DNA of 64,000 nt from Sipunculus nudus (lineage: Eukaryota; Annelida; Sipuncula; Golfingiida; Sipunculidae). Below the pieces are notes generated by a model, which had not been told where the DNA came from, ran no database searches, and saw nothing but the letters and a program-made list of their open reading frames with translations. The stretch spans positions 891,318 to 955,317 of the forward strand of contig CM049314.1 in assembly GCA_026874595.1 (NCBI GenBank), in the 5' to 3' direction. The position numbers and the translations under genes were made by a program. Shown here in pieces: positions 1 through 64,000 of the stretch. Position 1 is the first letter of the stretch, and every line of letters starts with the position of its first letter.

Positions 1-479
1 AATAGCAATGCAGAAGTGAATACAATGACCAGAAAAACCTCGCGATTTGCATATCAAATTGGTAGGTGTGGGGCCTTACGCCGGTAGGCGAGACTTCAAC
101 GAAATTAACAGTTCTTTAACCACTTATTTAAAATTTGCTTCCAAATATGTCTTAAGATAAGAGGTTATTTTACGCCGGAAGAATTACGTTAAGTCCATGT
201 ATTACTCTATCAAGATTTTTTTTTTACAAAAAAAAAATGGATATATTGTGTGGACAAATAGACAAGGAGAGTTTACTGGGGATCAGCCCCATTGATTCGT
301 TTTATTTTTCTGATCTCCGCCTCGAACTGAATTCCGGAGAAATTACTTAAAAAGATGTTGACATAACAGTGTGTTCAGACAGATAGACTGATGAACAGGA
401 GTACACAAATTACCTTTGCCAATTTATCACAAAGCACACCTCGGCACTTTTCATTTTCTTCTCATTTTCAAACGACATT
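1..479. other. No gene recognised
   Basis: AT-rich DNA with no convincing exon on either strand. The only local structure is a T10-AC-A10 inverted block at about 216-237 that could form a small hairpin. This stretch may hold the decayed outer end of the adjacent transposon, but I could not find a terminal repeat there. Confidence 0.5.
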
Positions 480-1752
480 TTTATGCAAGGCAGATTTTCT
501 GGATTTCTTTTAATGAAATGTCCTCCCCAAGTAACTCCTGTTCATTATATCCCCCGCGCCCCGCCCCCCATTTTCGGTAAACATTTCCTTAAGCGAATTC
601 GAAATGGCGTAGTTCATCAAATTACAATCAGGGCTTTGAGGAGGCCACTCGTTCTCCTGATAAATTCTGGTGTGGCTCCCTAAGTAGTCCTGTGTTACGT
701 GACTATATAGTGTGGCAAGGGTCTCTTGTTGAAAAACACAATTATTCCGTGGATATCGTCCAGTACAGTCTGTTAGCAGATTATCATTCAACAACTTCAT
801 ATAGATCTCACTATCAACTCCCATTGTTAATGAAATGAGTGTTTATTTTTACTGCTAAGGTAATTCCAGCCTAAATCATTACTTTTGTAAATAATTGAAT
901 TTTCGATTTTCGTTTACCATCTGACCGTTCTGTCGATTTTTCGCGATTTCTAGGGTAAAGTCCTTCTCGTCCTTGAAGATGATTCGTCTAACATCTGCGT
1001 TTGGGTAACGGTTATTTAATTTCATTATCTAGGTTTTCTTTTCTTGTGCACATTTTGCTCTCTCCTTGGAAACCTTCTCCCTTTAAATGACTTTAGTGAG
1101 TGTTTTTTTTTTCCATTCTTGACACACACAAATTTGCTCATTAGCAAGTCACTGGCAATTTCTCTGAAAAATATATGCGCCCCATGGTTATCCTCTTGAG
1201 ACTGAATCAAATCCCCCATGCAGGCAATGTCCTTTAAAAGCAATCAGCCCCTGGTCTCACACTACCTGATTTTCGACATACTAAGCCTGTGTTTATTCCT
1301 TATGCTGTTAATGTGTTGACAGTGTGATGATCCCATCCTTTTCAAGGAAACCGTTTGACCATCAGTCTACGACCCCAACCCTTTTCACTGAAACAGTGGC
1401 CTTATCACTCGCGCTAGATAACTGATCCTGGACGCTTGCAAAGGGTAATTTAAAACAATAAGGAAACTTGACCCCATGTTTTTTTTAGATGAAACTGATG
1501 GAACACCCGGAGGCAGATATGGTCGTGAAATGCATCTGTCATATGTCACACGTACGCATCGCACAACTCTGATATTGCATTTTTTTGGTAGCCTTTATTG
1601 TATACAGGGTTACTCACACAATATGCTTATGATTTTTTTTATATTCAAGGAGCTTATTGTTAGTATCCACGTTACACCACGGAAAGTTGAAAGAAATTGG
1701 TGCATTTATCACCTAGATATTACAAGTGCGTTTTTTTAAGGACACCCGGTAT
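480..1752 (-). mobile_element. Decayed mariner-like (IS630-Tc1-mariner) DNA transposon
   Basis: Minus-strand reading gives broken pieces of a mariner-type transposase. An N-terminal helix-turn-helix part lies at about 1243-1025 (LIQSQEDNHGAHIFFREIAS, then KSFKGRRF). The first catalytic-Asp block lies at about 1012-900 (FKDEKDFTLEIAKNRQN). The C-terminal catalytic part lies at 824-510 (VFQQETLATLY, then WPPQSPDCNLMNYAI). The pieces are in different frames and have internal stops, so the gene is dead. The second catalytic Asp, normally in a VFQQD context, reads Glu here; the third (SPD) is kept. A likely terminal repeat lies at about 1730-1751, whose reverse complement begins TACCGGGTGTCCTTAAAA, a mariner-like end next to TA. 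A similar TACAGGGT motif occurs near 1603. The opposite end was not found. The family is sure from the motifs; the exact limits are not. Confidence 0.8.
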
Positions 1753-2610
1753 ATGATACCATGTTCTCGTTTACCTTCGGTTTCCCTCATCCTATACTTA
1801 TATCTTGTCTGAACAGTCAATCTACCGTGTGTACAGACAGGGTGCTGTGCAGGGTGTATTGACGTTTGGTGCATTTGTGTGTTAAAGTTGGGTGTTAGCG
1901 TTGAATATGTTTGTGTGTACTATTTGCGGGGGGGGGGGGGGGGGGAGGTCGGTATCAGATCCGGGTTGCGCAAAATATGTTATCTCAGACTAGATCAGTA
2001 GACCATTATCCTTCTGAAGAATACCTCTGTTTATTCAGAATACGTGGGCATAGAGATATAGAGATATGTGGGGACTGAGTAAACGATACATGTATTTGTT
2101 GGGTTATGTGATAAACATCTAATTCGTACTGATTTATTGGGTTTAAACACATATAACTTCTCATCCCCGTGGTTTTACTTGACCGCATCAATTCCTGATA
2201 TTACACCTAGTACATATGCTATAACCATCACGGCACGCCAAGGCGAAATGAGCGATAATGGGCAGAGAAAGGAGGAAGTGAATACTAAGATTAATGATAC
2301 TACATATTTGTAAATAAATTTCATTTATCGTTAATATTATAAAATATAAAATTTATATTTTACACAGGCTTATATGTATTAATGTCCAATTGAAGTTCAA
2401 TTTACTAGGTTAAAGGCACAAGATTCTCTGACATTCAGTGATGTGTCTTAAATAATTTTCGTGGCCTTACTGGACTTCGTTTTGGACGAGTCGTCTTAAA
2501 CCAAACAAATTGTCATCTATTCTAATTGGATAGATCAGGCTGTTTAACCAATGGAATAAACAAAGCCAAGCAACATGCGCAGTTGCAACTTGTTCAGTTT
2601 CCCAAAAAAT
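1753..2610. other. No gene recognised; contains G18 run
   Basis: No exon or RNA gene could be supported. A run of 18 G occurs at 1928-1945. The rest is AT-rich, single-copy-looking sequence upstream of the telomere-like array. Confidence 0.5.
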
Positions 2611-3012
2611 ATTATGCCTGACCGCATATCAGCATACCGCAGCGTTCCTAACCCTAACCCTAACCCTAACTGTTATGCCTGACCGAATATCAACATCCCG
2701 CAGCGTTCCTAACCCTTACCCTAACTGTTATGCCTGACCGCATATTAACATCCCGCAGCGTTCCTAACCCTAACATTAACCCTAACTGTTATGCCTGACC
2801 GCATATCAGCATCCCGCAGCGTTCCTAACCCCAACCCTAACCCTAACTGTTATGCCTGACCGCATATCAACATCCCGCAGCGTTCCTAACCCTAACGCTA
2901 ACCCTAACTGTTATGCCTGACCGCATATCAGCATCCCGCAGCGTTCCTAACCCTAACCCTAACCCTAACTGTGATGCCTGACCGCATATCAGCATCCCGC
3001 AGCGTTCCTAGC
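2611..3012. repeat. Telomere-like composite minisatellite, about 61-bp unit, 7 copies
   Basis: A block TTATGCCTGACCGCATATCA followed by CATCCCGCAGCGTT recurs at 2612, 2673, 2728, 2789, 2850, 2911 and 2972, spaced 55-61 bp. Between the blocks sit two or three CCCTAA hexamers, some mutated (CCCTTA, CATTAA, CCCCAA, ACGCTA). Each unit is thus a unique 40-bp segment plus a short vertebrate-type telomere repeat. CCCTAA/TTAGGG is the telomere repeat of many deuterostomes and lophotrochozoans, which fits the guess at the host group. Confidence 0.9.
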
Positions 3013-4367
3013 TGCAGCCTTGCTTTCGAGGAAAGAGTCCTTTTTTCAATTCTATGTTCCCATACACCACCGGCAATAGAACGTGGTGAGAATGTGGCGC
3101 GGCCTTTAAGTAAGTTTTTGGGTAATTTTTACTCCAGTGAAGGGTCCTTCAGGTAGTTTGCGAACATGCGGTGCGGCCATTAGATGACGTGCGGCCGCAA
3201 AACACGGATCTACGGTAGTTTTTAATCACAGCGAGAAATGTTACATATAACCTGAGACCAGTTTGCGGTAATGAGCGTGCTTTACTGTTAGACCTTGGGA
3301 ACCCTGACGCAATAAATAACTTTTTTCCAACATGCTGTGATTCAAATCTCAACAGAGATTGGGTAACCATTTGCAGTGGGTTTATCTAAGTTAACAAAAG
3401 TCCTATTACAACAATGTGATCAGGAATCTTGTAACTGTTGACATATACTTGATATGGATAAAATATTTTTAGGAATTAAAGTTATTTATTACAGTGAGTG
3501 AAAGAGGACCTGAAAACTCGATTTAAAGTGAACAATCGTATTTCTTTGATCAACAGGGTCTATGTTCATAGCATTCCCCTGCCAGGAAACTTTCCAGTCG
3601 CTCAATGGCCTATTCGGTTAAAATATGGAAATATCGCCCATGCCCCGCTCCATCGCAAAATTTAAAACCCCAGTGTGTCTCTATTAAAACCTTGTTTGAG
3701 AAATCCCATGGAAGACTCCAACAAATCACAAGATCTATCAAGAAATAAGTTAGAAATTTTTTTTTATGAGTTCAATGTTTAATAAAACTTATTTTTATGA
3801 CATTCTAAGCATAATATCAAATATGTCCGATCTCTATCTTTGATAGTTCTTGATAGATTTTGTTGATTTTCTGCATATGCCTTATTATAGAAGGGGAACA
3901 GGGTGACAGATTCCCCTCACTTTTTGGAGAGGGGGACAAATTAATCTTATCCCCTTACTTTTTAGGGGAATGAAATGCGTAATTTCAATTATCAATTCTT
4001 CAGCCAGTGTATAGTTTCATCAGATTTTATTTTTCAATTAATCATTTCTTATAGGGAAAATATAGATATGACTTGTTTCAATTATCTGGTTGAATTATCA
4101 TAAAAAATAGCCTGTAGTATGTTGTTCAATGTTCAGATCAAATGTAAATTATGACAGTGTTGTAAATTGGGTAAAAAGTACTTTTGTATAAACGAAATGA
4201 TGTTGGAGTTAAGAAAGATTGCTATCATTGCTATAGCAATATATATATATAATTTATGTAACATATATGTATGCCTTCTTCTGGAAAATTTTCATTAAGC
4301 TGATTTTGCATCATGTTAAACTTTTCAAAAATATAAATAACTCTAAATATTAACTATATGCTTACAG
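3013..4367. other. No gene recognised; upstream intron of the TRPC gene
   Basis: Non-coding sequence ending in the TATGCTTACAG acceptor of the first visible exon. I looked for the preceding TRPC exon, which should end just before the FVAH motif, and found none that could be supported. The short open frames here have no recognisable motifs. Confidence 0.5.
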
Positions 4368-4532
4368 TTCGTCGCCCATGCTAGCTGCCAGAAGAAACTG
4401 TCCACTCTCTGGTACTCCGACTGGCAGATTTTTGACCGTGTGCCATTCCTACTTAAACCACTACTAGCCATCGTATTCGCAGCCATCTTCCCCTTGCTGG
4501 CAGTGCTGTATTTGTTCCTTCCAAAGTCACCG
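4368..4532 (+). CDS. TRPC exon 1 of window: segment before S1
   Basis: The acceptor CTTACAG precedes the exon and the donor GTAAGT follows it; 55 codons, phase 0 at both ends. The translation starts FVAHASCQKKLSTLWYSDW, the FVAHxxCQ-LWY signature of TRPC channels between the linker helices and the first membrane segment. A hydrophobic stretch follows (LLAIVFAAIFPLLAVLYLFL) and the exon ends PKSP. TRPC4 has APKSPLG at the same place, and the next exon begins VG, so the join is natural. In the family this region packs against the TRP helix. The preceding exon is not in the visible sequence, so the start phase rests on the reading frame only. Confidence 0.92.
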
Positions 4533-6272
4533 GTAAGTACAGTTATTATTACCACCGTGTAGGTGTATCTCAGCGGTGGATCCAGGCTTAGGAAAAGGAG
4601 GGGTCCAATCCAGGAGGACTAATAACAAACCTTAAAAACAGTCCCAAGGTCCGGATAAAAGGGTTCAGGCCCTAAAAGTGGCCTGAAGCCCTTGAAAGGT
4701 TGCTGGAGCTGTAAAAGGGGAATCCGGAACCCCGCGACTCGCATCTGTAGCTGTGTGCGTTATCTGACATATTTTAGATTGTATGAGTCGGAGGATGGTA
4801 ACAAGAAGTCTCTTGCCATGCTGCTGTGTTTGTTAGGATGTGTAGTTGTACCCAGAATTTCAATGTAATTGTTTATTAACGGGTAAAACAGAATGAAAGC
4901 GACGCAGTGCTTTTGAATAATCCTTTTAAGTATTTATTTTGGTACTGGACTCCACAAGTAGCCTTTCAAGTAAAATACATTTAGACATGCAAAAATCAGG
5001 CATTTACAACCAACATAGGTCAAGTGGTGTGTCACGTGGATTATGATTCAAAAGGCTTTCTCATTTCTAACTATAAAGTTTTGCAGATTATTAGTAATAA
5101 CGAATATTAGTGGCCATGCCTGTTAAACTTGACTCAGACACTCTGATTCCAAAAACGGAGCGGGCCTACCTTTAATAGATCAGGATGTATGCTAACTATT
5201 TAATGTTAAATGCATGACAGGATTGGGAAGTGTTTAAGATGACGTTCCAACGAAAATATACAGAAAACCTGATACATTGGGCAAAAGAGAAGCTGATGTT
5301 CTGAGACAAGCACTGTAGACTGGGTATATTTTGCTACACACAGTTTGTTAATTTCTGAACATTTTAGCTAAATATGTAATTGTGCATTTTAGCGTTTTTT
5401 TAGAAGCTTTACAATATTTAACGCAAATTATAAACAAAAGTAATACACTGTATTATACAAGAGATGTATAATTTTAGAAAAATAAAGGTTATACAATGAA
5501 ATGTAGTGTTGTTTGAGAGACAAAATGTCTCAAAAGTCGAATTTATTGGCTCATATTTTCATCGTCCGCCATAACAGTATGCATGACGTTGATGACGACG
5601 CCAAGGAAACAGGCTATTTTTGAGCATTTTTGCTCATTACGTCTAAAATATATTTGTTATCAAACACTTTAAGCCTAATTCGTATGTAAGTAAACATTTC
5701 TCCCCTTATTATAGAATAAACAAAATGTGGAAATAATGCGTTAAAAATGGTAAAATAAGCCTTTTACAAAAAACCGCTCAAATGCACAATAACCCCTAAA
5801 TGTGCCTTAGGGCAGATTTCATGTGGTATCTGTTTCTATAAAGAGCATTTGAAAACTCCCTCTGATGTTTCGCTTTAATATTAAAGAATTGTCAGCCAAG
5901 TCCAAGAGCTTTCTACCCATGTACCAGTTAACATGTATCATTTCCCAGGAATTATATATATAACGTCCTTGTTTAGTGTAAAACCTTATTTCAACGTTTA
6001 ACATCTTCCCCGAGAAAGCGTGTTACATTGGTTATATTTGCCAATTGGAGCTTATTAATAGATTTTTATTTACAATAATGCTTCTAATGGACGATGAGCC
6101 CCTTTTCGACCTTCTAACCATCAGTAACAGCAATATTTAGGCAAAACTTTATTCTGTTCCCATCCAATATTATAATAGGTCTAGGCAACCCTTGGAACCG
6201 TATTCTGTTTTTCATGCATAATATTACAAGTTATTTTTAAAAAATGTTAACAGTCAAACGAATCTTACCCAC
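4533..6272 (+). other. Intron 1, non-array part; dispersed-repeat traces
   Basis: AT-rich intron. The first 200 bp (about 4570-4740) contain GTGGATCCAGG and a following purine/pyrimidine-rich block. Similar wording recurs at about 45.7-45.85 kb and 57.70-57.90 kb, suggesting a dispersed invertebrate repeat. Nothing else was recognised before the 33-bp array starts. Confidence 0.45.
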
Positions 6273-9200
6273 TTATGTAACAGGTTGTGCAATTCTTCGT
6301 TATGATGTGTTGACATGTTGTGTAATTCTGCTTTATGATGTATTGAATGGTTGTATATTTCTTCTTAATGATGTGAAGACAGGTTGTGTAATACTTCTCT
6401 GTGATGTATTGACAGATTGTACAATTCATCTTTATGATGTGTTGACAGGTTGTATAATACTTCTCTGTGATGTATTGACAGGTTGTATAATTCATCTTTA
6501 TGATGTGTTCACAGGTTGTATTATACTTCTCTGTGATGTATTGACAGTTGTATAAATCTTCTTTATGATGTGTTGACAGGTTGTATAATACTTCTCTGTG
6601 ATGTATTGACAGGTTGTATAATTCATCTTTATAATGCGTTGACAGGTTGTATAATACTTCTCTGTGATGTATTGACAGGTTGTATTATTCATCTTTATGA
6701 TGTGTTGACAGGTTGTATAATACTTCTCTGTGATGTATTGACAGGTTGTACAATTCTTCTTTATGATGTGTTGACATGTTGTATAAATCTTCTTTATGAT
6801 GTATTGACAGATTGTATAATTCTTCTTTCAGAAATTTTGACAGGTATCTATCTTTGCGGTAAACACTTTTGTCACTTGCCCGGATGAGCCCAGAAACTGT
6901 CGCATCTGCAAATTTTATGTATTGACAGGTTGTATAATACTTGTCTGTGATGTGTTGACAGGTTTTATAATTCATCTTTATGATGTGTTGACAGGTTGTA
7001 TAATACTTCTCTGTGATGTTTTGACATGTTGTATAATTCATCTTTATAATGCGTTGACAGGTTGTATAATACTTCTCTGTGATGTATTGACAGGTTGTAT
7101 TATTCATCTTTATGATGTGTTGACAGGTTGTATAATACTTCTCTGTGATGTATTGACAGGTTGTACAATTCTTCTTTATGATGTGTTGACATGTTGTATA
7201 AATCTTCTTTATGATGTATTGACAGATTGTATAATTCTTCTTTCAGAAATTTTGACAGGTATCTATCTTTGCGGTAAACACTTTTGTCACTTGCCCGGAT
7301 GAGCCCAGAAACTGTTGTCATCTGCAAATTTTATGTATTGACAGGTTGTATAATACTTGTCTGTGATGTGTTGACAGGTTTTATCATTCATCTTTATGAT
7401 GTGTTGACAGGTTGTATAATACTTCTCTGTGATGTTTTGACATGTTGTATAATTCATCTTTATGATGTGTTGACATGTTGTATAATACTTCTCCGTGATG
7501 TATTGACAGATTGTATGATCCATTTTATGATGTGTTGACAGGTTGTATAATACTTCTCTGTGATGTATTGACAGGTTATATAATTCATCTTTATGATATG
7601 CTGACAGGTTGTACAATACTTCTCTGTGATGTATTGACAGGTTGTATAATTCATCTTTATGATGTGTTGACAGGTTGTATAATACTTCTCTGTGATGTAC
7701 TGACAGGTTGTATAATTCATCATTATGATGTATTAACAGGTTGATTAATTCATCTTCATGATGTGTTGACAGGTTGCATAATACTTCTCTGTGATATATT
7801 GACAGGTTGTATAATTCATTTTTTTGATGTGTTGACAGGTTGTATAATACTTTTCTGTGATGTGTTGACAGGTCGTGTAATTCATCTTTATGATGTGTTC
7901 ACAGGTTATTAAAACATGTCTTTGATGTGTTGACAGATTGTATAATTCATCATAATGATGTATTAACAGGTTGTTTTATTCATCTTTATGATGTGTTGAC
8001 AGGTTGTATAATACTTCTCTGTGATGTATTGACAGGTTGTTGTATAATACTTCTATGTGATGTATTGACAGATTGTATAATTCATCTTTATAATGCGTTG
8101 ACAGGTTGTATAATAAATCTCTGTGATGTATTGACAGATTGTATAATTCATCATTTTGACGTATTAACAGGTTGTTTAATTCATCTTTATGATGTGTTGA
8201 CCGGTTGTATTATTCATTTTATGATGTGTTGACAGGTTGTATTATACTTCTCTGTGATGTATTGACAGTTGTATAAATCTTCTTTATGATGTGTTGACAG
8301 GTTGTACAATACTTCTCTGTGATGTATTGACAGGTTGTATAATTCATCTTTATAATGCGTTGACAGGTTGTATAATACATCTCTGTGATGTATTGACAGA
8401 TTGTATAATTCATCATTATGACGTATTAACAGGTTGTTTAATTCATCTTTATGATGTGTTGACCGGTTGTATTATTCATTTTATGATGTGTTGACAGGTT
8501 GTATTATACTTCTCTGTGATGTATTGACAGATTGTATAATTCATCATTATGACGTATTAACAGGTTGTTTAATTCATCTTAATGATGTGTTGACCGGTTG
8601 TATTATTCATTTTATGATGTGTTGACAGGTTGTATTATACTTCTCTGTTATGTATTGACAGTTGTATAAATCTTCTTTATGATGTGTTGACAGGTTGTAC
8701 AATACTTCTCTGTGATGTATTGACAGGATGTATAACTCATCTTTATAATGCGTTGACAGGTTGTATAATACATCTCTGTGATGTATTGACAGGTTGTATA
8801 ATTCATCTTTATGATGTGTTGACAGGTTGTATAATACTTCTCTGTGATGTATTGACAGGTTGTATAATTCATCATTATGACGTATTAACAGGTAGTTTAA
8901 TTTATCTTTATGATGTGTTGACAGGTTGTATAATACTTCTCTGTGATGTATTGACAGGTTGTATAATTCATCTTTATGATGTGTTGACAGGTTGTATAAT
9001 ACTTTTCTGTGATGTGTTGACAGGTCGTGTAATTCATCTTTATGATGCGTTCACAGGTTATTAAAACATGTCTTTGATGTGTTGACAGATTGTATAATTC
9101 ATCATTATGATGTATTAACAGTTTGTTTAATTCATCTTTATGATGTGTTGACAGGTTGTATAATAAATCTCTGTGATGTATTGACAGATTGTATAATTCA

Positions 9201-12200
9201 TCATTTTGACGTATTAACAGGTTGTTTAATTCATCTTTATGATGTGTTGACCGGTTGTATTATTCATTTTATGATGTGTTGACAGGTTGTATTATACTTC
9301 TCTGTGATGTATTGACAGTTGTATAAATCTTCTTTATGATGTGTTGACAGGTTGTACAATACTTCTCTGTGATGTATTGACAGGTTGTATAATTCATCTT
9401 TATAATGCGTTGACAGGTTGTATAATACATCTCTGTGATGTATTGACAGATTGTATAATTCATCATTATGACGTATTAACAGGTTGTTTAATTCATCTTT
9501 ATGATGTGTTGACCGGTTGTATTATTCATTTTATGATGTGTTGACAGGTTGTATTATACTTCTCTGTGATGTATTGACAGATTGTATAATTCATCATTAT
9601 GACGTATTAACAGGTTGTTTAATTCATCTTAATGATGTGTTGACCGGTTGTATTATTCATTTTATGATGTGTTGACAGGTTGTATTATACTTCTCTGTTA
9701 TGTATTGACAGTTGTATAAATCTTCTTTATGATGTGTTGACAGGTTGTACAATACTTCTCTGTGATGTATTGACAGGATGTATAACTCATCTTTATAATG
9801 CGTTGACAGGTTGTATAATACATCTCTGTGATGTATTGACAGGTTGTATAATTCATCTTTATGATGTGTTGACAGGTTGTATAATACTTCTCTGTGATGT
9901 ATTGACAGGTTGTATAATTCATCATTATGACGTATTAACAGGTAGTTTAATTTATCTTTATGATGTGTTGACAGGTTGTATAATACTTCTCTGTGATGTA
10001 TTGACAGGTTGTATAATTCATCTTTATGATGTGTTGACAGGTTGTATAATACTTTTCTGTGATGTGTTGACAGGTCGTGTAATTCATCTTTATGATGCGT
10101 TCACAGGTTATTAAAACATGTCTTTGATGTGTTGACAGATTGTATAATTCATCATTATGATGTATTAACAGTTTGTTTAATTCATCTTTATGATGTGTTG
10201 ACAGGTTGTATAATACTTCTCTGTGATGTATTGACAGGTTGTTGTATAATACTTCTCTGTGATGTATTGACAGGTTGTATAATTCATCTTTATAATGCGT
10301 TGACAGGTTTTATAATACATCTCTGTGATGTATTGACAGATTGTATAATTCATCATTATGACGTATTTACAGGTTGTTTAATTCATCTTTATGATGTGTT
10401 GACCGGTTGTATTATTCATTTTATGATGTGTTGACAGGTTGTATAATACTTCTCTGTGATGTATTGACAGGTTGTATAATTCATTTTATGATGTGTTGAC
10501 AGGTTGTATAATACTTCTCTGTGATGTATTGACAGGTTTTATAATTCATCTTTATAATGCGTTGACAGGTTGTATAATACATCTCTGTGTTGTATTGACA
10601 GATTGTATAATTCATCATTTGACGTATTAACAGGTTGTTTAATTCATCTTTATGATGTGTTGACCGGTTGTATTATTCATTTTATGATGTGTTGACAGGT
10701 TGTATTATACTTCTCTGTGATGTATTGACAGGTTGTATAATTCATCTTTATAATGCGTTGACAGGTTGTATAATACATCTCTGTGATGTATTGACAGATT
10801 GTATAATTCATCATTATGACGTTTAACAGGTTGTTTATTTCATCTTTATGATGTGTTGATCGGTTGTATTATTCATTTTATGATGTGTTGACAGGTTGTA
10901 ATATACTTCTCTGTTATGTATTGACAGTTGTATAAATCTTCTTTATGATGTGTTGACAGGTTGTACAATACTTATCTGTGATGTATTGACAGGATGTATA
11001 ACTCATCTTTATAATGCGTTGACAGGTTGTATAATACATCTCTGTGATGTATTGACAGGTTATATAATTCATCTTTATGATGTGTTGACAGGTTGTATAA
11101 TACTTCTCTGTGATGTATTGACAGGTTGTATAATTCATCATTATGACGTATTAACAGGTAGTTTAATTTATCTTTATGATGTGTTGACAGGTTGTATAAT
11201 ACTTCTCTGTGATGTATTGACAGGTTGTATAATTCATCTTTATGATGTGTTGACAGGTTGTATAATACTTCTCTGTGATGTATTGACAGATTGTATAATT
11301 CATAAATTTGACGTAATAACAGGTTGTTTAATTCATCTTTATGATGTGTTGCAGGTTGTATAATACTTCTCTGTGATGTATTGACAGGATGTATAATTCA
11401 TCTTTATGATGTTTTGAGAGGTTGTACAATACTTCTCTGTGATGTATTGACAGGTTGTATAATTAATCTTTATGATGTGTTGACAGGTTGTATAATACTT
11501 CTCTGTGATGTATTGACAGGTTGTTTAATTCATCTTTATGATGTGTTGACAGGTTGTATAATACTTCTCTGTGATGTAGTGACAGGTTGTATAATTCATT
11601 TTTTGATGTGTTGATAGGTTGTATAATACTTCTCTGTGATGTATTGACAGGTTGTATCATTCATTTTATGATGTGTTGACAGGTTTTATAATACTTCTCT
11701 GTGATGTATTGACAAGTTGTACAATTCTTCCTTATGATGTGTTGACATGTTGTATAAATCTTCTTTATGATGTATTTACACATTGTATAATTCGCCTTTA
11801 AGAAATTATGACAGGTATATTTCCTTGCGGAAAACACTTTCGTTATTTCCCCGGATGAGCCCGTAACTGTTGTGTCATGTGCAAATGTTATTTATTGACA
11901 GGTTGTATAATTCTTGTCCGTGATGTGTTGACAGGTTGTATAATTTCAATTTTTGATTTGTTGATTGGTTGTATATTTCTTCTTTATGATGTGTTGACAG
12001 GTTGTATAATACTTCTCTGTGATGTATTGACAGGTTGTATAATTCATCTTTATAATGCGTTGACAGGTTTTATAATACATCTCTGTGATGTATTGACAGA
12101 TTGTATAATTCATCATTATGACGTATTTACAGGTTGTTTAATTCATCTTTACGATGTGTTGACCGGTTGTATTATTCATTTTATGATGTGTTGACAGGTT

Positions 12201-15200
12201 GTATAATACTTCTCTGTGATGTATTGACAGGTTGTATAATTCATTTTATGATGTGTTGACAGGTTGTATAATACTTCTCTGTGATGTATTGAAAGGTTTT
12301 ATAATTCATCTTTATAATGCGTTGACAGGTTGTATAATACATCTCTGTGTTGTATTGACAGATTGTATAATTCATCATTTGACGTATTAACAGGTTGTTT
12401 AATTCATCTTTATGATGTGTTGACCGGTTGTATTATTCATTTTATGATGTGTTGACAGGTTGTATTATACTTCTCTGTGATGTATTGACAGGTTGTATAA
12501 TTCATCTTTATAATGCGTTGACAGGTTGTATAATACATCTCTGTGATGTATTGACAGATTGTATAATTCATCATTATGACGTATTAACAGGTTGTTTATT
12601 TCATCTTTATGATGTGTTGACCGGTTGTATTATTCATTTTATGATGTGTTGACAGGTTGTAATATACTTCTCTGTGATGTATTGACAGTTGTATAAATCT
12701 TCTTTATGATGTGTTGACAGGTTGTACAATACTTCTCTGTGATGTATTGACAGGATGTATAACTCATCTTTATAATGCGTTGACAGGTTGTATAATACAT
12801 CTCTGTGATGTATTGACAGGTTATATAATTCATCTTTATGATGTGTTGACAGGTTGTATAATACTTCTCTGTGATGTATTGACAGGTTGTATAATTCATC
12901 ATTATGACGTATTAACAGGTAGTTTAATTTATCTTGATGATGTGTTGACAGGTTGTATAATACTTCTCTGTGATGTATTGACAGGTTGTATAATTCATCT
13001 TTATGATGTGTTGACAGGTTGTATAATACTTCTCTGTGATGTATTGACAGATTGTATAATTCATAAATTTGACGTAATAACAGGTTGTTTAATTCATCTT
13101 TATGATGTGTTGCAGGTTGTATAATACTTCTCTGTGATGTATTGACAGGATGTATAATTCATCTTTATGATGTTTTGAGAGGTTGTACAATACTTCTCTG
13201 TGATGTATTGACAGGTTGTATAATTAATCTTCATGATGTGTTGACAGGTTTCTCTAATAATTCTACGTGATGTATTGACAGGTTGTATAATTCATCTTTA
13301 TGATGTGTTGACAGGTTGTATAATACTTCTCTGTGATGTATTGACAGGTTGTATAATTCATCTTTATGATGTGTTGACAGGTTGTATAATACTTCCCTGT
13401 ATTGTATTGACAGGTTGTATAATTCATCTTTATGATGTGTTGACAGGTTGTATAATACTTCTCTGTGATGTATTGACAGGTTGTATAATTCATTTTATGA
13501 TGTGTTGACAGGTTGTATAATACTTCTCTGTGATGTTTTGACAAGTTGTATAATTCATCTTTATGATGTGTTGACACATTGTATAATTCGTCTTTAAGAA
13601 ATTATGACAGGTATATTTCCTTGCGGAAAACACTTTCGTTATTTCCCCGGATGAGCCCGTAACTGTTGTGTCATGTGCAAATGTTATTTATTGACAGGTT
13701 GTATAATTCTTGTCCGTGATGTGTTGACAGGTTGTATAATTTCAATTTACGATTTGTTGATAGGTTGTATATTTCTTCTTAATGATGTGTTGACAGGTTG
13801 TATAATACTTCTCTGTGATGTATTGACAGGTTGTATAATTCATCTTTATAATGCGTTGACAGGTTGTATAATACTTCTCTGTGATGTATTGATTGACGGG
13901 TTGTATAATTCATCTTTATGATGTGTTGACAGGTTGTATAATACTTCTCTGTGATATATTGACAGGTTGTATAATTCATCATTATTGCATATTAACAGGT
14001 TGTTTAATTCATCTTTATGATGTGTTGACAGGTTGTATAATACTTCTCTGTGATGTATTGACAGGTTGTTTAATTCATCTTTATGATGTGTTGACAGGTT
14101 GTATAATACTTCTCTGTGATGTAGTGACAGGTTGTATAATTCATTTTTTGATGTGTTGATAGGTTGTATAATACTTCTCTGTGATGTATTGACAGGTTGT
14201 ATCATTCATTTTATGATGTGTTGACAGGTTTTATAATACTTCTCTGTGATGTATTGACAAGTTGTACAATTCTTCCTTATGATGTGTTGACATGTTGTAT
14301 AAATCTTCTTTATGATGTATTTACACATTGTATAATTCGCCTTTAAGAAATTATGACAGGTATATTTCCTTGCGGAAAACACTTTCGTTATTTCCCCGGA
14401 TGAGCCCGTAACTGTTGTGTCATGTGCAAATGTTATTTATTGACAGGTTGTATAATTCTTGTCCGTGATGTGTTGACAGGTTGTATAATTTCAATTTTTG
14501 ATTTGTTGATTGGTTGTATATTTCTTCTTTATGATGTGTTGACAGGTTGTATAATACTTCTCTGTGATGTATTGACAGGTTGTATAATTCATCTTTATAA
14601 TGCGTTGACAGGTTGTATAATACTTCTCTGTGATGTATTGACAGGTTGTATAATTCATTTTATGATGTGTTGACAGGTTGTATAATACTTCTCTGTGATG
14701 TATTGACAGGTTGTATAATTCATTTTATGATGTGTTGACAGGTTGTATAATACTTCTCTGTGATGTATTGACAAGTTGTACAATTCTTCCTTATGATGTG
14801 TTGACATGTTGTTTAAATCTTCTTTATGATGTATTGACACATTGTATAATTCGTCTTTAAGAAATTATGACAGGTATATTTCCTTGCGGAAAACACTTTC
14901 GTTATTTCCCCGGATGAGCCCGTGACTGTTGTGTCATGTGCAAATGTTATTTATTGACAGGTTGTATAATTCTTGTCCGTGATGTGTTGACAGGTTGTAT
15001 AATTTCAATTTTTGATTTGTTGATAGATTGTATATTTCTTCTTAATGATGTGTTGACAGGTTGTATAATACTTCTCTGTGATGTATTGACAGGTTGTATA
15101 ATTCATCTTTATAATGCGTTGACAGGTTGTATAATACTTCTCTGTGATGTATTGATTGACGTGTTGTATAATTCATCTTTATGATGTGTTGACAGGTTGT

Positions 15201-18200
15201 ATAATACTTCTCTGTGATATATTGACAGGTTGTATAATTCATCATTATGACATATTAACAGGTTGTTTAATTCATCTTTATGATGTGTTGACAGGTTGTA
15301 TAATACTTCTCTGTGATGTATTGACAGGTTATTTAAATCATCTTTATGATGTGTTGACAGGTTGTATAATACTTCTCTGTGATGTATTGACAGGTTGTAT
15401 AATTCATTTTTTGATATGTTGATAGGTTGTATAATACTTCTCTGTGATGTATTGACAGGTTGTATAATTCATTTTATGATGTGTTGACAGGTTTTATAAT
15501 ACTTCTCTGTGATGTATTGTCAAGTTGTAAAATTCTTCCTTATGATGTGTTGACATGTTGTATAAATCTTCTTTATGATGTATTGACACATTGTATAATT
15601 CGTCTTTAAGAAATTATGACAGGTATATTTCCTTGCGGAAAACACTTTCGTTATTTCCCCGGATGAGCCCGTAACTGTTGTGTCATGTGCAAATGTTATT
15701 TATTGACAGGTTGTATAATTCTTGTCCGTGATGTGTTGACAGGTTGTATAATTTCAATTTGTGATTTGTTGATAGGTTGTATATTTCTTCTTTATGATGT
15801 GTTGACAGGTTGTATAATACTTCTCTGTGATGTATTGACAGGTTGTATAATTCATCTTTATAATGCGTTGACAGGTTGTTTAATTCATCTTTATGATGTG
15901 TTGACAGGTTGTATAATACTTCTCTGTGATGTATTGACAGGTTGTATAATTCATCTTTATGATGTGTTGACAGGTTGTATAATACTTCTCTGTATTGTAT
16001 TGACAGGTTGTATAATTCATCTTTATGATGTGTTGACAGGTTGTATAATACTTCTCTGTGATGTATTGACAGGTTGTATAATTCATCTTTATGATGTGTT
16101 GACAGGTTGTATATTACTTCCCTGTATTGTATTGACAGGTTGTATAATTCGTCTTTAAGAAATTATGACAGGTATATTTCCTTGCGGAAAACACTTTCGT
16201 TATTTCCCCGGATGAGCCCGTAACTGTTGTGTCATGTGCAAATGTTACTTATTGACAGGTTGTATAATTCTTGTCCGTGATGTGTTGACAGGTTGTATAA
16301 TTTCAATTTACGATTTGTTGATAGGTTGTATATTTCTTCTTAATGATGTGTTGACAGGTTGTATAATACTTCTCTGTGATGTATTGACAGGTTGTATAAT
16401 TCATCTTTATAATGCGTTGACAGGTTGTATAATACTTCTCTGTGATGTATTGATTGACGGGTTGTATAATTCATCTTTATGATGTGTTGACAGGTTGTAT
16501 AATACTTCTCTGTGATATATTGACAGGTTGTATAATTCATCATTATGACATATTAACAGGTTGTTTAATTCATCTTTATGATGTGTTGACAGGTTGTATA
16601 ATACTTCTCTGTGATGTATTGACAGGTTGTTTAATTCATCTTTATAATGTGTTGACAGGTTGTATAATACTTCTCTGTGATGTAGTGACAGGTTGTATAA
16701 TTCATTTTTTGATGTGTTGATAGGTTGTATAATACTTCTCTGTGATGTATTGACAGGTTGTATCATTCATTTTATGATGTGTTGACAGGTTTTATAATAC
16801 TTCTCTGTGATGTATTGACAAGTTGTACAATTCTTCCTTATGATGTGTTGACATGTTGTATAAATCTTCTTTATGATGTATTTACACATTGTATAATTCG
16901 CCTTTAAGAAATTATGACAGGTATATTTCCTTGCGGAAAACACTTTCGTTATTTCCCCGGATGAGCCCGTAACTGTTGTGTCATGTGCAAATGTTATTTA
17001 TTGACAGGTTGTATAATTCTTGTCCGTGATGTGTTGACAGGTTGTATAATTTCAATTTTTGATTTGTTGATAGGTTGTATATTTCTTCTTTATGATGTGT
17101 TGACAGGTTGTATAATACTTCTCTGTGATGTATTGACAGGTTGTATAATTCATCTTTATAATGCGTTGACAGGTTGTATAATACTTCTCAGTGATGTATT
17201 GACAGGTTGTATAATTCATTTTATGATGTGTTGACAGGTTGTATAATACTTCTCTGTGATGTATTGACAGGTTGTATAATTCATTTTATGATGTGTTGAC
17301 AGGTTATATAATACTTCTCTGTGATGTATTGACAAGTTGTACAATTCTTCCTTATGATGTGTTGACATGTTGTTTAAATCTTCTTTATGATGTATTGACA
17401 CATTGTATAATTCGTCTTTAAGAAATTATGACAGGTATATTTCCTTGCGGAAAACACTTTCGTTATTTCCCCGGATGAGCCCGTAACTGTTGTGACATGT
17501 GCAAATGTTATTTATTGACAGGTTGTATAATTCTTGTCCGTGATGTGTTGACAGGTTGTATAATTTCAATTTATGATTTGTTGACAAGTTGTATATTTCT
17601 TTTTTATGATGTGTTGATTGATTGTTTATTTCTTTTTTAAGAAAAGTTGCCAAGTTGTGTAATTCTTCATAATGATGTATTGACAGGTTGTGAACCTTTT
17701 TAATATGAATTGTCAGGCTGTGTACTTTTTTAATATGTGGTGACACGTTGTTTATTTCCTTTTTAAGAATTGTTGACAGGTTGTATATTTCTTCTTCATG
17801 ATGTATCGACAGGTAGTATACATCTTTAATGTGTGTCGACAGGTTGTATATTTTTAATTTATGATGTGTTGACAGGTTGTATATTTCTTGTTTATGATGT
17901 GTTGATAGATTGTGTTATTCTTCTTTGAGAAAAGTTGCCAAGTTGTGTAATTCATCATAATGTTGTATTGACAGGTTGTGTACATTTTTAATATGTATTG
18001 TCAGGCTGTGTACTTTTTTAATATGTGTCGACAGGTGGTTTATTTCCACTTCATGATGTATTGACAGGTTGTATAATTTTTCTTTAAGAAGTGTTGACGG
18101 ATTGTATATTCCTCTTTATGATGTAATAGCAGGTTGTCTTTATCTTTAATATGTGTTGACAGGTTGTATATTTGTTCAATATGGGTTGACAGGTTGTATA

Positions 18201-19414
18201 TTTCTTCTCTATGATGTATTGACAGGCTGTATACATCTTTAATATGTGTCTTACCATTGTATATTTTTAATTTATGATGTGTTGATAGGATGCATATATT
18301 TAATTTATAATGTTTCGACAGGTTGTATATTTCTTCTTTAAGAAAAGTTGACAGGTTTTATAATTCTTCTTTAAGAAAAGTCGACATTCTACTCTATGAT
18401 GTGTTGACTGGTTGAATATTTCTTCTTTATGATGTATTGACAGGTTGTATAATTATTCTTTAAGAAGTGTTCAGGGGTTGCAATTTCCTCATTATAATCT
18501 ATTGACAGGTTGTATAATTTTTCTTTAAGAAGTATGGACAGATTGTATATTTCCTCTTCATGATGTAATAACAGGTTGTCTACATCTTTAATATGTGTTG
18601 ACAGGTTGTATATTTTTAATTTATGATGTGTTGACAGGTTGTATATTTCTTGTTTATGATGTGTTGATAGGCTGTATACATCTTTAATATGTGTCTTAAC
18701 ATTGTATATTCTTAATTTATGATGTGTTGATAGGATGTATATTTTTAATTTATAATGTGTTGACAGGTTGTATATTTCTTGTTTATGATGTGTTGATAGA
18801 TTGTAAAATTCTTCTTTGAGAAATGTTGCCAAGTTGTATAATTCATCATAATGATGTATTGACAGGTTGTGTACATTTTTAATATGTATTGTCAGGCTGT
18901 ATACTTTTTTAATCTGTGTCGACAGGTGGTTTATTTCCACTTTATGATGTATTGATAGCTTGTATAATTTTTCTTTAAGAAGTATAGACGGATTGTATAT
19001 TTCCTCTTTATGATGTAATAACAGTTTGTCTACATCTTTAATTTGTGTTGACAGGTTGTATATTTCCTCTCTATGATGTACTGAGAGGTTGTATACATCT
19101 TTAATATGTGTCGTAAGGTCGTATATTTTTAATTTATGATGTGTTGATAGGATGCATATTTTTAATTAATAATGTGTCGACAGGTTGTATATTTCTTCTT
19201 TAAGAAAAGTTGACAGGTTTTATAATTCTTCTTTATGATGTATTGAAAGGTTTTACAATTCTTCTCTATGATGTGTTGACATGTTGTATATTCCTTCTTT
19301 ATGATGTGTTGACATGTTGTATATTCGTTCTTTATGATGTGTTGACATGTTGTATATTCCTTCTTTATGATGTGATGACATGTTGTATATTCGTTCTTTT
19401 TGATGTGTTGACAG
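6273..19414. repeat. 33/66-bp minisatellite, about 13 kb, ending at the exon 2 acceptor
   Basis: Two 33-bp monomers alternate, one with TAATACTTCTCTGTGATGTA and one with TAATTCATCTTTATGATGTG, each followed by TTGACAGGTTG. About 390 monomers fit in the span. About ten copies of an 85-bp different block (key words TTGCGG, AACACTTT, CCCCGGATGAGCCC) split the array. They lie near 6883, 7298, 11854, 13650, 14398, 14912, 15661, 16210, 16959 and 17473. Spacing alternates 749 and 514 or 549 bp in the right half, a higher-order repeat. A segment of about 1050 bp around 8.2-9.1 kb is repeated almost exactly at 9.2-10.2 kb, and one at 10.95-11.4 kb recurs at 12.7-13.2 kb. Copies from 17.6 kb to the exon are the most diverged. 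The last unit supplies the splice acceptor of exon 2. Because 33 is a multiple of three, long open frames appear on both strands. Confidence 0.97.
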
Positions 19415-19682
19415 GTCGGACGGTTCCTCCGGATTCCTTTCATTCGGTTCATTGCCAGGACATGTTCTGCCATCACATTTACCATTCTAATCGTCGTAGC
19501 CAGTCTAACAGATAATGCCGGCTTCGCCGCTTTCCAACCTCCCACAGATTTTCCGCAATATCACCGACTTGCCACAGAATATTTCGCTAATTTGACGGGT
19601 GTATATAGTAAAATGGCGGAATTCCGGATCCGGCATACAACTCCGAGCGCTATGCAGCTGGTTCTTTCAATTTGGATTATAG
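19415..19682 (+). CDS. TRPC exon 2: S1 and the S1-S2 extracellular loop
   Basis: 268 nt, entering in phase 0 and leaving one base of a split Gly codon. It reads VGRFLRIPFIRFIARTCSAI, matching the TRPC FGRxLRxPFxKFI pattern at the start of S1, then the hydrophobic TFTILIVVASL. A long loop of about 50 residues follows, with an N-glycosylation sequon (NLT), before MQLVLSIWIIG, the start of S2 (family: MLIMVWVLG). The acceptor AG at 19413-19414 is the TTGACAG of the last unit of the 33-bp array, and the donor GTAAGT is at 19683. In the exon frame the codon just upstream of CAG is TGA, so array sequence cannot be added in frame. The 39-bp array begins about 30 bp after the donor, so this exon is sandwiched between two satellites. 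Confidence 0.92.
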
Positions 19683-19712
19683 GTAAGTCGTCTATATTAC
19701 TCAATACAACAA

Positions 19713-21040
19713 ATGTATAACATGTATAACACAGATATACCACATACGGGTATGGACAACCTGTATAACATAGACTTACCACGTACGGGTGTGGACAACC
19801 TGTATAATACAGATGTACCACGTACGGGTATAGACAACCTGTATAATACAGATGTACCACGTACGGGTATAGACAACCTGTATAACACAGATGTACCACG
19901 TACGGGTATAGACAACCTGTATAATACAGATGTACCACCTACGGGTATAGACACCCTGTATAATACAGATGTACCACGTACGGGTATGGACAACCTGTAT
20001 AATACAGATGTACCACGTACGGGTATAGACAACCTTTATAATACAGATGTACCACGTACGGGTATAGACAACCTTTATAATACAGATGTACCACGTACGG
20101 GTATAGACCTGTATATGGACAACCTGTATAATACAGATGTACACCGTACGGGTATAGACAACCTGTATAACACAGATGTACACCGTACGGGTATGGACAC
20201 CCTGTATAATACAGATGTACCAGGTACGGGTATGGACAGCCTGTATAATACAGATGTACCACGTACGGGTATGGACACCCTGTATAATACAGATGTACCA
20301 CGTACGGGTATAGAAAACCTGTGTAACACGGATGTACCACGTACGGGTATAGACAACCTGTATAATACAGATGTACCACGTACGTGTATGGACACCCTGT
20401 ATAATACAGATGTACCACGTACGGGTATAGACATCCTGTATAATACAGATGTACCACGTACGGGTATAGACAACCTGTATAACACAGATGTACCACGTAC
20501 GGGTATGGACACCCTGTATAATACAGATGTACCACGTACGGGTATAGACAACCTGTATAATACAGATGTACCACGTACGGGTATGGACAACCTGTATAAT
20601 ACAGATGTACCACGTACGGGTATAGACAACCTTTATAATACAGATGTACCACGTACGGGTATAGACAACCTTTATAATACAGATGTACCACGTACGGGTA
20701 TGGACAACCTGTATAATACAGATGTACCACCTACGGGTATAGATACCCTGTATAACACAGATGTACCACGTACGGGTATAGACAACCTGTATAATACAGA
20801 TGTACCACGTACGGGTATAGACAACCTGTATAATACAGATGTACCACGTACGGGTATGGACATCCTGTATAATACAGATGTACCACGTACGGGTATAGAC
20901 AACCAGTATAATACAGATGTACCACGTACGGGTATGGACAACCTTTATAATACAGATGTACCACGTACGGGTATAGACAACCTGTATAACACAGATGTAC
21001 CACGTACGGGTATGGACACCCTGTATAATATTGTGTTAAT
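19713..21040. repeat. 39-bp minisatellite, about 34 copies
   Basis: The unit is GTACCACGTACGGGTATAG followed by ACAACCTGTATAATACAGAT. Variants swap GGTATAGACAACC with GGTATGGACACCC. It starts about 30 bp downstream of the exon 2 donor with two degenerate units and ends near 21035. Since 39 is divisible by three, the plus strand keeps a 445-codon open frame (13-residue period containing NTDVPRTGIDNLY) and the minus strand also keeps long ones. If intron 2 were retained, exon 2 would hit a stop within 13 codons, before this frame, so I treat it as non-coding. Confidence 0.96.
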
Positions 21041-21101
21041 TATTGTTTAATTTTGTGTTATTAGCCACTCAGGCATGTTTGTACAACTTTGATTTCGAAA
21101 T

Positions 21102-21172
21102 TATGATGAAGATGATGATGAAGATGAATAGGCTGTTGTTAATGATAATGATGATGATGACGATGATTATAT
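21102..21172. repeat. Imperfect GAT/ATG trinucleotide repeat
   Basis: A stretch of GATGATGAAGATGAT and ATGATAATGATGATGAC units in intron 2, with interruptions. Simple-sequence DNA without coding support. Confidence 0.8.
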
Positions 21173-21313
21173 CATTATTAATGCTGTCGTTATTTCCTTA
21201 TCACTATATTTTCTTGCATTATTTTTTCCTTCACTGGGAAATTTATCTGCTCTTATCCGCAATATCATAAAATATTATAACAAGGCAATATCAATGGTTG
21301 ATAATGATACAGA

Positions 21314-21316
<3 letters not shown>

Positions 21317-21410
<94 letters not shown>
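21317..21410. repeat. (AT)n microsatellite, about 94 bp
   Basis: Nearly pure AT dinucleotides with one interruption (ATACAT near 21361). Self-complementary, in intron 2. Confidence 0.97.
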
Positions 21411-21412
<2 letters not shown>

Positions 21413-22129
21413 GACTTTGCGATGTCTTGTGCATAAAACAGGTATCAGTAAACAGTTTTCTTTCGTGCCGTCGTGGAATTAGTATTAGAAAAATGGCATG
21501 GCTGACTCTGGGCTAATATTTTGCTTAATATATTTTTAAAATAAACGTATTTCATACAGAAAAAATGAAATAAAAGAATGTAAAGAAAGTAAATCGGCGG
21601 AATCTTATCTTTGATATATGCCCCTGAAGTTCAGAATATACTAATAATATAACTTGTATCCAGAATTTTCCAGAATATCTGCGCTCCAAATAAATCAACA
21701 TTTAGTATTCAAAAATATTACAATGTCCTCCAAGAAATTTCAACATCAGCAGATGTCTAAGTAAACACCCTGATAGGGATTAATTCAAACATAGACTTCT
21801 TGTCTCCATATCCACTCCTATATAAGCTGGAACTGGCAAATAAACAACATCTTGTACAAAGAGATTCAAACTTGCTTGCTTAGTAACCACGAGGTAACAG
21901 TCGCAGTATTATTTCAGTAAGGTAATTATCTCATTGGAAACGTAACCGCAACCAGGAAGTTAGTTTCTGGTTCATTTAAGGACGTATCATTTTTTTGTTG
22001 GTTGGTTTCGCAAAACGATTTTTTTTCTGTGAAAGAAGACACATAATTCATTCGTCTTACTCATATTTTGTCACTGGTTAGATATATGCTTGGCCGGGTG
22101 GTTTATCTGTCAGAACCTTTACTCAACAC
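21411..22129 (+). other. Intron 2, no feature recognised
   Basis: AT-rich intron sequence between the AT microsatellite and the next tandem array. No exon, RNA gene or known repeat could be supported. Confidence 0.5.
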
Positions 22130-22695
22130 GGAAATCTGTTTCTTGTTATTAGAATGAGTAATGAGTATCAGATATAAGTAAATAAATATCTTTACTCAAC
22201 ACGAAAATCTGTTGCTTGTTATTAGAATGAGCAATTAGTATCAGATATAAATAAATCTGTTGTTTGTTATTTTAATGAGTAATGAGTATCAGATATAAGT
22301 AAATAAATATGTTTACTCAACACGGAAATCTGTTGCTTTTTATTAGAATGAGTAATGAGTATCAGGTATAAATAAATCTGTTGTTTGTTATTTTAATGAG
22401 TAATGAGTATCAAGTATTAGTTAATCTGTTGATTATTATTAGAATGAGTAATGAGTATCAGATATAAGTAAATAAATATCTTTATTCAACACGGAAATCT
22501 GTTGCTTGTTATAAAAATGAGTAATGAGTATCAGATATAAATAAATCTGTTGTTTGTTATTTTAATGAGTAATGAGTATCAGATATAAATAAATCTGTTG
22601 TTTTTATTAGAATATGTTTAATGAGTAATGAGTATCAGATATAAGTAAATCTGTTGGTTATTATTTGAATGAGTAATGAGTATCAGATATAAGAT
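22130..22695. repeat. Alternating 48/73-bp tandem repeat, about 10 units
   Basis: The core GAGTAATGAGTATCAGATAT recurs at about 22155, 22228, 22276, 22349, 22398, 22445, 22518, 22567, 22622 and 22671. Spacings are mostly 73 or 47-49 bp. The longer form adds AAATATCTTTACTCAACACG. The pattern suggests a roughly 122-bp dimer that has partly broken down. Confidence 0.9.
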
Positions 22696-22958
22696 AATTC
22701 GGACCACCATAATACCTTTAATATGATTTTTGACCATTGAGAGAAAAGACTGTCGTGCATTCACTTTTGTTAGGGTCGCCTTTTATTCTGAAGTCACTTG
22801 TTATGCAAACAGCGATTAGTTTAATCGCGATTCTTGGGTTTGGTTCAAAAGCTTATGCGCTTATGTGGCAAACATAAAATTCGAGCAGAATCTTGGTAAT
22901 CCTTAATGTAGACGGAGTATATCTGGTTATTTTCTAGTTTTAATCTACTGCTTTATAG

Positions 22959-23098
22959 GCCTCCTGTGGCAAGAATGTAAGCAGCTGTACAGAGAGGGCT
23001 ACGAGGATTACTTCAACTCCATGTACAACCTGATGGACATGGGGATGCTGGCGGCGTACCTGGCGGCCTTCACTTTGTCTTACGTTCAAGTGATGAAG
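22959..23098 (+). CDS. TRPC exon 3: S2 and start of S3
   Basis: 140 nt: two bases complete the Gly codon split with exon 2, then 46 codons, leaving in phase 0. Acceptor CTTTATAG, donor GTTTGT. It reads GLLWQECKQLYREGYEDYF then NSMYNLMDMGMLAAYLAAF, matching TRPC xxWxECKxLWxxGxxEYxxxLWNxxDF across the S2-S3 intracellular loop and S3. The E, D and N/D positions on S2-S3, which form a cytosolic cation site in TRPC4/5 structures, appear conserved. The exon is clearly more GC-rich than the surrounding intron. Confidence 0.93.
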
Positions 23099-23114
23099 GT
23101 TTGTATAATTGGTT

Positions 23115-23470
23115 TTAATAGCTACCTCCGCCAGTGAGGTATAGTTCATATCTGTTCGTGTGTGTGTTTCTGTGTGTTTGTTCACAAGATAACTCACGCA
23201 GTCATGAAAGGAATCTCATGACATTTTTAGGGCATTTCGGGAACGGGCCAGTGATGAAGAGAATATATTTTGATGCGGATCCGGCTATTGATTAGGATTC
23301 AGGAACGCTGTATTAACAAATACACATTTACTTCTGCACGAATGGACCTGGGTATATGGGCCGAAGGAGTGAATGCAAACACATTTTTGAAGCATCCAAC
23401 AATAAGGACACCGCACATGGCGGGGGCCTGCATTCCTCAGAATGCAGCTTTCTGGTTTAATTATAAATGA
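23115..23470 (+). repeat. Probable dispersed repeat (GAGGTATAGTT / ATAACTC / GCGGATCC type)
   Basis: The order CTCCGCCAGTGAGGTATAG, a TG-rich tract, TTCACAAGATAACTC, then TGCGGATCC follows a word order I recognise from a widespread repeat in aquatic invertebrate genomes, where a CTCCGCCAAGGAGGT start leads to a GGATCCGG block. It lies in intron 3. I cannot confirm copy number from this window. The short open frame at 23270-23470 is part of it and not a gene. Confidence 0.45.
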
Positions 23471-24141
23471 TTCATGGTGTACGGGGAGGTACCATTTATG
23501 TCTAAGACTTTAACCCTAGGTACATCACATGACTGTTAATTATTTCAGGTATACATTTCAATATGTTTAGTCCTGCATTTCCTTGACTGTTCTCAGTTTA
23601 ATACTGCTGTACGGGATCTTCATGGTTCCTTGATGTGATCTTTAATATTGCATTTGTGTATCTTAATGTTGTTTTAATAATAATAATAATGTTATGTTAT
23701 CACAGTAGGAATTTTACAACTATCCTTCACCTTGTTTGAAAGATAAGTTTAAGTCGATATCATTTGCAAAAAGACTGATCTAAAAGTAAAAACTTTATGT
23801 TGTAGCAAATGAAATTAACACTATTAACTTACATGTTTTTGATAATCATGTTATTAAAACATAAAGACATCATTTTAAATGAAGTCTGACATATAATTTT
23901 AAAGAAATAAACAATTTAAATATTTTCTATAATTAATTTAAAAACTTTGTTCATCAAACTTCTTTTTGAAAAATAATTCTTCTTGTATGGTTAAACAGAA
24001 CAAACATGCACCAAACTTTTAATCTTGTGATAAAAGAATTACTTTTTAATTTCAATTGTATATTAAATACAAAGTCTTTCATGTTATCCTAGACCTCCGT
24101 AAGCGCATAGAGCATTAATGAGGCGATATATAATTTTTTTA
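23471..24141 (+). other. Intron 3, no feature recognised
   Basis: AT-rich intron sequence with a few TAATAA steps near 23690. No coding or structural feature could be supported. Confidence 0.5.
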
Positions 24142-24158
24142 TAGTAATAATAATAATA

Positions 24159-24238
<80 letters not shown>
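24142..24238. repeat. (AAT)n-(ATT)n inverted microsatellite
   Basis: About 17 TAA/AAT triplets run directly into about 15 TTA/ATT triplets with the centre near 24194. The two halves are perfect reverse complements, so the tract is one long AT-only palindrome with arms over 40 bp. The minus-strand open frame of poly-Asn then poly-Tyr here is an artefact of this repeat. Confidence 0.95.
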
Positions 24239-24490
24239 CGGTTCTGTGCGCATATGAATATTGATAAAGTCTTGTAAAATGTCGTATGCAAGGCCGCAAA
24301 AAAAAGTGATGAGTGATCAAGCCGCGTTACTATTTAATATATCTCATAGTATGCGTTATTGCGATTAAGTCAGATGGTGCTATAGTTACCGTATGTCCAG
24401 TAATGACCACTGTTTTTCCCCGTGGTCGTGTGTTACCTGAGTAACTTTTTTAATTCAGGCTTTAGTTCAGACAACAAAAGATTTCTATAA

Positions 24491-24576
24491 ACCTGTCTAC
24501 ATTTCTTGCAGGTTAACGTTGCGATATCTATTAACTTGTCTACATTTCTTGCAGGTTAACCTTGCGATATCATATT
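24491..24576 (+). repeat. Two-copy tandem duplication of the exon 4 splice acceptor
   Basis: TGTCTACATTTCTTGCAGGT occurs twice, 43 bp apart (copy starts 24491 and 24534). The first 38 nt of each copy match with two differences. Both include polypyrimidine tract, AG and the first exon codons (GTTAACnTTGCGATATC). Only the second AG (24553-24554) gives an open exon. The first (24510-24511) would give about 15 codons and then TAA. Confidence 0.9.
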
Positions 24577-24654
24577 TCAGCAGCAGAGAAAATTGGGATC
24601 GGCTCGTTGCGAATGACAGAACCGCCAGATCACATGCTTATTGGCTTAACTCAG
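24555..24654 (+). CDS. TRPC exon 4: S3-S4 region
   Basis: 100 nt, entering in phase 0 after the K of exon 3, leaving one base. It reads VNLAISYFSSRENWDRLVAN and ends AYWLNS plus a split Asp completed by exon 5. TRPC proteins have an extracellular S3-S4 linker of similar length here, with W and R residues before the WHPTLVAEALFA segment. Acceptor TTTCTTGCAG (the second of two copies), donor GTATTT, which is weaker than the other donors in the gene. It is the least conserved exon of the set, supported mainly by phase and position. Confidence 0.87.
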
Positions 24655-24809
24655 GTATTTTTTTCATATCTACGCTTGATTTGAGTCCCGCGAGAAATTT
24701 ATTTTACGGTATGTTTGTGTTATAAATGAAATATTTTTAAGTACGTAATACGTTGTGTATGTAATACCTTGATCAACTAACTTTATTGTGCAATAGTGTC
24801 CCAAAACCT

Positions 24810-24811
<2 letters not shown>

Positions 24812-24853
<42 letters not shown>
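24812..24853. repeat. (AT)n microsatellite
   Basis: About 21 AT dinucleotides in the short intron 4 between exons 4 and 5. Confidence 0.95.
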
Positions 24854-24855
<2 letters not shown>

Positions 24856-25168
24856 CATATAGGTTCCTTCAACCATATAAGTTCCCTAGCTCAGATAGGA
24901 TAGGTAAACCCTGCGCAATTACCCTTTGGTATATTTATACTTCTGCTAGATGACAAGGTATTATGTTGGTTGGTTGGTTAGTACAGGAACAAATTTAGAT
25001 GGACGTTTTATGTAACCTCAGTGGTGTAACGTGATACTGTATTGCAAAGTATGGTAATAGGATCCTGGCGCAGATGTCTGTGGGCTCAGACTACCTTTCT
25101 AATCTTCACTATATCTTTGATTTCTGGGATTAACGTCTACAGATTTTTTTTATGTTTCTTATCCACAG

Positions 25169-25320
25169 ACCGTTATTACTGGCTGGCGATGGACCCGGTT
25201 AACTTGGCTGAGGCTACGTTCGCTGCTGCTAATGTGCTGAGTCTGTCCCGATTGTCAAACCTAATGGCTGCCAGTGAACACCTGGGTCCTCTGCAGATCT
25301 CTCTTGCCAGAATGGTCAAG
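25169..25320 (+). CDS. TRPC exon 5: S4 and S4-S5 linker
   Basis: 152 nt: two bases complete the Asp codon, then 50 codons to phase 0. Acceptor TATCCACAG, donor GTGAGT. It contains DPVNLAEATFAAANVLSLSR then HLGPLQISLARMVK. This matches the TRPC consensus DPxLxAEAxFAxANIxSxLR, then HLGPLQISLGRM, which covers S4 and the S4-S5 linker that couples voltage-sensor-like movement to the pore. It is one of the two most conserved exons here. Confidence 0.95.
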
Positions 25321-26140
25321 GTGAGTCAGTGCACCGTTTCATCTTTCAGCTTTATGACGTAGCATGGAAATCCTTGTTTAGGAAGTGATATAGGTCATTA
25401 TGTTCTGACCGTGTCATGCCCTATAGTCTCAGTCTGTCCGTAGTGCCGTCCATCCGCCAGTAACGCTTTCTTTTGCGCGGAATATCTCAACAAGAACATT
25501 CTTGATCTTTCTCAAATTCACAGGGATCATAGGGACCTATGTGGACCCCCTGTTGGAATTTTTGGCCGCCAGAGCACAATCGGTGATTTTATTTACACTT
25601 GAACAACACCAGGTCTTCATATAAGCCTTTCTTACTACAGTTTTCAGGTTGCATCCAAATACACCAATTCTTACTGCGGGGCCCTCTGAGAACTATTCCC
25701 GACCACATCCAATTTCAATAGTTTGCCATATTATCATATAGATATATCTTACGTTTCCAAGTATAATGTTTAATTATATGACAGTAACTCCATCCAAAAA
25801 AGTCCAGTGTAGACAGTAGAAAATTCTCAAAGAACAATACACACGCACATGAACAGACCTGAAACATCTAGACCAAAGAACGCTATGTCTCCACGCCTCA
25901 GACCCCTCACGCGAGCCAGCGCCCAACAAGCGAGGTTCCCATAGCAACGACCTATGCCTGCGCCACACGAATCAGAATGCCAAAAGACACATGTAACACG
26001 CTTGCGCACAATACACCAGACACCCGTATCAATACATATATATATATTTAATTGAATCTCCTGCTGTTAGCTTCAACTCACATTCCAAGTCAAAATAAAT
26101 TGTCCTTACCCATAAAAATACTGGACGAATATAGCTCAGA
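25321..26140 (+). other. Intron 5 before the giant array; possible dispersed repeat
   Basis: At about 25430-25600 the order GTCCGTAGTGCCGTCCATCC, GCGCGGAATATCTCAA, TTCTCAAATTCACAGG and GACCCCCTGTTGG resembles a common invertebrate dispersed repeat. I cannot verify its copy number. At 25790-26030 lies a moderately GC-rich tract with minus-strand open frames that have no recognised motif. A short AT run at 26034-26050 follows. Confidence 0.4.
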
Positions 26141-29100
26141 GTAGATGACATACGGCCAGGAGAAAGAGGGGGGAAAATAGTCCATGTTTCATAGAGGATA
26201 GGCTACGGCGCGTCTAACCGACATACGACCGGGAGAAAGAGGGGAGAAAATAGTCCATGTTTTATAGAGGATAGGCTACGGCGCGTCTAACCGACATACA
26301 ACCAGGAGAAAGAGGGGGGAAAATCTATGTTTTATAGAGGATAGGCTACGGCGCGTCTAACCGACATACGACCGGGAGAAAGAGGGGGGAAAATAGTCCA
26401 TGTTTCAAAGAGGATAGGCTACGGAGCGTCTAACCGACATACAACCAGGAGAAAGAGGGGGAAAAATCTATGTTTTATAGAGGATAGGCTACGGCGCGTC
26501 TAACCGACATACGACGGGGAGAAAGAGGGGGGAAAATAGTCCATGTTTCATAGAGGATAGGCTACGGAGCGTCTAACCGACATACGACCGGGAGAAAGAG
26601 GGGGAAAAAATCTATGTTTTATAGAGGATAGGCTACGGCGCGTCTAACCGACATACGACCGGGAGAAAGAGGGGGGAAAATAGTCCATGTTTTATAGAGG
26701 ATAGGCTACGGCGCGTCTAACCGACATACGACCGGGAGAAAGAGGGGGGAAAATAGTCCATGTTTTATAGAGGATAGGCTACGGCGCGTCTAACCGACAT
26801 ACAACCAGGAGAAAGAGGGGGAAAAATCTATGTTTTATAGAGGATAGGCTACGGCGCGTCTAACCGACATACGACCGGGAGAAAGAGGGGGGAAAATAGT
26901 CCATGTTTCATAGAGGATAGGCTACGGAGCGTCTAACCGACATACGACCGGGAGAAAGAGGGGGAAAAAATCTATGTTTTATAGAGGATAGGCTACGGCG
27001 CGTCTAACCGACATACGACCGGGAGAAAGAGGGGGGGGGGGAATAGTCCATATTTTATAGAGGATAGGCTACGGCGCGCCTAACCGACATACGACCAGGA
27101 GAAAGAGGGGGGAAAAAGTCTATGTTTTATAGAGGATAGGCTACGGCGCGTCTAACCGACATACGACCAGGAGAAAGAGGGGGAAAAATCTATGTTTTAT
27201 AGAGGATGGGCTACGGCGCGTCTAACCGACATACGACCGGGAGAAAGAGGGGGGAAAAGTCTATGTTTTATAGAGGATAGGCTACGGCGCGTCTAACCGA
27301 CATACGACCAGGAGAAAGAGGGGGAAAAATCTATGTTTTATAGAGGATGGGCTACGGCGCGTCTTACCGACATACGACCGGGAGAAAGAGGGGGGAAAAT
27401 AGTCCATGTTTTATAGAGGATAGGCTGCGGCGCGTCTAACCGACATACGACCGGGAGAAAGAGGGGGAAAAAAGTCTATGTTTTATAGAGGATAGGCTAC
27501 GGCGCGTCTAACCGACATACGATCAGGAGAAAGAGGGGGAAAAAATCTATGTTTTATAGAGGATGGGCTACGGCGCGTCTAACCGACATACGACCGAGAG
27601 AAAGAGTGGGAAAAAAGTCTATGTTTTATAGAGGATAGGCTACGGCGCGTCTAACCGACATACGACCGGGAGAAAGAGCGGGAAAAAAGTCTATGTTTTA
27701 TAGAGGATAGGCTACGGCGCGTCTAGCTGACATACGACCAGGAGAAAGAGGGGGGAAAATCTGTGTTTTATAGAGGATGGGCTACGGCGCGTCTAAATGA
27801 CTTACGACCGGGAGAAAAAGGGGGGAAAATAGTCCATGTTTTATAGAGGATAGGCTACGGCGCGTCTAGCTGACATACGACCAGGAGAAAGAGGGGGGAA
27901 AATCTGTGTTTTATAGAGGATGGGCTACGGCGCGTCTAACTGACTTACGACCGGGAGAAAGAGGGGGGAAAAAGTCCATGTTTTATAGAGGATAGGCTAC
28001 GGCGCGTCTAGCTGACATACGATCAGAAGAAAGAGGGGGGGAAATCTATGTTTTATAGAGGATGGGCTACCGCGCGTCTAACTGACATACGACCGGGAGA
28101 AAGAGGGGTGAAAACAGTCCATATTTTATAGAGGATAGGCTACGGCGCGTCTAGCTGACATACGATCAGGAGAAAGAGGGGAAAAAATCTATGTTTTATA
28201 GAGGATGGGCTACGGCGCGTCTAACTGACATACGACCAGGAAAAAGAGGGGGGAAAATAGTCCTCGTTTTATAGAGGATATGCTACGGCGCGTCTAGCTG
28301 ACATACGACCAGGAGAAAAAGGGGGGAAAATAGTCCATGTTTTATAGAGGATAGGCTACGGCGCGTCTAGCTGATATACGGCCAGGAGAAAGGGGGGGGG
28401 GGAAATAGTCCATGTTTTATAGAGGATAGGCTACGGCGAATCTAGCTGACATACGACCGGGAGAAAGAGGGGGGAAAAGTCCATGTTTTATAGAGGATAG
28501 GCTAATGCGCGTCTAGCTGACATACGACCAGGAGAAAGAGGGGGGAAATAGTCCATGTTTTATAGAGGATAGGCCACGGCGCGACTAGCTAACATACGGC
28601 CAGGAGAAAGAGGGGGGAAAATAGTATATCTTTTATAGAGGATAGGCTACGGCGCGTCTAACTGACATACGGACAGGAGAAAGAGGGGGAAAGGTCTATG
28701 TTCCATACAGGATAGGCTACGGCGCATCTAGCTGACTTACAACCAGGAGAAAAGGTGGGGGGGGGGGGGAATAGTCCATGTTTCATAGAGGATAGGCTAC
28801 GGCGCGTCTAACTGACATACGACCGGGAGAAAGAGGGGTGAAAACAGTCCATATTTTATAGAGGATAGGCTATGGCGCGTCTAACTGACATACGGACAGG
28901 AGAAAGAGGGGGAAAGGTCTATGTTTCATACAGGATAGGCTACGGCGCATCTAGCTGACTTACAACCAGGAGAAAAGGGGGGGGGGAATAGTCCATGTTT
29001 CATAGAGGATAGGCTACGGCGCGTCTAGCTGACATACGACCAGGAGAAAGAGGGGGGGGGGGAATAGTCCATGTTTTATAGAGGATAGGCTACGGCGCGT

Positions 29101-32100
29101 CTAGCTGACATACGGCCAGGAGAAAGAGGGTGAAAAGGTCTATGTTTCACAGAGGATAGCCTACGGCGCATATAGCTGACATACGACGAGGAGAAAGAGG
29201 GGGGAAAAGTCTATGTTTTATAGAGGATAGGCTACGGCGCGTCTAACCGACATACGACCAGGAGAAAGAGGGGGAAAAATCTATGTTTTATAGAGGATGG
29301 GCCACGGCGCGTTTTACCGACATACGAGCGGGAGAAAGAGGGGGGAAAATAGTCCATGTTTTATAGAGGATAGGCTACGGCGCGTCTAACCGACATACGA
29401 CCGGGATAAAGAGGGGGAAAAAAGTCTATGTTTTATAGAGGATAGGCTACGGCGCGTCTAACCGACATACGACCAGGAGAAAGAGGGGGAAAAATTTATG
29501 ATTTATAGAGGATGGGCTACGGCGTGTCTAACCGACATACGACCGGGAGAAAGATGGGGGAAAAAGTCTATGTTTTATAGAGGATAGGCTACGGCGCGTC
29601 TAACCGACATACGACCGGGTAAAAGAGTGGGAAAAAAGTCTATGTTTTATAGAGGATAGGCTACGGCGCGTCTAACCGACATACGACCGGGAGAAAGAGG
29701 GGGGAAAATAGTCCATGTTTCATAGAGGATAGGCTACGGAGCGTCTAACCGACATACGACCGGGAGAAAGAGGGGGAAAAAATCTATGTTTTATAGAGGA
29801 TAGGCTACGGCGCGTCTAACCGACATACGACCGGGAGAAAGAGGGGGGGGGGGAATAGTCCATATTTTATAGAGGATAGGCTTCGGCGCGCCTAACCGAC
29901 ATACGACCAGGAGAAAGAGGGGGGAAAAAGTCTATGTTTTATAGAGGATAGGCTACGGCGCGTCTAACCGACATACGACCAGGAGAAAGAGGGGGAAAAA
30001 TCTATGTTTTATAGAGGATGGGCTACGGCGCGTCTAACCGACATACGACCGGGAGAAAGAGGGGGGAAAAGTCTATGTTTTATAGAGGATAGGCTACGGC
30101 GCGTCTAACCGACATACGACCAGGAGAAAGAGGGGGGAAAATCTATGTTTTATAGAGGATGGGCTACGGCGCGTCTTACCGACATACGACCGGGAGAAAG
30201 AGGGGGGAAAATAGTCCATGTTTTATAGAGGATAGGCTGCGGCGCGTCTAACCGACATACGACCGGGAGAAAGAGGGGGAAAAAAGTCTATGTTTTATAG
30301 AGGATAGGCTACGGCGCGTCTAACCGACATACGATCAGGAGAAAGAGGGGGAAAAAATCTATGTTTTATAGAGGATGGGCTACGGCGCGTCTAACCGACA
30401 TACGACCGAGAGAAAGAGTGGGAAAAAAGTCTATGTTTTATAGAGGATAGGCTACGGCGCGTCTAACCGACATACGACCGGGAGAAAGAGCGGGAAAAAA
30501 GTCTATGTTTTATAGAGGATAGGCTACGGCGCGTCTAGCTGACATACGACCAGGAGAAAGAGGGGGGGAAATCTGTGTTTTATAGAGGATGGGCTACGGC
30601 GCGTCTAAATGACTTACGACCGGGAGAAAAAGGGGGGAAAATAGTCCATGTTTTATAGAGGATAGGCTACGGCGCGTCTAGCTGACATACGACCAGGAGA
30701 AAGAGGGGGGAAAATCTGTGTTTTATAGAGGATGGGCTACGGCGCGTCTAACTGACTTACGACCGGGAGAAAGAGGGGGGAAAAAGTCCATGTTTTATAG
30801 AGGATAGGCTACGGCGCGTCTAGCTGACATACGATCAGAAGAAAGAGGGGGGGGAAATCTATGTTTTATAGAGGATGGGCTACCGCGCGTCTAACTGACA
30901 TACGACCGGGAGAAAGAGGGGTGAAAACAGTCCATACTTTATAGAGGATAGGCTACGGCGCGTCTAGCTGACATACGATCAGGAGAAAGAGGGGAAAAAA
31001 TCTATGTTTTATAGAGGATGGGCTACGGCGCGTCTAACTGACATACGACCAGGAAAAAGAGGGGGGAAAATAGTCCACGTTTTATAGAGGATATGCTACG
31101 GCGCGTCTAGCTGACATACGACCAGGAGAAAAAGGGGGGAAAATAGTCCATGTTTTATAGAGGATAGGCTACGGCGCGTCTAGCTGATATACGGCCAGGA
31201 GAAAGGGGGGGGGGAAATAGTCCATGTTTTATAGAGGATAGGCTACGGCGAATCTAGCTGACATACGACCGGGAGAAAGAGGGGGGGAAAAGTCCATGTT
31301 TTATAGAGGATAGGCTAATGCGCGTCTAGCTGACATACGACCAGGAGAAAGAGGGGGGAAATAGTCCATGTTTTATAGAGGTTAGGCCACGGCGCGACTA
31401 GCTAACATACGGCCAGGAGAAAGAGGGGGGAAAATAGTATATCTTTTATAGAGGATAGGCTACGGCGCGTCTAACTGACATACGGACAGGAGAAAGAGGG
31501 GGAAAGGTCTATGTTCCATACAGGATAGGCTACGGCGCATCTAGCTGACTTACAACCAGGAGAAAAGGTGGGGGGGGGGAATAGTCCATGTTTCATAGAG
31601 GATAGGCTACGGCGCGTCTAACTGACATACGACCGGGAGAAAGAGGGGTGAAAACAGTCCATATTTTATAGAGGATAGGCTATGGCGCGTCTAACTGACA
31701 TACGGACAGGAGAAAGAGGGGGAAAGGTCTATGTTTCATACAGGATAGGCTACGGCGCATCTAGCTGACTTACAACCAGGAGAAAAGGGGGGGGGGGGAA
31801 TAGTCCATGTTTCATAGAGGATAGGCTACGGCGCGTCTAGCTGACATACGACCAGGAGAAAGAGGGGGGGGGGGGAATAGTCCATGTTTTATAGAGGATA
31901 GGCTACGGCGCGTCTAGCTGACATACGGCCAGGAGAAAGAGGGTGAAAAGGTCTATGTTTCACAGAGGATAGCCTACGGCGCATATAGCTGACATACGAC
32001 GAGGAGAAAGAGGGGGGAAAAAGTCTATGTTTTATAGAGGATAGGCTACGGCGCGTCTAACCGACATACGACCAGGAGAAAGAGGGGGAAAAATCTATGT

Positions 32101-35100
32101 TTTATAGAGGATGGGCCACGGCGCGTTTTACCGACATACGAGCGGGAGAAAGAGGGGGGAAAATAGTCCATGTTTTATAGAGGATAGGCTACGGCGCGTC
32201 TAACCGACATACGACCGGGATAAAGAGGGGGAAAAAAGTCTATGTTTTATAGAGGATAGGCTACGGCGCGTCTAACCGACATACGACCAGGAGAAAGAGG
32301 GGGAAAAATTTATGATTTATAGAGGATGGGCTACGGCGTGTCTAACCGACATACGACCGGGAGAAAGATGGGGGAAAAAGTCTATGTTTTATAGAGGATA
32401 GGCTACGGCGCGTCTAACCGACATACGACCGGGTAAAAGAGTGGGAAAAAAGTCTATGTTTTATAGAGGATAGGCTACGGCGCATCTAGCTGACATACGA
32501 TCAGGAGAAAGGGGGGGGGGGGGGGGGGAAATCTATGTTTTATAGAGGATGGGCTACGGCGCGTCTAACTGACATACGACCGGGAGAAAGAGGGGTGAAA
32601 ACAGTCCATATTTTATAGAGGATAGGCTACGGCGCGTCTAGCTGACATACTGCCAGGAGAAAGAGGGGGGGGGGGGGGGGAATAGTCCATGTTTTATAGA
32701 GGATAGGCTACGGCGCGTCTAGCTGACATACGACCGGGAGAAAGAGGGGGGAAAAAGTCCATGTTTTATAGAGGATAGGCTAATGCGCGTCTAGCTGACA
32801 TACGACCAGGAGAAAGAGGGGGGAAAGTAGTCAATGTTTTATAGAGGATAGGCAACGGCGCGACTAGCTAACATACGGCCAGGAGAAAGAGGGGAAAATA
32901 GTCCATCTTTTATAGAGGATAGGCTACGGCGCGTCTAACAGACATACGGACAGGAGAAAGAGGGGGAAAGGTCTATGTTTCATAGAGGATAGGATACGGC
33001 GCGTCTAGCTGACATACGACCAGGAGAAAGAGGGGGGAAAATAGTCCATGTTTCATAGAGGATAGGCTACGGCGCGTCTAACTGACATACGACCAGGAGA
33101 AAGAGCGGGGAAAATAGTCGATGTTTCAAAGAGGATAGGCTACGGCGCATCTAGCTGACATACGACCGGGAGAAAGAGGGGGGGGGGGGGGAATAGTCCA
33201 TGTTTCATAGAGGATAGGCTACGGCGCGTCTAGCTGACATACGGCCAGGAGAAAGAGGGGGAAAAGGTCTATGTTTCATAAAGGATAGGCTACGGCGACT
33301 CTAACTGACATACGACCAGGAGAAAGAGGGGGGAAAATAGTCCATGTTTCATAGAGGATAGGCTACGGCGGGTCTAGCTGACATACGACCGGGAGAAAGA
33401 GGGGGAAAAAGTCTATGTTTTATAGAGGATAGGCTACGGCGCGTCTAACCGACATTCGACCAGGAGAAAGAGGGGGAAAAATCTATGTTTTATAGAGGAT
33501 GGGCTACGGCGCGTCTAACCGACATACGACCGGGAGAAAGAGTGGGAAAAAAGTCTATGTTTTATAGAGGATAGGCTACGGCGCGTCTAGCTGACATACG
33601 ACCTAGAGAAAGAGGGGGGAAAAAGTCCATGTTTTATAGAGGATAGGCTACTGCGCGTCTAGCTGACATACGACCAGGAGAAAGAGGGGGGGAAATAGTC
33701 CATGTTTTATAGAGGATAGGCTACGGCGCGACTAGCTAACATACGGCCAGGAGAAAGAGGGGAGAAAATAGTCCATCTTTTATACAGGATAGGCTACGGC
33801 GCATCTAGCTGACATTCAACCAGGAGAAAAGGGGGGGGGGAATAGTCCATGTTTCATAGAGGATAGGATACGGCGCGTCTAGCTGACATACGACCAGGAG
33901 AAAGAGGGGGGAAAATAGTCCATGTTTCATAGAGGATAGGCTACGGCGCGTCTAACTGACATACGACCAGGAGAAAGAGCGGGGAAAATAGTCGATGTTT
34001 CAAAGAGGATAGGCTACGGCGCATCTAGCTGACATACGACCGGGAGAAAGAGGGGGGAAAATATGCCATGTTTTATAGAGGATAGGCTACGGCGCGTCTA
34101 GCTGACATACGACAAGGAGAAAGAGGGGGGAAAATCTATGTTTTATAGAGGATGGGCTACGGCGCATCTAGCTGACATAAGACCGGGAGAAAGAGGGGGG
34201 AAAATAGTCCATGTTTTATAAAGGATAGGCTACGGCGCGTCTAGCTGACATACGACTAGGAGAAAGAGGGGGGAAAATCTATGTTTTATAGAGAATGGGC
34301 TACGGCGCGTCTAACTGACATACGACCGGGAGAAAGAAGGGGGAAAATAGTCCATGTTTTATACAGGATAGGCTACGGCGCATCTAGCTGACATTCAACC
34401 AGGAGAAAAGGGGGGGGGGGGGAATAGTCCATGTTTCATAGAGGATAGGATACGGCGCGTCTAGCTGACATACGACCAGGAGAAAGAGGGGGGAAAATAG
34501 TCCATGTTTAATAGAGGATAGGCTACGATGCGTCTAGCTGACATACGACCAGGAGAAAGAGCGGGGGTTGGAATAGTCCATGTTTAATAGAGGATAGGCT
34601 ACGGCGCGTCTAGCTGACATACGACCGGGAGAAAGAGGGGGGAAAATATGCCATGTTTTATAGAGGATAGGCTACGGCGCGTCTAGCTGACATACGACAA
34701 GGAGAAAGAGGGGGGAAAATCTATGTTTTATAGAGGATGGGCTACGGCGCATCTAGCTGACATACGACCGGGAGAAAGAGGGGGAAAATAGTCCATGTTT
34801 TATAAAGGATAGGCTACGGCGCGTCTAGATGACATACAACTAGGAGAAAGAGGGGGGAAAATCTATGTTTTATAGAGAATGGGCTACGGCGCGTCTAACT
34901 GACATACGACCGGGAGAAAGAGGGGGGAAAATAGTCCATGTTTTATAGAGGATAGGCTACGGCGCGTCTAGCTGACATACGACCATGAGAAAGAGGGGGG
35001 AAAATCTATGTTTTATAGAGAATGGGCTACGGCGCGTCTAGCTGATATACGACCAGTGAAAGGGGGGGGGGGAATAGTCCATGTTTTATAGAGGATAGGC

Positions 35101-38100
35101 TACGTCGCGTCTAGCTGATATACGACCAGGAGAAAGAGGAGGGAAAATAGTCCATGTTTTATAGAGGATAGGCCACGGGGAGTCTAGCTGACATACGGCC
35201 AGTAGAAAGAGGGGGAAAAGGTCTATGTTTCATAGAGGATAGGCTACGGCACTTATAGCTGACATACGACCAGGAGAAAGGGGGGGGGGGATAGTCCATG
35301 TTTCATAGAGGATAGGCTACGGCGCGTCTAGCTGACATACGGCTAGGAGAAAGAGGGGGGAAAGGTCTATGTTTCATAGAGGATAGGCTACGGCGCGTCT
35401 AGCTCACATACGACCAGGAGAAAGAGGGGGGAAAATCTATGTTTTATAGAGGATGGGCTACGGCGCGTCTAACTGAAATACGCCCAGGAGAAAGAGGGGG
35501 GGAAATAGTCCATGTTTTAGAGAGGATAGACTACGGCGCTTCTAACTGACATACGACCAGGAGAAAGAGGGGGGAAAATAGTCCATGCTTTATAGAGGAT
35601 AGGCTACGGCGCGTCTAGCTGACATACGAACGGGAGAAAGAGGGTGGGAAATAGTCCATGTTTTATAGAGGATAAGCTACGGCGCGTTAGCTGACATACG
35701 ACCAGAAGAAAGAGGTGGGAAAAAGTCCATGTTTTATATAGGATAGGCCACGACGCGTCTAGCTGATATACGGCCAGGAGAAAGAGGGGAGAAAATAGTC
35801 CATGTTTTATAGAGGATAGGCTACGGCGCGTCTAGCTGACATACGGACAGGAGAAAGAGGGGGAAAAGGTCTATGTTTCATAGAGGATAGGCTACGGCGC
35901 ATCTAGCTGACATACGACCGGGAGAAAGAGGGGGGAAAATAGTCCATGTTTTATAAAGGATAGGCTACGGCGCGTCTAGCTGATATACGACCAGGAGAAA
36001 GAGGGGGGAAAATCTATGTTTTATAGAGAATGGGTTACGGCGCGTCTAACTGACATATGACCGGGAGAAAGAGGGGGGGAAATAGTCCATGTTTTATAGA
36101 GGATAGGCTACGGCGCGTCTAGCTGACATACGACCAGGAGAAAGAGGGGGGAAAATCTATGTTTTATAGAGAATGGGCTACGGCGCGTCTAGCTGATATA
36201 CGACCAGTGAAAGGGGGGGGATAGTCCATGTTTTATAGAGGATAGGCTACGGCGCGTCTAGCTGATATACGACCAGGAGAAAGAGGAGGGAAAATAGTCC
36301 ATGTTTTATAGAGGATAGGCCACGGCGAGTCTAGCTGACATACGGCCAGGAGAAAGAGGGGGGAAAATAGTCCATGTTTCATAGAGGATAGGCTACGGCG
36401 GGTCTAGCTGCCATACGACCAGGAGAAAGAGGGGGGAAAATAGTCCATGTTTCATAGAGGATAGGCTACGGCGCGTCTAGCTGACATACGACCTGGAGAA
36501 AGAGGGGGGGGGGGAATAGTCCATGTTTCATAGAGGATAGGCTACGGCGTGTCTTACTGGCATACGACCAGGAGAAAGAGGGGGGAAAATAGTCCATGTT
36601 TCATAGAGGATAGGCTACGGCGCGTCTAACTGACATACGACCAGGAGAAAGAGCGGGGAAAATAGTCGATGTTTCAAAGAGGATAGGCTACGGCGCATCT
36701 AGCTGACATACGACCGGGAGAAAGAGGGGGGAAAATATGCCATGTTTTATAGAGGATAGGGTACGGCGGGTCTAGCTGACATACGACCAGGAGAAAGAGG
36801 GGGGAAAATCTATGTTTTATAGAGGATGGGCTACGGCGCATCTAGCTGACATACGACCGGGAGAAAGAGGGGGGAAAATAGTCCATGTTTTATAAAGGAT
36901 AGGCTACGGCGCGTCTAGCTGACATACGACTAGGAGAAAGAGGGGGGAAAATCTATGTTTTATAGAGAATGGGCTACGGCGCGTCTAACTGACATACGAC
37001 CGGGAGAAAGAGGGGGGGGAAATAGTCCATGTTTTATAGAGGATAGGCTACGGCGCGTCTAGCTGACATACGACCAGGAGAAAGAGGGGGGAAAATCTAT
37101 GTTTTATAGAGAATGGGCTACGGCGCGTCTAGCTGATATACGACCAGTGAAAGGGGGGGGGAATAGTCCATGTTTTATAGAGGATAGGCTACGTCGCCTC
37201 TAGCTGACATACGGCCAGGAGAAAAAGGGGGAAAAGGTTTATGTTTCATAGAGGATAGGCTACGGCGCGTCTAGCTGATATACGACCAGGAGAAAGAGGA
37301 GGGAAAATAGTCCATGTTTTAAAGAGGATAGGCCACGGCGAGTCTAGCTGACATACGGCCAGGAGAAAGAGGGGGAAAAGGTCTATGTTTCATAGAGGAT
37401 AGGCTACTGCACTTATAGCTGACATACGACCAGGAGAAAGGGGGGGGGGATAGTCCATGTTTCACAGAGGATAGGCTACGGCGCGTCTAGCTGACAAACG
37501 GATAGGAGAAAGAGGGGGAAAAGGTCTATGTTTCATAGAGGATAGGCTACGGCGCGTCTAGCTCACATACGACCAGGAGAAAGAGGGGGGAAAATAGTCC
37601 ATGTTTCATAGAGGATAGGCTACGGCGGGTCTAGCTGCCATACGACCAGGAGAAAGAGGGGGGAAAATAGTCCATGTTTCATAGAGGATAGGCTACGGCG
37701 CGTCTAGCTGACATACGACCTGGAGAAAGAGGGGGGGGGGAATAGTCCATGTTTCATAGAGGATAGGCTACGGCGTGTCTTACTGGCATACGACCAGGAG
37801 AAAGAGGGGGGAAAATAGTCCATGTTTCATAGAGGATAGGCTACGGCGGGTCTAGCTGACATACGACCAGGAGAAAGAGGGGGAACATAGTCCATGTTTC
37901 ATAGAGGATAGGCTACGGCGCGACTAACTGACATACGACCAGGAGAAAGAGCGGGGAAAATAGTCGATGTTTCAAAGAGGATAGGCTACGGCGCATCTAG
38001 CTGACATACGACCGGGAGAAAGAGGGGGGAAAATATGCCATGTTTTATAGAGGATAGGCTACGGCGCGTCTAGCTGACATACGACCAGGAGAAAGAGGGG

Positions 38101-41100
38101 GGAAAATCTATGTTTTATAGAGGAAGGGCTACGGCGCGTCTAACTGACATACGCCCAGGAGAAAGAGGGGGGGAAATAGTCCATGTTTTAGAGAGGATAG
38201 ACTACGGCGCTTCTAACTGACATACGACCAGGAGAAATAGGGGGGAAAATAGTCCATGCTTTATAGAGGATAGGCTACGGCGCGTCTAGCTGACATACGA
38301 CCGGGAGAAAGAGGGTGGGAAATAGTCCATGTTTTATAGAGGATAAGCTACGGCGCGTTAGCTGACATACGACCAGAAGAAAGAGGTGGGAAAAAGTCCA
38401 TGTTTTATATAGGATAGGCCACGACGCGTCTAGCTGATATACGGCCAGGAGAAAGAGGGGAGAAAATAGTCCATGTTTTATAGAGGATAGGCTACGGCGC
38501 GTCTAGCTGACATACGGACAGGAGAAAGAGGGGGAAAAGGTCTATGTTTCATAGAGGATAGGCTACGGCCCATCTAGCTGACATACGACCGGGAGAAAGA
38601 GGGGGGAAAATAGTCCATGTTTTATAAAGGATAGGCTACGGCGCGTCTAGCTGATATACGACCAGGAGAAAGAGGGGGGAAAATCTATGTTTTATAGAGA
38701 ATGGGTTACGGCGCGTCTAACTGACATATGACCGGGAGAAAGAGGGGGGAAAATAGTCCATGTTTTATAGAGGATAGGCTACGGCGCGTCTAGCTGACAT
38801 ACGACCAGGAGAAAGAGGGGGGAAAATCTATGTTTTATAGAGAATGGGCTACGGCGCGTCTAGCTGATATACGACCAGTGAAAGGGGGGGGGGGATAGTC
38901 CATGTTTTATAGAGGATAGGCTACGGCGCGTCTAGCTGATATACGACCAGGAGAAAGAGGAGGGAAAATAGTCCATGTTTTATAGAGGATAGGCCACGGC
39001 GAGTCTAGCTGACATACGGCCAGGAGAAAGAGGGGGGAAAATAGTCCATGTTTTATAGAGGAAAGGCTACGGCGCGTCTAGCTGATATACGGCCAGGAGA
39101 AAGAGGGGGAAAAGGTCTATGTTACATAGAGGATAGGCTAAGGCGCGTCTAGCTGACATACGACCAGGAGGAAGAGGGGGAAAATAGTCTATGTTTTATA
39201 GAGGATAGGCTACGGGCGTCTAGCTGATATACGGCCAGGAGAAAGAGGGGGAAAGGTCTATGTTTCATAGAGGATAGGCTAAGGCGCGTTTAGCGGACAT
39301 ACGACCAGGAGAAAGAGGGGGGGGGCAAGAGTCCATGTTTTACAGAGGATAGGCTACGGCGCGTCTAGCTGACATACGGCCAGGAGAAAAAGGGGAAAGG
39401 TCTATGTTTCATAGAGGATAGGCTACGGCACTTCTAGCTGACATACGACCAGGTGAAAGGGGGGGGGGGGGGATAGTCCATGTTTCATAAAGGATGACTA
39501 CGGCGCGTCTAGCTGACATACGGCTAGGAGAAAGAGGGGGAAAAGGTCTATGTTTCATAGAGGATAGGCTACGGCGCGTCTAGCTCACATGCGACCAGGA
39601 GAAAGAGGGGGGAAAATAGTCCATGTTTCATAGAGGATAGGCTACGGCGCGTCTAGCTGACCTACGGCCAGGAGAAAAAGGGGGAAAAGGTCTATGTTTC
39701 ATAGAGGATAGGCTACGGTGCTTCTAGCTGACATACGACCAGGAGAAGGGGGGGGGGATAGTCCATGTTTCATAGAGGATAGGCTACGGCGCGTCTAGCT
39801 GACATACGACCAGGAGGAAGAGGGGGAAAATAGTCCATGTTTCATAGAGGATAGGCTACGACGCGTCTAGCTGACATACGACCAGGAGAAAGGGGGGGGG
39901 GGGGAAATAGTCCATGTTTCATAGAGGATAAGCTACGGCGGGTCTAGCTGCCATACGACCAGGAGAAAGAAGGGGGGAAATAGTCCATGTTTCATAGAGG
40001 ATAGGCCACGGCGCGTCTAACTGACATACGACCAGGAGAAAGGGGGGGGGGGGAATAGTCCATGTTTCATAGAGAATAGATTACGGCGGGTCTAGCTGAC
40101 ATACGACCAGGAGAAAGAGGGGGGGGGGGAAAGTCCATGTTTAATAGAGGATAGGCCACTGCGCGTCTAACTGACATACGACCAGGAGAAAAAGGGGGGA
40201 AATAGTCCATGTTTTATAGAGGATAGGCTACGGCGTGTCTAGCTGACATACGACCAGGAGAAAGAGGGGGGAAAATCTATGTTTTATAGAGAATGGGCTA
40301 CGGCGCGTCAAACTGACATACGACCGGGAGAAAGAGGGGGGGGGGGGAATAGTCCATGTTTTATAGAGGATAGGCTACGGCGCGTCTAGCTGACATACGA
40401 CAAGGAGAAAGAGGGGAAAAATAGTTCATTTTATATAGAGGATAGGCTACAGCGCGTCTAGCTGACATACGGCCAGGAGAAAGATGGAGAAAAGGTCTAT
40501 GTTTCATAGAGGATAGGCTACGGCGCATCTAGGTGACATATTACCAGGAGAAGGGGGGGGGGGGAATAGTCCATGTTTCATAGAGGATAGGCTACGGCGC
40601 GTCTAGCTGACATACGGCCAGGAGAAAGAGGGGGAAAAGGTCTATGTTTCATAGAGGATATTCTAAGGCACGTCTAGCTGACATACGACCAGGAGGAAGA
40701 GGGGGAAAATAGTCCATGTTTCATAGAGGATAGGCTACGGCGCGTCTAGCTGACATACGGCCAGGAGAAAGAGGGGGAAAAGGTCTATGTTTCATAGAGG
40801 ATAGGCTACGGCGCGTCTAGCTGACATACGACCAGGAGAAAGAGGAGGGAAAATATTCCATGTTTTATAGAGGATAGGCTACGGCGAGACTAGCTGACAT
40901 ACGGCCAGGAGAAAGAGGGGGAAAAGGTCTATATTTCATAGAGGATAGGCTACGGCGCGTCTAGCTGATATACGACCAGGAGAAAGAGGGGGGGGGGGGG
41001 AATAATCCATGTTTTATAGAGGATAGGCTACGGCGCGTCTAGCTGACATACGGCCAGGACAAAGAGGGGGAAAAGGTCTATGTTTCATAGAGGATAGGCT

Positions 41101-44100
41101 ACGGCGCATCTAGCTGACAGACGACCAGGAGAAAGGGGGGGGGCAATAGTCCATGTTTTATAGAGGATAGGCTACGGCGAGTCTAGCTGACATACGTATA
41201 GGAGAAAGAGGGGGAAAAGGTCTATGTTAAATAGAGGATAGGCTACGGCGCGTCTAACTGACATACGACCAGGAGAAAGAGGGGGGAAAATCTATGTTTT
41301 ATAGAGAATGGGCTACGGCGCGTCTAGCTGATATACGACCAGTGAAAGGGGGGGGGGGGATAGTCCATGTTTTATAGAGGATAGGCTACGGCGCGTCTAG
41401 CTGATATACGACCAGGAGAAAGAGGGGAAAAATAGTCCATGTTTTATAGAGGAAAGGCTACGGCGCGTCTAGCTGATATACGGCCAGGAGAAAGAGGGGG
41501 AAAAGGTCTATGTTACATAGAGGATAGGCTAAGGCGCGTCTAGCTGACATACGACCAGGAGGAAGAGGGGGAAAATAGTCTATGTTTTATAGAGGATAGG
41601 CTACGGGCGTCTAGCTGATATACGGCCAGGAGAAAGAGGGGGAAAGGTCTATGTTTCATAGAGGATAGGCTAAGGCGCGTTTAGCGGACATACGACCAGG
41701 AGAAAGAGGGGGGGGGGGCAAGAGTCCATGTTTTACAGAGGATAGGCTACGGCGCGTCTAGCTGACATACGGCCAGGAGAAAAAGGGGAAAGGTCTATGT
41801 TTCATAGAGGATAGGCTACGGCACTTCTAGCTGACATACGACCAGGTGAAAGGGGGGGGGGGGATAGTCCATGTTTCATAAAGGATGACTACGGCGCGTC
41901 TAGCTGACATACGGCTAGGAGAAAGAGGGGGAAAAGGTCTATGTTTCATAGAGGATAGGCTACGGCGCGTCTAGCTCACATGCGACCAGGAGAAAGGGGG
42001 GGGGAATAGTCCATGTTTCATAGAGAATAGATTACGGCGGGTCTAGCTGACATACGACCAGGAGAAAGAGGGGGGGGGGAAAGTCCATGTTTAATAGAGG
42101 ATAGGCCACTGCGCGTCTAACTGACATACGACCAGGAGAAAAAGGGGGGAAATAGTCCATGTTTTATAGAGGATAGGCTACGGCGTGTCTAGCTGACATA
42201 CGACCAGGAGAAAGAGGGGGGGAAAATCTATGTTTTATAGAGAATGGGCTACGGCGCGTCAAACTGACATACGACCGGGAGAAAGAGGGGGGGGGGGGAA
42301 TAGTCCATGTTTTATAGAGGATAGGCTACGGCGCGTCTAGCTGACATACGACAAGGAGAAAGAGGGGAAAAATAGTTCATTTTATATAGAGGATAGGCTA
42401 CAGCGCGTCTAGCTGACATACGGCCAGGAGAAAGATGGAGAAAAGGTCTATGTTTCATAGAGGATAGGCTACGGCGCATCTAGGTGACATATTACCAGGA
42501 GAAGGGGGGGGGGGGGAATAGTCCATGTTTCATAGAGGATAGGCTACGGCGCGTCTAGCTGACATACGGCCAGGAGAAAGAGGGGGAAAAGGTCTATGTT
42601 TCATAGAGGATAGGCTACGGCGCGTCTAGCTCACATGCGACCAGGAGAAAGAGGGGGGAAAATAGTCCATGTTTCATAGAGGATAGGCTACGGCGCGTCT
42701 AGCTGACCTACGGCCAGGAGAAAAAGGGGGAAAAGGTCTATGTTTCATAGAGGATAGGCTACGGTGCTTCTAGCTGACATACGACCAGGAGAAGGGGGGG
42801 GGATAGTCCATGTTTCATAGAGGATAGGCTACGGCGCGTCTAGCTGACATACGACCAGGAGGAAGAGGGGGAAAATAGTCCATGTTTCATAGAGGATAGG
42901 CTACGACGCGTCTAGCTGACATACGACCAGGAGAAAGGGGGGGGGGGGGAAATAGTCCATGTTTCATAGAGGATAAGCTACGGCGGGTCTAGCTGCCATA
43001 CGACCAGGAGAAAGAAGGGGGGAAATAGTCCATGTTTCATAGAGGATAGGCTACGGCGCGTCTAACTGACATACGACCAGGAGAAAGGGGGGGGGGGAAT
43101 AGTCCATGTTTCATAGAGAATAGATTACGGCGGGTCTAGCTGACATACGACCAGGAGAAAGAGGGGGGGGGGGAAAGTCCATGTTTAATAGAGGATAGGC
43201 CACTGCGCGTCTAACTGACATACGACCAGGAGAAAAAGGGGGGAAATAGTCCATGTTTTATAGAGGATAGGCTACGGCGTGTCTAGCTGACATACGACCA
43301 GGAGAAAGAGGGGGGAAAATCTATGTTTTATAGAGAATGGGCTACGGCGCGTCAAACTGACATACGACCGGGAGAAAGAGGGGGGGGGGGGGGAATAGTC
43401 CATGTTTTATAGAGGATAGGCTACGGCGCGTCTAGCTGACATACGACAAGGAGAAAGAGGGGAAAAATAGTTCATTTTATATAGAGGATAGGCTACAGCG
43501 CGTCTAGCTGACATACGGCCAGGAGAAAGATGGAGAAAAGGTCTATGTTTCATAGAGGATAGGCTACGGCGCATCTAGGTGACATATTACCAGGAGAAGG
43601 GGGGGGGGGGGAATAGTCCATGTTTCATAGAGGATAGGCTACGGCGCGTCTAGCTGACATACGGCCAGGAGAAAGAGGGGGAAAAGGTCTATGTTTCATA
43701 GAGGATATTCTAAGGCACGTCTAGCTGACATACGACCAGGAGGAAGAGGGGGAAAATAGTCCATGTTTCATAGAGGATAGGCTACGGCGCGTCTAGCTGA
43801 CATACGGCCAGGAGAAAGAGGGGGAAAAGGTCTATGTTTCATAGAGGATAGGCTACGGCGCGTCTAGCTGACATACGACCAGGAGAAAGAGGAGGGAAAA
43901 TATTCCATGTTTTATAGAGGATAGGCTACGGCGAGACTAGCTGACATACGGCCAGGAGAAAGAGGGGGAAAAGGTCTATATTTCATAGAGGATAGGCTAC
44001 GGCGCGTCTAGCTGATATACGACCAGGAGAAAGAGGGGGGGGGGAATAATCCATGTTTTATAGAGGATAGGCTACGGCGCGTCTAGCTGACATACGGCCA

Positions 44101-45207
44101 GGACAAAGAGGGGGAAAAGGTCTATGTTTCATAGAGGATAGGCTACGGCGCATCTAGCTGACAGACGACCAGGAGAAAGGGGGGGGGGGCAATAGTCCAT
44201 GTTTTATAGAGGATAGGCTACGGCGCGTCTAGCTGACATACGTCCAGGAGAAAGATGGGAAAAGGTCTATGTTAAATAGAGGATAGGCTACGGCGCGTCT
44301 AACTGACATACGACCAGGAGAAAGAGGGGGGAAAATAGTCCATGTTTCATAGAGGATAGGCTACGGCGCATCTAGCTGACATACGGCCAGGAGAAAGAGG
44401 GGGAAAAGGTCTATGTTTCATAGGGGATAGTCTAAGGCACGTCTAGCTGACATACGACCAGGAGAAAGAGTGGGGAAAATAGTCCATGTTTCATAGAGGA
44501 TAGGCTACGGCGCGTCTAACTGACATACGACCAGGAGAAAGAGGGGGGAAAATAGTTCATATTTCATAGAGGATAGGCTACGGCGGGTTTAGCTTACATA
44601 CGACCAGGAGAAAGAGGTGGAAAAAGTCTATGTTGTTATAGAGGATAGGCTACGGCGCGTCTAGCTGACATATGGCCATGAGAAAGAGGGGGAGAAGTCT
44701 AAGTTTTAAAGAGGATAGGCTACGGCGCGTCTAGCTGACATACGACCCGGAGTTAGAGGGGAAAAAGTCTATGTTTTATAGAGGATAGGCTACGGCGCGT
44801 CTAACTGACATACGACCAGGAGACAGAGGAAAAATAGTCCATGTTTTATAGAGGATAGGCTACGGCGCGTTTAACTGACAAACGACCAGGAGAAAGAGAG
44901 GGAAAAACAGTCCATGTTTTAAAGAGGATAGGCTACAGCGCGTCTAGCTAACATACGGCCAGGAGAAAGAGAGGAAAAATAATCCATGTTTTATAGAGGA
45001 TATAGGCTACGGCGGGTCTAGCTGACATACGACCAGGAGAAAGAGGGAAAAATAGTCCATGTTTTATAGAGGATAGACTACGGCACGTCTAGCAATACGA
45101 CCAGGAGAAAGTGTTGGAAAATAGTTTTTGTTTTATAGAGAAAAGGTTATGGCGTGTCTAGCTGATATACAGCCAGGAGAAAGAAGGGAAAAAAATAGTC
45201 CATATTT
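26141..45207. repeat. 73-bp CpG- and G-run-rich satellite, about 19 kb, about 260 units
   Basis: The unit runs GGATAGGCTACGGCGCGTCT, then AACCGACATACGACCGG or AGCTGACATACGACCAGG, then GAGAAAGAG, a run of 5-16 G, then AAAATAGTCCATGTTTTATAGA or a shorter AAAATCTATG form. Each unit has five to eight CpG in otherwise AT-rich DNA, and a purine-only block of over 20 nt on the plus strand. The G run length differs from copy to copy. The left part is dominated by the AACCGAC form, the middle and right by AGCTGAC. Higher-order copies exist: about 2.81 kb repeats in 26.9-32.5 kb, about 2.68 kb repeats in 35.5-41 kb, and about 1-2 kb repeats in 39-44 kb. Units near 44.6-45.2 kb are degenerate. No open frame over 60 codons exists across the array. 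It fills about 95 percent of intron 5. Confidence 0.97.
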
Positions 45208-45339
45208 CTCACCCGCCGAGGATTGTGCTTCTTACTAATGCGCGAATTTTAATTTATCCGTTTCATAACGTACATTCTACTAAATTAACCCGTCCTTGTC
45301 CAAGAGCCAGACTAAAATGAAAATATCTCTTCATTTCAG

Positions 45340-45494
45340 GACGTAATGAAGTTTATGGCCATCTTCACGCTGCTCCTAGTTGCGTTTATGATTGGTCTGA
45401 ACAACCTGTATTGGTACTACAACCCGGACGTCAGAGGGAAGGTGGAGCTGGCGGATCACGGGATAGAAACGGAAGCGGAAAAGAACTTCGGCAG
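45340..45494 (+). CDS. TRPC exon 6: S5 and start of pore loop
   Basis: 155 nt: 51 codons and two bases of a Ser codon. Acceptor CTTCATTTCAG, donor GTAAGT. It reads DVMKFMAIFTLLLVAFMIGL then NNLYWYYNPDV, matching TRPC DIxKFxFIFxxVxxAFxxGxxxLYxYY, the S5 helix and outer turret. The turret that follows (RGKVELADHG to EKNFG) has no cysteine. Vertebrate TRPC4/5 have a CxxxxC disulfide pair here, so this channel lacks that redox site. The exon lies about 130 bp after the end of the 73-bp array. Confidence 0.94.
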
Positions 45495-46252
45495 GTAAGT
45501 CTTTCCCGTAGAAGTGTTGTATTGCAGGCTTCAGAAACCTAGGGGTCTGCCAACGTCCAGTGACCGCAAGGCAAGCCGCACACCGGCCACCACAATGGAG
45601 ATTTGGTCAATGTGAACAAATATATGGTAGAAATCTATTAATTGTGATTTTCCTTTAAATAAAGGTCAGTTTTATTAAATGAGCCGTTTTGGTGATAAAG
45701 CGCGAACACGAGCAGACGAGCCAAACCTAAAAAAAGATTCCAGGCTCCAGAAAAGGTTTGAAACCCTGATAAAAGCTTGCGGGGATCCAAAAAGGGCGTC
45801 CCCTTCCCTGGTTCCGCTTCTGATCCCCACTCCATCGGAGGAAGTTTAATAGAATCAGACATCGCAAGAAATGTCTTCCGACAGCAGGCATTTCACAAAA
45901 TGCGATAAATTGGGGGAAATAACTTTTAAACATAAAGTAGAACAGGGCAGGATTTATACAGGTAGGGAGTATGGATAGGTGTCCCGGTTCGCCATAAATT
46001 CAACTATGGATTTCCATTTGAGATGGCAAGTGTGCAAACCTTGTTATATGTCTTGATTATTGGTGAGCTATCCTCACAAAACATGACACGTAACTCAATC
46101 CTCTATGCATAACTCTTCTGTCCAGTCTCTCTTTCATTCCCCATCTTAACATGGCGTCCTATGAAGACCGACAAAGTAACCTCCAGAAAAGAAGGACTAC
46201 AAGAGCTCCATGTTTAATACCAGTGGCGGACCCATGCAGAAGCATAGAAATC
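45495..46252 (+). other. Intron 6, first part; dispersed-repeat trace
   Basis: Around 45.68-45.85 kb a block with GGATCCAAAAAGGGCGTCCC and CCGCTTCTGATCCCC looks like the reverse orientation of the GCGGATCCAG repeat at 57.7 kb. The minus-strand open frames here belong to that block and have no protein family signature. Confidence 0.4.
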
Positions 46253-46548
46253 TAGCTCTGTTTTATTCTGTTTCATCATGTGACGAAATCAAGCTCTGTT
46301 TATTCTGTTTTATCATGTGACGAAATCTAGCTCTGTTTTTAATCTGTTTCATCATGTGACGAAATCAGCTCTATTTTTATTCTGTTCCATCATGTGACGA
46401 AATCTAGCTCTATTTTTATTCTGTTTCATCATATGACGAAATCTTGCTCTATTTTTATTATGTTTCATCATGTGACGAAATCTAGCTCTGTTTTTATTCT
46501 CTTTCATCATGTGACGAAATCTAGCTCTATTTTTATCATGTTTTCAAG
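46253..46548. repeat. 39-bp minisatellite, about 8 copies
   Basis: Unit AGCTCTGTTTTTATTCTGTT then TCATCATGTGACGAAATCT, with length changes in the T run. The open frame of 80 codons at 46394-46636 is repeat-derived. Confidence 0.9.
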
Positions 46549-46632
46549 ATTTTGTGGATTTCTTTGCTGCCCCCCTTTTAATCCACCCCTGCCCTTCACC
46601 CAGTTGCAATCTGCAATAAAAATAAGTAAACT

Positions 46633-46657
46633 GTAATAATAATAATAATAATAATAA

Positions 46658-46698
<41 letters not shown>
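46633..46698. repeat. (AAT)n then (AT)n microsatellite
   Basis: About 9 AAT triplets followed by about 17 AT dinucleotides, with a short AC end. Confidence 0.95.
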
Positions 46699-46702
<4 letters not shown>

Positions 46703-46994
46703 TGGATTCGAGTGGCTTTACATGTTTGTGGCTACCTGAGGTTTCATGTTGCATTTACGATAAATGCGACAATCTTCAGGCCACATGTATTTGAACCTGC
46801 AATCACAGAAACAGAATTGAAGTATCTTAATATACGGAGTTACCGGTATCAGTAAGGGAGAACCATATTAAACATTAAACAAAGAGTGGGTCACACACAC
46901 AATATATAAATATAGATCAGGGTTGGGTCTTTTTACAGTGGTTCTATTACTATATATTACTATTACTATTATTTCTTAATTCAACTACATATTA

Positions 46995-47105
46995 CTACAG
47001 TGAAACGTGTCTTAAGCGGATAGTCAAGGGACTCGATCATTTTGTCCTAAATAGTGAGGTGTCCTAATTAGGTAGGTTGACCTTGGGTGATAACTGAGGG
47101 ATTAT
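46995..47105. repeat. Dispersed repeat end, CAGTGAAAC / AAGCGGA type
   Basis: The sequence CAGTGAAACGTGTCTTAAGC, followed by GTCCTAAATAGTGAGGTGTC, resembles the block at 48144-48300 (CAGTGAAAACTGGTCTAAGG, GGACACCTCACTTAGGCGGA). Repeats with this CAGTGAAACCTGTCTAAGACGG wording are common in marine invertebrate genomes, probably ends of a DNA element. Only the two related copies are visible here. Confidence 0.5.
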
Positions 47106-48143
47106 AAATAAAGACAAAACACAGCTGCAAGAACGTGTTCATTGTATTTTATCAGATTTCATGTATATACATGTTCAAAATAGTCATGCACATATCATGC
47201 ATTCAATAGTCATATACAAACAATGACTATTTTTACTTATCTCAACTAGTGAACAATATTAGGAGAAAAGTCCATGAAGACATCCGTAAAAAAACAATGT
47301 GATAATGACGACGTTGATAATGCGAAGATTGTAATGGCTACGAATTCGGGAACATTCGTTTTTATAAGTGAATGTAGCTTTAGCCTTAAATAAACTTTCT
47401 TTGATGATGGTTGTTTGGTTTGATTTGCTTTAATGTTGAAGACACCCGGGATTAAACGAACCCCGAGGAGCTTGTAGTCTATGGACCAGAGCAGATATTG
47501 GTACCACCAAGGGTGGCAAAACTTAAGCAGGTTTTTCTTAAAGGTCTATGCCTGTAGATGATATTTTAGCATGATAACTGATCCAGAGTGGAATCTTAGT
47601 CTTTGTAATCCGTTATTGAATGTAATGATCCAGATGAAAATTAAACTTTGAGCTGCATCGACTTTTCCACAGAATTTATTTAATTACTTCATGAATACAA
47701 AAGATATCATAGCATATGGTCTCAACAGATGGCTAAGACCCAGGGCTTTCTGACAGTTTGTCAAATGTGGCAGTTATATACAATTGCCATCAGTGGCAGA
47801 TACTAATATTTACCCTACCCCATATAATTTGCTGAAAAAAATGGTATTTTTATTAATTTATTTAAAGATTTCAGGAACTTATGAATTTTTCAAAGTGTGC
47901 GCATTAATTGCTAGAGAAACCTCATTTATACTAAAGGGTTTAAAACTATTTGATTTTCAATTTTAATTAAGGACCAAAATTACAAGAATTACAATTAAAA
48001 TAGCGAACAAGTTTAAGTTTTACCTACAGGAAATGCGGTTGGGTAATGTAGAGGGCAAGGTCGGCATGTGCTAATATCACTCTTTGAAAGTAAGTAACAG
48101 TAATAGTAGTAGTTATACATGAAAAGATGTTGTAATAGTAATA
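47106..48143 (+). other. Intron 6, no feature recognised
   Basis: AT-rich intron sequence between the two related dispersed repeats. If the two are ends of one element this would be its interior, but no transposase motif is visible and the two copies face the same way. Confidence 0.4.
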
Positions 48144-48300
48144 CAGTGAAAACTGGTCTAAGGGACACCTCACTTAGGCGGACAACTGACTAAAACGGAC
48201 AAGATAGTTAATTCCCTTTAAAATTCCCTATAAGTTATGTTTAAGCGGAACCTTTATAAGGCGGACAGCTCACTACTGCGGACATCGCACAGCAGATTTC
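48144..48300. repeat. Dispersed repeat, AGGCGGACA type
   Basis: It contains repeated words for a GGCGGACA motif: TTAGGCGGACAACTGAC, AAACGGACAAG, AAGCGGAACC, AAGGCGGACAGC, TGCGGACATCG. It shares its start with the copy at 46995. Its wording suggests a transposon end with subterminal repeats. Confidence 0.55.
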
Positions 48301-48489
48301 AACTTAAACCAACATTCTAAGAGTAAATGAACCTCTTGACCGCGGGGTAATTAAATTGATTAAATAGCTGCCGATTACCCATGCGTCCTTGATCTCACCA
48401 CGCAATATCTAACTGTAAACTTTGCCACTTTGTTGTAGAAGGCTGTTTGATATTAATAAATTAGTTAGGTAGGTTCATATTCACCATAA

Positions 48490-50681
48490 GCAGGCTGCAC
48501 ACAGAGCGGAGGAATTGAGATCAGACCGGAAAGGACAGGACTGAGAATCCTGTAGAGTCCTCCGCTATCTTTCACAGACCGGTCCGATCATAGAGGGATC
48601 GCACACAGACCGGTTTGGATTCGTTAACCCTGGTATTCCCTCATGGTTTCCGTCAGGAAATCATTTATATATATATATATATAAATGTGCAAAGATTATG
48701 GCATTTACAAAGATTATCGCATCACTATCTGGGGTAATACTTCCATTTACAAACTTGAATATCTACAATCTATAAATGTACACAATTATTTAATTTATGG
48801 TTACTTCACCTGTCATCATAATAAGGGATTGACAGTGTACAAAATACGACCCGCCACATGATTATATACGGTGATTATATACATTAGGAACTAAAATAAA
48901 AAAAAATTTGATGTGCTATGATCTATTTGCTTTATATCACATCACTTTTAATTAAGTTTTCTGTATCAATAAATATATTTATTTTTTATTACTAGTTTGA
49001 TAATACTTAACTATCGAAAAGATGGTCATCAAAATTAGATATTTGGTTGCTTTTTTTATATTGAATGGCAATAACACGAGAATTCTTTATGCTGTATATA
49101 TTTAGATAGACGATTAGGTGACAAAGACTAACTTTTTGTATGTATTTTTATTTCTTTATGCTGTATATATTTAGATGGACGATTAGGTGACAAACACTGA
49201 CTTTTTGTATGTATTTTTATTTCTTTATGCTGTATATATTTAGATGGACGATTAGGTGACAAACACTGACTTTTTGTATGTATTTTTATTTCTTTATGCT
49301 GTATATATTTAGATAGACGATTAGGTGACAAACACTGACTTTTTGTATGTATTTTTATTCTTTATGCTCTATATATTTAGATAGACGATTAGGTGACAAA
49401 CACTGCCTTTTTGTATCTATTTTTATTTCTTTTGGCTGTATATATTTAGACAGACGATTAGGTGACAAACATTAACTTTTTGTATGTATTTTTATTTCTT
49501 AATGCTCTATATATTTAGATAGACGATTAGGTGACAAACACTGCCTTTTTGTATCTATTTTTATTTCTTTATGCTCTATATATTTAGATAGACGATTAGG
49601 TGACAAACACTGCCTTTTTGTATCTATTTTTATTTCTTTTGGCTGTATATATTTAGATAGACGATTAGGTGACAACCACTGACTTTTTGTATGTATTTTT
49701 ATTTCTTTATGCTGTATATAGTTAGACAGACGATTAGGTGACAAACATTAACTTTTTGTATGTATTTTTATTTCTTTATGCTCTATATATTTAGATAGAC
49801 GATTAGGTGACAAACACTGACTTTTTGTATGTATTTTTATTTCTTTATGCTGTATATAGTTAGACAGACGATTAGGTGACAAACACTGATTTTTTGTATG
49901 TATTTTTATTTCGTTATGCTCTATATATTTAGATAGACGATTAGGTGACAAACACTGCCTTTTTGTATCTATTTTTATTTCTTTTGGCTGTATATATTTA
50001 GATAGACGATTAGGTGACAAACACTGACGTTTTGTATGTATTTTTATTTCTTTATGCTGTATATAGTTAGACAGATGATTAGGTGACAATCATTAACTTT
50101 TTGTATGTATTTTTATTTCTTTATGCTCTATATATTTAGATAGACGATTAGGTGACAAACACTGCCTTTTTGTATCTATTTTTATTTCTTTTGGCTGTAT
50201 ATATTTAGATAGACGATTAGGTGACAAACACTGACGTTTTGTATGTATTTTTATTTCTTTATGCTGTATATAGTTAGACAGACGATTAGGTGACAAACAC
50301 TAACTTTTTGTATGTATTTTTATATATAGCTAAAGAGGACACCAATCTTCATTTGTCACCTATGTTATTAATGTCCCTTTTTTAATTCACCCTTTTCAAA
50401 TTTGTACTCTTGTCATGAGATTTATAGAGCTGCTCTCATTGGTCAAGGAGAAATTCCGATCCTGGCTAGTCCTGAAACGTCCCGCAAACAGCGCGGACTC
50501 AAACGGACCGGATCGGATTATACTCAGGACCAGTTCTGAAATTTAAAAAAATGATATGGCAAGGATCGCTCAGGACTGGGTCCGGAGCAGTCCCGGACTG
50601 TTTGCGGCACCTAGCGGACCCGGACCGGATTCAAGTCCGGTCCGATCTCGTCTCGTCTCGTCCGCTTTGTGTGCGGCCTAC
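48490..50681. mobile_element. 2.2-kb element with 21-bp terminal inverted repeats, carrying a 69-bp array
   Basis: The left end GCAGGCTGCACACAGAGCGG (48490 on) and the right end, whose reverse complement begins GTAGGCCGCACACAAAGCGG (50681 back), match at 18 of 21 positions. Inside both ends lie GC-rich blocks with related ACCGGTCCGATC and CCGGTCCGATCTCG words, contrasting with the AT-rich core. No transposase is visible, so it looks like a non-autonomous DNA element. The target-site duplication is unclear: TAA on the left against TATA on the right. The family (hAT or PIF-like) cannot be decided from this. Confidence 0.6.
49083..50325. repeat. 69-bp minisatellite, about 18 copies
   Basis: Unit TTTATGCTGTATATATTTAG then ATAGACGATTAGGTGACAAA then CACTGACTTTTTGTATGTAT and TTTTATTTC. 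Variants change ATGCTG to TGGCTG or ATGCTC, and GTATGTA to GTATCTA. These variants alternate in blocks of two or three units, a weak higher-order pattern. The minus-strand open frames (23-residue period with SPNRLSKYIQHKEIKIHTK) result from 69 being divisible by three. Confidence 0.95.
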
Positions 50682-51700
50682 TATAGTTAAAGACACTATC
50701 TTTTATATTCAAGTATACATATCACATACTGCTCAACAGAAAATTAAATAACCAACTCTATGTTAAGAAAAGTTATAAAAGGAAAAAAAGTAGGGTTAAA
50801 TAATCCCAAAACACAAAAATATTAAAGGAATGTTTGATGCAATTTAGCGTGATTACAAACAGTCCCTATTCAACACAGCGTGGACCAAGTAATATACATG
50901 TAAATCTGTATATTTTTAATTATAGAACATACAATGTGCACATAGTTCTTCTGGCTTGTAACATTCAAATTCAACCTATTCATATTCATTAATTCAGTCG
51001 TGTGGATTTTGTGTCTACTACCAATTTATTACGTCTCGTTAGATAAGTCCATTTCAAATTATCTTGAGCAGTTGTTTATTTCACATGATAAACATTAGAT
51101 TTCCAAACGTACTCAACAAGATTTGTTCAGGCCAGAGTACTTAGACTGTAATACCGTATGGTTAGTACAAACTGGGCCTCATTGACTGTCTCTGGCACCA
51201 TTTATTACTCACCAAAGGTTATGACAATCAGACTGTCTATCTCTATAGTACTCAAACATCAGTAGCACTGCAGCAGCACTGTTTAGCCTCAGCTGATAAC
51301 AACTTGCCCAACATAATGTGTAAACTGGTCAAGCACAACTGCAATGTTTACTGGCCAAGCCTAGTTAATAAGGCCTAGGGTTTATCTAACTAGTTATCAT
51401 CTCAAGCCAGTGCCTGATGCCCATACCCGCTGGAACATGACAGCATCTAGCATGAATTAATCACACTACAACTTAAGCCTTTTCCTGTTTCAATATAATC
51501 AAACAAACGCTCCATCCCTATCCTATTTTAGTCAGGGATTGTAATAGTTAAAGTAATAGCTATTATTCTATTACTTGTGGTCCTATTACTATTACTTTTA
51601 CTATTTCAGCTTAAAATTTCTAGTATATTTCTATTTCTATGACCATTACTTTGAAAACCTGCACATGTCGATTACTATTACATATAACTATATCCCCTCC

Positions 51701-51703
<3 letters not shown>
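50682..51703 (+). other. Intron 6, last part; nothing recognised
   Basis: AT-rich intron sequence. No exon, repeat unit or RNA gene could be supported. Confidence 0.5.

Positions 51704-51752
<49 letters not shown>
51704..51752. repeat. (AT)n then (GTAT)n microsatellite
   Basis: About 19 AT dinucleotides followed by four GTAT steps, in intron 6. Confidence 0.95.
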
Positions 51753-51755
<3 letters not shown>

Positions 51756-51985
51756 GTAACCTTGTAAATTATTAGAATTTGGATTCCACATACAGATCAC
51801 CATATAGGAGGACCGACCTGCTGTAAACCTATCTTTATCTCTCAAGTGAAAAGGTATAGTTTTTCGTTTAAAGGGTCGGATTGACAGATAGTCATACAGA
51901 CAATATATTGGTGAAGTATATCATTCATTCATCCACCAGTTTCATAGCGTTGTAATAACAAATGTGTGTTGGTGTTTTCCCTCAG

Positions 51986-52187
51986 CATTGAACAGACGTT
52001 TATCACGGTGTACTGGGCGCTGTTCGGGATGGGAGAGAAGAACGCCGTGGAGCTGGGAGATAAGTATGATAAGGGCTTCACAGAGAGGTTTGGTTACGTC
52101 ATGTTCGGGCTGTACAACTGGGCTATGGTCCTCATGTTGTTAAACATGCTGATTGCCATGATGTCCATGAGCTTTGAGATCATCCAG
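51986..52187 (+). CDS. TRPC exon 7: pore helix, selectivity filter and S6
   Basis: 202 nt: one base completes Ser, then 67 codons to phase 0. Acceptor TTTTCCCTCAG, donor GTAAAT. It reads SIEQTFITVYWALFGMGEK, then GFTERFGYVMFGLYN and VLMLLNMLIAMMSMSFEIIQ. TRPC family: ETFxxLFWxIFGL, FxExxGxxxFGxYN, VLLNMLIAMxNxSFQxI. The FG of the filter and the NMLIAM gate helix are kept. The family LFW motif before the filter reads VYW, and the N of IAMxNxS reads M or S (IAMMSMS). Both are unusual for TRPC. Confidence 0.96.
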
Positions 52188-52647
52188 GTAAATTATGTTA
52201 AGCTGACAATTATGTTTAAATCTTACGAAACAGTGCATCTTATAAGTGCAATAAAAAAACCTTCTTAAAAATATAATAAGAACAAACATAAATAAGAAAT
52301 ATTTCTATATGCATTTTGCCGGATACCATGTCCAATAAATAATTTATGCGGACATCTCAAATAAACTTTATTTTATTTCGTGATTTTAATATGTTTGATG
52401 ACTACGATACTATAGTGTTGGCGTCACAAGCCTTTCTTGTTTAGATGCTTTACCTCAGCGGTTTACTTCATAATTTATATTAAATTACTTTTTTTTGATA
52501 CGCCTAAATTTATTTGCTTTCAATAAGTTGAAAATAACTGTTAAAGCCAGAAGTAAAACAATTAAAATTAAATACCAAAAAAGGGTGTTTTTTATATAAA
52601 AACAGATACAGGAAATTGAGTCAAAGAGTAAGAATAGCGAAAACTTG
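52188..52647 (+). other. Intron 7 before the 27-bp array
   Basis: AT-rich intron sequence with no recognised feature. It holds the donor-side part of the intron; the rest is array. Confidence 0.5.
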
Positions 52648-55600
52648 GAGAAGTTGTGTATTCTGACTGTGTTGGTGAAGATGTGCATTCTGACTGTGTT
52701 GGTGAAGTTGTGCATTCTGACTGTGTTGGTGAAGTTGTGCATTCTGACTGTGTTGGTGAAGTTGTGCATTCTGACTGTGTTGGTGAAGTTGTACATGCTG
52801 ACTGTGTTGGCGACGTTGTGCATTCTGACAGTGTTGGTAAAGTTGTGCAATCTGGCTATGTTGGCGACGATGTGCATTCTGACTGTGTTGGTGAAATTGT
52901 GCATTCTAACTTTGTTGGCGACGTTGTGCTTCCTGACTGTGTTGGCGACATTGTGCATTCTCACTGTGTTGGTGAAGTTGTCATTCTGACTGTGTTGGCG
53001 ACGTCATGCATTCTGACTGTTTTGGTGAATTTGTGCATTCTGACTGTGTTGACGAGGTTGTGCATTCTGATTGTGTTGGTGAATTTGTGCATTCTGACTG
53101 TGTTGGTGAATATGTGCAGTCTGACTGTGTTGGCAAAGTTGTGCATTCTAACTGTGTTGGTGAAGTTGTGCATTCTGACTGTGTTGGTAAAGCTGTGCAT
53201 TCTGACTGTGTTGGTATAGTTGTGCATTCTGACTGTCATGGCGACGTTGTGCATTCTGACTGTGTTGGCGACGTTGTGCTTTCTGACTGTGTTGATGATT
53301 TAGTGCATTCTGACTGTGTTGGCGACGTTGTGCAATCTGTCTGTTGGCGACGTTGTGCATCCTGACCGTTGGCGATGTTGTTAATTCTCACTGTGTTGGT
53401 GAAGTTGTGCATTCTGACTGTGTTGGTGAAGTTGTTCATTCTGACTGTTGGCGACGTTGTCCATTCTGACCGTGTTGGTGAATTAGTGCATTCTGACTGT
53501 GTTGGTGAAGTTGTGCATTCTGAATGTGATGGCGACGTTGGCATTCTGACTATGTTGGTGAAGATGTGCATTCTGGCTGTGTTTGCGACGATGTGCATTC
53601 TGACTTTGTTGGTGAAATTGTGCATTCTGACTTTGTTGGCGATGTTGTGCTTTCTGACTGTGTTAGTGACGTTGTGCATTCTCACTGTGTTGGTGTAGTT
53701 TTCATTCTGAATGTGTTTGCGACGTCAGGCATTATGACTGTGTTGGTGAAGTTGTGCATTCGGACTGTGTTGGCGATGTTGTGCATTCTGACTGTGTTGG
53801 TAAAGATGTGCATTCTGGCTCTGTTGGCGACGATGTGCATTCTGACTGTGTTGGTGAAATTATACATTCTGACTTTGTTGGCGACGTTGTGCATTCTGAC
53901 TGTGTTGGTGACGTTGTGCATTCTTACTGTGTTGGTGGGAGTTGGCCATTCTGGCTGTGTTTGTGAATTTGTGCATTGTGACTGTTTTTGGCGACATTGT
54001 GCATTCTGACTATGTTGGCGACGTTGTGCTTTCTGACTGTGTTGGCGACGTTGTGCATTCTGACTGTATTGGTGAAGTTGTGCATTCTGACTCTGATGGC
54101 GACGTTGGCATTCTGACTGTTGGCGACGTTGTGCATTCGATTGTGTGGGTGAATTTGTGCATTCTGACTGTGTTGGTGAAGTTGTGCATTCTGACTGTGA
54201 TGGCGACGTTGGCATTCTGACTATGTTGGTGAAATTGTGCATTCTGGCTGTGTTGGCGACGATGTGCATTCTGACTTTGTTGGTGAAATTGTGCATTCTG
54301 ACTTTGTTGGCGATGTTGTGCTTTCTGACTGTGTTGGTGACGTTGTGCATTCTCACTGTGTTGGTGTAGTTGTCATTCTGAATGTGTTTGCGACGTCAGG
54401 CATTATGACTGTGTTGGTGAAGTTGTGCATTCGGACTGTGTTGGCGATGTTGTGCATTCTGACTGTGTTGGTAAAGATGTGCTACTGGCTGTGTTGGCGA
54501 CGATTTGCATTCTGACTGTGTTGGTGAAATTATACATTCTGACTTTGTTGGCGACGTTGTGCATTCTGACTGTGTTGGTGACGTTGTGCATTCTTACTGT
54601 GTTGGTGGGAGTTGTGCATTCTGGCTGTGTTTGTGAATTTGTGCATTGTGACTGTTTTTGGCGACATTGTGCATTCTGACTGTGTTGGCGACGTTGTGCT
54701 TTCTGACTGTGTTGGCGACGTTGTGCATTCTGACTGTATTGGTGAAGTTGTGCATTCTGACTGTGATGGCGACGTTGGCATTCTGACTGTTGGCGACGTT
54801 GTGCATTCTGATTGTGTGGGTGAATTTGTGCATTCTGACTGTGTTGGTGAAGTTGTGCATTCTGACTGTGATGGCGACGTTGGCATTCTGACTATGTCGG
54901 CGACGTTGTGCGTTCTGACTATGTTGGTGAATATGTACATTCTGGCTGTGTTGGCGACGTTGTGCATTCTGACTGTGTTGATGAAGTTGTGCATTTTGGC
55001 TTTGTTGGCGACGATGTGCATTCTGACTGTGTTGGTGAAATTGTGCATTCTGACTTTGTTGGCGACGTTGTGCTTTCTGACTGTGTTGGTGACGTTGTGC
55101 ATTCTCACTGTGTTGGTGTAGTTGTCATTCTGACTGTGTTGGCGACGTCATGCATTCTGACTGTGTTGGCGACGTCATGCATTCTGACCGTGTTGGTGAA
55201 GTTGTGCATTCTGACCATGTTTGCGACGTTGTGCATTCTGACTGTGATGGCGACGTTGGCATTCTGACTGTTGGCGACGTTGTGCATTCTGACTTTGTTG
55301 GTAAAGATGTGCATTCTGGCTGTGTTGGCGACGATGTGCATTCTGACTGTGTTGGTGAAATTATACATTCTGACTTTGTTGGCGACGTTGTGCATTCTGA
55401 CTGTGTTGGTGACGTTGTGCATTCTTACTGTGTTGGTGGGAGTTGTGCATTCTGGCTGTGTTTGTGAATTTGTGCATTGTGACTGTTTTTGGCGACATTG
55501 TGCATTCTGACTGTGTTGGCGACGTTGTGCTTTCTGACTGTGTTGGCGACGTTGTGCATTCTGACTGTATTGGTGAAGTTGTGCATTCTGACTGTGATGG

Positions 55601-56560
55601 CGACGTTGGCATTCTGACTGTTGGCGACGTTGTGCATTCTGATTGTGTGGGTGAATTTGTGCATTCTGACTGTGTTGGTGAAGTTGTGCATTCTGACTGT
55701 GATGGCGACGTTGGCATTCTGACTATGTTGGCGACGTTGTGCGTTCTGACTATGTTGGTGAATATGTACATTCTGGCTGTGTTGGCGACGTTGTGCATTC
55801 TGACTGTGTTGATGAAGTTGTGCATTTTGGCTTTGTTGGCGACGATGTGCATTCTGACTGTGTTGGTGAAATTGTGCATTCTGACTTTGTTGGCGACGTT
55901 GTGCTTTCTGACTGTGTTGGTGACGTTGTGCATTCTCACTGTGTTGGTGTAGTTGTCATTCTGACTGTGTTGGCGACGTCATGCATTCTGACTGTGTTGG
56001 CGACGTCATGCATTCTGACCGTGTTGGTGAAGTTGTGCATTCTGACCATGTTTGCGACGTTTTGCATTCTGACTGTGATGGCGACGTTGGCATTCTGACT
56101 GTTGGCGACGTTGTGCATTCTGATTGTGTTGGTGATTATGTACATTCTGGCTGTGTTGGCGACGTTGTGCATTGTGACTATGTTGGTGACGTTATGCATT
56201 GTGACTGTGTTTGTGAAGTTGTGCATTCTGACTGTGTTGGTGAAGTTGTGCATTCTGACTGTGATGGCGACTTTGTGCATTCTGACTGTTTTGGTGAATT
56301 AGTGCATTCTGACTGTGTTGGCGATGTTTTGCATTCTGACTGTGTTGGTGACGTTGTGCTTTCTGACTGTGTTGGCAACGTTGTGCATTCTGACTGTGTT
56401 GGCGACGTTGTGCATTCTGACTTTGTTGGCGATGTTTTGCATTCTGACTGTGTTGGTGACGTTGTGCTTTCTGACTGTGTTGGCAACGTTGTGCATTCTG
56501 ACTGTGTTGGCGACGTTGTGCATTCTGACTTTGTTGGCGACGTTGTGCATTCTGACTGTG
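52648..56560. repeat. 27-bp minisatellite, about 145 copies, ending 12 bp before exon 8
   Basis: Unit GTTGTGCATTCTGACTGTGT then TGGTGAA, with common variants GGCGACG for GGTGAAG and TTTG for TGTG. An 831-bp segment near 54.53-55.12 kb is repeated almost exactly at 55.36-55.95 kb. Another of about 671 bp links 53.57 and 54.24 kb. The last partial unit (GCATTCTGACTGTG) runs into TACTCCTCTCAG, the acceptor of exon 8. Open frames on both strands (plus: 9-residue period CILTVLVKL or VHSDCVGEV; minus: MHNFTNTVR) arise because 27 is divisible by three. Confidence 0.97.
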
Positions 56561-56572
56561 TACTCCTCTCAG

Positions 56573-56797
56573 TCTGACTCTGACACGGAGTGGAAGTTTT
56601 CACGGTCTCAGCTTTACATGGAGTACATCCGTGAAGGATCGACACTGCCACCTCCATTCAACATCATCCCAAGTCCAAAGTCCGTCATGTACTTGTTCCG
56701 GCTATGCTGCAAGAGCTTGAAGAACAGGAGAGGTGGAACGAGACGCGCATACGAGTTGGAACAAGTGGACGAACCGGGAGAGGGCGGGCTAGATAAC
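56573..56797 (+). CDS. TRPC exon 8: TRP box and post-TRP segment
   Basis: 225 nt, 75 codons, phase 0 at both ends; acceptor TACTCCTCTCAG, donor GTAAGA. It reads [19 protein letters not shown] then [25 protein letters not shown] is the TRP box (EWKFAR in most family members), and [13 protein letters not shown] is the diagnostic TRPC post-TRP segment. A basic stretch follows ([12 protein letters not shown]), then an acidic end. In the family this region couples S6 to the cytosolic domains and leads to the calmodulin/IP3-receptor binding part. The frame is also open through the array upstream to 56303, so an earlier acceptor could in principle add up to 90 in-frame repeat codons. Confidence 0.96.
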
Positions 56798-57689
56798 GTA
56801 AGATGTAAAATACAGTCCTTTCTTCGAACATGCGCACTGTTCGTCTGGCTTGTCCTGTCCAAATAGTCAGGACCTTAAGTGTTGTCAAATGAAATCAAAT
56901 GCAATCTGCAGTAACATCAAAGTGTGTTTTTTTTCTTCTGGCAACCTTATCGATTAACCCCTATGTATTTTTAACGATTCCAACAATCCTTTAATGATTC
57001 TCAATTGTGAATTTTCTTATATGTCATCGTTGAACAGCATTGCCCCATCTAAATGGCTTACCTGAGTACTTTCTTAGAAAATGATCACTTCATCAACATT
57101 CTGAACTAGATATTATTCATAATTGCCCTAATATGAAAAAAATATCAAATGTATTTATTCTACAAGAATTATCCGATGATTTTATACTTAATCTGGTTTA
57201 AAGTTATAAAAGCCGAATAAAAAAAAATGTTATACTACATCAATCGATTATTATCTTACATGACAAGTGATAAATTTGGAAAACATGATAATAGTGTTTT
57301 TGTGTTGTATTGGTGTTTTATATGTTCTGTTGTACCCAAATGTTTGTATTTTATAGTTTGTAGTTTATAAGTATGTATGATAGCCCGAAATCTGTGTACG
57401 TTTCGTTGCAGATCCCGAGGAAATGTTTACTAGTCGCACATTTCTACATGAGAAAACCTTATATACTCAATTGTACTCAATTGTTTGCCTGATTCCCATC
57501 CCTGCTTAACAATTAATGTATTTATAGATGGTTGAATTTAAAGACGGTTTTGCCTAATTTGTAATTTATGACTCCAATTATATACTTCTAAACTTATCAT
57601 AATACGTGGCCCTGGAAACAATGGTTTAGACACCCCCAACAGCCTAGTCTGGAAGCCTTTTATGTCACTGTCATCGGATTTTGTGAGAA
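56798..57689 (+). other. Intron 8, first part; nothing recognised
   Basis: AT-rich intron sequence with no supported feature. Confidence 0.5.
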
Positions 57690-57897
57690 TATTAAAGTGT
57701 TGTTTCTGATGCGCAGAAGCGGATCCAGAAAAGGGGTCCAGGGGATCCGACCCCCCCCCCCCCGCCCCCCCCCCCCTCTTTTTAGCCACCACAACAAATT
57801 TTTGCTTTTTTTGTACCTTGTGACCTTTTTAGGTTTTGTCATTATTCCTTCTAGGTTGGACCCCCCTTTTACTAAATCCTGAAGGCGCCCCTGATAT
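57690..57897. repeat. Dispersed repeat, GCGGATCCAG type with poly-C
   Basis: It starts GCAGAAGCGGATCCAGAAAAG, runs through GGGGTCCAGGGGATCCGACC and a C-rich tract (about 57751-57776), and ends GGCGCCCCTGATATG. Such GCGGATCCAGGG-to-GCGCCCCTG blocks are frequent in invertebrate genomes. The proline-rich plus-strand and glycine-rich minus-strand frames here are not genes. Confidence 0.55.
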
Positions 57898-58423
57898 GTA
57901 TACTGAAAAACATGTCTTGACGGTGTAAAGTGGTAGGTGGTAGGCAGGTTTTGTGTTCGAAGCTTTGGGGAAAACATATTACACCTACGTTATTGAGAAT
58001 TTTACAATTTAGGCAAGACGGTGAAGCCAAGCTGAAGCTCTCTCTATTAATACTGTGGTAAATACTATGTAACCCTAACCCTAACCCCTTAGTTCAAGCA
58101 GCCTATTCAATGACAGATATATCTAAGCCAATGCTTCCTTTTCAAGAAAATCACATACGGTAACAGTTACATATTCCATATAGCATTATATAAATATTAA
58201 GTGACACTTAATTCTATATGTATTTATTAACCATAAATTCACATGATTGCCTCAAATAGGCAGTGACCTTTTACAAGCGCAGACGCTTAAATTATGTAGT
58301 CTCTTTAAGTAAATGCTGTTTATTCATAAAAAGTGCTAGTCGGCCCGAGCTTCCTTCATCTTAGTTCAAAAAACATAATTATCGAGAATGAATCGAGAAA
58401 TAGTTTTGAATTTATATTTACAG
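57898..58423 (+). other. Intron 8, last part; short telomere-like tract
   Basis: AT-rich intron with AACCCTAACCCTAACCCC at about 58071-58088, an isolated telomere-like trace. It ends in the exon 9 acceptor TTTATATTTACAG. Confidence 0.5.
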
Positions 58424-58558
58424 CGTGGAATACAGCTTGAATCGCAAACAGTGGGCGCTGGTGTTCCGACGCAGACTACAACCGTTGACGCGAGTGGAGG
58501 CAAGACAACTAACTTCAAACCATACAAACAGTATACACAAAGTAAACCCAAATACCAG
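58424..58558 (+). CDS. TRPC exon 9: C-terminal tail, source of the 56-bp array
   Basis: 135 nt, 45 codons, phase 0 at both ends; acceptor TTTATATTTACAG, donor GTGAGA. It begins RGIQLESQTVGAGVPTQTTT and ends FKPYKQYTQSKPKYQ. In TRPC proteins a YQ just before VMRxLVxRYV is a conserved site in the tail, so the next exon is expected to start with that motif; it is not in the window. The last 45 nt (15 codons) plus the first 11 nt of the intron are the unit repeated about 98 times in the array that follows. An alternative acceptor (AATACAG) sits 9 nt further in. Weaker conservation than the channel core, but phase and splice sites are clean. Confidence 0.85.
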
Positions 58559-61500
58559 GTGAGACGATCTTCAAACCATACAAACACGGGGTGACATAAA
58601 TGCGGACCGAACTGTCTCGCTAGTAAAGCTAGAACCCACATGGGTTCGACTCCAGGATCTGCCCAATATTTTCCCCTGAGCAATTTGTCTTCGAAATAAA
58701 ATGGGGCTCGTCCAACGTGAAGGTAAACTTTGTTGCCCAGGGAATAAGCTCACCAAAGTGTGACTCCTGGGATAATTAGTCTAGTTCTGATAACAGAACG
58801 CTCTTTAGAGCAGGTGTGTAACGGGGTGACATGAAAGCGGACCGAACCGTCTCGCTAGTGAAGCTTGCTTTTCTAGCGAAGCAGTTGGAACGCCAGACAT
58901 ATCCGCGACCCACATGGATTCGAATCCCGGATCGGCCCAGTATTTTCCCCTGAGCAATTTGTATTCGTAACAATACACAAAGTAAACCCAAATACCAGCC
59001 GAGACGACCTTCAAACCATACAAACAGTATACACAGAGTAAACTAATATAACAGGTGAGACGGATCTTCAAACCATAAAAACAATATACACAGAGTAAAC
59101 CCAAATACCAGGTGAGACGATCTTCAAACCATACAAACAGTATACACAGAGTAAACCCAAATACCAGGTGAAACGATCTTCAAACCATACAAACAGTATA
59201 CACAGATTAAACCCAAATACCAAGTGAGACGACCTTCAAACCATACAAACAATACACACAGAGAAACCCAAATACCAGGGGAGACGATCTTCAAACCATA
59301 CAAAAAGTATACACAGAGTAAACCCAAATACCAGGTGAGACGACCTTCAAAACCATACAAACAGTATACACAGAGAAACCCAATTAACAGATGAGACGAC
59401 CTTCAAACCATACAAACAATATACACAGAGAAACTCAAATACCAGGTGAGACGACCTTCAAACCATACAAACAGTATACACAGAGTAAACCCAAATACCA
59501 GGTGTGACGACCTTCAGACCATACAAATAGTATACACAGAGTAAACCCAAATACCAGGTGAGACGATCTTCAAACCATACAAACAGTATACACAAAGTAA
59601 ACCCAAATACCAGGTGAAACGATCTTCAAACCATACAAAGAGTATACACAGATTAAACCCAAATACCAAGTGAGACGACCTTCAAACCATACAAACAATA
59701 TACACAGAGAAACCCAAATACCAGGGGAGACGATCTTCAAACCATACAAAAAGTATACACAGAGTAAACCCAAATACCAGGTGAGACGACCTTCAAAACC
59801 ATACAAACAGTATACACAGAGAAACCCTATTAACAGATGAGACGACCTTCAAACCATACAAACAATATACACAGAGAAACACAAATACCAGGTGAGACGA
59901 CCTTCAAACCATACAAACAGTATACAGAGAATAAACCCAAATACCAGGTGTGACGACCTTCAAACCATACAAATAGTATACATAGAGTAAACCCAAATAC
60001 CAAGTGAGACGATCTTCAAACCATACAAACAGTATACACAGATTAAACCAAAATACCAGGTGACACTATCTTCAAACCATACAAACAGTATACACAGAGT
60101 AAACCCAAATACCAAGTGAGACGACCTTCAAACCATACAAACAGTATACACAGAGAAAACCAAAATACCAGGCGAGACGACCTTCAAACCATACCAACAT
60201 TATACACAGATTAAACCCAAATACCAGGTGACAGTACCTTTAAACCATAGAAACAGTATACACAGATTAAACCCAAATACCAGGATAAACGATTTTCAAA
60301 CCATACAAACGGTATACACAGAGTAAACCCAAATATTAAGTGAGACGACCTTCGAACCATACATACAGTATACACAGAGTAAACCCAAATACCAAGTGAA
60401 ACGACTTTCAAACCATAGAAACAATATACACAGAGAAACCCAAATACCAGGTGAGACGATCTTCAAACCATACAAAAAGTATACACAGAGTAAATCCAAA
60501 TACCAGGTGAGACGACCTTCAAAACCATACAAACAGTATACACAGAGAAACCCAATTAACAGATGAGACGACCTTCAAACCATACAAACAATATACACAG
60601 AGAAACTCAAATACCAGGTGAGACGACCTTCAAACCATACAAACAGTATACACAGAGTAAACCCAAATACCAGGTGTGACGACCTTCAAACCATACAAAT
60701 AGTATACACAGAGTAAACCCAAATACCAGGTGAGACGATCTTCAAACCATACAAACAGTATACACAAAGTAAACCCAAATACCAGGTGAGACGACCTTCA
60801 AACCATACAAACAGTATACACAGAGTAAACCCAAATACCAAGTGAGACGACCTTCAAACCATTCAAACAGTATACACAGAGAAAACCAGAATACTAGGAG
60901 AGACGACCTTCAAACCATACAAACAGTATACACAGATTAAACCAAAATACCAGGTGACACTATCTTCAAACCATACAAACAATATACACAGAGAAACTCA
61001 AATACCAGGTGAGACGACCTTCAAACCATACAAACAGTATACAGAGAATAAACCCAAATACCAGGTGTGACGACCTTCAGACCATACAAATAGTATACAC
61101 AGAGTAAACCCAAATACCAGGTGAGACGATCTTCAAACCATACAAACAGTATACACAAAGTAAACCCAAATACCGGGTGAAACGATCTTCAAACCATACA
61201 AAGAGTATACACAGTAAACCCAAATACCAAGTGAGACGATCTCCAAACCATACAAACAGTATACACAGAGTAAACCCAAATACCAGGTGAACGATCTTCA
61301 AACCATACAAAAAGTATACACAGAGTAAACCCAAATACCAGGTGAGACGACCTTCAAAACCATACAAACAGTATACACAGAGAAACCCTATTAACAGATG
61401 AGACGACCTTCAAACCATACAAACAATATTCACAGAGAAACTCAAATACCAGGTGAGACGACCTTCAAACCATACAAACAGTATACAGAGAGTAAACCCA

Positions 61501-64000
61501 AATACCAGGTGTGACGACCTTCAAACCATACAAATAGTATACACAGAGTAAACCCAAATACCAGGTGAGACGATCTTCAAACCATACAAACAGTATACAC
61601 AAAGTAAACCCAAATACCAGGTGAGACGACCTTCAAACCATACAAACAGTATACACAGAGTAAACCCAAATACCAAGTGAGACGACCTTCAAACCATTCA
61701 AACAGTATACACAGAGAAAACCAGAATACTAGGAGAGACGACCTTCAAACCATACAAACAGTATACACAGATTAAACCAAAATACCAGGTGACACTATCT
61801 TCAAACCATACAAACAATATACACAGAGAAACTCAAATACCAGGTGAGACGACCTTCAAACCATACAAACAGTATACAGAGAATAAACCCAAATACCAGG
61901 TGTGACGACCTTCAGACCATACAAATAGTATACACAGAGTAAACCCAAATACCAGGTGAGACGATCTTCAAACCATACAAACAGTATACACAAAGTATAC
62001 CCAAATACCGGGTGAAACGATCTTCAAACCATACAAAGAGTATACACAGTAAACCCAAATACCAGGTGAGACGATCTCCAAACCATACAAACAGTATACA
62101 CAGAGTAAACCCAAATACCAGGTGAAACGATCTTCAAACCATACAAAAAGTATACACAGAGTAAACCCAAATACCAGGTGAGACGACCTTCAAATCCATA
62201 CAAACAGTATACACAGAGAAACCCTATTAACAGATGAGACGACCTTCAAACCATACAAACAATATACACAGAGAAACTCAAATACCAGGTGAGACGACCT
62301 TCAAACCATACAAACAGTATACAGAGAATAAACCCAAATACCAGATGTGACGACCTTCAAACCATACAAATAGTATACACAGAGTAAACCCAAATACCAG
62401 GTGAGACGATCTTCAAACTATACAAACAGTATACACAGAGTAAACCAAAATACCAGGTGAGACGACCTTCAAACCCTACAAATAGTATACATAGAGTAAA
62501 CCCAAATACAAAGTGAGACGATCTTCAAACCATACAAACAGTATACACAGATAAAACCAAAATACCAGTTGACACTATCTTCAAACCATACAAACAGTAT
62601 ACACAGAGTAAACCCAAATACCAAGTGAGACGACCTTCAAACCATACAAACAGTATACACAGAGAAAACCAAAATACCAGGCGAGACGACCTTCAAACCA
62701 TACCAACATTATACACAGATTAAACCCAAAGACCAGGTGACAGTACCTTTAAACCATACAAACAGTATACACAGATTAAACCCAAATACCAGGTGAAACG
62801 ATTTTCAAACCATACAAACGGTATACACAGAGTAAACCCAAATATTAAGTGAGACGACCTTCGAACCATACATACAGTATACACAGAGTAAACCCAAACA
62901 CCAAGTGAGACGACTTTCAAACCCTAGAAACAATATATACAGAGAAAACCAAATACCAAGTGAGACGACCTTCAAACCATACAAACAGTATACACAGAGA
63001 AAACCAAAATACCAGGCGAGACGACCTTCAAACCATACCAACATTATACACAGATTAAACCCAAATACCAGGTGACAGTACCTTTAAACCATACAAACAG
63101 TATACACAGATTAAACCAAAATACTAGGCGAGACGACCTTCAAACCATACAAACAGTATACACAGATTAAACCCAAATTCCAGGTGGCAGTACCTTTAAA
63201 CCATACAAACAGTATACACAAAGTAAACCCAAATACCAGGTGAGACGACCTTCAAACCATACAAACAGTATACAGAGAGTAAACCCAAATACTAGGTTTG
63301 ACGACTTTCAAACCATACAAATAATATACACAGAGTAAACCCAAATACCAGTTGAGACGATCTTCAAACCATACAAACAGTATACACAGAGTAAACCCAA
63401 ATACCAAGTGAGACGACCTTCAAACCATACAAATAGTATACACAGAGTAAACCCAAATACCAAGTGAGACGATCTTCAAACCATACACACAGTATACACA
63501 GAGTAAACCCAAGTACCAGGTGAGACAACCTTCAAAACATACAAACAGAGTACACAGATTAAACCAAATTACCAGGTGACACTATCTTCAAACCATACAA
63601 ACAGTATACACAGAGTAAACCCAAATACCAAGTGAGACGTCCTTCAAACAATACAAAGAGTATACACAGAGTAAACCCAAATACCAAGTGAGACTTCAAA
63701 CCATACAAACAGAATACACACAGTAAACCCAAGTACCAGGTTAGACAACCTTCAAAACATACAAACAGTATACACAGATTAAACCAAATTACCAGGTGAC
63801 ACTATCTTCAAACCATACAAACAGTATACACAGAGTAAACCCAAATACCAAGTGAGACGACCTTCAAACCATACAAACAGTATGCACAGGGAAAACCAAA
63901 ATACTAGGCGAGACGACCTTCAAACCATACAAACAGTATACACAGATTAAACCCAAATTCCAGGTGGCAGTACCTTTAAACCATACAAACAGTATACACA
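58514..64000 (+). repeat. 56-bp minisatellite of exon end plus splice donor, about 90-98 copies, continues past the window
   Basis: Unit TTCAAACCATACAAACAGTA then TACACAGAGTAAACCCAAAT then ACCAGGTGAGACGACC. The first unit is the real 3' end of exon 9 (45 nt) with 11 nt of intron. Most copies keep a donor-like CAG|GTGAGA or CAA|GTGAGA; variants include GTGTGA, GTGAAA and GTGACA. Higher-order copies are visible, for example 59.37-59.96 kb, 60.55-61.1 kb and 61.4-62.0 kb. The array is split near its start by the tRNA-like insertion. The unit length is not a multiple of three, so reading through shifts frame. Minus-strand frames (WYLGLLCVYCLYGLK and similar) are repeat shadows. Confidence 0.97.
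58588..58972 (+). mobile_element. tRNA-like SINE insertion (two related copies) inside the 56-bp array
   Basis: Two related blocks start GGGGTGACAT (58588 and 58824), continue GCGGACCGAACTGTCTCGCT or GCGGACCGAACCGTCTCGCT, and end with CCCACATGGGTTCGACTCC or CCCACATGGATTCGAATCCC, then CAGTATTTTCCCCTGAGCAA. GATTCGAATCC fits the Pol III B box; a TAGTGAAGC word upstream could be a weak A box. The second copy has about 46 extra bases between the boxes. Between them lies 130 bp of other sequence. They interrupt the 56-bp unit within its ATACAAACA part. A SINE is the best reading; a tRNA gene is not, since no cloverleaf could be built. Confidence 0.5.

Follow-up and report, generated by a model that had tools for sequence, protein, structure and literature searches.

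Minisatellites across splice junctions in the giant introns of a TRPC gene of Sipunculus nudus

Minisatellites that span splice junctions are already known and have a name, the 'mirages' of amphioxus, described at Adh3, the globins BflGb6 and BflGb9, troponin C and PGBD5 (PMC3087553, PMC3902484). Mirages are tandem repeats lying over the borders between exons and introns, on the donor or the acceptor side, and many of their units carry splice signals; they leave normal mRNA splicing undisturbed, and their length is unstable between haplotypes or tissues. Other sources report that introns are gained when AGGT sites are duplicated in tandem (Rogers 1989, cited in PMC3087553), a tandem duplication in the potato RdRp gene (PMC4974935), and the subtelomeric human minisatellites HRAS1, CEB1 and CEB25 (PMC3486850).

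The arrays reported here belong to a TRPC gene in a 64-kb window (the whole stretch of DNA analysed, 64,000 nucleotides), and they match the mirages in the position of the unit and in its splice signals. The unit spans the exon-intron border at donor 9 and acceptor 4, and also at donor 7 of the paralogue on C10, in such a way that both 5' and 3' borders are affected, and AG/GT signals occur in many, although not all, of the units (in the array of exon 9, 184 of the 226 full copies keep GT and 76 the complete AGGTGAG). They differ in size: the exon 9 array has around 228 copies and is 12.7 kb long, whereas the two BflGb6 haplotypes have 3 and 6 units. The locus is known from one genome assembly, in which the reading frame of the exons continues on the far side of the array. 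Amphioxus genomes are of about 0.5 Gb, the present one of 1.43 Gb.

As in AGGT intron gain, duplicated sequence with splice signals is found at the TRPC locus, but without a new intron among positions 1-7: a new position was rejected for these, each of which has at least one in-phase splice site at the exact place in the paralogue on C11 (32.9 Mb). The TRPC arrays share with the subtelomeric minisatellites their location near chromosome ends, but here it is a conserved gene that has them within its introns, some including exon edges. Introner elements are similar sequences that form introns in many genes; an exact genome search with a 33-mer gave 0 matches, even to its own array, and so carries no information on copies elsewhere.

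The TRPC gene and its paralogues

Nine TRPC channel exons were found in the window, which sits on C9, with 514 amino acids open (match to PDB TRPC3, E = 8.5e-84), and all 18 splice junctions were examined. The exons, with an open frame across the nine, are:

4368..4532, forward strand, exon 1
19415..19682, forward strand, exon 2
22959..23098, forward strand, exon 3
24555..24654, forward strand, exon 4
25169..25320, forward strand, exon 5
45340..45494, forward strand, exon 6
51986..52187, forward strand, exon 7
56573..56797, forward strand, exon 8
58424..58558, forward strand, exon 9, with the first 56-bp copy in its last 45 bp

Exons 10 and 11 were located by eye, in frame downstream of the 56-bp array, supporting that the exon 9 donor fits the working site of the gene; reading through this donor, a TGA is met as the twelfth codon, within an insert (also by eye). 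Once the arrays are subtracted, introns 1-8 measure 468-4953 bp. In the C11 paralogue the introns are of 364-1197 bp where single introns can be measured (the length of intron 1 relying on the doubtful L052 donor), with one small 34-bp array. As part of the joint reading that we favour below, the TRPC gene itself is probably normal, with old intron positions.

Two other paralogues carry arrays at their junctions. A 58-bp array of around 4 copies, with gtaagt in each, crosses donor 7 of the C10 gene, in which another array stops 5 bp before acceptor 8, and 30-bp copies ending in TCAG lie in register with acceptor 7 of the C1 gene, on the intron side only. These data support that junction-linked arrays arose independently in the C10 and, on the intron side only, the C1 paralogues.

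Arrays and their relation to the exons

The clearest case is the end of exon 9:

58514..58569, forward strand, founder-like 56-bp copy, 45 exonic and 11 intronic bases, donor included
58586..58972, forward strand, insert separating the first 56-bp copy from the later ones, with two SINE-like modules
58973..64000, forward strand, 56-bp array of around 228 copies (12.7 kb), running beyond the window to window coordinate 71678

The unit is thus made of 45 bp of the end of exon 9 and 11 bp of the intron with the donor, and the exon 9 copy agrees with the array consensus at 54 of 56 positions. This bears out the sequence-only reading, in which the array was said to start inside exon 9 and to repeat the exon end plus donor; the start lies at 58514. 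The two modules of the insert are 88-91% alike and appear to be SINE-like. An alternative is that repeat reads were stacked into false exon-overlapping copies during assembly, and one of the amphioxus sources reports that the copy numbers of the PGBD5 repeats are not the same in two genome versions. However, the array copies are 6.6-7.1% off their consensus and the insert parts the first from the rest; neither feature is expected if a single sequence had been stacked, and an artefact is extremely improbable. The use of the copies as small alternative exons was rejected, since only 11 bases separate the exon-like parts and a stop is present in the exonic part of 24 of the 89 full copies within the window.

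Among the 226 full copies, divergence was 5.75% in exon-derived columns against 12.8% in intron-derived ones (2 of 56 rotations being equally good), and third codon positions were the most variable (permutation P = 0.03), these column P values being rough because the copies are not independent. Lower divergence of the exon columns together with variable third positions is the pattern expected from exchange with a selected exon. A junction might accordingly be a sheltered cradle for minisatellites, where the exon founder under selection exchanges sequence with the array, both co-evolve, and the intron grows without limit; we regard this as doubtful.

At the other two exons, the features are:

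24480..24576, forward strand, 43-bp duplication (2.2 copies) across the exon 4 acceptor, with the true acceptor at 24554/24555 and the copy at 24511/24512
6280..19414 (end approximate), forward strand, 33-bp minisatellite of around 405 copies, 88% of intron 1

The exon 4 duplication reached a junction-crossing score of 39, the 99% level of the null being 14, in agreement with the two-copy acceptor duplication described before. The acceptor of exon 2 comes from the 33-bp array, whose last copy ends in ACAG immediately before the exon (19415), and the AG of the junction column is kept in 306 of 404 full copies. The array does end exactly at the acceptor, as had been noticed, whereas the likeness claimed for its unit is marginal, with 9/16 identities to exon 2 in register (P = 0.009 over all exon positions, 0.046 over those starting with GT), a profile P of 0.037, a crossing P of 0.025, and 11/16 for the best single copy (P = 0.02); likeness to exon 2 did not rise among the copies closer to it. 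The evidence for a junction duplication at this acceptor is suggestive.

In another explanation, satellites or pieces of transposons that are dispersed elsewhere have left local copies here, and the likeness of the arrays to junctions is a coincidence. In agreement with it, minisatellites are dense over the whole 144 kb of the locus, also beyond the gene, and terminal samples of other chromosomes are filled with arrays too. However, the 56-bp unit holds 45 bases of TRPC's own coding exon and the 43-bp pair holds the start of exon 4, and this exonic content refutes such an origin for both units; we consider the explanation very improbable as a whole.

The remaining arrays are:

19719..21030, forward strand, 39-bp array of intron 2, starting 36 bp past donor 2, no junction homology found
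22117..22697, forward strand, 48/121-bp array of intron 2
26142..45207, forward strand, 73-bp array of 264 copies that makes up 95% of intron 5, in which no homology to a junction was found
46247..46543, forward strand, 39-bp array of intron 6
49083..50323, forward strand, 69-bp array of intron 6
52645..56561, forward strand, 27-bp array that makes up 89% of intron 7 and stops 11 bp short of exon 8

The largest of them, the 73-bp array (19 kb), touches no junction. The 27-bp array ends beside exon 8 (56561 against 56573), as previously observed, but the resemblance proposed comes down to a shared 10-base word (P = 0.0007 over 10 nt, 0.005 over 12 and 0.05 over 16), with a best-alignment P of 0.073. 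An origin from exon 8 was rejected, since no duplicated copy crosses its acceptor (P = 0.67). A transposon with inverted ends around the 69-bp array was also considered, but the arms found were weak, of 14 bases. An Rfam search returned nothing.

Are splice junctions favoured as seeds?

Junction duplications had been attributed to four of the nine exons; we found 2 clear cases (acceptor 4, donor 9) and 1 suggestive (acceptor 2) among the 18 junctions, 15 being negative. The part of that proposal that stands is that junction copies have seeded arrays, at donor 9, at C10 donor 7 and, on the intron side, at C1 acceptor 7. A preference for junctions would follow if T-rich acceptors and AGGT donors gave microhomology and splicing hid the copies. 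In its favour are these junction-linked arrays, with those of acceptor 4 and, suggestively, acceptor 2, and the C10 array that ends just before acceptor 8. Array ends also lie nearer to junctions than expected: of the 14 belonging to 7 arrays, 2 fall within 12 bp, where random placement predicts 0.15 (P = 0.0075). Pairs of the donor word CAGGTAAGT at 29-59 bp gave 719 matches genome-wide (1.43 Gb), many of them from one array, against 315 for the reversed word; on C1 and C2 they correspond to at least 20 separate places among the matches listed, with no control count alongside. At a spacing of 17 bp, by contrast, CAGGTAAGT pairs are rarer than those of the reversed word (8 vs 54).

Against a preference, no enrichment above chance appeared in the junctions scanned, 57 from TRPC genes and 37 from chaperonins, which are small samples. 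Arrays crossed 3/57 TRPC junctions (18 from the window and all 39 called automatically in paralogues, of which 5 are doubtful: L035 acceptor 224, L040 donor 55, L042 donor 275, L048 donor 275 and L052 donor 55) and 75/1260 random positions in the paralogue loci, which overlap one another in part; the interior random positions include L001-L008, fetched by the donor-pair pattern, and lean towards repeats. For chaperonins, with 400 bp examined around each junction instead of the 700 of TRPC, the figures were 0/37 and 1/760 random positions in their loci. Sampled exon interiors were crossed in 0/148 and 0/193 cases.

A one-sided test gave 4/53 TRPC and 0/35 chaperonin junctions; the rate for splice-like motifs was 2.5-9% in a background made up of the paralogue loci of TRPC, stretches of the interior and the parts of the window free of arrays, true junctions still being included. 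It omitted the five doubtful paralogue junctions and added the L045 acceptor at 889, missed automatically (35 in total), and it left out two weak chaperonin donors (L074, L082); it missed donor 9, whose next copy is more than 300 bp away owing to the insert, and L045, whose unit lengths are unequal. When random seeds were modelled on the collapsed gene (15 kb), 9 seeds crossed 0.5 junctions, and two or more crossings had P = 0.08-0.09; three would give P = 0.01. Enrichment of CAGGT in array units (9/26, shuffle mean 1.27) was discarded as a sign of junction origin, since several units are one palindromic family.

Preferential seeding is thus unsupported, and we consider it unlikely; the best reading is probably that minisatellites were born here in the ordinary way, were tolerated where they met junctions, and owe their amplification to location. 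Junction seeding as a general route to giant introns was not sustained either, the 73-bp array having no junction link and location accounting for most of the growth.

A probable minisatellite-rich belt near the contig end

According to this reading of tolerated birth, the gene would lie within a minisatellite-rich belt near the chromosome end, where short tandem duplications would arise throughout the non-coding DNA and unequal exchange or slippage would presumably bring some of them to hundreds of copies. A few of the original duplications would have spanned a splice junction by chance, and these would be tolerated because the exon retains its own donor or acceptor and the later copies are all intronic, which presupposes splicing at the outermost correct site. 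The outcome would be an arrangement of mirage type, extreme in size at the exon 9 donor. The locus is a clean case, and a very large one, of a minisatellite lying over a splice junction, and paralogues of the same genome (the compact C11, the array-bearing C10 and C1) serve as built-in controls. Two questions can be put to it: how the spliceosome chooses its donor or acceptor when hundreds of nearly identical copies are present, and how introns are affected in length when their gene lies close to a chromosome end.

Regarding this position, the gene is 0.9 Mb from the contig end, contig ends being taken as chromosome ends. Among 1.5-kb samples, 6/10 taken within 2 Mb of contig ends were at least 98% array, against 0/8 in the interior (Fisher P = 0.013), the belt being represented by these ten small samples, two of which are satellites of around 375 bp and not minisatellites. 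Arrays cover around 64% of the 144-kb locus (26 slightly overlapping calls) and 4.9% of the interior (3103/63000 bases in 8 stretches, with a laxer threshold than at the locus), so that most of the growth of the introns can be put down to location, and the giant introns were probably driven by it and not by the splice junctions.

Organization of the TRPC gene and arrays in its introns

The window (C9:891318-955317, in an assembly of 1.43 Gb and 153 contigs) contains nine exons with AG/GT borders that give a single open frame of 514 residues, of which residues 1-449 match TRPC channels (top PDB hit TRPC3, E=8.5e-84), and the Pfam match of the predicted protein is Ion_trans. In the fetched flanks, exon 10 (DVIKDIVKRFI...) was found around 14.4 kb 3' of exon 9, and exon 11 around 4.6 kb beyond exon 10, both in frame by eye. 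Two other features of the window lie outside these exons:

510-1025, minus strand: open frames with the appearance, by eye, of a decayed transposase, putatively of the mariner type
2612-3010: 61-bp minisatellite with several CCCTAA telomere-like repeats per unit, resembling another array located upstream, outside the window

Tandem Repeats Finder detected the arrays previously noticed and several more, and their mean divergence differs from one to another, so that the different ages proposed for them in the sequence-only reading are plausible.

Arrays in the introns (share of intron; mean divergence from unit consensus)
Intron 1: 88% array; 33-bp array, 15.7%
Intron 2: 58% array; 39-bp array, 4.3%
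Introns 4 and 8: array-free
Intron 5: 95% array; 73-bp array, 8.3%
Intron 6: 24% array; 39-bp array, 5.9%
Intron 7: 89% array; 27-bp array, 10.7%
Intron 9 (14.4 kb, mostly outside the window): 89% array; 56-bp array, 6.6% in the window, 7.1% over the whole array
69-bp array: 4.3%

Duplications crossing the splice junctions

The 18 junctions were analyzed for a second copy at most 700 bp away that matches both sides of the junction, taking 400 random array-free window positions as the null (99% level, score 14). Scores above this level were obtained at donor 9 (63) and acceptor 4 (39), confirming the acceptor duplication previously noticed at exon 4 and the repetition of the end of exon 9 plus its donor by the 56-bp array. 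Acceptor 2 scored 13.5 (P 0.025), and the remaining 15 junctions at most 7, acceptor 8 among them, which does not support the origin proposed for the 27-bp array from the start of exon 8. The 33-bp array had been described as ending at acceptor 2 with a unit similar to it. The array does terminate there, and the similarity is partial: the AG at that column is retained in 306 of 404 full copies, and past the AG the unit matches exon 2 at 9 of 16 positions, with six transitions. The best-matching single copy reaches 11/16, a level attained by 2% of other exon stretches, and the copies close to exon 2 showed no greater likeness to it than farther ones.

The copy in exon 9 has 2 mismatches in 56 bases to the consensus of the 56-bp array (58973-64000, extending outside the window as far as window coordinate 71678), and three copies of the array differ from the exon copy by a single base. 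As exons 10 and 11 follow donor 9 in frame, exon 9 is the gene's own, and therefore the array was derived from exon 9 or exchanged with it. Divergence is 5.75% in exon-derived columns versus 12.8% in intron-derived ones, and variation is greatest at third codon positions (P 0.03). Two SINE-like modules (45 nt, 91% alike, and 66 nt, 88% alike) are contained in an insert at 58586-58972; since this insert separates the first from the later 56-bp copies, it is probably younger than the beginning of the array.

Tandem repeats that extend across exon-intron borders, called mirages, are described, together with a model of intron gain, in two papers on amphioxus Adh3, globins and other genes (PMC3087553, PMC3902484). 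Among the papers listed from a mostly non-subscription literature on minisatellites in introns and on splice-site duplication, titles and abstract openings offered no further such case, so the window gene, which shares these border-spanning repeats, is a new and very large mirage.

Splice junctions as proposed seeds of amplification

Splice junctions had been proposed as repeated seeds; in the small samples examined a preference for them was not supported, and junctions act like non-coding positions, not favoured ones. In the window gene, array ends are closer to junctions than under random intronic placement, with two ends at 12 bp or less (P 0.0075). Prior to array growth, however, the introns were small; with every array collapsed to one unit, the gene measures around 15 kb from exon 1 to donor 9, and nine random seeds on it would cross 0.5 junctions on average, with at least two crossed in 8-9% of draws and at least three in 1%.

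A TRPC search of the genome produced 41 matches, in the window gene and several other genes. In the paralogue on C11 (32.9 Mb), each of the intron positions 1-7 shows an in-phase splice site; its introns 1, 2, 5, 6 and 7 measure 368 (donor doubtful), 1197, 364, 1184 and 713 bp, introns 3 and 4 plus exon 4 add up to 3002 bp, and its sole array is a small 34-bp one between exons 4 and 5. Of 39 paralogue junctions that were placed automatically, a single one is crossed by a duplication and the rest score at most 8.5. This one is donor 7 (951-1213) of the paralogue at C10:3.62 Mb (stretch L039, C10:3620671-3623853), a donor-type mirage in which a 58-bp unit, made of the end of exon 7 plus gtaagt, is present around four times in a row. 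In the TRPC paralogue at C1:28.39 Mb (stretch L045, C1:28391050-28394190, around 761-889), acceptor 7 is preceded by several tandem copies of around 30 bp ending in TCAG (by eye), in register with the acceptor and without exon sequence.

No crossing duplications were detected at 37 junctions of chaperonin genes (19 of 63 matches fetched), nor in sampled exon interiors (0/148 and 0/193). Random positions scoring 30 or more were 75/1260 in TRPC paralogue loci, 114/960 in interior stretches, a sample that leans towards repeats, and 1/760 in chaperonin stretches. Nine GroEL-like matches of equal score, with a 547-aa open frame, were located on C61, C62, C66, C72, C73, C75, C89 (two) and C99, and some of these small contigs look bacterial, from a symbiont or a contaminant.

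Genome-wide, the strong donor word CAGGTAAGT in pairs spaced by 29-59 bp gave 719 matches versus 315 for the reversed word, a hint that settles the question of a donor excess in neither direction, because these are matches and not separate places, a single array yields many, and the control was counted without separate places. GGTAAGT pairs 17 bp apart gave 8 such matches versus 54 for the control. Separate donor-pair places on C1 and C2 amount to 20, and therefore tandem repeats that carry a donor are no rarity here. A stretch of around 5 kb at C2:37218027-37223264 has dozens of CAGGTAAGT pairs among the matches listed, mostly 53 bp apart, and is a candidate for a second giant donor-type mirage.

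Chromosomal position

We infer that the giant introns are caused by a subtelomeric minisatellite belt. Arrays occupy around 64% of the 144 kb around the gene and 3103 of 63,000 bases in eight interior stretches. Ten samples of 1.5 kb at most 2 Mb from contig ends comprised six that are at least 98% array, two of them a satellite of around 375 bp, and four nearly free of arrays (array-filled samples, terminal versus interior, Fisher P 0.013). On its 79.8-Mb contig the gene itself lies 0.9 Mb from the start, and CCCTAA repeats are found inside the units of two nearby arrays.
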